Part shown: one piece after another, positions 1 to 64,000 of the stretch | How the letters are laid out: each line of letters starts with the position of its first letter | How positions within the stretch are numbered: position 1 is the stretch's first letter | Source of the DNA: Pelagomonas calceolata | Taxonomy: Eukaryota; Sar; Pelagophyceae; Pelagomonadales; Pelagomonadaceae | Length of the DNA stretch: 64,000 bases | Direction of reading: 5' to 3' | NCBI GenBank assembly: GCA_918797485.1 | Contig: CAKKNE010000002.1 | Span: forward strand, 214,501-278,500 | Notes under the pieces: model-generated | The model's input: the letters and a program-made list of their open reading frames with translations, nothing else | The model's database searches: none | Told to the model about the DNA's origin: nothing | Program-made: the position numbers and the translations under genes

Positions 1-1060
1 GCGCGGCGGCTGGTTTGAGCGCTTCTAGCCCATCCGGCGCCTCCGCAGCGGGGACCGGCGGCAGAGCAGCGAGCACGCGACGGTCGTCGAGGGACTGGTT
101 CTCGGCTTCATCGCGCAGCGCGGCGTCGCGCAGGCCGGCGTAAAGACCCTGTCGCACAAACGGAGCGAGGTTTGCGACGTCCTGGGCGGCGGCCGAACCC
201 ACGAGCGTGCCGAGCGCGTCGACGAGAATACGCCTCTCCACGCCTTTGGTCGCCACCGAGGCCCAGAGTAAACACGCCGCGTCGACGCGCCGCGCGCCGT
301 CGAGGGCGTTCAGTCGGTCTCGCCGCGTCGGCGGCGGCAGCGGCGGCCGCGTCGCCGCGGGACGCGTCCGAGCCCAGGCGGCGCGTAGGGCCACTTCGCA
401 CTCGTAATCCGCCAGCGCGTGCTTGGCGCGATACACGTCTCTCCGCGCCGGCGCCGTCGGCTGCTCTGCGGCGACCAGACGGTGGTGGGCAAGGCGCGCT
501 GGCGCCGCGGCGCCGGCGATCCAGTCTTCTCCGCCTAGGCGCGCGAGCGGCGGTGGCTCTCCCGTCGGTGTGGAACTCTCCGCGCGCGCAAGTTCAGCAG
601 TGTTGCGCTCGTCGGCCGTCACGAGACGACCGTCGAGAACCCACGCGGCCGGCGCCGCGGCGAGCGCGGCCGCCCGGTCGGCCGCGCCCGGGTTGCCCGC
701 GAGGTGGAGGCGTACGACCTCTACCTCGCCAATGGACGCGATGGCGTCGATGGCCACTGCGTTGCCCGACACGTCCAAGAGTCCGAGCGCGGCGAACGCG
801 TCGAGGCCCGATCCGGCGAGCGTCTCGAGGCGATTGCGGCTCAGATCGATCCACCAGAGCGTTGCGCAGGCCGCCAGCGCGTCGCCGTCGATCGTCCGCA
901 GACCGAGTCGCGCGAGGCTCAGGGAGACCAGGCGACGACACCGATGCAAACTGCTGTGGCCCAGCTGGCTGATGGGGGGCGATCTGACAAAATGCAGCAC
1001 CTCGACCTCGGCCGGGTCTCCCTCGACGAGGAGCGCGAGTGTCTTGTCTGTCAACTTCAT
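1..1060 (-). CDS. leucine-rich repeat protein (partial, runs off left edge)
   Basis: An open minus-strand frame starts at the ATG at 1060-1058 and stays open to base 1 (about 353 codons). Residues about 35-130 carry leucine-rich repeats with an LxxLxLxxN pattern (for example LWWIDLSRNRLETL and LGLLDVSGNAVAI), ending in an LRR-cap-like stretch (VVRLHLAGNPGA). The rest is Ala/Arg-rich and helical-looking, without a domain I recognise. The LRR part is clear; the family is not, and LRR proteins of this kind usually act as cytoplasmic or axonemal scaffolds. The C-terminus lies outside the window. No intron is seen. Confidence 0.7.
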   Translation of the reverse strand, partial: MKLTDKTLALLVEGDPAEVEVLHFVRSPPISQLGHSSLHRCRRLVSLSLARLGLRTIDGDALAACATLWWIDLSRNRLETLAGSGLDAFAALGLLDVSGNAVAIDAIASIGEVEVVRLHLAGNPGAADRAAALAAAPAAWVLDGRLVTADERNTAELARAESSTPTGEPPPLARLGGEDWIAGAAAPARLAHHRLVAAEQPTAPARRDVYRAKHALADYECEVALRAAWARTRPAATRPPLPPPTRRDRLNALDGARRVDAACLLWASVATKGVERRILVDALGTLVGSAAAQDVANLAPFVRQGLYAGLRDAALRDEAENQSLDDRRVLAALPPVPAAEAPDGLEALKPAAA

Positions 1061-1462
1061 GAAATCAGCTTCCCATCGCAATATAGTATGTATCCTGGCC
1101 CTACGGTATCTTATCCTCGTAGGCGGCTTATGAGCAGGGCTGCTGCCCGTGATGGGTTCAGATAGAAATGCGCTAGAGCTCCACGAGAGTTTCGGCCGAC
1201 GCGCGAACTCGGTCGCTAATGCCGACCGGGTGGAGAAGGAGGCGTGGCTGTATCAGCGGATTCTGGACTTTTCGTCTTTTACTGTGCGCGCTGGCGCGCG
1301 CCCCGCCGCCTCGCACGGCGAGGCGCGCACGACCAATGCCGCAACAGCGCCCCCCGCGGCCGCGAGCGCCTGCAAGGCCCGCTCCATCCAACGCATCGTC
1401 AGCCGACGGGAGCTTTTGCGCAGATCCCCCCGCGCGGTCGTTCGCGGAATCCCCGTGATATC

Positions 1463-2282
1463 ATGCCAGGGCCACGATCCCGCGAGGTCGAATGCTTCGC
1501 GCGGTTCCACGAGGCTCATATCGCAGCGGTGCCAGGCGACCCAGAGGTTGTCAATCAGATGGCGGGGGCATGCTGCACAGACCGGGTCCGCAATTCCAAG
1601 GGCCCAGTTCGCCTCGTGATCTTCCCGCGATCGCATATCGAGGCGGCGCTGTTTTATAGCAATGTCAGCCGCCGCGACGTCGACATCAACTTCATGGGAC
1701 GTATCCACACCAAGCAACAGTCTGCGAACCGCGCACGGCGATGGATCCTTGATTTCGCCAAGAGAACCTTCACGAACGCGTCCCTTTTCCTGGACACGAC
1801 TGTGCAGAATCCATCAACCTACCAGCGACTAGGCGCCTACGACATCTCGGTCGTGGAGGGACATGCCGCAGGTTTCAAGCCCATGGGTGTCATGGGCGAA
1901 CAGCAGCAGAACCCCTGTGTCATGGCGAAATGTTCGACGGACTACTTCCACCGCCTCGCGCGGTCGCGGTTCACGCTTGCGCCCGCCGGCGACAAGCCAT
2001 GGTCCCAGCGTTTCTTCGAAGCCATTCATGGCGGGCTCCGTCCCGATTCTCCAGTTGCCGCAACATGCCGGGCGCAATCTCGGCGAGCAGACGCTCGGGT
2101 ACAAGTTCCTACTCGTCTCCGAGTTTGAAAATCGGCTTCGCGCGAATGAAGGCGTGGTGCCGTACTGCGGCGACTGGGCCCAAGACAACTTGGATATCTT
2201 TCTTCGCCGGCAGTCCTACATCCAGCGCCGTCAGACCATCCACGCAAACGTCGACAGGTGCCGGAGCGAGGCGTTCGATTGA
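1463..2282 (+). pseudogene. exostosin-like glycosyltransferase, reading frame broken once
   Basis: The conserved part reads DVDINFMGRIHT, then SRFTLAPAGDKPWSQRFFEA, then GSVPILQLPQ. This is the C-terminal exostosin (GT47-type) pattern, in which an 'RF.L.P.G...WS.RF.EAI..G.VP' block binds the nucleotide sugar. The block is split between two frames: the first frame ends at IHGG near 2035, and the next residues (SVPIL) continue one base out of register, as if one extra C were present at 2035-2037. There is no room for an intron. Either the gene is a recent pseudogene or the assembly has a 1-base error. The start is uncertain; the ATG at 1463 is in frame and upstream frames are also open. A secretory N-terminus was not identified. 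Confidence 0.5.
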
Positions 2283-2689
2283 TCGTGGACTCCGGATGAC
2301 TTAAAATAATAATACGATTAACTTGAAATGAAATCAATACACCCCTGCCAGTGGGCAGGTTCGCCGAGTTGGACTCGGAGGGTCACGCCGTCACGGTCCA
2401 AATTCTAGGGGTTACTAGTACTCTTGCGGCGTGTTTGCGGATGCGCCGCTAGCTAGCTAACAAGCTAGCTAGTGCGATTCCGAGTCATGACCTGGAGCCA
2501 AGCTTGTACTAAGTTGGAGACTCGGGCCCGAGAGAGCCCTGGGCACTGGCACTTCAAAAGAGCGCCACTGGCAGGGCCCCGCGGCATGGAATTCCACGAT
2601 TAGTATTCTCCTGGACCGGCGAGCGCGCCTGGAGCGCGCCATAGCTACTTTTCACTTAAGGCACCACCGGACAAACCCCACCCCGCGAC
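2283..2689. other. intergenic, no gene seen
   Basis: This AT-richer spacer lies between convergent genes. It holds a small inverted repeat at about 2449-2474 (CTAGCTAGCT, short loop, AGCTAGCTAG). No coding signal is seen. Confidence 0.5.
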
Positions 2690-3439
2690 TTAAGGGCACG
2701 TGTAGCCAAGGTTGGCGAGCACCGTCGCATTCGCACGCGCGCAGTGGCCAGCGACCTCGGGTTCGGTAAATTTCTCCGCGCGCCATCTTTTCGCGAGGTT
2801 GTAGGCGCGCGCATCGGCGAAGGACCGGGCGTGGCCGTGCTTCTTCGCGGCGCGCTTCTGCTGCGCGTGATGGGCGCCGGGAAATAGGGCGCGCAGCGTG
2901 CGGTCCGAGTCTAGTAACAAGTCCTCGTAGCGTATGAGAGCATAACGCGTCCTGGACCAAGCGAGGTACCCGCCGTAGTACGCGTTCCAGACGTCGACGA
3001 CGCCGCCGTATTTTACGTCCAGATGTTCCCGCTCGGCTTGCTCGCCGGGCCCGTGCCGCCACACCAAGCGCAGCCAACACGGAGAGTCCGGGGCCCTCGA
3101 CCCACAAGTCAGGAAATACCGCGCCTTGCGCATGCCCGTGACCCAGCTCAGCGGGTGCCGCGCTATCACGAGCGCGACTGAGGCGCCCGGCGCGGCCTGC
3201 GCCCTCGCCTCGAGCACCCAGGGGTACATGTGCTTGCGATCCTCGAGGACCGTAACTCCCCCCACCTGCTCCACGAGGCTGCGTGCGAAGTTCGTCCCGG
3301 AGTTCATAAGGCCGCGGACGCACGTCACGGACCGCGACCTGTTAGCCCAGCCGCGCGTGAGCGGCGGGCGCCAGTCGTAGAGTATCGGCGGATTCGCGGT
3401 CGCCGCCGTGGTTTGGACGAGTAGGGCGGGGATGATCAT
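2690..3439 (-). CDS. sulfotransferase-like protein
   Basis: A single-exon 249-residue protein. The N-terminus is hydrophobic (MIIPALLVQTTAATA), consistent with a signal peptide or anchor. Residues about 40-57 read TCVRGLMNSGTNFARSLV, which resembles the 5'-phosphosulfate loop of sulfotransferases (GxxxSGTxF/L). An ARHPLSW segment at about 95 resembles the 3'-phosphate loop (RxPxxxxxS), and RYEDLLLD at about 172 is the typical strand before the C-terminal region. The likely reaction is transfer of sulfate from PAPS to a glycan or protein in the Golgi; the acceptor is unknown. Several carbohydrate-active genes are close by. The ATG at 3439 gives the full N-terminus. Confidence 0.65.
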   Translation of the reverse strand: MIIPALLVQTTAATANPPILYDWRPPLTRGWANRSRSVTCVRGLMNSGTNFARSLVEQVGGVTVLEDRKHMYPWVLEARAQAAPGASVALVIARHPLSWVTGMRKARYFLTCGSRAPDSPCWLRLVWRHGPGEQAEREHLDVKYGGVVDVWNAYYGGYLAWSRTRYALIRYEDLLLDSDRTLRALFPGAHHAQQKRAAKKHGHARSFADARAYNLAKRWRAEKFTEPEVAGHCARANATVLANLGYTCP

Positions 3440-3750
3440 GTCTATATGGGAGCTGCCTCCCAGCCAACCACCGTGATCACATGGGGCATCACATCCGGCT
3501 CACGAGGTCAAATTTCCTCAAGGACCAAAGGTAGACTCTTGCTCATGATTTTCAGTCGGCTGGCGGCGTCTAAGTGTGTATCAGAGTTATATTACTGATA
3601 CTGTAAAGTACCGTAGGTACCTGCGGTCACGATGCAGCATGAGCCCGCTCGGCCGGCCGCCGAAGGCACAAGCTGGCCGCTCGTGACCGCGTTTCGAGTC
3701 ATTGTATACAAATTGGAGTACTGTATCTAGCACGGGGCTGACTGTCCGCG
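3440..3750. other. intergenic / divergent promoter region
   Basis: AT-rich spacer between the divergent genes at 3439 (-) and 3751 (+). It contains the palindromic motif TACCGTAGGTA at about 3610-3620, which recurs near other gene starts in the window. No gene is seen. Confidence 0.4.
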
Positions 3751-5128
3751 ATGGTTCTGCTCTACATACGAAGGAGGCTCACGCACGCGCTGCAGACTCT
3801 AGCAAGGCATCTGGGCGCGCCGCCGGCGTCTCCCACGCCTTTGACCAGCGAGTGGATCAGCACACGCTGCGAGGGTCTTGACGCGAGCGCTGCTGTCGTC
3901 GTAGAGATCGCGCTGGACGAAGAGAGCGGCGAGAACGGGGCCGTCGCGCGCGTCGCGCTCGGCGGCGAGCGTCTGGTCGTCAAGCGCCCGCCGGCGTCGC
4001 CCGCGGCGAGGGCCGTGGCCGCGATCCAGCAGTGGTACGCGCGAGAGGCTGTGTGGAAATCAAAATTTTACGGCGCGTTCGTGCTGAATCTTCGCGTCGA
4101 CCTCCACGCCATCGACGCGACGCCTGCTCGATGGCGTGGCGATGCCGGTTCTTCACCGCTCGACCGAGCCAGGACGGCCGCGTCATCGCCGAGAAATGAC
4201 TTAGTGAAGAATTGTCGGGTGCACCCGACGCACTGGTTGATTTCCACACAGGCGAGAGGTGCACTGGTACGCGGCGCTCGCGCCGATCGCGGGCGTACGC
4301 TGCCCGCGGTGCCACTGCGCGCGCTACGACGCGCTCACCGGCGAGTACGTCCTCGTGCTCGAGGACCTGCGGGCGGCGGGCTGCCGGCCGCTCGCCGTCG
4401 CGGAGGCGACGGCGGCGGCGACGACGCTCGGCCGCCTCCACGGCCGCTTCGCGGACGTCTTCGACGACGACGCGCGCCGCGAGATTGTGCGCGGGCCCTT
4501 ACCGATCATGCCCATCACGCTGGCACTCGCCATCCCGATCGAGAAGTTCTTCAGAGACTGCTGGAAAGCGGTCCGAGGCGAGCGACGCTACGCGCTCGCG
4601 GAGCTCCTGGCGGACCGCGGCGAGGCCGCGGGCCCCGCCGCGATCGGTCTCCTCGACGCCCTCGCCGCGCCGGGCGCGTACGCGTCGATGACCGAGGCCC
4701 TGGCAGCGCCGCCCCGGACCCTGCTCCATGGCGACTTCCGGCCCGAGAACATGATGGTCGAGGACGCGACGGGCGAGGTCGTGGTCTATGACTGGCAATT
4801 CGCGTCGGTCGGCAACGGTGCGTATGACCTCGCCTACTTCTCGGCTCTGGTGGCGGACCCGGACGATCGGCGCCGCCTCGACCCGGAGCTCCGGCGGGCC
4901 TACGTGTCGGGGCTGGCCGGTAGCGGCGCGCCGGTGCCCCGCGACCTCGAGCGCGACCTTCGTTATGGGTGCCTCCTCGCGCTCGCGTCCTTCGTCATGG
5001 GTGCGGCTGTTGCCGGCGACGACGCAGCCTCGGTCGAGACGCACCGCCGGGGGCTTCGGCGCCTCGCGGCGGCGGCGCTGGACTGGGGCGCCGCGGTAAG
5101 TGACCTGTTCTGTCACTGCTATCGTTAA
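3751..5128 (+). CDS. EcKinase/APH-fold small-molecule kinase, join(3751..4040,4252..5128)
   Basis: The 388-residue protein has the aminoglycoside phosphotransferase/choline-kinase fold of the ecdysteroid-kinase-like group. Residues AREVHWYAALAP at about 95-107 are the helix that follows the Lys-bearing strand (VVKRPP, about 75-80). YVLVLEDL lies in the hinge. LLHGDFRPENMM at about 253 is the Brenner motif with the catalytic Asp, and VVYDWQF at about 275 holds the metal-binding Asp. The substrate is unknown; relatives phosphorylate steroids, choline or other alcohols. One introner interrupts the gene; removing it plus one target duplicate joins ARE to VHWY exactly. The left exon also reads on into the introner, so an unspliced product would be altered from residue 97. 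Confidence 0.75.
4049..4251 (+). mobile_element. introner element = intron of the EcKinase-like gene
   Basis: Element of 203 bp with termini CTGTGTGGAAATCAA and TTGATTTCCACACAG (perfect 15-bp inverted repeats). The flanking 8-bp duplication GCGAGAGG lies at 4041-4048 and 4252-4259. Predicted intron 4041-4251, with a GC donor from the left duplicate and a CAG acceptor from the element end. The core has a 16-bp palindrome around GTCGGGTGCACCCGAC and a hairpin-forming pair of ACGCCATCGA-type blocks. Confidence 0.9.
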
Positions 5129-5858
5129 ATGTAGTATTAAACGCCTTCGTGCGAGGAGAGAGGCGCTATGTCTCGGTCACCCCAGCTTGTCGGTTTTTCT
5201 GGCCAACTTGAACTCAGGCTTGACTAGAAGGCTTGACTCGGAAACTTGACTCGGAACGTTGATATCAAATACTCTCCGAGTCAGCTAATCAAATACTATA
5301 TATACCGAGCAGCCTGAGGGAGAAGGCTCTTCGGATCTTGTTCCCTTTTTAGGCCCGGGTCTTCCTTAATTTATTTATCATGATGTAATTATTTATGGAT
5401 TTATCCTTATTTTATTCAACTTATAGTAGGGGTTTCCCAATGTTACAGCACCATCATTTTCATTACGATTAACGGTACAATGAAGTGAACTTACTTTAGG
5501 TTCACCCCGGTGTTTTTACGGCGCCTACTTAGCGCCGGGCTTGATCCACTTGGATAAGCAGAAAGATACGGGATATAGGGAAATATCAGCTCCGGGCACA
5601 TGTCGGCTGATATAGCGTGCTGATAGGCGAGAGTAATGTAGCCATAGATCCGGCGATAGGGGGCTATGGCGTTGCAGATATATATCTTGGGGAGTTTTCA
5701 CCTCAACAAGGCAGCGGTTCTAACGAGCCCGGCCGCGGTCACGTGACTTGAGTGGGGGACTGTCCGTGGTCTATGCCATAGTAGTATGTTCGTGGTCTTC
5801 AAAAACCGCTGGCATTTACTAGAATTATCTAAACTTGAAGTAACTTGAAGCGGTGAAC
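5129..5858. other. AT-rich intergenic with a 3'-flanking repeat copy
   Basis: Low-GC spacer with no supported gene. At about 5307-5385 it carries one copy of a dispersed repeat (GGGAGAAGGCTCTT ... CTTGTTCC ... GTCTTCCTTAAT) also found near 8757, 26213 and 46799. Confidence 0.5.
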
Positions 5859-6800
5859 TTACCCAGCGGGGCAGCGTTCTCTCCGAACGAACGCCATCTC
5901 CAGGACCCCGTGGGATTTGGGCGCGTGTTCCTCGGCGAAGAGCTCGTAACCATTCCTAGTGAGGAATACAAGCAGGTCGTGCGCTTCCCGAAGCCGCACC
6001 GTCTTGTCACACCTCTTGCAGTGCGCGGCGAAGATTGCGTGCACCTCAACGGCGATTTGTTCGATGCACACGCCGTCGTCGAACCAGTGCCGGTACGTCC
6101 CGAATTCACAACCCTCGCAGTCTATTTTGAGGACGTTGACGACGCGTCCACCTGCGGGGTGACATCTCTTAGCTCCGTTCGACGGGACGTAGAGCCACGC
6201 GGGGGGGCCGCGAGCGATGTCTGAGAGGTGCATCGTGCGATTGGCTTGATTCGCCGCCCGTGCCTTGTTGCACTCCGCGCCCTCGTCCTCGCCGTCCAGC
6301 CCGCCGCAGAGCAGTTTGTCGTGGAAGAAAAGAGTACCAGCGGCATGCCGCTCCTCCGCCTTCGCCCGCAAGTCCGGTCGCGCCCCCATCGTCCCATCGA
6401 TGGTGTGGATCTCAACCCGTGGCTCCAATGCGCGGATCGCGTCCTCGAATGTAAAAATGCCGTTTGAGCCGACCGAGATGACCAGAGGGCTCGCAGAGGC
6501 GCGGAGGCACGCTGGCAAGTCGCACAACCGCTTGCCGTCGAGCCTGGCAGTGGCTGGGTAGCGATGGAGCCGCTGGCAGCGTAGCGTCGGGTGCCAGTGT
6601 CGTTGAAAATACGCCGAGACGACATTGTGAGCCCCCGGCGGGAGGTGGTCGTACGGCTGCGTGCGATTATAAAAGCCTTGAAGGCGCGCGTGATGTTCCG
6701 CGGCTTTGTCGAGGGGGGCACCGCGGATGTGCTCCAGGCACGCCGCCCTGCACCCGGGCAGGATTGCCAAGTTCAGGAGAGCCAAGCGGGAGAGCAGCAT
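5859..6800 (-). CDS. FkbM-like secreted methyltransferase
   Basis: A single-exon 313-residue protein starting with a signal peptide (MLLSRLALLNLAILPGCRAA). LVISVGSNGIFTFEDAIR at about 108 is the SAM-binding motif I region, VEIHTIDGT the acidic end of strand 2, and VLKIDCEGCEFG at about 225 the IDxEGxE signature of the FkbM/METTL24-type family. Many Cys residues fit a secretory location. FkbM-type enzymes O-methylate sugars or polyketides, but the substrate here is unknown. A second member with a related signature lies at 15901-17001. Confidence 0.7.
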   Translation of the reverse strand: MLLSRLALLNLAILPGCRAACLEHIRGAPLDKAAEHHARLQGFYNRTQPYDHLPPGAHNVVSAYFQRHWHPTLRCQRLHRYPATARLDGKRLCDLPACLRASASPLVISVGSNGIFTFEDAIRALEPRVEIHTIDGTMGARPDLRAKAEERHAAGTLFFHDKLLCGGLDGEDEGAECNKARAANQANRTMHLSDIARGPPAWLYVPSNGAKRCHPAGGRVVNVLKIDCEGCEFGTYRHWFDDGVCIEQIAVEVHAIFAAHCKRCDKTVRLREAHDLLVFLTRNGYELFAEEHAPKSHGVLEMAFVRRERCPAG

Positions 6801-6921
6801 TTCGGCTGCCAGTTGTTGTGTGTGGAATGATAAGTTAGGCCGGTCAGACAGGACCTATCATCTCCAAAGTCTGTTTCCACTACTGTCGATATGTATCATA
6901 CCGTAGGTACACCTGTACGCG

Positions 6922-8515
6922 ATGGTACGAGATGGTTGCTGTTTCCGATGTCACACACTAATGGTCCAGCGACTGATATTCCCATTGCTGCTTGGGGTGC
7001 TTCCGTCACTCAACACAGGGCTTCCATTCTTCGGGAGCTCAGGTGGTAAGCCCCGCCCGGCGCCAAAGTGCGCCGAGACCCAAGCGGACAATGGCACGAT
7101 CGTCAACCCGCTCTCCTGGCAGCTGAAGTATGTGAACGAGACCGAGACGCTTCGGGACGTGGCGGCGCGCCTCGCTACGCTCGACGCCGCGCGCCGGAGG
7201 ATCATGGGCTCAAATAGCTTGCGGTCTCAAATCCCCTGCAATTTTGGCAAGGTCAAAAATGCCTTCTGCGACAGCGTGAGGACCCCGGCGGCGCGAGCCG
7301 CGCACGCAACACTCGCACGCAAAGTTGAGCTGGCCCTCGACCGCCCAGTCGTCTTCTACCGCCACGAGGGCGATTGTGTTCAAGGCCGCCGTCGTCTCCA
7401 GGGCCGCCGTCGTCTTCTTGACGACAGCAAGGAGTGCCCTGGTAGCTTCGGTGGATCCATTGGCAACCACGTCGGGAACTACTTCCGCGCAAGAGCGTGC
7501 GCGCGGATGGGGGGCATGGACTTTGTCTTCTTGCGGTTTCTCCACGCGTGTCCCCACGAACCCTACGTCTGGCTGCCGGCCGTCGTGGCCACATCCGCCG
7601 CCGCGCAGCCCGAGGCAACCGCCTTTGCGCACGGGTACACGGCCGCCTGCACGAACAACCAGCCGTGGATCCACATGTCGCCTAGCTGGATCCCCGCCGC
7701 GCGCCAGGGCGGTCTCGACATCCGACGCATGACGGCCGCTTGGGCGGAGCGCGAGGGCTTCCCCGGTGACGCGCCCCTCGACGACGTCGCCATTCACCTC
7801 CGCTGCGGCGACGCGCTAACGCAGGCCCACGGGCAATACGGACTCCTCCATTTCGGAGCCCTCGCGGAATTCGTGCCGAGGACGCGACCGTCGACGGTCG
7901 GCCTCATCTCGGAGCCGTACAAGAGCTTCTGCGCGGAAGGCGAGGCCGGGGCCCGTGCCGGCCTCCCAGAGAAGCGCTCGGAGCACTCGGCCCGGTGGTG
8001 CAGCTGCCCCTGTGCGGCCGTGGTCGATGCGCTTGTCGACGCGCTCAAGGTTCTGCGGCCGCTCGCATGAGTCAGTGTTGATACATGCGGGCCTATTCGA
8101 ACTCAGCTTAATTTCCGCACAGGCGACGGTGACGGTCCACGAACGCGACCTGGTCATGGCGTCGTGGCACCGCCTTGCAAACGCGCCGACGGCTTCGATA
8201 TGTATTAGTTCGACGTTTTGCATGTGGCCCGTGCTCGGCGCGCGCCACGGATATTTCATGCAGGGCCCCCTCTTTCCGCGTGCTGACGAGATATCCGATA
8301 AAGTTCCGACCCTGGGTATCATCAAGAGCCCCGGTCTTGTTTCCTACCATACCATCGGCACGAAAAACCTCAAACGGTGCGGCACGTCGGTCGCGACGAT
8401 GCGACGCGCCATCGCCCAGCGGCTGATGCCCAAGGGCGCTCAGCTCTCCGCAAACGCGACTCAAGCCGTTACGATCCGCGGGGCTACGTTGCCACCCGCG
8501 GACGGCGTCTGGTGA
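6922..8515 (+). CDS. putative glycosyltransferase with HLRCGD motif, join(6922..8049,8123..8515)
   Basis: The roughly 506-residue protein has an N-terminal hydrophobic segment (RLIFPLLLGVLPSL) that fits a signal anchor. VAIHLRCGDAL at about 289 resembles motif I (HxRxGD) of fucosyltransferase-type enzymes, followed by VGLISEPY and, in the last exon, ASICISSTFCMWPVL, which resembles the acceptor-loop region of that superfamily. This fits a Golgi glycosyltransferase, family not certain. The intron ends in TTAATTTCCGCACAG, the introner terminus; the donor GTTCTGCG at 8050 keeps the frame. Exon 1 alone stops at 8070, so splicing is needed for the C-terminus. The motif TACCGTAGGTA lies about 20 bp upstream of the ATG. 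Confidence 0.55.
8050..8122 (+). mobile_element. decayed introner = intron (73 nt)
   Basis: The 3' end TTCGAACTCAGCTTAATTTCCGCACAG-type sequence (8096-8122) closely matches the end of the introner at 17801-17961. The left terminus and target duplication are no longer recognisable. A GT donor at 8050 and CAG acceptor at 8122 join two codon-boundary exons. Confidence 0.55.
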
Positions 8516-9242
8516 ATTTCAAATAAATTGAAATAACTACTAGTCCGACGGCCTGGTGTTGGAGAGTGGTTCTGGACGTGGTTCGTCGAGGAATGGTGCG
8601 TTGTATTTGCGAAACCTCGCGCTTTCCTGTCGCACGTGGTTTGAGCCTCGAAGGTCATTGCAACTTCTTAATGGGTGACGTTTTACCTCACGAGACTGAG
8701 AATACTGTGTATAGATACCTTATTGCTATTTCGAAGCTCCGGTTGGGCATCCTGACCGAGCAGGGAGAAGGCTCTTAGGATGGTGGTCGAGGAGCTCCAA
8801 ATTTCTGAGCATAAGGCGAAGAATAGCGAAGCCCGTCGGTTCCTTCTGGACCAAGCTAACCTTCGGTACCTTTTTTCGTACTGTCCGCCCGAAATCAGGA
8901 ACGTCTGTGACGCCTACTTCATTAATCCGAGGGTCGCGGACCTCAGAAACTTCACAGGAAGGTCCCGTCGTCCGGCCGGTCGCTAGCACCCGCGAGTGTT
9001 CTCCCGCAGGGCACGGTTAGCCCGCCCAACATGGCCGGGGCCTTCACTAGTCTTGTAACGTATGTATGTGTAGTAGAAATAGGAGTCCGAGGCCTCTACT
9101 AGACACTACTTGATCCGAGTCGGCGAGGTCGGATCCGAGTCTCAATTTTTAGTGCCCGGGCATCGGGTCTGCGAATAAGGGTCTATACACGACAGGCTAC
9201 AATGCGGGCCGGCGGCATTCCGATCTTGAGCACAAGACACGA
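8516..9242. other. intergenic, possible small ORF and repeat copy
   Basis: A short stretch of the 3'-flanking repeat lies at 8750-8780 (GAGCAGGGAGAAGGCTCTTA). An ATG frame at 8780-8986 encodes 68 residues (starting MVVEELQISE) of mixed codon use that I cannot relate to a family; it may be a gene fragment. Nothing else is supported. Confidence 0.35.
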
Positions 9243-11033
9243 TCAGGTCTTCAACCACGACGGCTTCCCACGCTTCTTGCCGGTACCGCCGGCGGCCAGC
9301 GGGCCGGCGGCCTCGCAACCACCACCTGGCACGACGGGAAGCGACTCGGGGACGGCGTCCTCGGCCGCGTCGCAGTCCATGCGCCTCAGGCTTGCTTCAG
9401 ATAGCACGTCAGCGGAAGAACTGTGGCCGCCGGCAAAGCTAATAAAGACCCGCGCGGCTGGCACCAACCCGAGGTCCAGCAGGCTTGCGGTCCCGTCGCG
9501 CGGGAGGTCCCTCCGCGGCGGCGCCGCGAAGAGCGAGAAGACGAGGCCCGGCCGGACCGCTGCGGCGACGACTGCGTAAGCGGCGGAGCAGGGCTCGCGC
9601 GGATGGAAGCGCGCCGTGAGGCACGCTCGGTCGGGAAACTCGACCCTGAGCACGCAACGGTCGTAGACGCGCGTCTTTTCGAGCGCGGCGACGTCGCGCA
9701 TCGCCCGCGTCGTCAGCGGCGCGTCGTCGGCCTGGCGACGGGCGCGCTCTCGCGCGGCCGCCGCCCTTGCGACGACGCCCGCGTCCCCGCGCGGCATGTC
9801 GCCGGCTGCCGGCGCGGCCGCCGCCGCGCGCGCTGCCGCGGCCCGCGCCCCGGCGGCCACCGACACGATCCGAACTTCGCGGTCTGGTGCCGCGCAGGCG
9901 CCCTCGAGCGCCGCGGCCCGCTCCCGCAGCTCGCGCGCGCGGCGCTCGGCCTCGGATTCCGCCGGCGCCGCGGGCCCCGCCGGCCCGCCGCGCAGGTCAA
10001 CGCGATGCGTCGCGAACGGGTCGAAGGCCGGCGCCGGAGCCCCCGGCGCAGCGAGCGGGCGGAGCATGTCGAGCGCGCGGGTCAGACGTGCGGCGTCGCG
10101 CGCGCCGGCGTCGCACAGCACGAGCCAGGGCTCGCCGCCGCGCCGTTCCTCGTGGAATCCGAGAGCGGAGAGCACCGCGACGCCGCCGGCGGGCGCGACG
10201 CGGCCCGCAAACGCCGCGTTCCCGGCGCGGATCGCGCGCACGCGAGGGAGGCTCGGTTGGCGGAGGACCGCCTCCACGTACTTGAGGAGGACCACAGCAC
10301 AGTCGCGGCCCGCCGGACCCGCGGCCGCCACCCCAGCAACGGCGTCGGGAAGCGGGTCGCGGAGCGGCGGCGAGGGCGCGGGCGGCGGCGGCGCGGACGG
10401 CGGCTGCGGCGCTGCGGGTTGTGGCGGCTCTGTGGGCGACGCAACGATTGGCCTCGCCGCCGCCGCCGCCGCAACGGCGGGTGCCGCCTCGTCGCGCGGC
10501 CGCTTCTCGGGCGGCGCGGCGCCATCGGCGAGCGCTCCCAATTCCACGTGGAGGCGCACGGCCGCGCCGCCGCCGTAGCCGAGGTCCCCGAGCGTCCGCC
10601 CGAGGTCCTCGCCCGCGAATCGATCCCGCATGACCCGGACCGTCGGCGCGCGGCGCAGCGGGTCCGGCGGCGCGGCGCCCTCGGCCACCAGGCGCTCGAC
10701 GACCGCGGCCAGCGACGTGCCCGCGTCGACCGCGAACGACACGGTCCGCGGCGCCGAGCCCATGTGCGAGACCGCCGCGGCGACGCGGACGGCGCCGCCG
10801 CCGCCGGCCGCCCGGCGGACGAGCTCCAGCTCGCAATTGTTGGAGAGCCCGGTATGGGCCCAAGCCGTGGCGTCGGGGACGTCCGCGCGCCGGCCCCGCG
10901 TCGTCCGCAGGCCGAACGAGCCCTCGAGCCCAAAGTGGGCCTTGGCCCGTGCCACTACTTCTCTGACGGCGACGTGCGCCGAGCCTAACGCGATCTTGGC
11001 GCGCCGGCCCTGGTGCGTCACTGTGACGCTCAT
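9243..11033 (-). CDS. UBX-domain protein, TUG/ASPL (UBXN9)-like p97/Cdc48 cofactor
   Basis: A single-exon 596-residue protein. Residues 1-75 form an N-terminal ubiquitin-like domain of the TUG type (VTVTHQGRRAKIALG ... GLRTTRG ... NNCELELV). A second ubiquitin-like segment follows at about 80-165. A PUB/PUG-like domain lies at about 245-335 (LLKYVEAVLRQP ... VRAIRAGN ... AVLSALGF), then an Arg/Ala-rich coiled-coil-like region, then a UBX domain at about 480-565 (CVLRVEFPDRACLTARF ... RDGTASLLDLGLVPAARVF). The canonical FPR turn of UBX is not clearly visible. Known relatives bind the p97/Cdc48 AAA ATPase and regulate its hexamer; the same role is inferred. The Pro/Ala linker is unusually long. 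Confidence 0.8.
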   Translation of the reverse strand: MSVTVTHQGRRAKIALGSAHVAVREVVARAKAHFGLEGSFGLRTTRGRRADVPDATAWAHTGLSNNCELELVRRAAGGGGAVRVAAAVSHMGSAPRTVSFAVDAGTSLAAVVERLVAEGAAPPDPLRRAPTVRVMRDRFAGEDLGRTLGDLGYGGGAAVRLHVELGALADGAAPPEKRPRDEAAPAVAAAAAARPIVASPTEPPQPAAPQPPSAPPPPAPSPPLRDPLPDAVAGVAAAGPAGRDCAVVLLKYVEAVLRQPSLPRVRAIRAGNAAFAGRVAPAGGVAVLSALGFHEERRGGEPWLVLCDAGARDAARLTRALDMLRPLAAPGAPAPAFDPFATHRVDLRGGPAGPAAPAESEAERRARELRERAAALEGACAAPDREVRIVSVAAGARAAAARAAAAAPAAGDMPRGDAGVVARAAAARERARRQADDAPLTTRAMRDVAALEKTRVYDRCVLRVEFPDRACLTARFHPREPCSAAYAVVAAAVRPGLVFSLFAAPPRRDLPRDGTASLLDLGLVPAARVFISFAGGHSSSADVLSEASLRRMDCDAAEDAVPESLPVVPGGGCEAAGPLAAGGTGKKRGKPSWLKT

Positions 11034-11488
11034 GGGGGCGGTAGCGCTGGTGATACAGCCGTCGCTGAAAAGCCGTTTTTGGTCGAGCGCCTCTACAGCC
11101 CGGGGCGATTTTTTTTTAGGGCACGGTTTTAGGCATCCCGGCTAGCGGCTGTAAGACACTAGCAAGTCCAGCCGCTCTCGGCCCCGGGCCGGATAGTTCT
11201 GGGCTTATGGAGACTCGTCCGAGTCATGATCGATCAAAACGAGGCTTAAGTTTAAAAGTCTTAATGATTGACATATAGATAGGCCGCCTATGATGAAAAA
11301 AGTCGGTCATTCCGATGATTCTGACTTTTGCCATCCTCGATTCCGATTCCGATTCCGATTCCGATTCTGGAATTATGGACCATACTCGGACTACCCCCTA
11401 TCTGAGTGATACAGTCTGACACCGGGCGTCCCGCCCGTGGGCACCACTTGGGCTGCCCATCAGCTCGAGCACAAAAGAGGAGTCTAAA
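11034..11488. other. intergenic / divergent promoter region
   Basis: Spacer between the divergent UBX (-) and sulfatase (+) genes. It contains a short tandem repeat of the unit GATTCC at about 11335-11366. No gene is seen. Confidence 0.4.
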
Positions 11489-13616
11489 ATGCGCTGCCTC
11501 TGCGTGGCCGTCCTGCTAGGCAGCGCGGTGGCCGATGATTTCAGAGAACACCTCGCGCGGCTGCGGCAGCGGGCCATCGATGCAAAGCACGAGCGGCAGC
11601 AGCCACCGCCAACGCCCCTGGCGCCCGGCGTGGGTCGCAACCGAACGCGTCACGATTCCCAACGTCGACGGCCGCCTGCGACGCGGAGACAGCGCTCGCC
11701 AGAGGCTCGTCCGAACGTGCTCTTCCTCCTCGCAGACGACCTCGCGAAGAGCGCGATCTCGGCCTACGAGAGCCACCTCGCCCGGGACCTTCGGACGCCG
11801 CGGATCGATTCGATTGCTAAAGAGGGCGCGCTGTTTACCAACGCCTTCGTGCCGAACTCGCTTTGCACGCCGAGCCGACTGACGATACTGACGGGCCTCC
11901 ACGCGCACGAGTCCGGAGTCAGGACACTGTCGGGCACTGCCAGCGGCCCCTTTAACCATATCACTGGCAGCGGCCCGGGCCGCTGGAAGCATGTCGCGGC
12001 GGGCGCTCAGTCCTACCCCGCGGTCCTTCGCGCTGCGGGCTACGCGACGGCCCAGGCGGGCAAGTTTGCCGCTGGATTCGAGCACATCGGCGCTGCTGCG
12101 TTCGCCCACTTTCGACCTTTCCGCGAATTAACGTACCGCGACACGGCGTTCTGCGCGGGGTGGCCGGCCGCGTGCCGCCCACTACCACAGCGTCGGGGCC
12201 TGTGTGGAAATCAACCAGTGTGTCGGGTGCACCCGACAATTCTTCACTAAGTCATTTCTCGGCGATGACGTGGCCGACCTGGCTCGGTCGAGCGGCGAGG
12301 AACCGACATCGCCACGCCATCGAGCAGGCGTCGCGTCGATGGCGTGGAGGACGACGCGATGATTCAGCACGAACGAGCCGTAAAATTTTGATTTCCACAC
12401 AGGTCGGGGCCTCGAGTCCGCCGCGATCGCCGCCGAGCTCGAAGCCTGGATAGCGGCGCAGACTGGACCGTTTTATGCCGAGGCCGACTTCTACGCGGCA
12501 CATGACCCCTGGGGCTCGGACCCTTCCGACCGCGCAAAGTTCGTGGCGACGCATTTCGCCGAGCCGGCGAGTCTCTACCACGAGTGGGGCGGCGCCGGTG
12601 CGGCCGGCCACGTCCGCGCGGCGGCCGAGGCCGCGCGCCGCCACCATGCTGGCCTGTTCGACTACAAGCTGGGACCCACGCGCGCATACAGATGCCGCGG
12701 CTGCCTCGTGTCACAGGCCGTGCAGAAGCTCTCCGCGGAGAATCTCCGTCGACTCAAGAGGCCGCCGGAGGACGCCGTCGCGCGGCGGAACGCGACCTAC
12801 CAGGCCATCGCCACGGTGTATTCGCGAACGGTCCTCGGGCTCGACCGCGCCGTCGGCCGACTCCTCGACGCCGTCGAGCCCGCGCGCCACTCGACGGTCG
12901 TCGTCTTTGCGAGCGACCAGGGCATCTTCCTCGGCGAACACGGCCGCATCGACAAGCGCCTGGCGTACGAAGAGGCCATGGCTTTCCCGCTGATTATTCG
13001 GTACCCGCCCCTCGTGCGGCCCGGGTCGAGCGTCGACGCGCTCGTCGCGTCGTTCGACGTCGGCCTGACGGTCCTCGACCTCGCCGGCGCCGCGTACCCG
13101 GAGAGATACGCGGCGCGCCTGCCAGGTTCTTCTCTCGTGCCGCTCCTACGCGGTGATACCGGCGGCCCGCGGACCGCCCACTACTACCGCTACTTTCAGC
13201 ACGCCGCGGCAGTACCGGGCCACGTCGCTGTCCGCGCGGGCGGGCTCAAGCTCATATTCTGGTACGCGCACGACTGCAGCCACGTCATCCGCGACGACGA
13301 CGCGACGCGGCCGCCGCGCCCTCGCAAGTCTCGCGGCGCTTGGAACGGCACTGCCGTGCCGCTCGTCGACGACGCTTGGGAGCTCTTCGACCTCGAGGCC
13401 GACCCGGCGGAGATGCGGAACGTCTGGGCCACGCCCGCCTACCGCAGCCGGCGCTGCGAGGCACTCATTGCGCTCCTCGACGCCAAGCACGACGCGCGCG
13501 ACGACGACGAGCGGTACTGCCCCGAGGCCGTCCAGCAGGGCACCGCGCTTGGCGCGCCCGGGAGGAAGGGCCAAGTCACGGTCGGTGAGCTCTGTGGCAC
13601 CCGACGTCGCGCGTAG
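11489..13616 (+). CDS. secreted sulfatase (alkaline-phosphatase superfamily), join(11489..12191,12403..13616)
   Basis: The 638-residue protein has a signal peptide (MRCLCVAVLLGSAVA) and then a sulfatase domain. RPNVLFLLADDL at about 74 supplies the metal-binding Asp pair. SLCTPSRLTILTGLHAHESG at about 126 is the sulfatase signature, whose Cys is converted to formylglycine (CxPxR). VVFASDQGIFLGEHG at about 400 is the second metal site, and WELFDLEADPAEMRNVW is the usual C-terminal strand of the iduronate/arylsulfatase type. It probably removes sulfate from polysaccharides outside the cell or in a vacuole. One introner splits the gene; splicing joins QRRG to LESA. Removing the intron keeps one frame of exactly 639 codons including the stop. 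Confidence 0.85.
12200..12402 (-). mobile_element. introner element = intron of the sulfatase gene
   Basis: 203 bp, inverted relative to the copy at 4049-4251 but with the same core, including the GTCGGGTGCACCCGAC palindrome. The 8-bp duplication GTCGGGGC lies at 12192-12199 and 12403-12410. Predicted intron 12192-12402, with a GT donor supplied by the duplicate and a CAG acceptor by the element. It shows that either orientation can be spliced. Confidence 0.9.
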
Positions 13617-13746
13617 ATCCGCCGATCCGATATTTTTCGGAAAACTCCAAAGCGGCGATGGTGGATTTATCCGGGTATTCATGCCAGTGGCAGTCTTAGT
13701 CTGCCAGTGCCCTTCAAGTTTTGTATTTATTAGGCCCGCCGGGAAT

Positions 13747-14242
13747 ACGGGGCCGGACCCCAAATTGGTGAGATTTTCAATTGATAGCCCGAACCCCGCG
13801 GTTTCGCCCGTTGGGGTCCCAGGGGCATCCTAAGCCCACAGCGACACTAGCTTGCCCCGAAGGTGCCCCCCTCGAGATGGGGTGAGGTGCCCAAAATGGC
13901 CTAACGTGCGGGTACACTCGCGGGTTTTCAGGGGGTGAAAATCAAAACTCGCTACTATGCTGGTGGTTTCCCCCTCGAAGTCCCCCTTGGTACCCACGGC
14001 GTCTGTAGGATGCGCAAACACGGCAAACTTTGGTGTATAGTTGCCCAAAAGGTCGCCTGACGCGGCACGAAACGCCACTGGTGCGACGTTCGCGTGGGGG
14101 CCCTTCCGGCCCCTCGCCTTTTTAGGGCTCCACACTCGGCCAGAATGTGGAGCATCCTCTGTCCATTCGCAGTAAGTTTCGGGGTTCGGGCTATTAAAGG
14201 GGCGGCGCTACAGCCCCCGATTTAATCGGGGTCCGGCCCCTT
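13747..14242. mobile_element. MITE-like element with TIRs and 8-bp target duplication
   Basis: The ends share the inverted blocks GGGGCCGGACCCC and ATAGCCCGAACCCCG (left 13749-13798; right arm about 14176-14240). Direct 8-bp copies CCGGGAAT flank it at 13739-13746 and 14243-14250. It is 496 bp with no recognisable transposase; the one 101-residue minus-strand frame inside has no known domain. The 8-bp duplication resembles hAT elements, but the family is not assigned. The right end supplies the last about 17 codons and the stop of the neighbouring AlkB-like gene. Confidence 0.75.
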
Positions 14243-15045
14243 CCGGGAATGTTAACTCTCGAAGCACAAACAGTTTTTTTAGCGTCGCACCCGCGCGGCT
14301 CGGCGCCCCCCGCGGAGCCGCGGAGCCGCGTCGGCAGGAGCTTGGGCGCAGTCCCCGACGCGTCACACGACTCGGGGAAGCTGCACGCGCACGGCCCCGG
14401 TGGCGGGAGGCGCCGGAACGTCAGTGACACGCGGCGGCCGCGAAGGCGCCATTCGCCGTCGACGAGATCCCCCTTGCGGGACACGATGCCGTGCGTGTAG
14501 ACGTAGCGCGCGGCGCCCGACAGGACCAGCGCGGACCGCGGCGGCAACCAGAGCGTGTGGATCGGCGCGCCCGCTTCGTGCCGCCGATTCCGCTGCAGCC
14601 GGATCGCACATCCGGCGCCCAGCGTCACGGCCACGAGGCCGTCGCCGAAAGCACCGTGCGCGTCGATATGAGGCGAGATACCCTGGCCGGGCAGGTACTC
14701 GTTCACCGTGCATTGGAGGTCACCGTCGCGGCCGCCGTCCGCGCCCCAGCACACGGGCCGGATCCGCTCAGCGAGGCGAATAAACGCGGGGGGCGGGGGC
14801 TCAGCGACGGGCACGCACGTCTTTGTGCTGTACGCGAAGCGGTGTCCGTAGTGCTGCACGCGTCTGGACAAGGAGCGGTCCCAGCGCCCCTCGTCGACGA
14901 GCGCGAGCAAGTCTGTCTCTTCGTCCTCCGAGACCGCGTCCAAAACGAGGCGTACGCCGTCGCTCTGCAGCGTCGCGTTGACGGCGCGCTGTGCTGGGCG
15001 CACGCCACGGATGATGTCTTGAGGAGGCGTCTGGAGCCCGGTCAT
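14194..15045 (-). CDS. 2-oxoglutarate/Fe(II) oxygenase, ALKBH8-type AlkB domain
   Basis: A single-exon 283-residue protein. RRVQHYGHRFAY at about 61, CTVNEYLPGQGISPHIDAHG at about 112 (HxD iron ligands), the distal His in VYTHGIVSR at about 182 and RVSLTFRRL at about 205 (2-oxoglutarate-binding Arg) give the full catalytic set. The wording is closest to ALKBH8, which hydroxylates wobble-uridine modifications in tRNA, but the RRM and methyltransferase domains of animal ALKBH8 are absent. The last about 17 residues and the stop are encoded by the right terminus of the transposon at 13747-14242. The native C-terminus has therefore been replaced, after the catalytic core. Confidence 0.75.
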   Translation of the reverse strand: MTGLQTPPQDIIRGVRPAQRAVNATLQSDGVRLVLDAVSEDEETDLLALVDEGRWDRSLSRRVQHYGHRFAYSTKTCVPVAEPPPPAFIRLAERIRPVCWGADGGRDGDLQCTVNEYLPGQGISPHIDAHGAFGDGLVAVTLGAGCAIRLQRNRRHEAGAPIHTLWLPPRSALVLSGAARYVYTHGIVSRKGDLVDGEWRLRGRRVSLTFRRLPPPGPCACSFPESCDASGTAPKLLPTRLRGSAGGAEPRGCDAKKTVCASRVNIPGRGRTPIKSGAVAPPL

Positions 15046-15900
15046 GAAGCTGGCGCTAAGGCAACTCGGTGATGGGCCATGCTAGGCATCCTAGGCGCGG
15101 CCCTTGCCTGGGCTGATAACACAGGTTGGTACGCAATACGCCTCGGGGCTTTACCATCAACACCAATGATTTCCTCTACTTCGTGCTCGACACTACCATC
15201 GTATTGCAGGATTTTTCGACGTGTATCTCGTTTTTTTTAGGGGAATTCCTAAGGTAGATAGTAATACTAGCTCCTTACCTAAGGTAGATAGCAGCGTACT
15301 AACGCAGATAGTAATTCCGCCTAAGGTCTTTTTACCGTTACTTTGTACCATCGCCTTGTCACGGTGCCCTAAGGATCGCATCTACGCGGGCTGGCGCGTA
15401 GGCACATGGCCGATAGTACCTCACGTGCGTTAGACACGTGGGCCCATAACCTGCAAAGCACCGTACCGTTTAGGACGGGAGCACAGGGTATGTGAGGTTT
15501 GCATCTTATAATTGTCTCCCCAATAGTACATAATTTCCTTAATGTGATTTAGTGCAAATAACATAGTGAATTTAGGCTGGCGTGGGCGATTCGTTGTGTG
15601 TAGGGTAAGTAAGTAGGTAAGTAAGGAGAATAGGAGTATTCACCGTACTATAGTTTGCAAGAATAGGCCTAGTGAATACGGTACGGTACCAGTAATAGTA
15701 CCGTAGGTATCTGGGCTTCACCCCTTTGAACTTTTGAAGCCAGTGAAGGGGTAGTTTGCAAGTGCTTCAGTAAATGATTTTGGCACAAAGACATTCCTGA
15801 CTCCGTAATCTTCGTGTGCCGCACTTTGAACAGCGGCAGTCATTGCTTTCTCTACCGTGGTACTGCGGCAGAACCTGCGCTGCTGCCCAAAGAGACAATT
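15046..15900. other. intergenic, no gene seen
   Basis: AT-rich spacer. It contains two copies of CCTAAGGTAGATAGTA-type sequence at about 15249 and 15279, a GTAAGTAGGTAAGTAAG tract at 15606 and an inverted pair around TACGGTAC / GTACCGTA at 15678-15705. Confidence 0.4.
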
Positions 15901-17001
15901 ATGTCAGGTGGACAGTCCTTGCGGTGTCTCGTCGGCGCCTCGATGGTCGCTTTAGCCGCAGCAAAGTTTAGCTCATCCGTAGTAGCCTCCCGGGGCTGGA
16001 ACGCCTGGACGCATCCAGGACGGTGGTTGGAACGGGTCATGCGGGACAAGCCCGATGGTTACATCATCAACTTCGGGGCGCACCTCAACCTGAACGCGCC
16101 GCGGACCATGTACTTTGACCCTGTAAGTGTGTGGCAGCGCAAAAAGACCGCACGCGGCCTCGCAGTAGACGCGGATGACGACATGAAATGGACCGGTCCC
16201 GGCGTCGCGCGACGGACCACGTTCATTGAGCCCGCCGGAGTCGCTGCACTCTTAAATGAGACGCGCACGCCCCCAAAACCCCGGTTACTCAAGGTTGACA
16301 TCGACTCATTCGACGCCGTCGTGGTGATTGCCGTCCTCGAAGTGCGGTCTCCGGACTTCGTGTACGTCGAGATCAACGAGCGTGCACCGCCGCCAACTTG
16401 CTATTGCAACGATCGCACGTCGCCGCGGAGCTGGCGCCGACTCGCTAACGACGCATACGGCTGCTCTCTCCAGGGCTATGTAAACGCGCTCGCGCCGCGG
16501 GGCTACGCGCTCGTTGGGGTCGCATTCAATAACGCGCTCTTCGTGCGCCGCGACCTGGCGGTCGAGGTGGCGCAAGACATCGGGGGGCGGCTGCCGACCG
16601 CCGCTGAGGCGTTCGCCGCTGGCTACGCCAAGCGCCCGGACCGCGACGCTGTCTTTCCGTGGAACGTGAAGAAGAAAATATTCTACGACGATCAGCTGCC
16701 TCTCGACGTACGTCTCGACGCGATGGAACACTATCCGTCCTTCGCGCTCTCGGTAGACGCAAATCAGGCCACCTTTGTGCGTGAGGCCGACGACTCTTTC
16801 CCGTGTCGATCGGCAGTCCCAGAGACGCATTCGCCGCACCACGAGCTATTCCGGTCCCTTGCAGACGGCACGACTAACCACAGCCGACAGTATGTCGCCG
16901 CCGTGCACGATGTCCTCTACGGCAAGGGGCCTGCGGCAGACCAGCGCGCCAAGGCCCGGGACAGACGAGGCAAGGGCGCGAACGCGGGAGCCGTTGTGTA
17001 G
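15901..17001 (+). CDS. FkbM-like secreted protein (putative methyltransferase)
   Basis: A single-exon 366-residue protein from the ATG at 15901; an in-frame upstream ATG at 15814 would add 29 residues without a better signal. The N-terminus is hydrophobic (CLVGASMVALAAA). GYIINFGAHLNLN at about 53 sits at the SAM motif I position but lacks the usual Gly-rich loop. RLLKVDIDSFDAVVV at about 127 is the FkbM-family signature in a DIDS rather than DVEG form, followed by FVYVEINE. Lost or altered SAM-binding residues mean activity is not assured. Its location and the neighbouring glycan enzymes suggest secretory-pathway sugar methylation. The palindromic TACCGTA motif lies about 200 bp upstream. 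Confidence 0.6.
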   Translation: MSGGQSLRCLVGASMVALAAAKFSSSVVASRGWNAWTHPGRWLERVMRDKPDGYIINFGAHLNLNAPRTMYFDPVSVWQRKKTARGLAVDADDDMKWTGPGVARRTTFIEPAGVAALLNETRTPPKPRLLKVDIDSFDAVVVIAVLEVRSPDFVYVEINERAPPPTCYCNDRTSPRSWRRLANDAYGCSLQGYVNALAPRGYALVGVAFNNALFVRRDLAVEVAQDIGGRLPTAAEAFAAGYAKRPDRDAVFPWNVKKKIFYDDQLPLDVRLDAMEHYPSFALSVDANQATFVREADDSFPCRSAVPETHSPHHELFRSLADGTTNHSRQYVAAVHDVLYGKGPAADQRAKARDRRGKGANAGAVV

Positions 17002-17626
17002 GAGAGCAGAAGGTAGGGCAGCCCCGTGCCATTTTTTTACCCGGGCCATGACTTCTGTGAGGAGTACCAGATCGCCCGACTCCTCACGCACTCGGTGTCC
17101 TCGACGAGGGGGGCACCGGAACTTAAAGTCGCCCCGGCAGTGGCCCGGTCCAACATAAACCCCTGGGACAAGCCTGAGTCACAAGTGCCGGCCCGAGTTC
17201 TAGGCCTGGGTGCAAGTCTGAGGACTTCAAGTTATATCTACAAGTTATGCCTCATAAATAATTCAGCCTGGCTTGAAATCAGTACTCCAAGTTCTCTAAG
17301 TTGAAAAGGACCAAGATTGGAATCAATACCTCGTTGCAAATTTTGATTACAAATATTATTATCTGGCATGATACGATGGTGGTCCGGTCTCTAGTCCCTC
17401 TACTATGGGCCAGTAGCGTAGTACCCTTACGCCGCGCGTGGAACTTGAAGTCGCGCCCGGTGACCCGGTCCAACTCGAATTCAAAAGAAGTTCCTCAAAA
17501 GAGTTCTTCAAGTTCATGATGCGTGGTTGTGGACAAAGCAAAATATTCATCATTGATGCCTGCACTTCTAGCCAGCACTTATACCGGGGAGCTTCGGCAA
17601 AGCTAATTATCATGATTCAAGTTTGC
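17002..17626. other. intergenic, no gene seen
   Basis: AT-rich spacer between convergent genes. Short inverted repeats lie around 17484-17515. No coding signal is seen. Confidence 0.4.
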
Positions 17627-18728
17627 CTATTTTATCCAGTAGAAAGTCGTCCAACCCCCATCAACCCTCTGCGGTTCCTCGCGGCCGGCGGACCGCGTCT
17701 TCGTCGAGATGCTTTGGACCTCGCGGCCGACGGCCTTGGCGAACTCGGTCGCTGCTCTTTGCACGCCAAAGGCGCCTTCTTTGAGGAACCCATCTGGAAC
17801 CTGTGTGAAACTCAACCAGTCACGGTGGTCCACCGGCGCCGGGGCCGAGAGAATCGTACTCGCCACTCTCCACGCCATCGAGCAGGCGCAGTGACAGGGA
17901 CGTCGATTCGATTGTCCACGCTTCTGTCGCCTTCTCGAACTCAGATTTGATTTCCGCACAGTCTGGAACGAAGTCGTGGCCAGAGACCAGTCCCCCTTTT
18001 CGCAGCTTCGGGTACCACGCTTTGAGGTCCTCCAAGCAGCCCTCGTACTCGTGCCGGGCGTCCACGTAGACGAAGTCCAGAGTATTGTCGGCGAACTCCC
18101 GGGCCGCGGAGACGCTGTACTTGCGGTGGATCGCAAAACGAGAACCAAACCTACTCAGTGTCCTCTTCACATGCTCTAGATTCTCCGCGTGTTCGGCGTT
18201 TGGGGCATTAGATACGTCCTGGTATTTGCCGCCCGTCGTCTTCGCGTCGACGGCGTCCTGGTGCTCCCACGGGTCGACGAGGTGCAGCACACGCCCCTTC
18301 CATTGTTGTAGAACGTGTTCCGAGAAGTGCGCCCTACGCACGCCAACCTCCACGCCCTCCCCGGTCAGCCCGAGGTCGTTAAGATATCGTGGCAGGTCGG
18401 CCCGACTCTTGAGCGCGACGTGGCAGAGCGAGTGGTCCGTCGTCGCCGCGGCCGCGGCGGGCGCGAACGATCCGTGACCGCGCACGCCGCCGCCGGCTTG
18501 TGGAGGGGCGCGCGGTTCGGCGCCCGTCCCGCTGTGCAGGAGCGCCACGTTCAGCAGGACCGACGCCGCCAGTGCTAGGCAGACAAGGTGGTGGCCGGGC
18601 ACGGGCGTCGGTGCCTTGGGCTTCTCAATCGCTGGACTCCGGTCGAAGGCTGGGGGAAGTCGGAACGCTCGCTGTCGAGCTCTCATGTGGCTGCCCAAGG
18701 TCCGGTTTTCTGCCGTTGGCTCGATCAA
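17627..18728 (-). CDS. membrane-anchored class I methyltransferase, exons 18728..17970 and 17800..17627
   Basis: The 310-residue protein has a type II anchor at about residues 46-64 (LVCLALAASVLLNVALL) and then a methyltransferase fold: GEGVEVGVRRAHFSEHVLQQ (motif I region, Methyltransf_24 type), RVLHLVDPW (strand 2 acid), LDFVYVDARHEYEGCLEDL (strand 4 and DxxHxY, typical of the family) and LVSGHDF. It probably acts on a glycan in the Golgi lumen; the substrate is unknown. An introner lies between HDF and VPDGF. Without splicing the frame reads on for about 46 other residues, so the true C-terminus is only seen after intron removal. Confidence 0.7.
17801..17961 (-). mobile_element. introner element = intron of the anchored methyltransferase
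   Basis: 161 bp with termini CTGTGTGAAACTCAA and TTGATTTCCGCACAG on the plus strand. The target duplication TCTGGAAC lies at 17793-17800 and 17962-17969 (GTTCCAGA in gene sense). Intron 17969-17801 has a GT donor and CAG acceptor and is phase 0. Confidence 0.88.
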
Positions 18729-19615
18729 TCACATGGTGCTATAGCATCCAGCCTCGGAGACGTGCCAAGCAAACTCGTACTGGGTAGGTTGGTTATTGTA
18801 CCCAGGTTAGCGTTAAGCGCACGGCGCGCGGCCGGCGCAACGGCTGGCGCAGCACCCACGCGGGGCTACCTCGGACGGCCACTGGCCAACTTACCTTGCA
18901 CTGGTAGGCACTTATTCGGCCTGCGTCGCGAGCTAACAAATGTGCCCCCAAATCTGCTCTCCCTGGAGCCTAGGCTCGACTCCCTCCAAGCCGACGTTTA
19001 TCGCGTCCGTATATCTCCGGGCTTTGCGTGCCCCTCGTGCCTGGTCCAGAGCCGGTGCCTGCGCAGCGTGACGGTCGGCGGCCGACGGCTTCGCTTTGTT
19101 TTGCTGGTCGTGGTCGGTCCCGAAGTGCTGCGGGTCATAACCCATTCGGATCGCGGTCTCGGCTGGAATTTAGTGTCGCTCCGGACTCGAGGCATCACTC
19201 GCTAACTTACAATGCACTGGTAGGCACTTATTTGATCTCCTTTGCATTCGGCACCCATTTTACCGCGTTCGGTGCATGGGTTCGAACAGTTGAATGTCTC
19301 ACGGGTAATCCTGGCCGCGGGCAATCTCACCAGCCCATGGGCGTGGGTCACGAGGTCAGTGACGACGCTCTTGCACCCTCGATACGCCTGAAATGAGCAG
19401 ATTCTCGTGCGAAAAGTGGCCCGCAACGCACCGCCGTGGGGCGCTCGCGGTCGGCCAAAACCTCCCCGAGCGCTCAAACCAAGGGCTTTGGGGCGCGGGC
19501 GGGGGTGCGTATAGACGCCTGTGTAATGTACAACCCTGACTGGGCCCCATAAGGCCCCATAAGGCGAGGTGAAGGGGAGGGCACATGTACCTGGGTACAA
19601 TTATAGACCCCCCCG

Positions 19616-19817
19616 GTAGAGAGAGAAACCTACTAGCCCTTCCTACCCTAGATATGTATCTCCCACTCTCTAATATTTGAGTCTATACATCGAGTGTCAA
19701 AAGCACTACGGTGTAACAACAGTTCACTATAAAACACTCTCGCAGTCAGGCCTATCAGCTCTAAGCTGGTTAGCTAGGACCCTGCTACTAACATAACGCT
19801 GCGACATACTCTTGCTA
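19616..19817 (+). repeat. structured dispersed repeat, copy A
   Basis: 202 bp, nearly identical to copy B (19952-20153) and related to copies at 22891 and 32283. It can fold into AGAGAG/CTCTCT, GAGTGT/ACACTC, a CAC-TACG-GTG hairpin and a CAGCT-CTA-AGCTG hairpin. It also contains CTATAAAACACTCT, a TATA-like stretch. Confidence 0.8.
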
Positions 19818-19951
19818 GGTTATGGGCCCACAGGGTTCTGCCTATTGACGTAGAGTGTTTTACAGTGAATGCCTGACTTTGCCTGTGAATAGACTGAGTT
19901 GATACATCCTCTAGTGGAAGCGCATCTAGTGGACGCTCGCGCCCAGGGGGA

Positions 19952-20153
19952 GTAGAGAGAGAAACCTACTAGCCCTTCCTACCCTAGATATGTATCTCCC
20001 ACTCTCTAATATTTGAGTCTATACATCGAGTGTCAAAAGCACTACGGTGTAACAACAGTTCACTATAAAACACTCTCGCAGTCAGGCCTATCAGCTCTAA
20101 GCTGGTTAGCTAGGACCCTGCTACTAACATAACGCTGCGACATACTCTTGCTA
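19952..20153 (+). repeat. structured dispersed repeat, copy B
   Basis: Direct repeat of copy A, 336 bp downstream of it, ending about 150 bp before the ATG of the CS-domain gene. The spacer between A and B contains an inverted piece (AGAGTGTTTTACAGTGAA at about 19853), complementary to part of the repeat. Confidence 0.8.
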
Positions 20154-20305
20154 CCCGGTACAAGCGCATACGTACTGTATCTTATAGCTCTACGTATACC
20201 TCGAGGTATTCGCGTATGTGCGTCGACACGTCGACTACTACGCAGCGAAAACAGTAGGTCCTCAGTCGCTAGGATAGATTGGAAGAAACCAGCATATCGA
20301 GCCGG

Positions 20306-20794
20306 ATGGCCGAGGCGACCGCAAGCGCAGAGCGCGCTGACGCCGACGACGAGCCGCCTGCGCTCAATGCGCTGCAGGAGAATATCGCGAGGCGCGGGAA
20401 CAATGCGTATTACTACGCGCACGGCCACCGGAATGACGCGCCCGCGTGGGACGGCGATCCGTCGCCGATGAAGCTCGAGACGACCGCGGCCCCGCCCGAG
20501 CGACGGCGGTGCGCGATCACGCGCTACAGCTGGCTCGACGAGGACACGAAGATCCGGATCTACATCCCCGTGGACGACGAGCGGTTCCAGCGCCCGGACG
20601 CCATCACGCTGACCTGGACCGAGAAGAGCGTCGTGCTCGCGGCCGACCTCGGCGATGAGGTCCACACGTTCGCGGTGCCCGCGCTGTACGACACCATCGT
20701 GGGCGCGTCGCACAGGGTGAAGCCGACGAAAATCGTCGTCACGCTGAAGAAGCCCCCCGACAGCAAATTCAAATGGTACGATCTGAAGAAGTAG
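20306..20794 (+). CDS. CS-domain (p23/CacyBP-like) protein
   Basis: A single-exon 162-residue protein. The ATG at 20306 is chosen because no earlier ATG is in frame. After an acidic N-terminus, residues about 70-162 form a CS domain: ITRYSWLDEDTKIRIYIPV, then LTWTEKSVVLAADL, VHTFAVPALYDTIV, and the closing KIVVTLKKP...KWYDL. This is closest to the CacyBP/SIP arrangement, where the CS domain binds Hsp90, Siah1 or Skp1. The short N-terminal part and lack of an SGS tail make a co-chaperone role plausible rather than shown. It sits 150 bp downstream of a structured repeat copy. Confidence 0.7.
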   Translation: MAEATASAERADADDEPPALNALQENIARRGNNAYYYAHGHRNDAPAWDGDPSPMKLETTAAPPERRRCAITRYSWLDEDTKIRIYIPVDDERFQRPDAITLTWTEKSVVLAADLGDEVHTFAVPALYDTIVGASHRVKPTKIVVTLKKPPDSKFKWYDLKK

Positions 20795-21329
20795 TTCCGT
20801 CCGAGTCTTCCAGAGGACTGGAAGCGCCCAAGTAGGCTGTAGTCGCTTTTAAACTATTGTAGGTACTTGCCGTCTAGACATAGTGACTACATATGATGTT
20901 TTCTTCCTTCATGAGACTAATGTACCGCTAGCGGTACATTAGTGAAACTGATTCGGAAGTGCAACTTTGACTTCAAGCTCAAAATGACGTGGTTGAAGTT
21001 GAATCCCCGAAATAACCCGTGTAACTCCCCTTAATGCAATCTAGTACACACGGGGATACTATGAATCGCATCGCAACAGCCTTGCGCGTCGTTTTCGTCG
21101 GGGTAAGAATTTTAAACCTGGGTTTAAAATCGGCTCAAAAAAATGACACGCGTAAGCGTGTCTGTTTAATCTGCACAATAGCGAGAAAGAAGTAGCGCAA
21201 TCGACGGTTCTCACGGAGCTACACAATCTGGGATATGTCGGTTGATGTACAGGGGTCCGCCCGGGGCTGGTCCGCCGGAGGCGAAGCATGGTGGTCTTTA
21301 GCGCGAGCCAAGCGCTTAAGACTAGCAAA
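20795..21329. other. intergenic with palindromic repeat
   Basis: AT-rich spacer between convergent genes. It contains a perfect 28-bp palindrome (20916-20943) with a shared tail to 20984 that recurs inverted at 36441-36505. No gene is seen. Confidence 0.5.
20916..20984 (+). repeat. palindrome-headed short repeat, copy 1
   Basis: The half-palindrome ACTAATGTACCGCT is followed by its exact reverse complement, then a tail reading AAGTGCAACTTTGACTTCAA. The same unit occurs inverted at 36441-36505. Confidence 0.75.
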
Positions 21330-22868
21330 TTACATGTACCACTCAAAATCGGCGTCGAGGTCCCGAACGTCGGCGCGCTTCCGGCCGACGAAGTACATCT
21401 CGTCGGGGTGCTCCTCGTTTGGCCACAAGTTCGACCGCCAGTGCAGTACGTCGAAGAAGCGCGCGAGGCGCGTGTAAATCGCCCGCTTGGGCTGAAGCGG
21501 GTGACCGACGTCCCAGAACGGCGTACCCTGCTTCCCCCAGTTACGCTGCGAGATGTCGCGATCGGGAAACCGGAGCGACCTGCCGCGCTCGTAGCGCGCC
21601 CACTGCGAGTCCGCGTACCGGTCCTCGAGGACGAAATAGCCGCCGGGTTTCAGGGCGTTGAACGCGTTCTGGAGCGTCGACAAAGCGTCGCGACAGTGCT
21701 CCAACACGTTGATCATGACGACCAAATCGTAGCCCCCCTGATCACCGAAGGGCCGCGTCGCACCCGTGGTCGCGTCGCGCACGACGACGCCGCCACCCGG
21801 TCGTAAGTCCTCGCCGCCCGCTGGGGCGAACTCGAGTTTGCGGATCACGAACTCGGGCTTGTAGGAAGGGGGTCGGCCAGCCGGGCCGGCCTGGCCGGCC
21901 GGCCTCCGTTTCCCAGCAAGGGTTCGCCGATACGTGTCCGCATTTTTGTAGCTACAAGTAGACACGTCTTGGATGTACGTCTCCAAGAGTGGGTCCGAGA
22001 GCGTCAGGGTGCCAACCGTGGCGCCCGTCGCCGCGAGTAAAGTGCGAGTTTGCGTCCAGGGGCCGCATCCAATTTCGAGCGCGCGCTCGAAGTGGCGCGG
22101 GAAGATCATCGAGTACGCGTCGTACTGGCGCAGGTGCGTCTCGTCCCGGTCCTGGCCGCGGCTTGCAAGCTGCCGCCATGTGGCTGCTTCAAAAGCCTGA
22201 GCCAATCTCCAGCGTCTCTCCTCGACCACGACCGCGCCAGCAGTCGGCGACGCTGCACATTTATCCGTCGACTCCAGCACGCTCCCGCAGGCGCCGCCGC
22301 GCGTTTCCCGCCCGATCGTCGCTCCGCCCCGACTACGACTGCGCTTCTTGTATTGCTCGTCCACGCGCCGAATCGTGGCCTCGCACGCGTCGAGGTGCGC
22401 CGCGGACTCAGCGGTGTTCATGGTGCAGGGAGATCCGTCCGACACATCGCAGCGCCGACCTTGCCATCCGCGCGCGCACACGCACCAACCCAAGTAACAG
22501 CGGCCGTGAGCGCCGCAATCGCCGCTGCCGTCCACGTTGCACGGCCGATCGCTGGCCGCCGCCTCCTGCGCCGCAGCCGGGGTGCTCGCAGCCGGGGTGC
22601 TCGCCTTTGAAGACCCTGTACTCGCCGTCGGCGGCTCGACGCTTACCGTCCATGGCTCAGTCGCCGCCGGCACCGCGCTCTCACCCGTGGACGGGCCACC
22701 GCCGCGCGCCACGGCGCCCATGGCAAGCCCAAGGATGAAAACGAGACCAAGCGCACCCAGCGAGCGCGAGGGCTGCCCGCTCTTGTCGTGGTGATCGTGG
22801 TGGCGCACCTCCCGCTCCTCGCCAGCCTTGCCGGGCCCCAGGCGCTTCATTGGCCGGTCGCCCAGCAA
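21330..22868 (-). CDS. type II membrane protein: EGF-like domain plus methyltransferase (paralogue 1)
   Basis: A single-exon 512-residue protein. It has a cytoplasmic basic N-terminus, a membrane anchor at about 38-58 (GALGLVFILGLAMGAVA), a linker, an EGF-like module at about 108-140 (CNVDGSGDCGAHGRCYLGWC ... CARGWQGRRC, six Cys), then a SAM-dependent methyltransferase. RALEIGCGPWTQTRTLL at about 265 is motif I, YDLVVMINVLEHCRDA at about 390 is motif II/post-I, and ALKPGGYFVLEDR is motif III. The protein would lie in the Golgi lumen or at the cell surface, probably modifying a glycan. A full-length paralogue lies at 30454-32146; both have a structured repeat copy just upstream. Confidence 0.75.
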   Translation of the reverse strand: MLGDRPMKRLGPGKAGEEREVRHHDHHDKSGQPSRSLGALGLVFILGLAMGAVARGGGPSTGESAVPAATEPWTVSVEPPTASTGSSKASTPAASTPAAAQEAAASDRPCNVDGSGDCGAHGRCYLGWCVCARGWQGRRCDVSDGSPCTMNTAESAAHLDACEATIRRVDEQYKKRSRSRGGATIGRETRGGACGSVLESTDKCAASPTAGAVVVEERRWRLAQAFEAATWRQLASRGQDRDETHLRQYDAYSMIFPRHFERALEIGCGPWTQTRTLLAATGATVGTLTLSDPLLETYIQDVSTCSYKNADTYRRTLAGKRRPAGQAGPAGRPPSYKPEFVIRKLEFAPAGGEDLRPGGGVVVRDATTGATRPFGDQGGYDLVVMINVLEHCRDALSTLQNAFNALKPGGYFVLEDRYADSQWARYERGRSLRFPDRDISQRNWGKQGTPFWDVGHPLQPKRAIYTRLARFFDVLHWRSNLWPNEEHPDEMYFVGRKRADVRDLDADFEWYM

Positions 22869-22890
22869 CTCGACACGATAAATCTACAAA

Positions 22891-23066
22891 AGAAGAGAGA
22901 GAAACCCTCTAGCCCTTCCACCCTAGATATATGACATTGTATCTCCCACTCTCTAAATTTGAGTCTATACACTGGGTGTCTACCGACGCTACGGTGTAAA
23001 CCAGTTTATAATAAAACACTCTCGTAGTTGGCTTGGCCCAGCCTCTGGCTGGTGAGCTAGGACCCT
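22891..23066 (+). repeat. structured dispersed repeat, copy 3
   Basis: A diverged copy of the 202-bp repeat. Its 3' hairpin reads CAGCC-TCT-GGCTG where copies A and B have CAGCT-CTA-AGCTG, a compensatory T-A to C-G change, and the UACG-type hairpin is ACGC-TACG-GTGT. It starts 23 bp upstream of the EGF-methyltransferase ATG and ends at the ATG of the small ORF at 23067. Confidence 0.75.
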
Positions 23067-23279
23067 ATGGATAATTATGATGAAAAGATGGCAACGGTCA
23101 AGCAAGAAATTCAAGATCGAAAGAGTAAGCAAATAGCCTCCGATAACGACCTCGCCAAAGAATTGCAGGAAAGCCAGGAATCAACCAAAGTTGATAAGAA
23201 AGTCGGCTTCCGCACTCCATTCAAGGTTCAAGAGTTAACTTCAAAAGAGCTAAGTGCCCTTTTCTCTGGAAGGAAATGA
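23067..23279 (+). CDS. small AT-rich ORF, unknown, possibly foreign
   Basis: A 70-residue frame with a clear ATG directly after the structured repeat. It encodes a charged, helical-looking protein (MDNYDEKMATVKQEIQD at the start, ending LSALFSGRK). Codon use is balanced (many AAA, GAA, TCA), unlike the extreme GC3 of every other gene here. That suggests transfer, a mobile-element gene, or chance. No family is recognised and no neighbouring partner is seen. Confidence 0.35.
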   Translation: MDNYDEKMATVKQEIQDRKSKQIASDNDLAKELQESQESTKVDKKVGFRTPFKVQELTSKELSALFSGRK

Positions 23280-23900
23280 TCTCTAAATGACAAAAACAAA
23301 AATAACTAAACGACAAAACAACCACACCACTAAATGAACAATCACTAAATGACCAACTACTAATTGAATAACTGTCGGTACTGCGGTACCATCAGGATGA
23401 TCCACCTTATTGAAATGTTAAACTTAAATGTTATCCTCCTTGCCGCGATTTCATGATTATCGCAATCCGATCACGATCACGACAATGGGGGAGTGCAATG
23501 GAAATACAAGTCTAGTAGGATCCCAAGGTTCAACTGAGACGCATCCAAGCACAACCCGCCTAGCGTTACCCGCCTAGGCTACTTCCCATCCTAGGGTACT
23601 CCGATATCCCCTTAGTAGGGGGAAGTCGCCTCTCACTCCTAACTATTATCATCCTGAGTCACCTTTAATTGACGGACGTAATTCCCCGTCACAAACCCCA
23701 TCAAACATGGGAGAAACTATTTCGTTAGACGACTACACTACGCTGCCGGGGAAGTCCGGAGCTACACACTCTATTTCCCTATGCATCGCACGGAGTCTCG
23801 GACCGCCAGCGCCAGTGAGTATTCAGCGAGTACTTCATTTGAGCCTATTTATTTACTTCCAGTCGCATTTTCCGCATGGGGTGCGACGCCCGGCATCCGC

Positions 23901-24740
23901 TCACGCGGCGACCTTCGCCGGCATCTTGGCGACGGGGCCGTCGTAGCCGTCGCGCTTGGCGAGGGCGGCGAGCTCGTCGTTGAGCTCCGCGAGCGCGGCG
24001 GCCGGGAGCTCGACCTCCTTGCCCTGCTTGGCGGCGGCGGAGGTCGCGGCGGCCTTGAAGTGCGCCGCGAAGAGGTCCGTGACGAGCGCGGGCTTGGCGT
24101 CCGGGCTCGAGAGGGCGTCGATGGCCTCGGTCAGGGCCTTGGTCTTGACCTCAGGCGACGCGAACTGGCCCGTGACGGCCGCGGCGGCGTCGGCCACGAG
24201 CTTGGCCTGGATGCCCGCCGTCACGAGCTCGTCCTTGGCCACGAGGGTGTCGAGCTTCTTCACGATCGAGTCGCGGACCGCGTGCTGGAGCTCCATGGTC
24301 TTGGCGGCCTTGAGCAGGCCCAGGGCCTCGGCCTGCGCGCCCGAGATGGCCTTGAGCTCGCCCAGCAGCGCCACGCGGCCCGCGTGCGCGTCGACGACCT
24401 CCTTGATCGACGCGATGGCCTCGTCCTCGAGGGCGTTGTGCTGCGCGATGATGGCCTTGCCCTTGGCGTCGAGCATGTCGGCGACGGCCTGGTTGCCGAG
24501 CACGTACGACGCGCCGCAGAACATGGCGAAGACGCCCACGAGCTGGGTCTCCTCGGAGAGCATCAGGACCTCGTTCGAGATGACGGGCACGGCCAGCCAG
24601 ATGCCGAGAGGCAGCTGGTACTGCCACTTGTCCAGGCCCAGATCTTTGAGCACCGAGAGCGAGCGGGCCGCCGGCGCGGCGGCGGGCGCGCGGCGCGCCG
24701 CCCTTGCCAGCCCGGCCGCCGCACGCCTTGCGGCGAGCAT
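23901..24740 (-). CDS. mitochondrial F1Fo ATP synthase subunit b
   Basis: A single-exon 279-residue protein. The first about 28 residues are Arg/Ala-rich (MLAARRAAAGLARAARRA), typical of a mitochondrial presequence. Then come LGLDKWQYQLPLGIWLAVP and a hydrophobic hairpin (EVLMLSEETQLVGVFAMFCG), followed by a long amphipathic Ala-rich helix to the C-terminus, the peripheral-stalk arm. Order and spacing match mitochondrial ATP synthase b (Mt_ATP-synt_B), which links Fo to the F1 head in the inner membrane. It is divergently arranged with PGRL1 across 371 bp. Confidence 0.75.
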   Translation of the reverse strand: MLAARRAAAGLARAARRAPAAAPAARSLSVLKDLGLDKWQYQLPLGIWLAVPVISNEVLMLSEETQLVGVFAMFCGASYVLGNQAVADMLDAKGKAIIAQHNALEDEAIASIKEVVDAHAGRVALLGELKAISGAQAEALGLLKAAKTMELQHAVRDSIVKKLDTLVAKDELVTAGIQAKLVADAAAAVTGQFASPEVKTKALTEAIDALSSPDAKPALVTDLFAAHFKAAATSAAAKQGKEVELPAAALAELNDELAALAKRDGYDGPVAKMPAKVAA

Positions 24741-25111
24741 CCTCTAGTCTTTTTTCCGGCGCCTACGAGCGGCTGCTGAGGGCGACGGTCCACTGGCGCG
24801 GCTCGAGGCGCGGCTGTTGTGTCCGCGGCGGCGGACTGGGCGCAGCGATTAGCTTTTTACGCTTGGTGGGAGACCGCCACCACCCAACCCGGCTATATGG
24901 ATCCTCCGAGTCCGTGGGATTATCGCTCACAGACTTCTGCTGTGACTTTTTTTTTTTTGGCTATTTTTTTTGGGGGGTATGTTTTAAGCCAAAAAGCCTC
25001 GTCACACGCCCCACAGTCTCGTTAAATCACACGAGCCAAAGGCGTGCACTGGCACCTGGCGATTCGTCACGCTTCCACGTGTGGCCGTCGCACGGACGAG
25101 CTGCGCTGAGC
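24741..25111. other. divergent promoter region
   Basis: 371 bp between ATP synthase b (-) and PGRL1 (+). It contains a T-rich tract at about 24948-24971 and no ORF of note. Confidence 0.4.
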
Positions 25112-26065
25112 ATGACGTCTTGGCTCGTGGTGTTGGCGGCCTTGCTGCGTGTGGCCGCCTGGGCCCCGCCCGCGGCGCGGCGCGCCCCGAGGCGCGTTGC
25201 GCTGCGCGCCGCCGCCACGGAGAAGACCGACGAGTTTACGGTCATCGGCAACGACGGCAAGCGCGTCTCGCTCAGCAAGGGCGAGAAGGAGCGCGTCTTC
25301 ATCGACGCGATCCAGAGCTACTACTTCGACGGGCGCCAGGTGCTGAGCGACGCGGACTTTGACCTCCTCAAGGAGGACCTCGCGTGGGAGGGCTCGGAGT
25401 ACGCGGTGCTGTCAAGGAACGAGACGCGGTTCCTGGGCGCCATGGGCGCGTACTCGCGCGGCGAGGAGCCGATCATGAGCGACGACGAGTTCGACGCGCT
25501 CAAGGCGAGCCTCAAGGCCCAGGGGTCGATCGTCGCGTGTTCGACCGAGCCGCGTTGCTTCCTCGACACGGGCATCTGCTCGGTCGCGTTCTGCGCGGAA
25601 ACCAACCGGTGGGTCGAGGTACCCTGCGAGTTATACGACGTCGCGTCGATGGCGCGGGGCGCTTGAAATTGGCTTTCCGCACAGGTCACGTTCACGCCCG
25701 ACCGCTTCCGCGGCCTCGTGCTCTACCTGCCCGCCATCTCGGTCCTCACGCTGCTCTGGACCGGCGGCACGTACGAGCTCATCTCCGCGAGCCGGGGCCT
25801 CAACCCGCTGATCACGCTCCTCATCGGGTCGCCCCTGATCGTGTCGGTCGCGCAGTACCTCACGGAGCAGGTCCTCTTCAAGGACCCGTTCATCGCCCAG
25901 GGGCCGTGCCCTGACTGCGGCGCCAACAACCGCCTCTTCTTCGGCGACATCCTCGGCGTCGAGGGGTTCCAGGCCGAGGGCGACGTCCAGTGCTCCAACT
26001 GCAAGACGGCGCTCAAAGTGAGCCGCGACACGCTGCGGGTGAGCTGCAAAAAGGCGCTTTTTTAG
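25112..26065 (+). CDS. PGRL1: PGRL1-like thylakoid protein, join(25112..25582,25685..26065)
   Basis: The 283-residue protein has an N-terminal hydrophobic segment and Arg/Ala-rich transit region fitting a plastid presequence. Family marks follow in order: DFDLLKEDLAWEGSEYAVL at about 90, FLGAMGAYSRGEEPIMSDDE at about 115, LKAQGSIV, a transmembrane stretch (LVLYLPAISVLTLLWTGG) at about 168, a second one (LITLLIGSPLIVSVAQYL), and a Cys-rich end with CPDCGANNRLFFGDIL and CSNCKTAL. In plants PGRL1 works with PGR5 in ferredoxin-dependent cyclic electron flow around photosystem I. The introner removes cleanly, joining CSV to TFTPDRF. Unspliced, exon 1 would stop at 25666. Confidence 0.82.
25591..25684 (+). 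mobile_element. introner element = intron of PGRL1
   Basis: 94 bp with termini CTGCGCGGAAACCAA and TTGGCTTTCCGCACAG. Target duplicates GTCGCGTT (25583-25590) and GTCACGTT (25685-25692) differ by one base, so it is older than the perfect copies. Intron 25583-25684, GT donor, CAG acceptor, phase 0. Confidence 0.85.
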
Positions 26066-26553
26066 GGGTCTGATACTAAACCTGTTTATAAATAATAGGT
26101 GGGGTGGTGGAATGTCGCTTCTGGGAAGCCCGGGGGCGCGGGCCGAAAAGCGAAGCGCTGTGAGGTGGACCTCTGTGTCCTCCCGGGCCGTCCGAGTCCT
26201 CGATTTCTAAGTTATCAGGCTCTTAGGAGCTTGTTCCTTTTCTGAGGTCTTCCTTAATCTATTTATTTGCTTTGCTTAGAGCTAGGCTGCTGTCTATTTA
26301 TTTATTGATTTATTGATTTATTTAGTTATTTATTAGGGCTCCATGCCATAGCTGGAGTGTCGCTTCTGGGAAGCCTGGGGGCGCCCGCGGGCCGAAAAGC
26401 GCCCAGCGCTGATCCGCGAGCGACATGATGGTTATATTCCGAGCGACTTGAAAACAACGCTCCTAGTATCGGGCCCCGGTTCACTATCTAGAGTCAAGAT
26501 CGGCGTGGCGACCGTAGAGATAAACAATAATAATAAAACCACAGGCATTTAAA
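26066..26553. other. intergenic with local and dispersed repeats
   Basis: Two copies of a GTCGCTTCTGGGAAGCC unit (26114 and 26357, each about 50 bp) flank a copy of the 3'-flanking repeat at 26213-26293. AT-rich TTTATTTAT runs follow. No gene is seen. Confidence 0.5.
26213..26293 (+). repeat. 3'-flanking dispersed repeat, copy after PGRL1
   Basis: Reads CAGGCTCTTAGGAGCTTGTT, then AGGTCTTCCTTAATC, then GCTTTGCTTAGAGCTAGGC. It closely matches 46799-46894 and partly matches 5307-5385 and 8750-8780. All copies lie about 150-250 bp past the stop codon of a plus-strand gene. Confidence 0.7.
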
Positions 26554-28791
26554 CTACTGGTCCTCGACCTCCTCCTCGAGGGAATCGAACCACTTTTCGA
26601 CCTCTTCCACGGTGATGACGTCGTCGCTGTTCGCGTCGATCTCCCGGAGCGCCACCTGGATGAACGCCTCGAGGGCCTCGGGGTCTTCGCGGAACTTGTT
26701 CTGGCGCAGGGCGATGGCGGCGAGCGCGTCGCGTATCTCCTCTACGTCCACAATCCCGTCGTTGTCGCGGTCGATGAGGTGGAGCCGGTCGCCGAGCCGC
26801 TCGTCGACGGAGGCGATCTCGCGCGCGATCTTGGCGGTCATGCGCTCGAGGCGCTCCTCGAGCGCGACGACCTTCCCGTCCGGCGCCGGCGCCTCGTCGG
26901 CGGCCTCGGCGGCGGGCGCGTCGGCGGCGGCCTCCGCGGCGGCGGCGGGCGCCGCGGCGGTCTCCGCGGCGGCGGGCTCCGCGGGAGACTCCGCGGCGGC
27001 GGGCACCCCGGAGGGCGCCTCGGCCTCCTCGGCGGCGGCGGCCTCGTCGTCGTCCGCGGCGAGCTTCGCCCGGACCTCGGCGAGCTCGTCCTTCTCGCGC
27101 TCGAGCGCCGATTCGTAGGCCATGTCCACCAGGACCCCGGCGACCTCCATTTTCTCTTTGGCGGAGAACGAGGCCGCGCTCGGCGCGCCGTCGGCGGGCG
27201 CCGCGAAGAGCGCCTCGGCGGCGGCGTCCGCGTCGGCCGCCGCGCGGCGCTCCGCGGCGGCGGCGGCCTCCGCGGCGGCCTCCGGCGTCGCCGCCGCCAG
27301 CGCAGCCGCGTCGGCGGCCTCGACGGCGCCGGCGGCGGCGTCGTCGTCGTCGCCGTCGCGGCGGCGCGCGGCGTCGCGCTCCTTCTCCTCGAGGTCCGCG
27401 GCGTCGCGGCGCTCCTCGGCGATGAGGCGGTTCTGCTGCTCGAGCGAGAGGAGCCGCGCGGCCTTGAGCTCGGCCGACGCGTCCTCCTCCTCGCGCGTCG
27501 CCGCGGCGGCGACGGCCTCGTTCACGAGGTCGGCGTCGAGCGCCGAGATCGACTCGGCGATGGCGCGCTCCGCGGCGCCGCTGTCGGGCGCCGCCGCCGG
27601 CCGCTGGAGCGCGAAGGCCTGCGACATGATCAGGAGCGCGATCGGCAGCTCGCGGAGCGCGGCGAGGTCGAGCCAGCGCGCGAGCTGCGCGTGGTACTGC
27701 GCCTTGGTGAGGCCGACGCCGCGCATGCCGCGGTCCGCGCAGGCCTCCTGCATCTCCTGGCGCGTGAGCGTGTCGAGGCCCTCGTAGACGATCCGCCGGT
27801 CGTCCGCGCGCAGGTCGCGGATGCGCGTCCGGAGCAGGTACCTGAGGAGCGCGTCCGTGCCGTAGGGGTTCAGGCCCATGTACTGGCAGAGGCCCACGAG
27901 CTGCGCGCGCGGCAGGTTGTCGAGCATGAGGTCGTCGCCGAACGACTTGGCGACGCGCGCCGCGTCCTCCGGGCGCGCCTCGCCCGCGCGCGCCTTGGCC
28001 ACGAAGTCGGCGAGCTCGGCCGCCGACGGCCCGCCCTCGGTGCCGTCCTTCCGCCGGCCGCCCCGGCGCAGCTCGCCGAGCGCGTCGCCGAGGAAGCCCG
28101 CGAGCGCGAGCTGCGCGCGCAGCGTGGCCTTGGCCTTCTCCTCGCGCTTCGTCGAGTCCTGGAACGTCGACGGGAGCATGCCCGGGAAGACGGCGAGCGC
28201 CACGGGCAGCAGCAGCTCCATGAACGGCACGATGAGGAAGATCGAAAAGGGCACGAGGCGCATGAGGTCCGCGGACGTCCGCGTCAGCTGCTTCCGCTCG
28301 CGCCGCGTCAGGTCGTGGCCGGCGAGGACGCGCGTCAGCAGGCTCGACGACGTCTTCACCTCGAGCCACAGCAGCTTCGACCCGAGCCAGTACTGCTTCA
28401 TCGTCTCCAGGAAATGCGTCCAGTGCCGCCGCAGGAACGGCTGCGGCGGCGGCGCGCGCTCGGCCGGCGCGTCGCCCGGCGCGGCGGCGTCTCGCGAGGT
28501 GCCGCCGGCCGCCGGCGCCGCAGCCGGGCGCGGCGCGTCGGCCGGCCCGGCCGCGCGGTCGGCCGCCGCCGCCGCCGGCGTGGCCGGCCCGGCCGCCGCC
28601 GCGGCTGGCCCGTCAGTCGCGACCGCGGCCGGCTTTGCGCTCAGCGGCCGTCGCGCAAATTGCCGAGGCGGCCGCGCCGCCAGCGCGAGCGCCCGGCGGC
28701 ACGGCTCCGGACGCGTCGGCCCGCAGCGCCTCGCCACGACGACCGCGGGTGGTCGCCGGCGCGCGGCGGCCGCTAGGAAGCGCACCGACAT
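26554..28791 (-). CDS. LETM1: LETM1-like mitochondrial inner-membrane protein with EF-hands
   Basis: A single-exon 745-residue protein with an Arg-rich mitochondrial presequence and an Ala/Pro-rich linker to about residue 120. The LETM1 core starts with HWTHFLETMKQYWLGSKLLW, then TRRERKQLTRTSADLMRLVP and the membrane segment FSIFLIVPFMELLLPVALAV with MLPSTF (the family hallmark). The ribosome-binding-like domain follows (LPRAQLVGLCQYMGLNPYGT, LTRQEMQEACADRGMR). The C-terminus has two EF-hand loops (DRDNDGIVDVEE at about 663 and DANSDDVITVEE at about 724). LETM1 mediates K+/H+ or Ca2+/H+ exchange across the inner membrane. The long Glu/Ala coiled-coil region before the EF-hands is lineage-specific in length. 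Confidence 0.88.
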   Translation of the reverse strand: MSVRFLAAAARRRPPAVVVARRCGPTRPEPCRRALALAARPPRQFARRPLSAKPAAVATDGPAAAAAGPATPAAAAADRAAGPADAPRPAAAPAAGGTSRDAAAPGDAPAERAPPPQPFLRRHWTHFLETMKQYWLGSKLLWLEVKTSSSLLTRVLAGHDLTRRERKQLTRTSADLMRLVPFSIFLIVPFMELLLPVALAVFPGMLPSTFQDSTKREEKAKATLRAQLALAGFLGDALGELRRGGRRKDGTEGGPSAAELADFVAKARAGEARPEDAARVAKSFGDDLMLDNLPRAQLVGLCQYMGLNPYGTDALLRYLLRTRIRDLRADDRRIVYEGLDTLTRQEMQEACADRGMRGVGLTKAQYHAQLARWLDLAALRELPIALLIMSQAFALQRPAAAPDSGAAERAIAESISALDADLVNEAVAAAATREEEDASAELKAARLLSLEQQNRLIAEERRDAADLEEKERDAARRRDGDDDDAAAGAVEAADAAALAAATPEAAAEAAAAAERRAAADADAAAEALFAAPADGAPSAASFSAKEKMEVAGVLVDMAYESALEREKDELAEVRAKLAADDDEAAAAEEAEAPSGVPAAAESPAEPAAAETAAAPAAAAEAAADAPAAEAADEAPAPDGKVVALEERLERMTAKIAREIASVDERLGDRLHLIDRDNDGIVDVEEIRDALAAIALRQNKFREDPEALEAFIQVALREIDANSDDVITVEEVEKWFDSLEEEVEDQ

Positions 28792-28960
28792 CGCGCCGGT
28801 CGCGGTTTTGCGCTCCCGTCTTGTCGCAGGGCACTTCTTTTCTGCGCCTTGCGGCGCACCAGCTGGCGGACTGCCTTGATAGACCGATACGACGACTCAG
28901 ACGGTCGACGAGGTGCAGCCGCTCTAGTATGTATGGCCCGCTAGCAGCTGTTCGACTGCC
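28792..28960. promoter_or_regulatory. short divergent promoter, LETM1 / MOT1
   Basis: 169 bp separate the divergent start codons, so both promoters must lie here. No TATA box is evident. Coordinated expression is possible but not shown. Confidence 0.4.
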
Positions 28961-30328
28961 ATGGATGATCACGACGACGCCTTCACGCCGCTGCCGAGCC
29001 GAAAGCGGACGGGCTGGCGGCCGCTGGACTTCGTGCGGCGCCGGCATGCGCGCTTCCGCGAGGAATGGTGCCTCATGGAGGCCTCGGGCATGTTCGGCGA
29101 CTTCGGGACGCTGCTGCCCCTGCTGCTCGCCATGGCGAATGTGGGAAGCGTGGCGCCGGCTGCCGCGCTCTTCTGGTTCGGCGCGTTTAACGTCGCGACG
29201 GCGTACGAGTGGGACGTGCCCATGTGCGTGCAACCGATGAAGACCATCGCGGCGGCCGCGATCGCCGACGGGCTCTCGGCGGGCGCCGTGAGCGCGGCGG
29301 GCCTCTTCGTCGGCGCGTGCGTCCTCGCGCTGGGCCTCACGGGCCTCGTGGAGGTGGTGAACCGGTTCGTGCCGCGCAGCGTCGTGTCGGGCATCCAGCT
29401 GGGCCTCGGCGTGCGCATGGTGGGCCTCGCGCTCGTTATGATCTTCGACGCGCCCTGGTGGGCGGCGGCGGTCGGCGCCGCGCTCGCGCTCGTCGCGTTC
29501 GGCGTCGCGCGGCGCCGCGACGCCGCCGTCCCCGTCGCGCTCGGCCTCGTCGCCGCCGGTCTCGCCGTCGCCGCGGCCGCGGCCGCCGCGGACGGCGGCG
29601 CGGGGGCCGCCGCGCGCGCCGCGTGGCGCCGGTGGCGGCCGGGCCGCCTCGCGCTCGCGCCGCGCCTGCCGTCGCGCCGCGACTGGGTCGCGGGCGTCGT
29701 TCGCGCGGGCCTGCCGCAGCTGCCGCTGACGACGCTCAACTCGGTCATCAGCGTCACGGCGCTCGCGGGCCGCCTGTTCCCGGACGCCCCGCCCGACCGG
29801 ATGCCGACGCGCCGCGGCGTCGCCGCGTCCGTCGGCCTCATGAACGTCGTCGGCTGCTGGTTCGGCGCCGCGCCCGCGTGCCACGGCGCCGGCGGCCTCG
29901 CGGGCCAGTACCGCTTCGGCGCGCGCGGCGGCGCGTCCGTGTGGGTCCTCGGCTGGGGCAAAATGCTGCTGGCCCTGCTCCTCGGGGACAAGCTCATGTT
30001 GGACGCCGTCCGCGCGTTCCCCGCGCCCGTCCTCGGCGCGCTCCTCGCCGTCGCGGGCGTGGAGCTCGCCGCCGCGGGCGCCGCCGCCGACGGCGCCGCC
30101 GCGCCGTGCCTCGTCGCGGCCGCCGCCACCGTCGCGCTCCGGAACACGGGCCTCGGCGCCGCCTGCGGCCTGGCCGTCGCCGCGGCCGAGAAACTTGCCG
30201 AGCGCCTCGAGCGACGCCGCGCGGGCGACGACGAGCAGGAGGCGCCGCCCGCCGCCGACGCCGAGACGAAGGAGGAGCCCGCGTCGGGGGACGAAGAGGC
30301 CGGTCGCGCCAAACCGGAGGGCAAATAG
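28961..30328 (+). CDS. MOT1-type molybdate transporter
   Basis: A single-exon 455-residue polytopic membrane protein. EASGMFGDFGTLLPLLLAMA at about 44 is the first conserved block. YEWDVPMCVQPMKTIAAAAI at about 85 is the family's P-M-Q-P-M-K-like substrate region. QLPLTTLNSVISVTALAGRL at about 256 and NVVGCWFGAAPACHGAGGLA at about 300 are the second-half signature with the PxCHGxGGxA motif. These mark the MOT1 group of the SulP-related transporters, which import molybdate for the molybdenum cofactor. About ten hydrophobic segments are visible. The C-terminal about 45 residues are charged and cytoplasmic-looking. Confidence 0.85.
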   Translation: MDDHDDAFTPLPSRKRTGWRPLDFVRRRHARFREEWCLMEASGMFGDFGTLLPLLLAMANVGSVAPAAALFWFGAFNVATAYEWDVPMCVQPMKTIAAAAIADGLSAGAVSAAGLFVGACVLALGLTGLVEVVNRFVPRSVVSGIQLGLGVRMVGLALVMIFDAPWWAAAVGAALALVAFGVARRRDAAVPVALGLVAAGLAVAAAAAAADGGAGAAARAAWRRWRPGRLALAPRLPSRRDWVAGVVRAGLPQLPLTTLNSVISVTALAGRLFPDAPPDRMPTRRGVAASVGLMNVVGCWFGAAPACHGAGGLAGQYRFGARGGASVWVLGWGKMLLALLLGDKLMLDAVRAFPAPVLGALLAVAGVELAAAGAAADGAAAPCLVAAAATVALRNTGLGAACGLAVAAAEKLAERLERRRAGDDEQEAPPAADAETKEEPASGDEEAGRAKPEGK

Positions 30329-30453
30329 GCCACCTAGTGTCAGGCCTCCTGTACATAAATAAGTAGTAGTAAATTTAAAATTGCGACTCGAACTTTGAAA
30401 GACTAGTAGTACTAGTTCGACGACTTGGAAGTGCCATGATTCAAGTTTGAGAT

Positions 30454-32146
30454 TCAAGTGCACGGCGCCGCCTTCTTGCGCCCGATAAAGTACGTCCCCG
30501 TGTATTTGTGCCGCCGGAAGGATTCGGCGTCTTGGTCTCTCCGTTCGTAGACCTTGTCAAATCCCGAGAGGAACTGGTCGAACACGGCCCGTTTCATGCG
30601 CACGGGATGATAGAGAACGTCGAGGTCGAACAGGCTCCTTTTTTTGCCAGGGGGACCTTCGCTGTCCCACCAACGACTGTGTGGACATCGACGATCGTTT
30701 TTTTGGTCACGCAATGATGCATTCTTTAGGGCATGTCGCGTCGATGGCGTGGGGGGTTGACGCGGTAGGGATCTCGAAGTTTCTGACACGGAAAACACAC
30801 TCGTTAAAAATAAGCAGGCCTCCAGGCTTGAGGGCATTGTAGATATTTCGGAGGATTCGGATGCCATTTTCGACGTGCTCGATCACGTTGATCATCATGA
30901 GCGTGTCGAAGGCTTGATCGAACACGTCCAACCTCTCCGCGCCGGCGTTTATGATCAACGTCCTGCCTTCGAATCCTCGCACTTCGCCGTCCCTATAAAC
31001 GCATGTCTCCACCGTGTTCATGTATGACGATGCTCCGGGCTCCATGATGACATAGTTTTCGACCTGAAATTTGCGTTGCTGGATCATCCAGAGGCTTTGG
31101 GTCCACGGTCCGGCACCGACTTCGATGAAGTTCCCGAGATTTGTGCCAGGGGCACCGACGTCTCTATACAAATTAAAGTCTCTCATGTGGTCGTCCACTC
31201 GATCCCCCGTCCTCGCGTTCACGTTCCAATTTTGCGTCCACAACTGTCCCTCGGCCCACTGCGCCTTCCGCCAGCGCGAGGGACTGATCACAAAAATGCC
31301 AGCGTCCTCCGCGTAAAAGCAGCGGTCGTCTTTGTTCGTGCACGGAGGTTTCGCAGTGGCGACCTCGCACCGCGCGCCCGTGTAGCCAGCGATGCAAAAA
31401 CATCGACCCAGTAAGTTCTCGCCTCGCTCATTACAATTGCCGTTGTAAAACCCCGGACACGAGGCGAGCGCGCCCCTCGTCGCTTGATTAGCGGTGACGC
31501 GCACCTCAGAGCTCTCCCAGCCTTCGCGGGCGACGGTCTTTGCGAGGTCGAGCTTATCGTTATTTAATATTTCCTTCCTGGTTTCGTGCCGCCGTATCTC
31601 GTCCGCCGTCGGCTTCCGTTTGAGCGTCGCCCACGTCCTCTTGGCGTTGTAACTAACTTTTATGCAATGGGGCAGCGAGTTACACAATTGCACAGCGTTC
31701 GCACAGCCGCCCGCGCACCGAATCTGGCAGGTCTCCGCGGCGCCTTGGTTCTGCCGGCACTGAAAATCCGTTTCAAAGTCCGCCTTGGCGACTGCCTTCG
31801 CTTGCACGTCGTCTCTGCGTTGTACGTGCTCTCTGCGCGAAGGCGCTCCGGCCTCGCTGCTGGCCTCGAGCGCTGCCTTCAGGTCTCGGACGGTCGCGTG
31901 CAAGTCATCCAGCTTCCCCTCGATGACGTGGTTGCGCCCGTCGCCCGCGGGCGTCGCTGCCTTCAGGTCTCGGACGGTCGCGTGCAAGTCATCCAGCTTC
32001 CCCTCGATGACCCCGGGCGCGGCATCGTTCGCGCGCTGGAGTACCGGAGAGGTAGTGAGGGTGAGGATAGCTCCCAGCACAATGATTGCTACCACGAGCA
32101 GTAGAGTTCGACCATTTCTACCTGAGGCACGCGCCGCGAGGACCAT
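30454..32146 (-). CDS. type II membrane protein: EGF-like domain plus methyltransferase (paralogue 2), exons 32146..30801 and 30676..30454
   Basis: The 522-residue protein has the same plan as the gene at 21330-22868. It has an anchor (TLLLVVAIIVLGAILTL) near the start and a coiled-coil-like stretch with two 28-residue repeats (IEGKLDDLHATVRDLKAA). A Cys-rich EGF-like part follows (CPGFYNGNC ... CFCIAGYTGARC), then a methyltransferase with FIEVGAGPWTQSLWM as motif I, FDTLMMINVIEHVENG as motif II and ALKPGGLLIFN as motif III. The ATG at 32146 is preferred because the longer upstream frame would place the anchor internally. The last exon (RWWDSEG ... FIGRKKAA) restores the C-terminal part shared with the paralogue. 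A structured repeat copy lies 137 bp upstream. Confidence 0.7.
30677..30800 (-). mobile_element. old introner = intron of EGF-methyltransferase paralogue 2
   Basis: In gene sense the 3' end GATGTCCACACAG and an internal CCACGCCATCGACGCGACA stretch identify it as introner-derived. The 5' end (CCGTGTCAGAAACTT) is a decayed terminus and the target duplicates no longer match well. Donor GT at 30800, acceptor CAG ending at 30677; 124 nt; phase 2. Confidence 0.65.
31872..32011 (-). repeat. 84-bp-period duplication inside a gene
   Basis: A 56-bp block at 31872-31927 recurs identically at 31956-32011 within the paralogue 2 coding region. It adds 28 codons of a helical repeat between the membrane anchor and the EGF-like part. 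Confidence 0.8.
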
Positions 32147-32654
32147 CCAGCAGCCCGACAACCTCAGGAAAAAGAAGCTTACATGGAACGCTATATGCAG
32201 GCGGTGTGCTCGGCACCTACCGCAGTACCAGTACCATGGTACGGTACAAAGCTGGTTCCGACCGCAGTATGTATTCATAGGTATATAGAGAGAGAAACCT
32301 ACTAGCCCTTCCTACCCTAGATATGTATCTCCCACTCTCTAAATTTGAGTCTATACAGCGAGTGTCTTTGACGCTACGGTGTAACAACAATTTGCTATAA
32401 AACACTCTCGTAGTTAGGTATGGGGGGTGCCCCGGAGGGGGCCTCGAAGATTCTGACTCTTAAACACATCCACCTGCGCGTAGGCCGAGCACAAAGCCGC
32501 GAGGCCACCGCGCGGGCCACCTATTCCCATATTCTATTGGCGAGGCCCGCTAAGTGGCGAGGTGTGGACCTTTGCGGCCTCCGTCCTCGAGGTAATCCAG
32601 ACGGCCGAGGCTCAAGACTGTCGAGTATAGACCGACCACGACTACTCTGGAGCG
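32147..32654. other. intergenic between tandem minus-strand genes
   Basis: Contains palindromes built on GGTACC/TACGGTAC at 32216-32250 and structured repeat copy 4 at 32283-32420. No supported gene. Confidence 0.4.
32283..32420 (+). repeat. structured dispersed repeat, copy 4 (3' truncated)
   Basis: Matches the first about 140 bp of copies A and B. It keeps the AGAGAG/CTCTCT and GAGTGT/ACACTC pairings and the ACGC-TACG-GTGT hairpin, and ends before the last hairpin. Confidence 0.75.
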
Positions 32655-33623
32655 TCATCGACCCCGCCCCCCCGTTGGCGCATGGCATGGAACACACTGC
32701 TTCGAGTCGAGGCGGACAGGCGGCCGCTGCCAATTTGATCGGCCCGCGTCCGTGGCCGCGAGGAGACAACCCAAATAGAGGGTGAAGCCGACCCCAGGCC
32801 TCTTTCTGAAAAGGCGCTTGGGGAGGTGCACGATGGCTGGGTCCTCCGAACAATCCTCCATCGCGCCGTCCGGGCAGAGCCGGTCTTCGTGCGTGCCGCG
32901 AACGTCATAATCCCGCGCGAGGCAGTAGGCCAGGACATGCGAATTCTGGTGTCTGTTCGTGGGGAGGCCTCGACCAACGTGAAAAAAACAGCCCGGCGCT
33001 TTCGGCCCGACGCGGGCTACCGAGGTAGCGGAGAAAGCCCAGCCCCCGCCACCACAGGGCACGTCGACCTCGACGTCGTCCTTGAATTTGCGGTTCCGAT
33101 AGCAGAGGTACGCGAGGAAGCCGCTTTGGGGTGGTCTTAGCAGCGCGAGGCCTCGCGTGCTTACAAAGCCATCGTCGTCGGAGAATACGAACGTGTCAAC
33201 GGGCACGGCTAGCGGGGTAGATGTCACGAGCGCCGCGTACTGCAGTCCCACAGCCCAACGCGTCTGCGCGGCGCCGTAGCCCCGGCCGCGGAGGGACGGC
33301 GGCGGTGCGTCCTCCAAGCCCGTGGCTTCCGCCCACCACTCGGCTGGCGACTTTGTTCGAACCGACGCGAGGCCCTCGACGCATTCGTCCGAGACCACCG
33401 CCCAGCGCGGGAGCCGCCGCGCCCACGTGCACGCGAGCGGCCGCACACGCCGCTGATGCATCTCGCCACCGCTGACGACGAGCACGAGCGTGCGTGCCAG
33501 GGCAGACGAAATGTTTGCCGGCGGGGGCGCGATGCTTTGCTGGAGCTCACCGCAGAGCTCAAAGGCGCGGTATGCCTGAGTTCCTGTGAGGAGGAAAAGA
33601 GCTGTGTGCAGCATGGGGCTCAT
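32655..33623 (-). CDS. Fringe-like (GT31) secretory glycosyltransferase
   Basis: A single-exon 322-residue protein starting with a signal peptide (MSPMLHTALFLLTGTQAYRA). LARTLVLVVSGGEMHQRRV opens the GT-A fold. DTFVFSDDDGFVSTRGLAL at about 145 carries the DDD/DxD metal motif, and CGGGGWAFSATSVARV at about 192 is the GGAGxAxS motif of Fringe-type enzymes. A downstream HEDRLCPDG stretch fits the acceptor region with the conserved E-D. Fringe relatives extend O-glycans with GlcNAc or galactose; the acceptor here is unknown. Length is typical of a compact Fringe domain. Confidence 0.7.
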   Translation of the reverse strand: MSPMLHTALFLLTGTQAYRAFELCGELQQSIAPPPANISSALARTLVLVVSGGEMHQRRVRPLACTWARRLPRWAVVSDECVEGLASVRTKSPAEWWAEATGLEDAPPPSLRGRGYGAAQTRWAVGLQYAALVTSTPLAVPVDTFVFSDDDGFVSTRGLALLRPPQSGFLAYLCYRNRKFKDDVEVDVPCGGGGWAFSATSVARVGPKAPGCFFHVGRGLPTNRHQNSHVLAYCLARDYDVRGTHEDRLCPDGAMEDCSEDPAIVHLPKRLFRKRPGVGFTLYLGCLLAATDAGRSNWQRPPVRLDSKQCVPCHAPTGGRGR

Positions 33624-33678
33624 TTCGCGGCTGCCCGGTGCTTCTTATCGTGCTGCAGCAGTAATAATAGGACCATTT

Positions 33679-33740
33679 GCAATAGCCATACCGCAGTATA
33701 CAAGTGTGGCGTAGGTACGTGCCATACTGCGGTATCAATT
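33679..33740. repeat. inverted repeat with 12-bp perfect arms
   Basis: Arms ATACCGCAGTAT (33688-33699) and ATACTGCGGTAT (33724-33735), extended by GCAAT/ATTGC outside. It lies about 60-115 bp upstream of the Fringe-like gene start and may be a small MITE or a regulatory palindrome. Confidence 0.7.
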
Positions 33741-33982
33741 GCTGGGCCAAGTGTTTTTTATTCTTTTTGTTGCAACTTAAATATCTCTTAAATATTAAAT
33801 AACAATCTCGTAAGGGCCGGGCTAGGGTAAGAGCTTGGAGGGGGGGTTTGCTCGAGCTTGCGGCTCGCTGCGCAGCCCCATCGAATTCCAAACTCACGGG
33901 CATTTGTTACGTATAGCAAATGTACACGAGCTAAGGATAGAAAAAGAAACGGGCTGCTACCTAGACTACCTCTACGCAATAT

Positions 33983-34456
33983 GTGCATGACGCGTGCCCG
34001 CGACGCTCATCAGTAATATTAAACAACAGAGTGCCCATCACACTTTCCAGCGCGGTCGCGGATTCGATCGGTCCTCCGCGGCCAGCCGCCGCCCCTCGCC
34101 GCGGGTCACGCGGCGTCTGGGTACCGTCGGGGCGGTCGACGTGGCCGCGGCGCCTTCGCGTGCCGGCGCGCCGCCCGTTGGATAATGCGTCGTTCCAAAT
34201 GTTCTCCAATGATTTCAAGCGCACGCCGGAGGCACAGCAGCTGCTGGACGCGGTCGGCGAGCAGGCCCTCCACGGGCGCACGGTGCAAGATGCTCTACGA
34301 AGGAACATGAGTGGCGCTGTCGCCGAGAATGACCCGCCGCGGTCAGTCGAACCGAACGAGCAGGGCTTATCCCGGCGACGGCTCCCGCGCCCGCGGAAGC
34401 CCCGGTCCGTCCATCGCGAGAAAAAAGGGACTTTAGGGGGCGGTGTTGTTCTGTGA
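33983..34456 (+). CDS. hypothetical ORF, weak
   Basis: A 157-residue frame with an ATG. The middle (RTPEAQQLLDAVGEQALHGR) looks like a helix of a real protein, but the flanks are Arg/Pro-rich and the opposite strand is also open. No family is recognised. It may be an exon or spurious. Confidence 0.2.
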   Translation: MHDACPRRSSVILNNRVPITLSSAVADSIGPPRPAAAPRRGSRGVWVPSGRSTWPRRLRVPARRPLDNASFQMFSNDFKRTPEAQQLLDAVGEQALHGRTVQDALRRNMSGAVAENDPPRSVEPNEQGLSRRRLPRPRKPRSVHREKKGTLGGGVVL

Positions 34457-34627
34457 CGGTTGCACGCGTGTAAATAAATTAATTAATTAATTAATTAATT
34501 AACTTTAATTTATTTTTATTTAAAATAAAATAAATAATTAATCAAGGAAGGAATATCCTAAAGAAAAGGACATACACCAAGTATTTATTTATTTATTTAA
34601 GTATGCCAGTGTATTTATGTTTCTTTA

Positions 34628-36037
34628 CTAGCACGTCAGGAGCGTGTAGAGCTTGAAGCGGCTGCTGGGCGGGCCCTTGAGGACAAACGTGACGTTGTGA
34701 AAGCCCGCCCTAAACCCGGGGACGTAGTGCCGGTTCGTCAATTTTTTTGACCTGCCGTGCCCGACGTTGATGTTCTTGGACGTGCCAAGCGCGAGGTAGT
34801 TTGTAACCCTCTGCGACGACTGGTCCTCCCAGTGCGAGCCGAGGTCGAGGAGGGGCCTCTTCCCGTCGATGATTATGCTCACTCGTCCGTCCCACGCGTA
34901 GCTCCGCAGGAACTCGAACGCGAGGAAACCCAGCCCAGAGAACTCGAGGCGGAATGAGATCCGGTCCGCCGACGACGAGCCTTCCTTGCCCTTGACGCCG
35001 AGCCACCCAAACTTGTCGGCCCGGTCGCCGGCGTCCGCGGCGGTGAATCTCCACGACGCACCCACAGCGGCCGGGGCGCCCAGCATTGCCTCCGCGCCGG
35101 CGGGCGTGGTGCCCGGCGGCGCTGAAGTGAGGAACGCGAGGGGCATGCCGCATGTCGGAAACATGGCGCGCTGGTCCGCTGGGAATAGCAGTTTCGGGAG
35201 AGGCGGCGGAGCCGCGGAGATCTCGTTGCAGTCGCCAGGACGCGTTGATAGGATCGCGTAGATCAGATCGCCGAGCGCCGTGTGGACCGTCGCGGGTGGA
35301 TGGCTCATCATTTTGGTATTGGTCCACCGGATCCGCTGCGAGTAGCTTGCCGTGACGGGGAGAGCACGGATCGCATCTCTATAGGAGATGACATCCAAGT
35401 CGTAGCCGGTCGCGACGGCCCGGTGCGCGCCGACAGGAGCACGGCCCTCGATGACGACGATGACCGGGGGACGGTCCATCGACAGGATCTCGCGGATGAA
35501 GACCTCCGTTGCCGCCCCTCGGAGGTCTCGGAAATTACCCTGGTGGTAGACGGCCTTGTGCGCATCCGCATCGTTGATGCCGTAGTCGAACAGCACCACG
35601 GACGCGTTCGGCGCGAGCGCGGCAAGCCGAGGCACGATTTGGGCGGTCACACAGCCGGTGCAGGTCGCTGAGATGGCGAGGTTGTGGACAACAACGCGCT
35701 GAGTACCGTTCCCGGCGGCGGTCGCCGCGCGCCGCGCAACGCGCAGCGGCCACGGGCAGTCGAGCCCCGCGCCGCCGGCCGCAGCCTTCTCATTGCAGAG
35801 GACGCCATAGGTCATGGACCCGCCGACGACGGCGACGTCCAGGGGCGCGGCGCTGCACCGGACCCGGTCCAGGCGCCGCGCCGCCGACTTGCGGACACGC
35901 GCAGCTTCCGCGCCGGCGCCGCTCGCGAATGCTTCCCACGCGGCACCGAGCGGTTCCAAGTCGGCCCAAGGCCGGGAGTTTCCCCCATCCGTGCAGGTGC
36001 AAGTACACAAAAGATACACGAGGCAGATCCGAGCCAT
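34628..36037 (-). CDS. secreted SGNH-hydrolase-like protein
   Basis: A single-exon 469-residue protein with a signal peptide (MARICLVYLLCTCTC). VAVVGGSMTYGVLC at about 68 is block I with the nucleophilic Ser, VVLFDYGINDADAH at about 147 is block III with the Asn, and a late MMSHPPATVHT is at the position of the catalytic His. This gives an SGNH/GDSL esterase core of about 280 residues. The C-terminal about 150 residues (WRFTAADAGDRADKFGWLG onward) form a beta-rich domain seen in secreted SGNH proteins, possibly carbohydrate-binding. The probable role is deacylation or acylation of a polysaccharide or lipid. Confidence 0.7.
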   Translation of the reverse strand: MARICLVYLLCTCTCTDGGNSRPWADLEPLGAAWEAFASGAGAEAARVRKSAARRLDRVRCSAAPLDVAVVGGSMTYGVLCNEKAAAGGAGLDCPWPLRVARRAATAAGNGTQRVVVHNLAISATCTGCVTAQIVPRLAALAPNASVVLFDYGINDADAHKAVYHQGNFRDLRGAATEVFIREILSMDRPPVIVVIEGRAPVGAHRAVATGYDLDVISYRDAIRALPVTASYSQRIRWTNTKMMSHPPATVHTALGDLIYAILSTRPGDCNEISAAPPPLPKLLFPADQRAMFPTCGMPLAFLTSAPPGTTPAGAEAMLGAPAAVGASWRFTAADAGDRADKFGWLGVKGKEGSSSADRISFRLEFSGLGFLAFEFLRSYAWDGRVSIIIDGKRPLLDLGSHWEDQSSQRVTNYLALGTSKNINVGHGRSKKLTNRHYVPGFRAGFHNVTFVLKGPPSSRFKLYTLLTC

Positions 36038-36599
36038 CTAGCAAGCCTCGGGTGTGCTGTCGAGGCTGCCCGTGGCCCGTGGCAGCGCCAGGCTGCCCAT
36101 GGCCCGTGGCAGCGCCCGGCTGCCAACGACGAGCGCGAGGGTGAGCACGGTGCAAATTTGCATTTATGCGTACAGTATTGGAGACATAGATTGGTTTGGT
36201 TTGCCTGGACTAAACTTTAGAAAAGACCAGGAGGCGCCCCGCACGATGGTACTAGACAACATGACACATTGGCGCGGCGGACCACCTCTCGGACCGACCG
36301 ACCTCTCCAGTAGGGGGGTTACGGTCCTAGTAGGGGGGTCTTAGTAGGGGGGTAGGGTGAGGGGCCGGCGGCCGCGGCCTGCCAAAACCGCTATCTCAGA
36401 GAACTCGAGTTTTAAAAAATACACCTCAATGCAAAGCGGGATTTTTGAACTTGAAGTCAAAGTTGCACTTCAGTTTTACTAATGGACCGCATGCGGTACA
36501 TTAGTCCCGGGAGCGCAGAATAACATATCCCGACTGGATATGTTGCGCTCCAGACTTCCAAGGGCGACACTGCAACGAACTAGGAAACAGTAACACCAA
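36038..36599. other. intergenic with palindromes and G-rich tract
   Basis: Holds a short direct repeat (GTGGCCCGTGGCAGCGCC-type, 36067 and 36100), a G-rich tract at 36309-36366 with several runs of 4-6 G, the inverted copy of the palindrome repeat (36441-36505) and a hairpin (36511-36551). No gene is seen. Confidence 0.5.
36441..36505 (-). repeat. palindrome-headed short repeat, copy 2 (inverted)
   Basis: Reverse complement of the unit at 20916-20984: tail GAAGTCAAAGTTGCACTTCA, then a near-palindrome ACTAATGGACCGC/ATGCGGTACATTAGT. Confidence 0.75.
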
Positions 36600-38471
36600 C
36601 TAACTCAGAGCGCCACCGCTCAGGCCCGCGAGGACCTCGTCGAGGCCGTCGAGGCCGTCGTCGTCGTCGTCGTCGCTTTTGCTGGGATGTGGAGGGACAG
36701 CAGCGGTCGGCGGGTCGTCGAGGAAGGGCAGGCCCGGCCGGAGGGCGGCGAAAGCGGCGGCGGCGGCAGCGAGGTCGGCGGCGACGTCGAGGCCCGGCGC
36801 GCCGCGGTCGAGCACGGCGACGCCGACGACGCCGGCGAGCGCCGTCGGGCCGGTGGCGAGGGGCCAGGACGCCTCGAGGGCCCAAAGCTCGCCGACGCCC
36901 CGCGGCGCGCGCAACGCGGCCGACGCGCGCGCGAGCGCGGCGCGCCCCGCGGCGGGCGCGGCGTCGGTCGTCGCGAGGTGGAGCACCGCGAGCCGCGAGC
37001 CCTCGGGCGCCGCGCGCGCGGCCGCGTCGAGGCAGAGGCCGCGGACGGCGCTCGCGCCGGCGCGGCCCGCGTCGGGCGCGGCGACGACGGCGGCGCGCGC
37101 CGCGCCGGCCGCGAGCGCGCCGTCGACGACGGCGACGCGGCGCGTGACCCAGCGCGCCGGCGGCCGGACTCGCGCGGCCGCGTCGGGCCCGAGCACGCAG
37201 CGCGCACAGCGGACGAGCTGCGCGGCGCGGCCGCGGCGCGCGAAGAGCGCGCCGACGACGGCGCGGCGGCCGCCGGCGCCGGTCGCGGCGACGACGAGCG
37301 CGCGCGGCGCGCGGCCGAGCGCGTAGACGCCGCCGCGGACGGCGCACGCACGGCAGAGCGCCTCGGCGAGGCCCGCCGCGCCGTAGACGGGCGCGAGGAA
37401 CGCCGTGGCGCCCTCGGGCGCGCGCGCGAGCGCGCGGCAGTGCGCGCCGAGCGCGTCGAGGCCCGCGCCGCGCGGCACGTCCGCCGAGTCCGCGAGCGCG
37501 ACGGCGTACGCGACCGCGCGCGCGAGCGGCGGCGCGAGGCCGTCGTCGGCCGCGAGCGACGCCGCGAACGGCGCGGCGTCGTCGCCGGCGCGCGCCGCGC
37601 GCGACCGGTTCTGCGGCCGCCGGAGCGCGCGGCTCGCCGTCAGCGCGCGCTCGTTGAGCGTCGCGGCGGCGGCACCCTCGCCGCGGTCCTGCGCGGCCTG
37701 CATCACCCGCAGGAGCCGGCGCTTGTCGGCCGCGGCCACGTCCGGCGCCGCGAAGACGTCGCGTTTCGAGCACGGCACCGTCGTGGGCGCCGCGGCGCCG
37801 CCGTCCCAGTAGAGAAGCCGGGGGATGGGGAGGAAGTCGAGGTACGGTGCGACGCCCGCGCGCACGAGCGCGTCGACAGCGTCGCCCGCCGCGAGCAACG
37901 CGCGCGCGTCGAGGTCTATGTTGAAGCGCGCCGCGCCCGCGACCATGGCGCGCGCGGGCGCGAGAGCGCCGGCCGCCGCCGCCGCCGCGACGACGTCGCG
38001 CACGACGGCCGCCGCCGCCGCCGCCGCCGCGTCGGTGGTGGTGTTGGCGTCGACGCCGGCGCCGTGCGCGGCGCTGGGACCGGCGTCGGCGCCATCCGCC
38101 GCCGCCGCCGCGAGCGACGCCGCCGTCGGTAGCGGCGGCGCCGCGTGCACGACGGCGGCGTCGCGCGTCGCGAGCGGCACGACCGCGACGTCTGAGAAGC
38201 CCTCGGCGGCGAGCGCCGCGCGGTCCGCCGCGGTGAGTTGAACGCCCACCTCTTCGTCCGCGCGGGACTCCGCTCGCTCCGTTCGCTCCGCGGCCCAGGC
38301 TTGCAGCTTCCCGAGGCTGAACCCCGCGCCCGAGCCGCCGTAGTACGCGTTTCGATCGACGTGCAGCACGCGGTCGCCGGCGCGCGCCAGGGCGGCCGCC
38401 ACCGCGGCCTCGGCAAACGCCGTGCCCACGACGAGCGCGTCGACGGGCGACGGCAGGTCCTCTTCGGTCAT
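36600..38471 (-). CDS. Rab escort protein (Rab geranylgeranyltransferase component A)
   Basis: A single-exon 623-residue protein of the GDI/REP family. ALVVGTAFAEAAVAAALARA at about 13 followed by RVLHVDRNAYYGG is the modified nucleotide-fold opening typical of REP. AARFNIDLDARALLAAGDAV at about 180 and VPCSKRDVFAA at about 232 match the conserved second block (FNIDL, VPCSRxDVF). REP presents new Rab GTPases to RabGGTase II for prenylation. The C-terminal half is very Ala/Arg-rich and poorly conserved. A plain GDI is less likely because of the REP-specific GTxxxE opening. The palindromic TACCGTA motif lies about 40 bp upstream of the start. Confidence 0.8.
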   Translation of the reverse strand: MTEEDLPSPVDALVVGTAFAEAAVAAALARAGDRVLHVDRNAYYGGSGAGFSLGKLQAWAAERTERAESRADEEVGVQLTAADRAALAAEGFSDVAVVPLATRDAAVVHAAPPLPTAASLAAAAADGADAGPSAAHGAGVDANTTTDAAAAAAAAVVRDVVAAAAAAGALAPARAMVAGAARFNIDLDARALLAAGDAVDALVRAGVAPYLDFLPIPRLLYWDGGAAAPTTVPCSKRDVFAAPDVAAADKRRLLRVMQAAQDRGEGAAAATLNERALTASRALRRPQNRSRAARAGDDAAPFAASLAADDGLAPPLARAVAYAVALADSADVPRGAGLDALGAHCRALARAPEGATAFLAPVYGAAGLAEALCRACAVRGGVYALGRAPRALVVAATGAGGRRAVVGALFARRGRAAQLVRCARCVLGPDAAARVRPPARWVTRRVAVVDGALAAGAARAAVVAAPDAGRAGASAVRGLCLDAAARAAPEGSRLAVLHLATTDAAPAAGRAALARASAALRAPRGVGELWALEASWPLATGPTALAGVVGVAVLDRGAPGLDVAADLAAAAAAFAALRPGLPFLDDPPTAAVPPHPSKSDDDDDDGLDGLDEVLAGLSGGALS

Positions 38472-38888
38472 CTCAGATATATAGCTACCAGTGCATTTCT
38501 ATTCACACTACCGTACCTACAGCGACCTATACGCGGGAGCAGCAGAGAGAGCAAGCTAGTGTGTTACAGGCCGCTAGCCTCGACTACCGGGGCACAATGA
38601 AGAGCACTAAGGCTGGGGAGTCTAAGACAAAGCTAAAGATAAATCACTGGCGATCGAGCCCCGGGCCTCCTGAGCTCGCGGGTTTCTACGTCGACAGCGT
38701 TTGGGCACAATAAGCTTCTCTCTCTCTCTCTCTCCATTATTAATTTTGGACTTTGACGACGGGCGACACCCGGTACCCCACGTCCCACCATCTCTCTCCG
38801 TCTGCACATGCACCACATGCCTAGAGTACAACTCGACGCATCCTCGTGAACCTCCCCACTGCTTGCAGCTTGAAGGTCCGGTCGTTTG
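38472..38888. other. intergenic, no gene seen
   Basis: Spacer with a CT-dinucleotide tract at 38715-38733 and the motif CTACCGTACCTA at about 38511. No coding signal. Confidence 0.4.
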
Positions 38889-40282
38889 TTACCCAGCTCT
38901 CAAACCAGAAGCCAACCAGGCGAGCCACGCGTCGACGGCGTAGTCCGGCACGCCGGGCTGGGCGAAGTGCACGTCGTGCGCGGCGCATTTCTGAGGCGTG
39001 GCGCGCGGATAGTCGCGCGTGGGGGGCGCCAGGTTCTTCCGCCGGAACGCGTTCTTGAGCTGAGAAACGAGCGCGTCTTGGTAGACGCCGTCGACGGATT
39101 CCACGTGCAGCCCCTGGATCTGCTCCGCGCGGAGGAGCGCGGAGGACTTGAGGGCTTCGCTCTTCGACCGGTACGTCAACAGGATGTCCACGTTCTTCAG
39201 GGCTATCCCACAGGGCGCCTTCAGGCCCTGATCGCTTATTTTCCCAAATTGATATTTGTAGCACACTCGCAGACCTGGATCCCCTGGAAATTCGTAGATG
39301 CCGCCGTCCGCGGTGCCTGTGTTGAACGGTGAGTCATCTGGCTCACGGGTTGATTTCCACACAGCGCGGTACAGGTGAGCGGCCGTTGCACGGGCGGTGG
39401 TTGTTTATTGTGGGTCGGAGAGGGGTACCAGTTCGCCACGTCGTGTCGAACAAAGCCGGTGCACACCGCCGGTCGCGTCGCGTTGGGTTCGGATCGCACC
39501 GTATGTATCGGACGCCACTGGGGCTCCTCTTGCGCTGTTTTGATGCGCGTGCGGACCTTCGACGCGCCGCCGTCCAGGTACCGCGCGGCCTTGCAGCCCA
39601 GGGAGATGAAGGGCTGGCCCATGTACGACAAACCAAGCAAGACGAGCGTGAGCTTCCTGCCGGACCGCGGTCGCCTGTTCGTGAGGCGGAGGTAGCTCGC
39701 TGCGGCGAGCGCGGGGTCGCGCGTATCCGGCAAGGAGCACTTGCCCTGGGCGGCGTCTCGCACGGTCCAGTGCCAGGCCCAGACCGGCGGTGCGCCAGCG
39801 GCGCGGCCAACTCCCGCCGTCTTCGGTTCGCAGCCGGGCGCGGTGTGGTACCGCGCGCGCAGGATCCAGCAGTCGTGCGCATACGGTACTACTGCGTCGT
39901 CGCCTCGGTACAAGTACACGCCGTCCTCCCGCAACGTTTTTTTCGTCACCGCGCAGACTTCGCGGCCCGGTCGGAGCAGCGGCGCGACCTCGTCGGCGCC
40001 GGGCGCCGTCTGCTTTGCCCGCAGGAGTCGGGCGACCTCGTTTGCGGCGCGCGCGCCGAGCGTCGAGCCGGCGCGCTCTTCGTTCGCGACGAACAGCACC
40101 GCTTCATCAATGGCTTCCCGGCCCGCGGACGCCTTGCTTAGATTATACGCGTGCTCGATGGCGACGAGCGACGGCCGGCGCTGCCTACGGACGTTCTGTC
40201 CTCCTTTGGTGGACCGCGCACCGCGGGTGTTCCGAGCTGCGGCGGCTGCGACGGCGCACGTGAGGAGGCATAGCATCCTCAT
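38889..40282 (-). CDS. secreted protein of unknown function, exons 40282..39373 and 39316..38889
   Basis: The 445-residue protein has a signal peptide (MRMLCLLTCAVAAAAA). Recognisable but unassigned blocks are KLTLVLLGLSYMGQPFISL, CTGFVRHDVANWYPSP, TADGGIYEFPGDPGLRVCY and the C-terminal DVHFAQPGVPDYAVDAWLAW. Several Cys residues suggest disulfides and a secretory or surface location. It is divergent (221 bp) from the PC-esterase-like gene at 40504, so the two might share a promoter and a task. The intron is a 56-nt minimal introner; splicing joins PLTC to TADG and keeps the frame. I do not recognise the family. Confidence 0.6.
39317..39364 (-). mobile_element. minimal introner (48 bp) = 56-nt intron
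   Basis: In gene sense it starts CTGTGTGGAAATCAA and ends GTTCAACACAG, with only about 20 bp of core between. Target duplicates GTACCGCG (39372-39365) and GCACCGCG (39316-39309) differ at one base. Intron 39372-39317, GT donor, CAG acceptor, phase 1. Confidence 0.85.
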
Positions 40283-40503
40283 GCTACCGGCGCCTCACGG
40301 CTCGTTCCCACAGGTCACACGTCCACGGCATCGTCGTGTGCAGCGCTCGGCCCTACTCCAGACCCAGGCGCAGAGCTCGACTTGCTTTGTACACGGCACA
40401 GCGCGGTAGCCACAGCGCGGGGCAGCACCTGGTCGGCAGATGGTCGGCCGAGAATTGGCACCTGAGGTCACGCACGGTCGTGCGCGGGGAGCGCTACGCG
40501 CCG

Positions 40504-42184
40504 ATGCTGGGCCTGCGGCTATGCGCTGTCGTCGCGGTGCTCGCCGTCGTGGCCTCGTCGGCCGAGGGCGCTCGCAGCGCGCTGTGTTTGTCCCAGCGCG
40601 GCGCGTCGGCGCCTTCCGTGCTGGCCCAGGAAGCGCGGTTCAATCCGCCGAGTCGCTGCCGGGGATGGCCGCTCCTGCGGAAGCTCGAACACGGGGGCGA
40701 CGTCGTCGGCGTGGGGCCGCGCGTCACGGCGAATGGCACGGTGACCCTGGACGTAGTCGCGTGCGGCGCCAACGCCACCTGGCACCGGTCCCTGAGCGTC
40801 TTTCTCAGCGTCTACTCGGACCGCGTCCGCGATGCGGTGCTCGCGCGCGCGCCTCGCGGCGCGGGCGCGCTACGGCTGGCGTGGGCGGCAGTGCACAAAT
40901 CAAATTTCGCGGCGCTTCTCCGCCCACGGCTACATCATGACCTCCACGCCATCGACGCGACGCCTGTTCGACGGCGTGGCGGTGCCCGTTCCTCGGTGAC
41001 GCACTGGTTGATTCGCACACAGGTGGGCGGCGCCCGAGGCCGGCGAGTACACCTTCCTCCCGCGGCTGCACTTTTACGGCGACGACTGCGACGGCGCGCC
41101 TCCGGTCTACCTCGGCGGTTCCGAGCCGCGCTGCGCGCCGCGTCAAAAGTGCCGGACGCCGCGGCTCCAGGGCGCCTGCGACAAGCTCGCCATGGTGCCG
41201 CAGGCGGGGACGCGCGTCGCCGTCAATGACGTCCTCGCGCCGACGCGGCGTCCGGGGCGCCAGTGCCGCGACGGAGCGACGGCCGACGGCACGTGGGTCC
41301 GCTTCTCGCGCGACGGCCGCGGCGGGGCGGCGGGGGGGTACAGCGGGTCGCCGTGGTCGACGCTCGTCGAGCGGTCCGCCCACCGGCACGACCGAAAGAT
41401 GGCGCCGTGGCGCTTCTCGCGGCCGGACTGCGACTATCATTTCTTCGCCGCAAGCGAGGGCGCCGCGTGCCTTGACGATGTGTTCGTCGCCTACGTCGGC
41501 GACTCGCTCGTCCGCGGGCTCTACGCGACGACAGTGCGCCTCCTCGGCGGCGCGACCGACGACGACCGGATCAAGGCGGCCCAGGCGGCCACCGCGCAGA
41601 GGACCAGGGGCGGGGCTGGCTCCAATCCCGAGTCCCAGACGACCTTCACCGTCGGCGGAGCGCGGCTCGCCTACGCGAACATGTGGGCCGGATCGGAGCT
41701 CCCGAGCGTCCGGAGGGTCCTGGCCCAGGAGCTCAGGCGGCCGGGGCGGCCCTTCGCCCGCATCGTCGTCGTCGCCAACTGGGGCGCCGAGCACTCGGTC
41801 GCCGCCGCCTGCGACGCCGTCGAGGCCAAATTCGGCGAGCAGGCCCGGGCCGCGCTGCGCGCCGTCAGGCAGGTCGCCGGCGCCGGCCGGCCCCTGTCGC
41901 TCGTGCTCGCCACGCCGACGGCGCTCCTCGCGCGCCGCAACCCGGGCATGTCCACGACCAAGGCCCTCCAGCTCGCGTCCGTCCTCGAGCGCCAGGCGGC
42001 CGACGCCCGCGCGGCGGGCGTCGCGGATGCCAGGGTCCTCGATCTCTCGAACCTCACGCTGGCTCGCTTCGACGACGCGACGCTCGACGGCGTCCACTAC
42101 GGGCAGACCGCCGCAACTATGGGCGCGACCGTCCTCCTCAATATGCTCTGTCGCCGCCCGGAGCGTGAGCAGCAAAATGAATAA
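40504..42184 (+). CDS. PC-esterase / TBL-like acyltransferase-esterase, join(40504..40880,41023..42184)
   Basis: The 512-residue protein has a signal peptide (MLGLRLCAVVAVLAVVASSA). The catalytic marks are DDVFVAYVGDSLVRGLYATT at about 333 (GDS with the nucleophile) and TLDGVHYGQTAATMGATVLL at about 488 (DxxH). These two motifs define the PC-esterase/trichome-birefringence-like family, which acetylates or deacetylates cell-wall polysaccharides. The N-terminal half has paired Cys and an immunoglobulin-like beta pattern (YTFLPRLHFYGDDC), a possible carbohydrate-binding part. The introner sits at codon 126, and splicing joins RLA to WAAPEAG. The start ATG at 40504 gives the signal peptide. Confidence 0.72.
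40889..41022 (+). mobile_element. introner element = intron of the PC-esterase gene
   Basis: 134 bp with termini CAGTGCACAAATCAA and TTGATTCGCACACAG. Perfect duplicates GTGGGCGG lie at 40881-40888 and 41023-41030. Intron 40881-41022, GT donor, CAG acceptor, phase 2. The left terminus has drifted while the acceptor end is intact, as expected if only one end is needed for splicing. Confidence 0.88.
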
Positions 42185-42634
42185 ATGAATAATTAGAAAT
42201 CGAGGACGGACTCGGAGGACACGAAATGGTCCACATCACTGCCGCTTTTCGCCCCCCCCCAGGCTACCTAAAAGACTAGATAATTAGAAAATGCACTGGC
42301 AAATCGTCGACTAGGTTGCCACTTACCTGCTAATTGCCCGTTATTAACCTATAATTACCCCTCGGAGGGGATCCGGGGTTAATAACCCACTCAATAACCC
42401 GGTACCTTAAACGCCGCCAAAGCCTTCCTGACGACTCCCCCGGCGCCTAGCCAGTGGCCTATGGCCCACCCTCCCTACCCCTCTATAAGGTCGTGAGGTT
42501 AATACCCTGTAGTAACGGGTATTTACCCAGGCCGCGATTGGGGTTATAACCCCTCTAAGAAGTGGCAACCTAGCAAATCGAGCAAAGAAAAACGAGCCTA
42601 AGGATACTGGCACATAAAAATTACTTCACTTCCT
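42185..42634. other. intergenic holding a MITE
   Basis: Convergent spacer. The MITE at 42307-42573 fills most of it; the rest has no gene. Confidence 0.5.
42307..42573. mobile_element. MITE-like element with 14-bp TIRs
   Basis: Perfect inverted ends CTAGGTTGCCACTT (42311-42324) and AAGTGGCAACCTAG (42560-42573), with CAAATCG duplicated outside (42300-42306 and 42574-42580). The interior has repeated GTTAATAACCC-type pieces and no ORF. It is different from the introners and from the element at 13747. Confidence 0.75.
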
Positions 42635-43832
42635 TCACATCGTCCACGTCACCGGAAAGGCGTGGTCTGGGAGCGCGTTGCCCCCCGACGGGTCGCGGAA
42701 ACGGTGAGCGAGCGTCTCGTAGCCGTTCTCGGCGTCCCGGAATCGGGCGTCGGCGGGCACGAAGTGGATCCCGAGCCCTCGCCGCGGCTGCGTGCGCGAC
42801 CGATTCCTGCCGCTGCCGTGCCAGAGCCGCCCGTTGTGGATGCCGGCGCCGCCGGCGGGCACGTCGAGCCTCTCGACCACCAGCGACGCCTCCGGCGCGG
42901 CGATCCCCTCGCGGCCTGTGTGGAAATCAACCAGTGTGTCGGGTGCACCCGACAATTCTTCACTAAGTCATTTCTCGGCGATGACGCGGCTGTCCTGGCT
43001 CGGTCGAGCGGCGAGGAACCGGCATCGCCACGCCATCGAGCAGGCGTCGCGTCGAACGCGCCGTAAAATTTTGATTTCCACACAGCTCGCGGCGCGCCGC
43101 GTCGTACAGCAGCGCCGTCGGGTCGCGGCTATCGAAGAACTGCTCGGCCGAGCCCACCCGGCCGTCGCCCCACGCGTGCGAACCCTCGACGTACTCCAGC
43201 CTGTGTGGAGCTGACATTTCAGGAGCCCCGCGCGCGTGTCCCCGTGAGCGCGTCTGCTCGACGGCGCGACGGCTGGCGAGGTCTCTCGAAAATATTCCCG
43301 GGATCGTCGAGTTCCACGCGGGCTCCTGCGGCCCCAGCTCCTCGGTCATGGCGTCGAGCGCGATCCAGACGGTCGCGACGGCGGCCGGCACGAAGTCAAA
43401 GTACGGCGAGTCGCGGTGGAAGGTGAGCGCGGCGGCGCCGGGCGGCTTGCCCCACGCCTGGTCGTTCGCGACCCGGGCCCCGCGCCACCCCATGACCTCC
43501 GCCACGGCCCGCCCGAGCGTGGGCGACCGCACGAGCGCGGCGAAGGCGGCGTCCGCCTTCCAGCAGTTGATCACCTGCAGCGTCCGGGACGACGGCCCGC
43601 CGAGGGGCGGCGGCTTCTTGCCAGGCTTCGTCCGCGTTTCCGTTCGAAACGCGGGCACCTTGTCCGGCGCGCCGCCCGGGACGTCGTACTCGCCGCGCAG
43701 CAGCTTCTCGAGCCGGGCGTTGAGCAGGTCGCAGTAGTCGCGACTTATGATGGGCGCGCGCAGCACAACAAAGCCCCGCCGGGCGAACTCGGCGCGGGAG
43801 AGTGGCGGCAGGGCGCGGACCGGGTCCTCCAT
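42635..43832 (-). CDS. phytanoyl-CoA dioxygenase-like (PhyH) protein, exons 43832..43330, 43200..43094, 42915..42635
   Basis: The 296-residue protein belongs to the Fe(II)/2-oxoglutarate PhyH family. FARRGFVVLRAPIISRDYCD opens the fold, TFHRDSPYFDFVP at about 140 has the HxD iron ligands, and VWIALDAMTEELGPLEYVEG at about 155 followed by SHAWG is the family's best-conserved block, seen intact only after removing an introner. AGIHNGRLWHGSGRNRSRTQ at about 235 has the distal His and the 2-oxoglutarate Arg. Family members hydroxylate lipids or small molecules; the substrate is not predictable. The gene holds one older introner and one young one, so it records two separate insertions. The exon lengths sum to exactly 297 codons including the stop. 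Confidence 0.82.
42916..43085 (-). mobile_element. introner element = second intron of the PhyH-like gene
   Basis: 170 bp with perfect termini CTGTGTGGAAATCAA and TTGATTTCCACACAG (plus strand: TTTTGATTTCCACACAG at the right). The duplication CTCGCGGC lies at 42908-42915 and 43086-43093 (GCCGCGAG in gene sense). Intron 43093-42916, GC donor, CAG acceptor, phase 1. It is a deletion derivative of the 203-bp form. Confidence 0.9.
43201..43321 (-). mobile_element. older introner = first intron of the PhyH-like gene
   Basis: 121 bp. In gene sense the target duplicates are GCAGGAGC (43329-43322) and GCTGGAGT (43200-43193), 6 of 8 identical. The acceptor end GCTCCACACAG is kept; the other end (CGTGGAACTC) is degraded. 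Intron 43329-43201, GC donor, phase 2. It is fully open in the gene frame, so unspliced RNA would still be translatable. Confidence 0.78.
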
Positions 43833-44203
43833 GAGAGCACTACACGGCCGCGGAGTGTAGCATTGCCATTGCTATAGCTACGCCTATTATTACAGGTATG
43901 CACACCACACACAGGCTCGTTCATGCTTTTTGTGTCAAAACGGGTTTTCTAAGCTTCCGCTCTATTCATCCCTGGGCTCCGGGATGCGTCCAGGGAGACG
44001 TATGTTCGCAGGGAGGAACACAGGCCGTCCTGGGCGGCGATGGCGGCACAGCAGCACTCCTTGAAACTCTCTTGCCCAGCGGAGCCTGTGCGACACAACG
44101 CAGCTCATTCGCTCGAAAATAGACGACCGGCGTGAACCTCGCGAAGCCGCTGACCCGTAACTACCAGTTGAGGAAGTAGGGAGAAAGCTAGCGGAGCACA
44201 ACA
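43833..44203. other. divergent promoter region
   Basis: 371 bp between the PhyH-like (-) and LeuC-LeuD (+) genes. No gene or strong motif is seen. Confidence 0.35.
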
Positions 44204-46609
44204 ATGCGCTCTGTCGCGGTACTCTCCCTCGCGGTGGGCACGTCGTACGGCTTCGCGCCGGCGCGGAGCCCGCCGCGGGCCCGCCGCGGCGCGCCGCTGC
44301 GCGCGGCCGTGGGCGGCGCGCCGCGGACGCTCTTCGACAAGATCTGGGACGACCACCTCGTCGTGCCCGAGGACGAGACCGGCGCGGCGCTCATCTACAT
44401 CGACCGCCACCTGATCCACGAGGTGACGTCGCCGCAGGCCTTCGAGGGCCTGCGCCTCGCCGGCCGGGCCGTGCGGCGGCCCGACTGCACGCTCGCGACG
44501 GTGGACCACAACGTGCCGACGTCGAACCGCGACGCCTTCCACGCGGGCAGCGAGGCCGTCGAGGCCTTCCTGGCCGACGTCGCGTCGCGGACCCAGGTGC
44601 AGGCGCTCGAGCGGAACGTCGAGGACTTCGGCGTCAAGTACTTCGGCATGGCCGACAAGCGCCAGGGCATCGTGCACATCATCGGGCCCGAGCAGGGCTT
44701 CACGCTGCCCGGCACGACCTGCGTCTGCGGCGACTCGCACACGGCGACGCACGGCGCGTTCGGCGCGCTCGCGTTCGGCATCGGCACGAGCGAGGTCGAG
44801 CACGTGCTCGCGACGCAGACGCTGCCCCAGAAGAAGGCGAAGAACATGCTCGTGCGCGTCGACGGCGCGCTGCGCCCGGGCGTGACGTCGAAGGACGTCG
44901 TGCTCCACGTCTGCGGCCGCATCGGCACGGCCGGCGGCACGGGCTGCGCCATCGAGTTCGCCGGCGAGGCCATCCGCGGCCTCTCGATGGAGGGGCGCAT
45001 GTCCATCTCGAACATGGCCATCGAGGCCGGCGCGCGCGCGGGCCTCATCGCGCCCGACGCGACGACGTACGCCTACCTCGAGGGCCGGCCCATGTGCCCC
45101 ACGGGCGCCGAGTGGGCCCGCGCCGTCGCCTACTGGGAGACGCTCGCGAGCGACGCCGGCGCCGCGTACGACGAGACGGTCGTCATCGACGCGGCCGACA
45201 TCGCGCCCACGGTCACGTGGGGCACGTCGCCGCAGGACACGGCGCCGATCGACGGCGTCGTGCCGGACCCGGCGGACGCGCCGTCGGAGCAGCGCGCGGC
45301 GGCGATGCGGCGCTCGCTCGCGTACATGGGCCTCGAGCCGGGCACGCGGCTCGCGGACGTGCCCGTCGACCGCGTCTTCATCGGCTCCTGCACGAACGGC
45401 CGCATCGAGGACATGCGCGCCGTCGCCGCCGTCGCCGCCGGCCGCACCGTCGCGCCGAACGTCATCGACGCCATGGTCGTGCCCGGCTCGGGCCTCGTCA
45501 AGGAGCAGGCCGAGGCCGAGGGCCTCGACGAGATTTTGAAAGCGGCGGGCTTCCAGTGGCGCGAGCCCGGCTGCTCCATGTGCCTCGCGATGAACCCCGA
45601 CAAGCTGCGGCCCGAGGAGCGCTGCGCGTCGACGTCGAACCGCAACTTCGAGGGCCGCCAAGGGCCCGGCGGGCGCACGCACCTCATGTCGCCCGCCATG
45701 GCCGCGGCGGCCGCCGTCACGGGCCGCCTCGCGGACGTGCGCGCGCTCGTCCCCGACGCGCGCGCGCTCGACGCGGCCATCGCCGAGCCGGCGGCGACGC
45801 CGACGCTCGACGCCTTCCGCGAGCAGGCCGTGCCGTCGGCCGGCGCCGTCGTGAACGCGGGCGGCGGCGCCGGCGCCGGCGGCGCCGCGGGCATCCCGCC
45901 GTTCACGACGCTCACGGGCCTCGCCGCGCCGCTCGACATCGAGAACGTCGACACGGACATGATCATCCCCAAGGAGTTCCTCAAGACCATCAAGCGGTCG
46001 GGCCTCGGCTTCGCGGCCTTCGCCGAGCTCCGCTACGTGAACGCCGTCGACGTCGCGACGACGGGCGACCCGGCCGTCGCCGAGCTCCGCGAGGACTTCG
46101 TGCTCAACCGGGCGCCCTGGAAGGACGGCGCGGCGAAGATCATCATCGCGGGCGACAACTTCGGCTGCGGCTCGTCGCGCGAGCACGCGCCGTGGTCGAT
46201 CAACGACCTCGGCGTGCGCTGCATCGTCTCGACGTCCTTCGCCGACATCTTCTTCAACAACTGCTTCAAGAACGGCATGCTGCCCATCACGCTCGCGCGC
46301 GACGAGGTCGAGGCGCTGCTCGCGCACGCCGAGGCCGGCGGCGAGGTCACGGTCGACCTCGAGGCGCAGACCGTGCGGCGCGCCGACGGCGAGGGGCCCG
46401 CCTACGCCTTCGACGTCGACCCCTTCCGCAAGAACAACCTGCTCAACGGCCTCGACGACATCGGGCTCACGCTGCTCAAAACCGACGCCATCGCCGACTT
46501 CGAGGCGCGCCGCTCGGACGAGTGGCCCTGGCTCGACGGCGCGACGACGCGCGTCCCCGACGACATGCTCGTGCCCGCGGCGGGCGGCGAGGTCGTGGCG
46601 GCGCGCTAG
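44204..46609 (+). CDS. 3-isopropylmalate dehydratase, fused large and small subunits, plastid-targeted
   Basis: A single-exon 801-residue protein. The N-terminus ([17 protein letters not shown]) is a signal peptide followed by an FAP motif, the pattern used for plastid import in algae with secondary red plastids. Large-subunit (LeuC) marks: [34 protein letters not shown] and [15 protein letters not shown], giving the three Cys of the 4Fe-4S cluster, and [15 protein letters not shown] Gly/Ala linker at about 550-565 joins the small subunit (LeuD): [20 protein letters not shown] and [19 protein letters not shown]. It isomerises 2-isopropylmalate to 3-isopropylmalate in leucine synthesis. The order large-small in one chain resembles fungal Leu1. 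Strong aconitase-family identity. Confidence 0.9.
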
Positions 46610-47098
46610 TCGGTCTGGCCTCCCGCCGCGTCCTTTGCCGTAAGCGGGGTTTCTGTATCTCTCGGTGAGTTACTTGGCGAGTTTGGGGGTCCTGAGGGAC
46701 GACCCGCACGGTCCGGTGTCCTAATCCGCCGCCAGGTCAACTGCCGCCTCCGATTCGATCCCCCTTCCGAGTCCTTCCTTCCTTCGAGCAGGGAGACTTC
46801 AGGCTCTTAGGAGCTTGTTCCTTATTTATTAGGTCTTCCTCAGGCTTATTTATTTGTTGTTGTTGTTGTTGTTGTTGCTTTGCTTAGAGCTAGGCCGCCT
46901 AGCCACCCGGCCGAAGACCCCGGCCCTCATACGCCGTCCCGAGGTGAGCTCGATTATTATGACCCGGGCCTTCGTCCCGCGGCCCAGGCGACCCGGGGGC
47001 GCGCGACACAAGCGAGGGGATTGACCATTGCAATGATTGCATAAACGAGACGATTCATATCTACTGGCGCCGCCGCCGGCGCCCGGCGGGCGGCCGCG
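46610..47098. other. intergenic with 3'-flanking repeat
   Basis: Convergent spacer with the repeat at 46799-46894 and a GTT-trinucleotide tract at 46855-46876 inside it. No gene. Confidence 0.5.
46799..46894 (+). repeat. 3'-flanking dispersed repeat, copy after LeuC-LeuD
   Basis: CAGGCTCTTAGGAGCTTGTT, AGGTCTTCCTCAGGC and GCTTTGCTTAGAGCTAGGC match the copy at 26213-26293 in the same order, with a GTT repeat expansion in the middle. Confidence 0.75.
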
Positions 47099-49178
47099 CT
47101 AGGCGCAGCGGACGGCGGCGCCGGGGTTGAGGCGGAACCCGTGGCGCTCGGCGCGCGCCCACCAGCCGTCGAGCGCGTCGACGTCGATGGGCCCCGTCTC
47201 GTGCGCGCCGAGGTCGTCGCGCGCGTGCACGATCGCGGCGGCGAGACAGGCGGGCACGGTGCCCTGGACGTCGTGGCAGAACGTGAGGTCCGTGTCCTTG
47301 GCGTCGTAGACGAGCGCCGCGCCGTTCACGTAGGCGTACCTGGCCGACGGCCGCGGCACGAGGTGCGGCACCGCGTAGTCGACGACCAGCGCGTCGTCGC
47401 GGACGGCGCGGTGGATCGTGGACTCGAACGCGAGCTTGCCGAGGAGCCAGACGTCGGGCCGCAGCGCGGCGGCGTCGTCGTAGGTGTGCGCGCGCCGCAG
47501 CCGCGCGCCCGCGGCGCCCGCCTGGCGCACGAGGTCGGCGAAGCGGTCGGGCGCCGTCGTCAGGCAGACGACCTCGTGGCCGCGGCGCGCGAGCGCGATG
47601 GCGAGCGCGCGCCCGATCTTGGCCGTGGCGCCCGTGACGCACACCGTGTCCTCGGGCAGCGTCTTCCGCCGCACCGTCTCGAGCACGGCGGCCGCCGTCA
47701 GCGCGTTGCCGTGGACGATCTTCACGGCGTAGCCGCGCGCCTCGCAGCGCGCGCGCACGGCCTCGCCGCCGCCGTTGAGCCACTCGGCCTTGTTCAGCGC
47801 CGCGAGGCCGACGTAGCGGACGCCCGCGCGCTCCGCGGCGTCGACGGCGGCCTCGAGCTTGCGCTGGATCGCGGGCCGCTCGCCCTTGTTGAGGTAGAAG
47901 CGCGCGGCGACGGGCAGGCACCACGTCGCGACCTGCGTGCCGCGGTACTGGTAGCGCTGCATGACCGTCGCCGGCAGGAGCAGCTGCGCGAGGCGCGCCC
48001 AGACGTAGCACAGCGGCCAGAGCAGCGTCGCGACCCAGCCCGTCGCGTGCGTGACCGAGCAGAGGAACGGCGACACGAAGGGCACGTGCGTGACCATCGA
48101 GGGCACGTCGTGGCCGTGCGCGAGGAAGACGACGTCCGTCGGCCGGCGCCGGCGCGCGCGGTCCGTGACCTCGCGGTGGAGCGCCTGCGACGTCGGGTGC
48201 GCCGTGCCGCAGAGGTGGTCCCAGATGGGGCAGAAGAGGCAGTAGTTCCACTTGTACTTGGAGTGGTGCAGCGAGTGGTAGCACGACGTGTAGACGTAGT
48301 ACTTGAGCGGGCCCCACTGGGCCCAGCGCGGGAAGCACTCGAAGTTGCAGTGGCCCGCGCAGTTCATGACGTCGAACCTGCGCGGAAATCAGCCGGTGAG
48401 CGGGGGTAGCCTTCGTGCCCCTCCGCGGCGGCGACGTCGCGTCGACGGCGTGGGGCGCCCGACGTTGGCTTTCCGCGCGGCGTCCGAACCACACGAAGTA
48501 GAGCGGGATCTGGCCCAGGCTGAAGCGGCCGCACCAGGCCGGCACGAGGAACGCGAGCGAGAAGTTCGCGAGGTAGGCGACGCTCTCGTAGAGCGGGTGC
48601 GACGTGCCCGACACGGCCTCGGTGACGACGGACGCGTGGTGGTGGCCGTGCGACCGCCGGTAGGCCCAGTCGCCGTGGAGCCAGACGTGGAACGCGTAGT
48701 AGACGGGCTCGACGCAGGCGTAGTGCGCCGCGAAGAGCGCCGCCACGGACCGCGCGTCGCACGGCCCGACGCGGTCCGGCCGCAGCCACGGCGTCAGCAG
48801 GTCGACGAGCACGAAGGCCAGCGGCGACAGGATGACGGGCCCGTCCCAGTCGAGCTCGCGCTCGAGCTGCTGCGCGGGCGGGTTCTTGCGGTGGATGCGC
48901 CGCGGCTCGGCGAAGGCGTCCCACTTGGAGAGCGCCACGAACGCGTGGTTCACGACGTAGCGGAGGAGCGTCGCCTTGGCCAGGGCGGGCACGAGGTGCG
49001 CGCCGGCGCCCGTCGCCAGCGACAGCAGGTACGTGAACGCGTAGATGGCGTACTTGGGGTCGAGGATCCAGCGCTCGGCCGCGGGCTCGGGCGGCGCGAG
49101 CCCGGCTTTCGCCACGTCCCCGACGAGCGGGCTCTGCAGCTGCCTGAGCGACGGCGGGCGCTGGCCGCCGCGACCCAT
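47099..49178 (-). CDS. CER1/WAX2-like membrane protein (fatty acid hydroxylase domain), exons 49178..48490 and 48377..47099
   Basis: The 655-residue protein has several transmembrane segments in its N-terminal half and the di-iron His motifs of the sterol-desaturase/fatty-acid-hydroxylase superfamily: HVWLHGDWAYRRSHGHHH at about 165 and HSLHHSKYKWNY at about 263. The C-terminal half (GATAKIGRALAIALARRGHE and following) is the Rossmann-like WAX2 domain. This two-part build is that of plant CER1/CER3, which convert very-long-chain aldehydes to alkanes in the ER; an alkane- or wax-forming role is inferred. The introner falls between the two main His clusters, and splicing gives YFVWFDVMNCAGHCNFE, a conserved run. 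Confidence 0.8.
48378..48480 (-). mobile_element. introner element = intron of the CER1-like gene
   Basis: 103 bp. The acceptor end in gene sense reads GCTGATTTCCGCGCAG. The exon-side duplicate is GTTCGACG (48377-48370) and the intron-side duplicate is GTTCGGACG (48489-48481) with one inserted base. Intron 48489-48378, GT donor, phase 2. The drift sits only in the copy that is removed by splicing. Confidence 0.82.
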
Positions 49179-49609
49179 TTGTCACTTTCTCCGGCTGCTG
49201 GGCCGCGTGGGTGTCAGAGAGCTGAGCTGCAATGCAAATGAGCTGGTGGTTGCAGCGATTGCGAGCGTTGGCACTTCCCTGATCACGAGGTCGCACGAGA
49301 GCTTGATAAAAGCCAACGGGAGCCTTCCTAATGCTGCAGCAGAGACTTGGGTCGCTGGTATGAGCTGGATGCGACGAGCTGGCTTTGCGTACTACGCTAG
49401 TGGCTTCATCAACTCTCTCATACGCAAGTAAATGCAAGGCTCTGGATGCAAAGAAGCATCGGGACACGACTAGGAGGACCAATGGAAAATTTTAAGCTCA
49501 AAAGCACACGCGCGGGGGTCACATCTCGCTTTGAAGTGCCGTATAACATATCCCGTCGCGGGACATGCTATCGGGCCCGAGCGTCGTAGAGATATTCGAT
49601 GTTTACAAC
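49179..49609. other. intergenic with a diverged hairpin
   Basis: No gene is supported. At 49549-49576 an imperfect inverted repeat around AACATATCCCG resembles the hairpin at 36511-36551. Confidence 0.4.
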
Positions 49610-50269
49610 TTAGTCCTCCCCGTCGGCGCCAGAGTTCGCCTCTTTGGCGCGGGCGTTCGACTCGGCGACGGCGGCCGCGCGCGCCTCGTAGGGCCTCGCG
49701 TCGGCGTCGTCGAGGAACTTCTGCTTCGCGACCTTCTTCTGTTTCTTGAGGTCCTCGTACTCGCCGGCCAGGACCAGCACGTACTTGCCGTCGTTCTTGG
49801 CGACGGGGACGAACCGCGAGAACGGCCCAAACTCGCCGCTCTGGCTGTTTTGGAACATCTGCAGCTCGACCTGGCGCGCGTTCTTCTCGGCGTTCGCCGC
49901 CGTCCGCCGCCGCAGCTCGGCGACGAGCGGCGACTCGAGCTCCTGCTCCATCCGCGCCTTCTGCGCGGCCGCCTTCTCCGCGCCCGCCCGCGCCGCCTGC
50001 GCCTCGTCCGCCGCGGTCGTGTCGCGCGGGGCCGCCGTCCGCGCGTCGAGGCAGGCGCCCAGCGGGCCCCGCCGGCCGCAGCCCGACTCGACGAAGAGCT
50101 CCGTCTTGTAGTCGGACAGCGCCGCGAAGGCGGGCGGCGCCTGTGCATGGGCGAGCCAGCAGCCGAAGAGACCGGTCGCGCGCAGCGCCCGGCGCCTCGC
50201 CAGCGCTGCGTGCGGGGCGTCGTAGGCGTGTGCAAGCATGGTCAAGACGGCGTAAAGTGCAAGCCTCAT
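49610..50269 (-). CDS. small secreted or plastid-type protein, unknown
   Basis: A single-exon 219-residue protein. It starts with a signal peptide (MRLALYAVLTMLAHAYDAP), then an Arg-rich stretch and a second hydrophobic run ending APPAFA (ARRRALRATGLFGCWLAHAQ). That bipartite layout with twin Arg could be a thylakoid-lumen targeting sequence. The mature part is Lys/Glu/Ala-rich and helical with one compact block (GPFSRFVPVAKNDGKYVLVL). I do not recognise the family. Confidence 0.5.
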   Translation of the reverse strand: MRLALYAVLTMLAHAYDAPHAALARRRALRATGLFGCWLAHAQAPPAFAALSDYKTELFVESGCGRRGPLGACLDARTAAPRDTTAADEAQAARAGAEKAAAQKARMEQELESPLVAELRRRTAANAEKNARQVELQMFQNSQSGEFGPFSRFVPVAKNDGKYVLVLAGEYEDLKKQKKVAKQKFLDDADARPYEARAAAVAESNARAKEANSGADGED

Positions 50270-52101
50270 GGTGCCCTAGCGTGGCTGAAGTTGATGAATT
50301 GCTGCGTTTTTGCAGTGTAGATTGATGCACAGCTGCTGGTTGAGTGGCACTAAGGTTACTACACAAGAACCGAGATTTTTTGTGACGATGTTGAGCTAAT
50401 ATATATCTCGCCCGTTGGACGTGGGCCACGCAAGGCCTTAATAGAGCTACAAGTTTGCCGGCTCCAGCTGGTCTGTGCTAGCGGCTTGTAAAGACACTAG
50501 CCCGCAAAGGAGCAAACTGCGCCATGCAGCCGTTTGAGTATCGCTCGGTTCGCTTATGGTCCAAAGAGATCAATGGGACACTTACTGGGGGCCGAAAAAA
50601 CTAATATCTTGATTCGCGGCGCCGAGGCGGACGAGGCCACAGGGCGGCCGCGCTGGTTTAATCCTGTCAATCCCTGTCGAACAGGTCTCCCTGGGGTCGC
50701 CTAGGGTCGGTACTATACACGTGCAAGCGCCTACGCCGCATGCGCCGCCGCTTCAAGCATTTTTGGCCGATTTCTCTCAGCAGCCCGCAGAGGAATAGCA
50801 GGTTTTGCCGAGGTCTCGCTTCCAGGGCGCTCTGAGAGCACTAGGCTGCCGCATCGACGGCGTATGCGGCACAGGCGACTACCCACTACCAGACCTACCC
50901 CGAGAGGCCTCCAGGAGCCGATCTGCCCCCGAAAAAAGTGTGTAATTAGGGCCCGATGGCGCCCCGTTCCCGTAAAAAACGTCAATTACCCGAGGGCCCC
51001 CAGTAGACGCCGTAGCGGTCTCGTCGGACCCCATACTACTCCACCGATAGTCAACTACAAGTATATGACATCTACACGCCGAGAAGGGTGCTTTGGGCTG
51101 CCCACGCTCGGGACGTGAACATCTGCATCTGGAGCTCGCGTAAGTCGGTCGATCATGGAACAAATGATCGCGTTATGGTCCATGGTGAAGGTACACGCGC
51201 TGATGGTCGCAGGTCCAGGTATTTAGCCCATTTGTAGCAGATCGTGGGCTCGTGAGACCGACGACCCGCGCCGAGCATATTTGGGTCTCGGAGCAATTTA
51301 GTACACAATCAAGCCGGTTAGATGGCCCGTCCTAGAACTAAAGCGCCTGAAACGCAAATTTATTTCATAACTCACGGGTCTGGGGCCAATTCAGTGCCCC
51401 GCGTACGCACCGTCGTCCGCGGAGAACGGGCAAGTCGGTCGATTGTGAATAGAACAACGGCGTTATGGTCCATCGGGGTGGTGGCGTCGCTGATACTCGC
51501 GGATCTAGGTTCTGACCGGTATTTGGATAAAGGTGGGGTCGCGAAGTCGACGAATCGCGGGACTCTAACGGAGTACATGATCATGCTAGTTGGGTGTTCA
51601 ATCGGCCTAGATGGACTCTACCACTAACAAACGGAAGGAAACGAACATAAACTCGGGAGTTGTCTAGTAGAATTCTTTTCCCGCCCTCCGAGCGCGCGCC
51701 GTCGGCTCCGCTTCCGTCGATTATGTATGAAAATTGGGCTGGCGTTGATATGATGTACCATTTGGACGGTAGATGGCGCTGTCAATCGCTGGTGTACTTT
51801 GGCGAGCCGCAAGACCTAGTGATCTAGCGTATCGACATACTAGGAATCCGTACATATATATATACACGTATGTATATACATACATATAGTATACATGTAT
51901 ACAGGCCTAGCCGGATGGCCTTTGAAAACAGACCTCTCCGACTGACCCCCGAATAGTGAAGTTCAGAGCTTAATTACCGCTCTGCCCACTACCTGGGCAG
52001 GGTATATACCCAAGTTGTTATGGGAACTTCGGAAGATCTCTCAAAAACGCGACCCCGTTTCGACGAATCGACAGCGGCAAAAATAAAGTACAAGCGGCTT
52101 A
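50270..52101. other. 1.8-kb gene-poor region with a diverged duplication
   Basis: No convincing gene. Two diverged copies of about 185 bp (51140-51325 and 51430-51615) share AAGTCGGTCGAT and CGTTATGGTCCAT-type blocks. An AT-dinucleotide tract lies at 51852-51902. A 101-residue ORF at 51322-51627 has one possible membrane segment but overlaps the duplication and is not supported. Confidence 0.45.
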
Positions 52102-55100
52102 TTAGTCCCGAAGCTCATCCACCGCCGACCGGGCCCGCGCGATCGCCTCGTCGAGCGGCTCGGCGGCGGGCATGAGGAGCTGCGGTGACGAGGCGGCGGA
52201 GAAGTCGTCGTCGGCGCGGGACTCGGCCAGCACGAGCGAGTTCTCGACCAGCGCCGCCTTCGCGGCCTCGACGCGCTGCAGGGCCTCGCGCTCGCGCCGC
52301 GCCACGGCCTCCTCGAGCTCGGCCTCTTCGGCCTCCCTCTCCGAGCGGAGCTGCGCGCTCTGCGCCGCGGCGACGGCGCGCGCGCTCTGCGCTTTCTTCC
52401 GGCGCGCCGCGGCGGCCTCGGCGCTCTTCGCGGCGGCCTCGGCGCGATCGCACGCGGCGAGGCGCCGCGCCCGGGCACGCTCGGCCGTGATCGCCTGCGC
52501 GCGCCGGGCCGCGCCTGTGCATAAATCAACCAGTGAGTCGGGTGCGACAACGCCGCGCCATCGAGCTGGCGTCGCGTCGGTGGCGTGGAGGTCATGATTG
52601 AGCCGTGGCGGAGACGCGTCGCGACAGTTTGATTTATGCACTGGGCCGCGCCGTCCTCGGCCTGTTGGCGCGCCAGCGCGGCCTCCTCGGCGCGCGCGGC
52701 CGCCTCCTGGTCGGCCAGGAGCTTCTTCGCGGCCTCCTCCGCGGCCTCGGCGGCCCGCGCCTCGGCGTTCTCGGCGAGGCGCCGGTCGCGGGAGGCGCCG
52801 TGCTCGGCGGCGACTCGGCGGAACTCCGCGCGGGCGATGTCCGTCGCCTGCCGCGGCTCGTAGGCGAGCTTCGGATACGCGGCGACCGAGTCGCCCCGCG
52901 GCAGCGGCATGGGAAACCGATCGTTGGCCACGTTCGCGGCGCCGGCGATGCTGGCGAGGCCGCGCGCCAGCGCCGCCGGGCCCGTCGTCTTCGCGCCGTC
53001 GGGCTCGGCCCGCGCGAGGCGCGCGAGCAGCGGGTCCGCCGCGCACCGCCTCTCGAGCGCCCACAGCTCGGGCCAGACCGCACTGCCGCAGGCCAGGGGC
53101 GACCGGACGAGGCGGACGACGTCGTGGACGCTCTCGGCCGCGAGCATCGGGCCCCGCGCCGCGGTCGCGACGGCGACGGGCGCGAGCAGGAGCCGGTGGG
53201 GCCGGTCGGGCCGCGCCAAAATGTGGTCCCAGAGCCGGAGCCAGTCCTCCTTCCGCAGGCACTCCGACCTGCGCGGGAACCGGAGTTCGGGACGCTGTTC
53301 CCGTGACCGCGTTGCTTCAGACGAAGGCCGCGAAAGTCTTCCGATTTCCGCGCGCGTCGCGACAGGAACGACCGCAGCACCGGCCAGGCCCAGTCCGTCG
53401 GCGTGCAGCCCAGGGCGCCCAGGTGCGCGGCCACCTCGGCGTCGTAGTTCTGGAGGAGCCGCTCGACCGCGTTCAGCGCCGGCAGCGGCGGCTCGGGCCA
53501 GCACGCGAGCCAGCCGCGCGCCCACTTGCCGAGGAGGCATACGACCGTCTCGAAGGTGCACAGCGCGTCGCCCTCGAACGCGAGCGCGAACGGGTAGACG
53601 GCCGCCGGCAGCCAGTCCGCGTCGGCGAGCGCCGGGCACCAGCGCCCGAGCGCGCCGCAGCACTCGACGAGCGCCGTCGCCGCGTTGCTCCGCGGCAGCT
53701 TGGCCGCGCGCCTCCGGCACGCGGCCGCGGCCCGCGCGGCTGCGTCGACCGCCGCGCCCTGCCCGCCGTCGCCGCACCGGAGCGCGTCGAACGCCGCCTG
53801 CCTCTCCGGCAGGTCCAGGAGCGCGCGCCACGCTAGCGAGCGATGCTCGGCGGGAAACTCGCCCTCCTCGCCGAGGACCCGCCGCAGGCGCGCGGGCGTC
53901 AGTGCGTCGGCGTCGCACGGGCGCGCGACCCTGTGCAAGGGCGCGCCGCGGCGCGGCGCCGCCCGCCGCGGGCGCGGCGGCGGCGGGAGCGCGGGCGGGC
54001 CTTTGAAATCCCACGGCGCGGGCGCCGGCGCGGGCGCCGGCTCGGGCGCCGCGGGCTCGGGCGCCGGGAAATACCGCCGCAGCGGCGTCGGACCGACCGG
54101 CTGGCGGCGCCGCGCGACGGCCAGGTCGAGGAGCAGTAGCTCGCCGTCGGCGGTCGCGACCGCGACGGACGCCCCGGCGGCGGCGGCCGCGACGACGACG
54201 GCGCGCGGCGCGACGGCGAGCGTCGCGGCGGCGGCGCTGGTCTGGCTCACGTCCAGGGCGTTGAGCCGGCCGTCCTCGCCGAGCGCGAGCAGGTCGGAGC
54301 CGGCCCGGAGGAGCGCCACGAGCGAGCGCGCGCGCGGCGGCGGCGCGGACAGCCGCTCGAAGGCGCCGCCGGGGGCCCACTCGCAGAGGAGCGGCCCGCC
54401 GGCCACGACCGCGCCCCCGGGGAGCGCCGCGAGGCAACACCAGACGCCCCGCGACGGCGCCTCGCCGTGCTGCCGCGGCGAGAGCTGCGCCGTCGCCTGC
54501 CCGCTAGACGGGTCGACGAGGTGGACGACTCCGTCGCGGTCCAGGACGACGGCGTTCCCGTCGGTCCCGACCGCCGCCGCCGCGACCTCGGCCCCGGCGC
54601 CTTCGAAGGCGCTCTGCCGCAGCCAGTCGCCGTCCAGGGTCCAGAATCGCGCCGCGTCGCGTGCCGCCGTGACGACGAGGCGGTCGCGGGCGTCCAGGGT
54701 CGCGATCGAAGTCCCGGGGGCGTGCGCGGCGGCGACCTCGGAGAGAGTTCCCGTCGCCGCGTCGACGGCGACGAGCCGCGGAGCCCGCGGGTGGCAGACG
54801 GCGCACGCGACTCGGTCGCCGACCCACGCCAGCGCCGTCGCCCGCGCGTCCAGCGTCGCGACGCGCTCGAACCGGTTCCGCGCCGCGTCCACGACGACGA
54901 GCGCGCCGCGCTCGTCGCCCGCGGCCACGCGCGCGCCCGCGTCGACGGCCACGGCCGTGAAGCGCACGCGGGAGTCCGCGGAGGCCGGCCGATTTTGCAA
55001 CACGCACACGATGCCGTCGGCCGTCGGCCGCGGCGCGCGCCCGGGCGGCCACAGGCTGCCGGAGCAGGGCTGCTTGCCGCCCGGGACCGAAGTGGTCGAG

Positions 55101-55105
55101 GCCAT
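52102..55105 (-). CDS. TBC1D31-like WD40-TBC-coiled-coil protein, exons 55105..53364, 53268..52652, 52514..52102
   Basis: The 923-residue protein has N-terminal beta-propeller repeats (about 45-330; for example VRFTAVAVDAGARVAAGDER and ATALAWVGDRVACAVCHP), a Pro/Ala linker, then a divergent TBC domain at about 400-650 (LGEEGEFPAEHRSLAWRALL, WCPALADADWLPAAVYPF, ECLRKEDWLRLWDHILARP). A long Glu/Ala/Arg coiled coil reaches the C-terminus. The catalytic Arg/Gln fingers of active RabGAPs are not apparent, as in TBC1D31, which acts at centriolar satellites and cilia in animals. Two introners of different age lie in the gene; the joined residues at each junction (SFLSECLRKEDW and EDGAARRAQ) fit. Confidence 0.75.
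52515..52643 (-). mobile_element. introner element = second intron of the TBC1D31-like gene
   Basis: 129 bp with termini CTGTGCATAAATCAA and TTTGATTTATGCACTG on the plus strand. Perfect duplicates GGCCGCGC lie at 52507-52514 and 52644-52651. In gene sense intron 52651-52515 has a GC donor, a CAG acceptor and phase 1. The donor-side terminus has lost its CAG, which is not needed there. Confidence 0.87.
53269..53355 (-). mobile_element. old introner = first intron of the TBC1D31-like gene
   Basis: 87 bp. The acceptor end in gene sense is GGTTCCCGCGCAG and the donor end CGCGCGGAAATCGG. Target duplicates GTCGCGAC and GTCGGAGT share only the first four bases plus one later, so the insertion is old. 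Intron 53363-53269, GT donor, phase 2. Confidence 0.72.
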
Positions 55106-55896
55106 TCGTGGCCTGGCTGCTCTCGTTTTTTTGGTACCGCAGGCAGGGCAGCCCGACTCTCGTGGTGCCGTCTCTCGCGCAGCGGGTGCATCAAAATTAA
55201 TTCAAAAAAGAACAATAAGGGTTTTGCGGCGACTTGTGGGGTAACGCTCTCGCTCGCTGGGGACCCGCCGCGATGGCTCGAGGTAACCGTGCGCCACAAA
55301 CGCGAACCCGAAGCCTGCCATGCCATCTCCTAGGATCCTGCCATCAGATAGTCCCGTCTGCTGGACTCGCGTAGCTGCCAGGCGACGCCGCTGGCCGCAT
55401 ACGGTACGGCTTGGTCCAAGCCCCACCCCCTCGTGGGAGCTGCACGCGCGGGCTGCTTTCGGGCCAGCCCAAAAGCTGCTACCACAGAAATTGGTGCATC
55501 TGAAGGAAAAGCAGGCTCACCGCGCCTAGGGTTATAAAGGCAGCGGGCAAATGTCAGAGCCACTTCCGAGGGCGGCGGCCGAGCCCGAGAACCGATCGAC
55601 GCGCACCACGAGCGTCGAAGGCACCGCCCTCCAGGACCTCATCGCCGGCCAGGCCGCCGGCCATCGCATCATCGGTACCATAAATTTGCCCGTCCGGGCG
55701 CCGCCGTCGTCCGCTAAGGAGCCAGAGCCGGCGGCCCCGGTGGAGCGCCGCGCCGTCGCCCGCCGGACCGCAGCGCGAGGTCGGCAACTAGCCCGCGCCG
55801 CTTTCTTTCTGCTGACAGTGTCCGGTGGGCACCGGACACGATCCTCCGACCCCCTAAGTAATGTTGTCCCACCAGCATTAGTAGTTCACTTAGGTC
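55106..55896. other. intergenic with a doubtful ORF
   Basis: No gene is clearly supported. A 120-residue plus-strand frame at 55551-55913 (LIAGQAAGHRIIGTINLP in the middle) has host-like GC but no known domain, and it overlaps the 3' end of the LysRS gene, so it is left unassigned. Confidence 0.4.
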
Positions 55897-57531
55897 TCAC
55901 GCGTCCGGCTTGAGGAGCGGGAAGGCGATGACGTCGCGGATCGACGGCGCGTTCGCGAGGAGCATGACGAGGCGGTCGACGCCGATGCCCAGGCCGGCGG
56001 TCGGCGGCAGGCCGTGCTCGAGCGCGCCGAGGAAGTCCTCGTCGACGCCGCACGCCTCCTCGTCGCCGGCGGCCTTCTTCGCGGCCTGGGCCTCGAAGCG
56101 CGCGCGCTGGTCCACGGGGTCCGTGAGCTCCGAGAAGGCGTTCGCGAGCTCGCGGCCCACGACGAAGAGCTCGAAGCGCTCGACGAGGCCCGGCTCGGAC
56201 CGGTGCGGCTTCGCGAGCGGCGAGACCTCGACGGGGTAGTCGATGACGAACGTCGGCTGCCGCAGCGCGCCCTCGCAGAGCTCCTCGAAGCCGACGTTGA
56301 GCAGCTCGCCGACGGACCGGCCCTTGGCGCAGAGCGCCTCGGGCACGCCCTTGGCGGCGAGCGCCGCGCGCGCGCCCGCGACGTCGCCCGCCGCCTGGAG
56401 CGCGCGGAAGTCGGCGCCCGTGGCCTCGTCGACGAGGTCGCGCATCGTCGCGCGGCGCCAGGGCCGCGCGACGTCGATGGTCTCGTCGCCGTAGGGCAGC
56501 GTCGTCGACCCGACGAGCTCCGTCGCGAGGCCCTCGACGAGGCTCTCGGTGAGCTCCATCATGCTCTCGTAGTCCGCGTAGGCCTCGTAGACCTCGACGG
56601 ACGTGAACTCGGGGTTGTGCCGCGTCGACACGCCCTCGTTGCGGAAGATGCGCCCGAGCTCGTAGACGCGGTCGAAGCCGCCGACGACGAGCCGCTTCAG
56701 GTGGAGCTCCGTCGCGATGCGCAGCGTGAGGTCGAGGCCCAGCGCCGCGTGCTTCGTCTCGAAGGGCTTGGCCTCGGCGCCGCCGGGCTGCGAGTGGAGC
56801 GTCGGCGTCTCGAGCTCGAGGAAGCCGCGGTCGTCGAGGAAGCGCCGGATCCGCGACGTCGCGCGGGCGCGCAGCTCGAACGTGCGGCGCACGTCGGGGT
56901 TCGCGATGAGGTCGAGCTCGCGCTTGCGGTAGCGCGTCTGCACGTCCGTCAGGCCGCGGAACTTGTCCGGCAGCGGCGCCAGCGCCTTGGTGAGCATCTC
57001 CCAGTCGTCGACGTACACCGAGAGCTCGCCCTTCTCCGTGCGCTTGGCCGTGCCGCGCGCGCCGACGATGTCGCCGGCGTCGACCCAGTCCACGAGGTTC
57101 TTGAACGTCTTGGCCGCGTCCTCGTTCGCGTTGAGGCGCTTCTTCTCGAGGAAGAGCTGGATCTCGCCCGTCGCGTCGCGGAGGCCGAGGAAGGCCAGCT
57201 TCTTGCCGAAGACGCGCTTCGCGACGACGCGGCCCCGCACGGCCAGCCGCTCGCCCTCGGCCTCCTTGCCGTTCTCCAGCGCGGCCCACTGCGCCTGCGC
57301 CTCGGCCGCCGAGTGCGTCGCCGAGAACGCGTACGCGAACGGCTCGACGCCCGCCGCGCGCATCGCGTCCGCCTTGGCGACGCGCGTCGCGCGGAGCTCG
57401 TCGTACGCCGCCGTGACGTCGGGCTCCGCCGTCGCCGCGCCCCGCGCCGGCGCGCCCGCGCGCCGCGCCAGCGGCGCCCGCAGCGCCCGCGCGGTCCGCG
57501 CCAGCAGGAGCATGACCGTCGATCGTCGCAT
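55897..57531 (-). CDS. lysyl-tRNA synthetase, class II, organelle-targeted
   Basis: A single-exon 544-residue protein. The first about 35 residues ([20 protein letters not shown]) form a basic, hydrophobic presequence suited to plastid or mitochondrion. Then an OB-fold anticodon-binding domain ([32 protein letters not shown]) and the class II core: [38 protein letters not shown] (motif 1 region), [20 protein letters not shown] (motif 2) and [20 protein letters not shown] (motif 3). It charges tRNA-Lys. The ATG at 57531 is preferred over longer upstream frames, which lack conserved sequence. The bacterial-like core and presequence suggest the organellar isoform. Confidence 0.88.
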
Positions 57532-58075
57532 TTGCAGAGTGACGAGTGGCAGCGCGCGGGTCTGCAGCGGTGCTCTCTTGGGTGCAGTCGCAGGTGTTTG
57601 GCAACGCGAGCACTCCCGTTCTATTTGTCTCGCGATGCGTCCACAGAGTGTGTTGCAATAGCGATCACCACTTGACAGGGTTTGCCGACCACCTTCGCGC
57701 TCTGGCCTCGCCTGGACTGCTACTGCAGCTTTTGCACGCCGGCTGGCCGCCCTCGGCGCTGGGGCTACAAGAAGTCTCGAGCGAAAATTACAGAAGCAGA
57801 GAACTGATTTAAGACGTACAAAAAAAATCGCACGGGTTTCTCCGGCCATAATCGTTTTTTTATTTTCGCCTTGCAAGAGCTCCTCGCGATTTTACTTGGC
57901 GGCAAATAGCAGTTAGTTTTTGCTTAGAGCGATACGCGCAGTAGCGCGAAGAACGCAACTGAACGAGGCGCGCTAGCGACGGCAGAGATGATCAGGCCAA
58001 ATTGGGCTGCGGCTACGGCTGCAAGATAGGTGGCGCGTGTTAAATGTACGTGTTTTGGAACGCACAAGAGTCCGC
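57532..58075. other. divergent promoter region
   Basis: 544 bp between LysRS (-) and the TBC gene (+), AT-richer, with no gene seen. Confidence 0.35.
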
Positions 58076-59559
58076 ATGAGTGCCGCGGCCGAGTGGCGCG
58101 CGCTCCTGCAGGAATTCCCGGCGAGGTGCGTCACCTCGGCGGCCTTACGTCGTAGGAAGCGCTGGCGGAAGAAGTGCGCCCGCCTGTGCGCCGCGCAAAA
58201 CGGGCTCCCGCCCGAGGTCCGGCGCGACGTCTGGGCGCGCATGCTGGCGGCCGCGGCCGAGGCGGCGCCGCGCATCACCGACGCCGCGCCGGCGCCGGCG
58301 CCGGCGCCGGCGAACGACGCGGCCGCGCCGCGCATCGTCGGCAGCTCGTCGCGGTCCCTCGTGCCCGCGAACGAGGACTCGCCGCGCTGGGCGCGCGCGC
58401 GCCGGCGGTCGGACGACGGCCGCATCGCCGAGAACATTCCGCGCGAGATCGCCCTCGACGTGCCGCGCACGCTGACCGGCTCCGGCTCCGCCGACGAGGC
58501 GACCGAGGACTGCGGGGCGGGCGCGAAGCGGCTGCGCCGGCTGCTCACGCACTTCGCGCGGACGGCGCCGCCGGACCAGGGCTACTGCCAGGGCCTGAAC
58601 TTCCTCGGCTCGACCCTCTTGCGCGTCTTCGACGCGAACCGCGACCCGCGTGCGACGACCGTCGACGCGCGGGGCGCCCTGGCGTTCCGCGGGCTCGTGG
58701 CGCTCGTGGCGCCGCTCTACGCGCCGGACTTCCGAGGGCTCCGGGAGCTCGTCGCCGTCGCCGGCGCCGTCCTGCCGGCGTACGCGCCGCGCCTCGCGGC
58801 GCTCCTCCGCGACGAGCTGTGTGGGAATCAAGCAGTTAGGTTATCCCGAGGAACCTCCACGCCATCGAGCAGAGGCTGTGACGGGGACAACGTCGCATCG
58901 ACGGCGTGGGGCGCCTGAAGTTTGATTTCCACACAGGCGACGAGGACCTGGACCTGATGCCGATCGTCTCGAGCTGGGTCCTGGCCCTCTTCGCCGCGAC
59001 GCCGATGCCGCCGCAGAACGTCCTCGTCTGCTGGGACCTGCTGCTCCTGGGCACGCCGAGCCGCCGCGAGCTGAGCCTCGAACGCTGCGCGGGCGGCCGG
59101 CCGCGCGACCGCGACACGGGCTCGGGCTCCGACGACGCCGCGGGCGCGCCGGCCCTGTTCGCGCGGCCGCGCGCGGCCGCGCGACGGTTCTTGCGGCTCG
59201 GGAGCATCGAGGACGCCGCGGCCGAGAAGATGGGCGCGTCGGCGAAGCGCCACGTGGTGCTGCTGCGCCTCTGCCTGGTCATGCTGCGCGTCGGCGAGGA
59301 ACGCATCGGCGACGCCGCCGACGGCCTCGACGCGCTCAGCCGCCTCGGCGCGGCCTGGTTCCCCGCGACGCCGCCGGACCTGTGCTCGCGGTTCCTCGCG
59401 TGCGAGATCCGCTCGAAGCCGATCCGCGCCGCCGCCAGGAGGCACCGGCGCGACCGGGCGCGTGAAAAACGCGCGAAGCAGGGTCTGCCTCCGCGCCCCC
59501 CCGGCGCGCTCGCGCGGCTCCGCGCCCTGCTTTCGCCGGACCCGGGCACGACGCTCTGA
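58076..59559 (+). CDS. TBC-domain Rab GTPase-activating protein, join(58076..58808,58937..59559)
   Basis: The 451-residue protein is a compact RabGAP. NGLPPEVRRDVWARMLAA at about 42 opens the TBC domain. IALDVPRTLTG at about 126 is the IxxDxxRT motif with the catalytic Arg, and PPDQGYCQGLNFLGSTLLRV at about 165 has the YxQG motif with the catalytic Gln. So, unlike the TBC1D31-like protein, it should be active. The second exon has PIVSSWVLALFAATPMPPQN, the conserved SWF-like helix. Membrane traffic regulation is inferred. One introner interrupts the domain; splicing joins LAALL-RDEDLDLMPIVSSW. Confidence 0.82.
58817..58936 (+). mobile_element. introner element = intron of the TBC RabGAP gene
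   Basis: 120 bp with termini CTGTGTGGGAATCAA and TTTGATTTCCACACAG. Perfect duplicates GCGACGAG lie at 58809-58816 and 58937-58944. Intron 58809-58936, GC donor, CAG acceptor, phase 1. The core (GTTAGGTTATCC) belongs to the second introner subfamily, shared inverted with 61552-61743. Confidence 0.9.
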
Positions 59560-59647
59560 ATTTTGCTGCTACTCTACTAACGACTACGACCATTCCTGTT
59601 CTACAATTCCACAAGCTTACAACACACACCAAAAAAGAAGAACCGAG

Positions 59648-60544
59648 TCACGTCAGGTACCACACGTCGCCGAAGCGGTCGACGGCCTTGTCCTTGCTGG
59701 GCCGCGGCTTCGACGAGAACACGCCCTTGAGCCCCTCCCAGACGCTCCGCCGCCGCGGGGGGACGGGCATGCCGCAGGGGCTCTCCCACACGACCGGCTC
59801 CTTCGGCTCGTCCGGCTCGGCGGGGGGGATGGGCATGCCGAGCGCCGCGGCCGCGTCGGCCGCGGCGGCGGCGGCGGCGGCCGCGTCGGCCAGGTCCGCG
59901 TCGTGCGCGCGGAAGAGCGCCGCCAGGGGCACGGGCTCCGCGAGGGGCGACGGCGGCGCGGGCCCGAGGGGCGGCGGCGGCGGCGCGGTCTTGATCGCGC
60001 GGCGGAGCGTCTCGACGACCTCGGCGAAGCGCGCGTCGCGGTCGCGCGAGTCCATGGCGTAGTGGCCGCCGTCGGCCATGAGCGCGACGATGTGGTCGCC
60101 GTCGACGCCGTAGACCCAGACGCCCTGCGTCGCGCCGACGCACTGGAAGAGCGGCGCGCGGATCTGCGGCGGCGCCTGCTCCCGGAGCTTGAGCAGGAGC
60201 GGGCGGTCGAGCGCCGTCGCCACGAAGCGCCGCGAGACGCGCACGGCCATGGCGACGCCGACCATGAGCTCGCGGTACTCCATCTCGCCGCCCGTCATCT
60301 TGTCGTCCAGGTCGCGCAGCTCCTTCGGGATGTCCTCGAACTCGCGGTCGTCGAAGTCGGGGTTCACCGGGTGCTGCGTCTCGCGCGGGAGCCGCGCGAT
60401 CGGCTCGCCGAAGCGCGTCGCGAGCACGGCCACGTAGACCGACGGGAACACGGTGGCCACCGTGCGCAGCGGCGCCTCGTAGTGCAGCTGGCTCGGCGTC
60501 GGCTTTTTCTTTTTCTTCGGCTTGCCTCCGCCGCAGGGGAACAT
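59648..60544 (-). CDS. conserved-looking protein of unknown function
   Basis: A single-exon 298-residue protein. The N-terminus MFPCGGGKPKKKKKPTPS is Cys/Gly then Lys-rich, possibly lipid- or membrane-associated. Residues about 25-190 form a compact domain (RTVATVFPSVYVAVLATRFG, YRELMVGVAMAVRVSRRF, ATQGVWVYGVDGDHIVALMA). An Ala/Pro-rich linker and a short conserved-looking tail follow (SVWEGLKGVFSSKPRP). There is no signal peptide. The family is not recognised. It is convergent with the TBC gene with only 88 bp between stops. Confidence 0.55.
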   Translation of the reverse strand: MFPCGGGKPKKKKKPTPSQLHYEAPLRTVATVFPSVYVAVLATRFGEPIARLPRETQHPVNPDFDDREFEDIPKELRDLDDKMTGGEMEYRELMVGVAMAVRVSRRFVATALDRPLLLKLREQAPPQIRAPLFQCVGATQGVWVYGVDGDHIVALMADGGHYAMDSRDRDARFAEVVETLRRAIKTAPPPPPLGPAPPSPLAEPVPLAALFRAHDADLADAAAAAAAAADAAAALGMPIPPAEPDEPKEPVVWESPCGMPVPPRRRSVWEGLKGVFSSKPRPSKDKAVDRFGDVWYLT

Positions 60545-61086
60545 GGTTTTTCAAGCGTGCGCTGGACAGCACCTCTGAGTCCAGCACTGTGGCTGTACGC
60601 TGGCTGTAGTCGCGCGTTAATAATAGGTGCGGGCTTTCGTTGGCCGCAGTCGCGCCTGTGACGTTGTGGAAGGTGCACGAGCTCGTTGCTGCAGTCGCGT
60701 GTGTGCGCACGTTAAAAGGTGCGCGGAGCTCGTTGGCTGCAGTCACTATGTGCGCACTGGAGGTCAAATCCTCGGCAAGGGGGTTAAGTAAACCCAAGCG
60801 GCCACAGCTTGAGCAACTCTGTATATTTATAAGGTACCTTGCTAGCAAGTACCAAGTACCAAAGCGCCAGCAACAAAACAATCCGCGGGGCCCTCGGAAT
60901 ATATCACGCCAACGCAAAACTTGTGCGTGGAGGTCCGCACCGCTCGTTGGTTCTAGCGTGCATAAACCCCACCAGTGCTGACAGCTTTTAGCATTCGAGA
61001 GAGGACCTCTTAAAAGCAATCAGAATTCAGGCTTAGGCTCCTACGTCGTGGGTCCCGCTACCAGATATCATAGCTGAAGAGAAATA
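60545..61086. other. divergent promoter region with short repeats
   Basis: Contains several related GTTGGCTGCAGTCGCG / CGTGTGTGCGCACGTTAAAAGGTGCG-type pieces at 60600-60760, and no gene. Confidence 0.35.
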
Positions 61087-62327
61087 ATGTACCGCCACGC
61101 GTTCCGAGTCCTCGCCCAGCGCGCGCCGGTCGCGACGGCCGCGGCGGCGACGGCGCTCGTGGTCGCGCCGCCGAGCCGCTGCGACTGGTGGTCGTCGAAG
61201 ACGCCGTCGGCGCCCGCGCCCGCGGCGGTGGCGGCGCCGCCCGTCGTCGAACCCAAGACCGGCGTCGAGTTCCCCGCGGAGCAGGGCGGCCTCAAGCTCG
61301 CGGGCTGCGGCGTGCGCGTCTGTGTGGAAATCAAAATTTTATGGCGCGTCGACCTCCACGTCATCGACGCGACGCCTGCTCGATAGCGTGGCGGTGGTGG
61401 TTCCTCACCGCTCGACGGAGCCAGCACGGCCGCGTCATCGCCGAGAAATGACTTAGTGAAGAATTGTCGGGTGCACCCGACGCACTGTTTGATTTCCACA
61501 CAGGTGCGCGTCAAGTACGGCTTCATCAAGGTGTACGCCGTCGGCGTGTACCTGTGTGGAAATCAAATTCGGGCGCCCCACAGATGTTGTCTCCGTAGCT
61601 GCGTCTGTGCGATGGCGTGGCGATTCCACGCCATCGACGCGACGTTGTCCTTGTGGCTGCGCCGGTTCGATGGCGTGGAGGTCCACGAAGGTCCACGCAA
61701 TATTTCTCAGGATAACCTAGCTCACTGCTTGATTTCCACACAGGCGTGTACGTGTCGCCGCGCGTCGCGCTGGACAAGCGCGCGGCGTCGCCGCTCGCGG
61801 CGCTGCGGACCGCGCGCCGCGACGGCGCCGTCGTCGAGCTGCGCCTCACCATGGCGCGCGACGTCCCCAAGAAGACGTTCGTCGACGCGCTCGCCGAGCA
61901 GATCACGCCGCGCGCCGGGGCGCCCCAGAGCGACACGTTCGCCGCGGCGATCACGGGCGGCCTGCGCGACCCGACGCCCGAGGGCTCGACGACGACGATC
62001 CGGCTCGATCCCGACGGTACGATCCTGTGCGCAAATCAACCAGTGAGTCGGGTGCACTCTTACTCTGCTGCAGCGCGGCCGCGAAGACTGAATCGAGGGG
62101 CGCAAGACCCACACCGCCACGCCGTCGAGCTGGCGTCGCGTCGAGTCGCGCCGCGACAATTTGATGTACGCACAGGTACGATCTCGGTCCTCGACGACAC
62201 GGGCCTCGTCACCGCGCACGTCGTCGTGCCGGCCGTCTGCGACGCGTTCCTCGACATCTACCTCGGCGCCGACGGCATATCGCCGACGACCCTCGAGGCC
62301 GTCAAGGCCGGGCTCGAGAAGTTTTGA
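61087..62327 (+). CDS. chalcone-isomerase-like protein, join(61087..61311,61504..61543,61744..62016,62176..62327)
   Basis: The 229-residue protein starts with a mitochondrial- or plastid-type presequence (MYRHAFRVLAQRAPVATAA). EPKTGVEFPAEQGGLKLAGC and VRVKYGFIKVYAVGVYVSP are the first two strands of the chalcone-flavanone isomerase fold; VELRLTMARDVPKKTFVDAL and a C-terminal AVCDAFLDIYLGADGISPTT with the FLDIYLG motif complete it. Most algal members are fatty-acid-binding or redox-related rather than flavonoid enzymes, and that is the likelier role. Three introners split a 690-nt coding sequence, leaving a 40-nt exon; all four exons join in frame with the family sequence intact. Confidence 0.85.
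61320..61503 (+). mobile_element. introner element = first intron of the CHI-like gene
   Basis: 184 bp of the same subfamily and orientation as 4049-4251, with perfect termini. Duplicates GTGCGCGT lie at 61312-61319 and 61504-61511. Intron 61312-61503, GT donor, phase 0. Confidence 0.92.
61552..61743 (+). mobile_element. introner element = second intron of the CHI-like gene
   Basis: 192 bp, second subfamily (ends GGATAACCTAGCTCACTGC before the terminal repeat), with perfect termini. Duplicates GCGTGTAC lie at 61544-61551 and 61744-61751. Intron 61544-61743, GC donor, phase 1. Confidence 0.92.
62025..62175 (+). mobile_element. introner element = third intron of the CHI-like gene
   Basis: 151 bp with variant termini CTGTGCGCAAATCAA and TTTGATGTACGCACAG. 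Perfect duplicates GTACGATC lie at 62017-62024 and 62176-62183. Intron 62017-62175, GT donor, phase 1. Its core is close to that of 52515-52643. Confidence 0.9.
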
Positions 62328-62365
62328 GCGCGGCCCCCTCGGGCAGAATATAAGGTCTCGTCTGC

Positions 62366-64000
62366 TTAGGGTTCTTCACTAGTCGGCCGCGCGGCCTCGT
62401 CGTCGACGACGTCGAGCGCGGCCGATATGTGCGCCGCGGCGAGGAGCGAGTTGTCCCAGAGGTGGAAGAGGTGGAGGAGGAAGTTGTGCCGCAGGTTCTG
62501 GCCCGCGATCTCGGCCGCGTGCGCGCGCGCGAAGGCGACGACGGCCCGCGGCACGTCGCGGTCGGCCTGGATGGGCCGCGCGAAGATCCAGCGGTTCCAG
62601 AGCTTCATGAACGCCTTCTCCGGCGGCGTCACGTCCTCGAACTCGTCCAGCAGCACCTCGGCGCGCCGGAGGCGCCAGCCCTCGTCGACCTCGTCGTCGC
62701 TGTCGTAGCCGCTCTGGAGGAGCCGCGGGTGGATCGGCTGGCCCGTGCGCGCGTGGTAGTACTGGCGCGTCGGCGCGGTCGGGCGCGGCGTGCCGAGCGG
62801 CAGGTCGGCCTGCGCGCCCGCCGCGGCCGCCGCCTGGCGCACCACGTACTGGTCCTTCGAGCAGCACTTGACGACGCCCGGCGGCGGCGGCGCCGCCACG
62901 ATGAGGGGCGGCGCCGCGTCGTCGTCGTCGTCGTCGCCCGCGAGGGCCCCGGCCCGCCGCGCCGCCGCGGAGACCGCCCGCGGCGTCGCGACGACGTGGA
63001 GGCGGTCCCGGTCGTCGAGGAGGCACTCGAAGCGGAGCGCCGGGCTGTGGCTCGCGCGGAGGTGCTGCGCCAGCGCCCGGCTCGTCCCGGCCTGGAAGCC
63101 GCACCACGCGCACGCGGCCTGCGTGGACATAGACTCACCGGGCGCTCGCCGCGAAATTGGACTTCGACGCCGCGCGCGACGGCGTCGGTGCGCGACACGC
63201 GCGAGGCAAGCGCCCGCGTCGCCGCGTCCCAATACACGAGGTGGTAGAAGACGCACGCCGGCACGGCGTCGCCCGCGGGCGCGCCCGGGGGCGCCGGCGT
63301 CGGCGCGGCCGCCACGGCGCGGGCGGCCGCGAGCGACGCGGTCGTCGCGCCCGCCGGCGCGCAGGCCCACGCGGCGCCGACCCGCACCGTGTAGGCGCCG
63401 GCCGCCTTGCGCTGGGCCTTGAGCTTGACGGCTTCGAAGCCGCCGCGCGCGGCGGCGGGCGCGTCGGCGAGGCCGAGGATGCCCCGCGTCGCGTCGCCCG
63501 CGAACGTCTTGTGGACGTCGACGAGCGCGCCGTGCGACGCGCGGCCCAGCGGGCCCGGCAGGCCCGCCTGCGTCACCGCGTGCTGCTCGAGCGCCTCCTT
63601 CTCGCTGAGGGTCGCGGCCGAGAAGGTGCAGGCGTCCGGCCAGCGGAGAAAGGCGCCCTCGTCGGCGGCGCCGTCGCCCGCCGCGTCGAAGACCTGCAGC
63701 GCGACGCAGGCGCGGCGCGTGCCGTCGAGCATCGCCGACGCCTCCGTGTCGAAGCAGAGCCAGACCTCGTCGCCCGGCGGGGCCTCCTCCTGCGTCTTGC
63801 GCTTCTTCGACGCCGGGGGCTTGCTTCCGGCGCCGGCCGCCTTCTTCGACGCCGGAGGCTTGCTGCCGCCGGCGGCCGCCGGGGCGGCCGTCAGGCGCAC
63901 GGGGCGCGCGGCCTCGAGCGGCGCGAGCGTCCGCCCCCGGCGCTCGTAGAGCGTCGCGCACAGGAGCCGCGCCCCCGCCGGCGCCCCGGCCGCGCTTAGC
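62366..64000 (-). CDS. SUZ12-like PRC2 subunit (partial, runs off right edge), exons 64000..63181 and 63118..62366
   Basis: At least 523 residues are visible. CVFYHLVYWDAATRALAS is the strand before the zinc finger, ACAWCGFQAGTSRALAQHLR plus ASH is the C2H2 finger, and the C-terminus is a VEFS box: QYYHARTGQPIHPRLL, GYDSDDEVDEGWRLRRAEVL, PPEKAFMKLWNRWIFARP and NLRHNFLLHLFHLWDNSLL. This order is specific to Su(z)12/EMF2/VEF proteins of Polycomb repressive complex 2, which methylates H3K27. A Lys-rich duplicated stretch (SKPPASKK, twice) lies near the window edge side. A 62-nt introner intron sits just before the zinc finger. The N-terminus is outside the window. Only 38 bp separate its stop from that of the CHI-like gene. 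Confidence 0.85.
   Translation of the reverse strand, partial: AKRGRGAGGGAAPVRDALRAPGADARAARGRAPRAPDGRPGGRRRQQASGVEEGGRRRKQAPGVEEAQDAGGGPAGRRGLALLRHGGVGDARRHAPRLRRAAGLRRGGRRRRRRGRLSPLAGRLHLLGRDPQREGGARAARGDAGGPAGPAGPRVARRARRRPQDVRGRRDAGHPRPRRRARRRARRLRSRQAQGPAQGGRRLHGAGRRRVGLRAGGRDDRVARGRPRRGGRADAGAPGRARGRRRAGVRLLPPRVLGRGDAGACLARVAHRRRRARRRSPISRRAPGESMSTQAACAWCGFQAGTSRALAQHLRASHSPALRFECLLDDRDRLHVVATPRAVSAAARRAGALAGDDDDDDAAPPLIVAAPPPPGVVKCCSKDQYVVRQAAAAAGAQADLPLGTPRPTAPTRQYYHARTGQPIHPRLLQSGYDSDDEVDEGWRLRRAEVLLDEFEDVTPPEKAFMKLWNRWIFARPIQADRDVPRAVVAFARAHAAEIAGQNLRHNFLLHLFHLWDNSLLAAAHISAALDVVDDEAARPTSEEP
63119..63172 (-). mobile_element. minimal introner (54 bp) = 62-nt intron of the SUZ12-like gene
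   Basis: In gene sense the 5' part (GAAGTCCAATTTCGCG) resembles the inverted end of the PGRL1 introner, and the 3' end is TATGTCCACGCAG. Duplicates GTCGCGCG (63180-63173) and GCCGCGTG (63118-63111) match at 6 of 8. Intron 63180-63119, GT donor, CAG acceptor, phase 0; it joins RTDA to AACAWCG. Confidence 0.68.

Follow-up and report, generated by a model that had tools for sequence, protein, structure and literature searches.

The window, the whole 64,000-nucleotide stretch of Pelagomonas calceolata DNA analyzed here, was described by 33 hand-made gene models. Eighteen introns in 14 genes (lettered A to Q, with O1 and O2) were recovered from the coding map and the reading of junctions, the same numbers as in the first-pass annotation. 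Fourteen are termed clear and four (B, F, M, and Q) worn. All 18 lie inside gene models, and the reading frame resumes after their removal.

Intron A (4041..4251, plus strand; element 4049-4251, 203 nt) has a GC donor and interrupts an APH/EcKL-like kinase gene (3751-5128), with its duplicate GCGAGAGG present twice. Intron C (12192..12402, plus; element 12200-12402, 203 nt) lies in a sulfatase gene (11489-13616), with GTCGGGGC twice and the element in the orientation opposite to that in A. Duplicates also occur in two identical copies at intron D (17801..17969, minus; element 17801-17961; GTTCCAGA) in a methyltransferase gene (18686-17630), at intron H (40881..41022, plus; element 40889-41022; GTGGGCGG) in gene 40504-42184, where the end is CAGTGCACAAATC, and at intron I (42916..43093, minus; element 42916-43085; GCCGCGAG), which lies in a PhyH gene (43832-42638) and is a version of the 203-nt form with an internal deletion. 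The same PhyH gene hosts intron J (43201..43329, minus; element 43201-43321; duplicate GCAGGAGC/GCTGGAGT, 6/8). Intron E (25583..25684, plus; element 25591-25684; gene 25112-26065) has the duplicate GTCGCGTT/GTCACGTT (7/8) and a repeat start, CTGCGCGG, that lacks GT. The element of intron G (39317..39372, minus; gene 40282-38892) is just 48 nt long, and its duplicate (GTACCGCG/GCACCGCG, 7/8) has GC in the exonic copy and GT in the donor copy. Intron K (48378..48489, minus; element 48378-48480), in a fatty-acid-hydroxylase/CER1-like gene (49178-47102), has the duplicate GTTCGGACG/GTTCGACG, 8 bases with one inserted base. Intron L (52515..52651, minus; element 52515-52643; GCGCGGCC twice) is located in gene 55105-52105, whose TBC match is weak, and shows the variant TGCATAAATC at both ends; its two ends have TGCATA, and a copy in a metagenome-assembled genome (MAG) contig, L025 7303, has the same variant at just one end. 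Intron N (58809..58936, plus; element 58817-58936; GCGACGAG twice) interrupts a RabGAP-TBC gene (58076-59559). A chalcone-isomerase-like gene (61087-62327) contains three introns on the plus strand: O1 (61312..61503; element 61320-61503; GTGCGCGT twice), O2, 40 nt downstream, with a GC donor (61544..61743; element 61552-61743; GCGTGTAC twice), and P (62017..62175; element 62025-62175; GTACGATC twice).

The worn intron B (8065..8122, plus; about 58 nt; gene 6922-8515) ends at the acceptor AATTTCCGCACAG, which matches the repeat at 11 of 13 positions. Its putative donor was placed by an 8/13 terminus behind it, with a duplicate of only 4/8, and position 8014 (GCGGCCGT, 6/8) is an alternative donor. 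Intron F (30677..30800, minus), in an EGF-methyltransferase gene (32278-30457), combines the acceptor GATGTCCACACAG (12/13) with a trace of the core sequence, and its probable donor is the one that gives a gapless junction alignment with the intronless paralogue at 21333-22850. Intron M (53269..53363, minus) shares its gene with L; each end matches at 9/13, and the duplicate at just 4/8. Intron Q (63119..63180, minus; 62 nt as placed) lies in a SUZ12/VEFS-box gene (63732-62369), with an acceptor of 10/13, a start of 9/13, and a duplicate of 6/8.

Element ends are inverted repeats (CTGTGTGGAAATC ... GATTTCCACACAG), matched at 9 to 13 of 13 bases in the 14 clear introns and in M, and an element therefore terminates in CACAG in either orientation. 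When up to three mismatches are allowed, CTGTGTGGAAATC is found 30 times in the window versus 7.2 ± 2.6 times in shuffles, and the longer end CACTGGTTGATTTCCACACAGGY 10 times versus none expected. In each of the 18 acceptors, 9 to 13 of the 13 bases agree with the terminal repeat; among other AG-ended sites in the window, 34 of 6664 reach at least 9. Twelve of these other sites reach at least 10, ten being introner ends and two chance sites, and the nine that reach at least 11 are all further ends of catalogued introners. Similarity extends to the interior: A and C, in unrelated genes, are 96% identical over 205 nt, and parts of I and O1 (141-160 nt) are 92 to 96% identical to A, to C, and to each other. 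The earlier proposal of a single family finds good support from a profile for 14 introns (those from which the profile was built) and from termini for the other four. The profile found no further place in the window at an E value of <0.05, and no intergenic copies were found there. Rfam gave no match at gathering thresholds, nor did three exact patterns in viral contigs. Paired changes in the two ends, as in L, are possibly just TIR subfamilies.

Direct comparison of the 8-bp target duplicates gave the ten perfect cases counted in the first-pass annotation (A, C, D, H, I, L, N, O1, O2, and P) and four near-perfect ones (E, G, J, and K). Recognizable duplicates had been claimed for 16 of the 18 introns; the claim stands for these 14, and the remainder was not accepted. 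The duplicates of B (at the chosen donor), F (3/8), and M are no better than mispaired ones, the score of M being equaled in 123 of 306 deliberately mispaired duplicates, and the 6/8 of Q is reached by four of its 32 candidate donors. Over all 18 introns, 122 of 144 duplicate positions match, versus a mean of 62 and a maximum of 90 in 10,000 shuffles, a total that includes donors of our own choosing, from among many, for B, F, and Q. The worn four could thus be ordinary older introns that resemble introners by chance, as their nonsignificant duplicates, their author-chosen donors (B, F, and Q), and their profile values (E of 0.68 for F and 4.9 for B, with no match for M or Q) would allow. We nevertheless regard this as improbable, given the rarity of acceptors like theirs among other AG sites, the fact that nearly all such sites at 10/13 or better are themselves introner ends, the core retained in F, and the start termini of B, M, and Q.

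The donor end also follows a rule. Every clear duplicate (14/14) begins with GT (8) or GC (6) in the sense of the gene, which is far from the coding background (GT, 0.046; GC, 0.145; P = 9e-11), and per site a GT start is retained at 3 to 4 times the rate of a GC start. The mirror end begins with GY in 2 of 14 cases, about as expected, and both element orientations are used (7 and 5, with 2 undecided), so the rule is set by the strand of the gene and not by that of the element. Three elements in alga-like contigs of a mis-binned MAG, with the perfect duplicates GTCATGAC, GTCGCCAC, and GTCGGCCG, also obey it; the exonic duplicate of F, which starts with TC, runs against it. The junctions thus suggest that the duplicated target supplies the donor and the inverted repeat the acceptor, the gene being restored exactly.

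The donor might instead be a GT inside the inverted repeat (CTGT^GTGG), in which case each insertion would add 12 nt, or four residues, to the mRNA. Such a geometry (8 + 4 nt, in frame) is identical to that drawn for one Aureococcus sp. family in Fig. 2F of Gozashti et al. (PMC9860276), an in-frame GT is available in 8 of the 14 clear introns (A, C, G, I, J, N, O1, and O2), and the ORFs longer by 12 nt are open in all eight constructed (A, C, I, J, N, O1, O2, and P). The in-frame GT is missing, however, from D, E, H, K, L, P, and M, and so is not the donor in those introns, and a repeat-borne donor leaves the GY start of all 14 clear duplicates unexplained. The longer proteins also scored lower in seven of seven Pfam tests (71.3 versus 82.5 bits for J and 28.7 versus 32.4 for O2; for A and I, the best model shifts by <1 bit); a lower score is, however, what any insertion would tend to produce. 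The repeat GT is kept in five of six elements with GC duplicates and three of eight with GT duplicates, a difference that is not significant (Fisher P = 0.14), and a link between GC duplicates and a retained repeat GT was not adopted. The GY rule, the seven elements without the repeat GT, and the lower Pfam scores led us to reject the repeat GT as the main donor, a role that we consider unlikely for it.

Removal of the first duplicate together with the element exactly restores reading frames and conserved domains. In A, C, I, J, K, N, O1, O2, and P, a Pfam domain spans the junction, as it does in Q at a score below the curated cutoff; such domains point to a formerly uninterrupted gene rather than to current splicing. 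Several copies are nearly identical with perfect duplicates, and hence young, as would be expected if the segments were unspliced transposon copies that had recently broken genes. This is very hard to reconcile with the location of all 18 in coding genes whose frame resumes, with the persistence of GY and AG ends in conserved genes whose copies are worn (J, K, Q, and others), or with the gene-strand GY rule, which has no other evident cause, and we give it almost no weight compared with the reading as spliced introns.

A gene finder that knew nothing of splice sites except GT/GC and AG, and whose codon table came in part from exons next to introns A and C, ended 11 of its 13 introns at introner acceptors; under a stricter setting the figure was 10 of 12. 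It missed 7 of the 18 acceptors, predicted both borders of M, the sole intron for which it found the exact donor, and chose the same acceptor with a different donor (63162) for Q. Its first settings, which merged adjacent genes, and a run on six MAG contigs with the window codon table, which was too noisy, were dropped. In predicted folds, the two ends pair in 12 of 14 introns (all but H and J), and the GY is free in 13 of 14. Fold energies stand out in only six copies (A, C, I, N, O1, and O2; z of −4.1 to −5.2, from 30 single-base shuffles each) compared with +0.4 to −1.8 in the other eight, so pairing appears to be inherited from the repeats and not selected, and folding as a splicing requirement was rejected.

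The 19 single-ORF models agree, within the limits of such a check, with the first-pass statement that no gene lacking an element has an intron. Twelve have a Pfam match and seven have none; the match covers most or all of the domain for, among others, aconitase, class II tRNA synthetase, LETM1, Mt ATP synthase B, and UBX, and is partial for GDI (5-58 of 436), Exostosin (212-249 of 293), 2OG oxygenase, and the methyltransferases. A frame break was seen in only one single-ORF gene, the Exostosin gene near 2000, where a 1-base frameshift is a better reading than an intron. Introns in untranslated regions, or small in-frame introns in genes without homologues, may nevertheless occur.

Near-identical copies in unrelated genes, TIRs, 8-bp duplicates, and exact restoration together bear out the earlier suggestion of intron-making transposons. 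The 18 introns are, on this evidence, very probably introners, i.e., short nonautonomous DNA transposons with TIRs that turned into spliceosomal introns when they inserted. Insertion duplicates 8 bp of coding DNA, and the spliceosome would find its donor in the GY that opens the first duplicate and its acceptor in the AG of the inverted repeat, leaving the mRNA unchanged. Insertions whose duplicate lacks a GY start on the gene strand would be removed by selection, GC donors could mature to GT, as G may illustrate, and a transposase encoded elsewhere presumably mobilizes the elements, none being detected by Pfam among the 33 window proteins.

Such a mechanism is already published for algae of this kind. 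Huff, Zilberman, and Roy reportedly described in 2016 introners of Aureococcus anophagefferens and Micromonas pusilla that carry one splice site and co-opt the other from the duplicated target. Published descriptions of introners in these two algae give direct and terminal inverted repeats, both orientations, and a length of ~210 nt, and GC-AG introns are put at 39.6% in A. anophagefferens (PMC10228655, PMC9860276, PMC9481584, and PMC7789003). The likeness to pelagophyte introners noted in the first-pass annotation fits: as described, those of A. anophagefferens are also short nonautonomous DNA transposons in a pelagophyte, and GC-AG accounts for 6 of the 14 clear introns here. Unlike the Aureococcus and Micromonas introners, the window includes very short (48-nt) and strongly worn copies. 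The P. calceolata genome is described as having 0.45 introns per gene, a length peak near 210 nt likened to introners, and 63% GC (PMC9481584), compared with 0.55 (18 introns in 33 models), a longest intron of 211 nt, and 66% GC in the window; the passages of that paper on P. calceolata give no sequence, TIR, or duplicate for the introns. Introner family 4 of Aureococcus sp., as depicted by Gozashti et al. in 2022 (Fig. 2F, PMC9860276), shares the 8-bp duplicate and has an internal donor after 4 nt, as in CTGT^GTGG; in that family both splice sites lie within the element and 12 nt are added, whereas here the GY of the duplicate is taken as the donor and nothing is added. Amoebophrya introners, as described, share inverted repeats at intron ends, able to pair in RNA, and boundary direct repeats, but have mostly noncanonical splice sites and 3- to 5-nt direct repeats (PMC7789003), in contrast to GY-AG and 8 bp here.

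The window offers a clean catalogue of one intron-birth mechanism at many stages of wear in recognizable genes and, from DNA alone, points to selection for splicing as what sorts insertions by the strand of the gene. The abundance of GC-AG introns in such algae has been a puzzle (PMC3033335), and our analysis suggests an answer in GC-rich targets, in which GC is available at three times the frequency of GT, despite the better per-site retention of GT. It is conceivable, if rather doubtful, that practically the whole present intron set of this alga, and not a recent burst alone, derives from one TIR transposon lineage, the ancestral introns being gone and the repeat serving as a direction-neutral acceptor module with a second donor. 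If so, even worn remnants of 50 to 60 nt in conserved genes (SUZ12-like) would have begun as introners, the acceptor module would consist of a candidate branch site resembling TTGAT, a short run of pyrimidines, and CACAG, and the second in-frame donor, 12 nt in, could let young GC-duplicate copies yield two isoforms. The strong statement thereby becomes testable, as the share of a eukaryote's introns that stems from a single transposon lineage.

The coding map based on codon usage, together with junction reading, gave the same numbers as the first-pass annotation, 18 introns in 14 genes (introns A to N, O1, O2, P, and Q), and frame changes in the map coincide with most elements. A two-strand gene finder, which allowed any intron starting with GT or GC and ending in AG, had no knowledge of the elements, and used a codon table trained partly on exons beside introns A and C, returned 36 genes with a total of 13 introns. 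Of the latter, 11 (A, C, E, H, I, K, L, M, N, O2, and Q) end exactly at the last base of an introner, a short nonautonomous transposon turned intron; the remaining two are located at the window edge (41-95) and over intron G with different borders (39235-39518). A stricter setting placed 10 of 12 introns on introner acceptors. The gene finder missed seven of the 18 acceptors, found the exact donor for M only, and gave no good sign of further introns of a different kind in the window, the method being weak in untranslated regions and genes without homologues. All 18 introns are contained in 33 hand-made gene models covering 72% of the window (chance probability, 0.0025 for the 18 and 0.0095 for the 14 clear elements, i.e., all except the worn introns B, F, M, and Q), which is only a hint, as introns were sought in genes.

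The terminal repeat (≤3 mismatches) occurs at 30 sites in the window versus 7.2 expected, and the longer end CACTGGTTGATTTCCACACAGGY at 10 sites versus 0 expected. Elements at 4049, 12200, 42916, and 61320 are joined by long near-identical segments (92-96%). The final 13 bases of all 18 introns match GATTTCCACACAG at ≥9 positions: 13 in A, C, I, N, O1, and O2; 12 in F; 11 in B, D, E, H, and K; 10 in J, L, P, and Q; and 9 in G and M. Apart from the 18 acceptors, the window has 6,664 AG-ended 13-mers, of which 34 show ≥9 matches, 12 show ≥10, and 9 show ≥11; opposite ends of these introners account for 10 of these 12 and all 9. The gene finder's introns provide the fairer count for this test, as the 18 were partly located through these ends. 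A profile built from the 14 clear elements, scanned independently of gene positions, recovers these same 14 (E ≤1.2e-5), matches F (E 0.68) and B (E 4.9) weakly, gives no hit for M or Q, and indicates no additional place in the window at E <0.05. At the sequence level, the terminus test ties the worn introns to the introner family.

Target duplicates of 8 bp had previously been considered recognizable in 16 of the 18 introns. The two copies are identical in ten introns and differ by one mismatch in E and G, by two in J, and by one inserted base in K. Mispaired duplicates attain 4/8 in 123 of 306 cases, so B and M (4/8 each) and F (3/8) do not stand out from them. Q is marginal at 6/8, a level also seen with four of the 32 donors considered for this intron; 14 of 18 duplicates are therefore accepted. 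Over all 18 introns, 122 of 144 duplicate positions match (shuffled mean, 62; maximum, 90). The donor of intron B was placed by an 8/13 terminus behind it, and position 8014, where the duplicate would match at 6/8, is a possible alternative donor.

On the gene strand, the first duplicate of the 14 clear introns begins with GT (eight) or GC (six), together GY, and the exonic copies begin with GT (seven) or GC (seven), against a coding background in the window of 4.6% GT and 14.5% GC (p = 9e-11 for GY starts). On the other strand, the opposite duplicate end begins with GY in two of 14, near the 2.7 expected. Profile scores orient seven clear elements one way and five the other, with two undecided; introner insertion in both orientations is credited to Huff et al. 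2016 in PMC10228655. The gene-strand rule is attributed to selection for splicing, since a transposase with symmetric ends is blind to gene strand. The donor would thus be a GY borrowed from the first duplicate, the acceptor AG would be carried by the element, and the mRNA would gain nothing from insertion. Intron G has GCACCGCG as its exonic duplicate and GTACCGCG at the donor, which would fit a change of the donor from GC to GT. Alternatively, a GT inside the inverted repeat could serve as donor, adding 12 nt per insertion to the mRNA, as described for one Aureococcus sp. introner family in PMC9860276. However, no in-frame GT is present in the repeat of D, E, H, K, L, P, or M, and their first duplicates start with GT (GC in L), which argues for an intron composed of first duplicate plus element. 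Proteins with the extra 12 nt also scored lower in seven of seven Pfam tests, by 0.6 to 11 bits, only mild evidence because any insertion tends to reduce the score.

With introns removed, Pfam domains span the junctions of A (APH/EcKL), C (sulfatase), I and J (PhyH), K (fatty acid hydroxylase), N (RabGAP-TBC), and O1, O2, and P (chalcone-isomerase-like) and, below the curated cut-off, Q (SUZ12-type zinc domain) and, below cut-off, M (TBC). The B, E, G, and H proteins gave no Pfam match; D is located at a domain edge and L outside a domain. The intron F junction, NALKPGGLLIFN^DRWWDS, aligns without gaps to NALKPGGYFVLEDRYADS of an intronless paralogue. These EGF-like plus methyltransferase paralogues (minus strand; 21333-22850 without and 30457-32278 with intron F) share 23% identity. 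Just upstream of them, 22957-23032 and 32343-32418 are 66-84% relatives of the inner part (ATTTGAGTCTATACA...AAAACACTCTCG) of a 202-nt segment present in two exact copies 336 nt apart (19616-19817 and 19952-20153). The SUZ12-like Polycomb gene (62369-63732, minus strand) has a VEFS-box, and its below-cut-off zinc domain is split by a worn introner about 62 nt long.

Three exact element patterns had no match in viral contigs. The 20-mer TGTGTGGAAATCAACCAGTG matched one contig in the genome contig collection, NZGT01000054.1, labeled Spirochaeta sp. isolate MED672. Six small contigs of this metagenome-assembled genome (MAG; L025 and L026, with L028, L030, L040, and L041 by composition) look like algal contamination of a public bacterial genome, judging from gene content, including an acetyl-CoA carboxylase-like gene with introns (identified by reading), and CpG excess (observed/expected, 1.25-1.34 in the six, including NZGT01000054.1, and 0.97-1.12 in the other 16 contigs examined). 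Four introner-family elements are found in L025 and L026. Three have perfect duplicates and GT starts (L026 1432-1539, GTCGGCCG; L025 6254-6335, GTCATGAC; L025 7303-7359, GTCGCCAC), and the fourth, L026 2255-2397, has one end placed only, with GT directly after. As read from sequence, all 17 clear insertions (14 in the window and three in the MAG) follow the GY rule. TGCATAAATC occurs as a terminal variant at each end of the intron L element (52515-52643) and at one end of L025 7303-7359 and may mark a subfamily of the terminal inverted repeat. At L026 2053-2640, an introner copy is located either between two diverging paralogous genes (MSDATTL... and MSDANVL...) or at the gene starts. In the carboxylase-like gene, intron-like segment 5915-5997 has no recognizable introner sequence and 6430-6520 shows a core trace only, which weakens the claim that all introns are introners.

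The Pelagomonas genome is about 32 Mb in size; the window (64 kb) has one gene per 1.9 kb, 66% GC, and a CpG observed/expected ratio of 1.34. Its gene density is closer to that of Pelagomonas calceolata (16,667 genes, 63% GC) than to that of Aureococcus (11,520 genes in 56 Mb, 67.4% GC), whereas its GC content is closer to that of Aureococcus (PMC9481584). An Exostosin-like (GT47) gene (about 1220-2300, plus strand) has a 1-base frame break near its FEAI-GG/SVPIL motif, either a pseudogene or a sequencing error.

The proposal that introns in the window are introner transposons of one family is borne out by termini, duplicates, the GY rule, and restored domains. Extended to the whole genome, 18 of 18 would give a lower 95% bound on the introner share of introns of about 85% with the four worn introns accepted and about 56% without, from one window that is not a random sample. 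In earlier studies, a 210-nt intron length peak of Pelagomonas calceolata was likened to introners (PMC9481584), donors are recruited from duplicates with up to 50% GC donors in some introner families (PMC9860276), and the 39.6% GC-AG introns of A. anophagefferens were termed an enigma in origin (PMC3033335). Literature on introners with Pelagomonas, Aureococcus, and intron gain yielded no further pelagophyte introner papers by title or abstract start. This type of intron birth is already published; the analysis adds the strand specificity of the GY rule, the corrected duplicate count, and the terminus test for worn introns.
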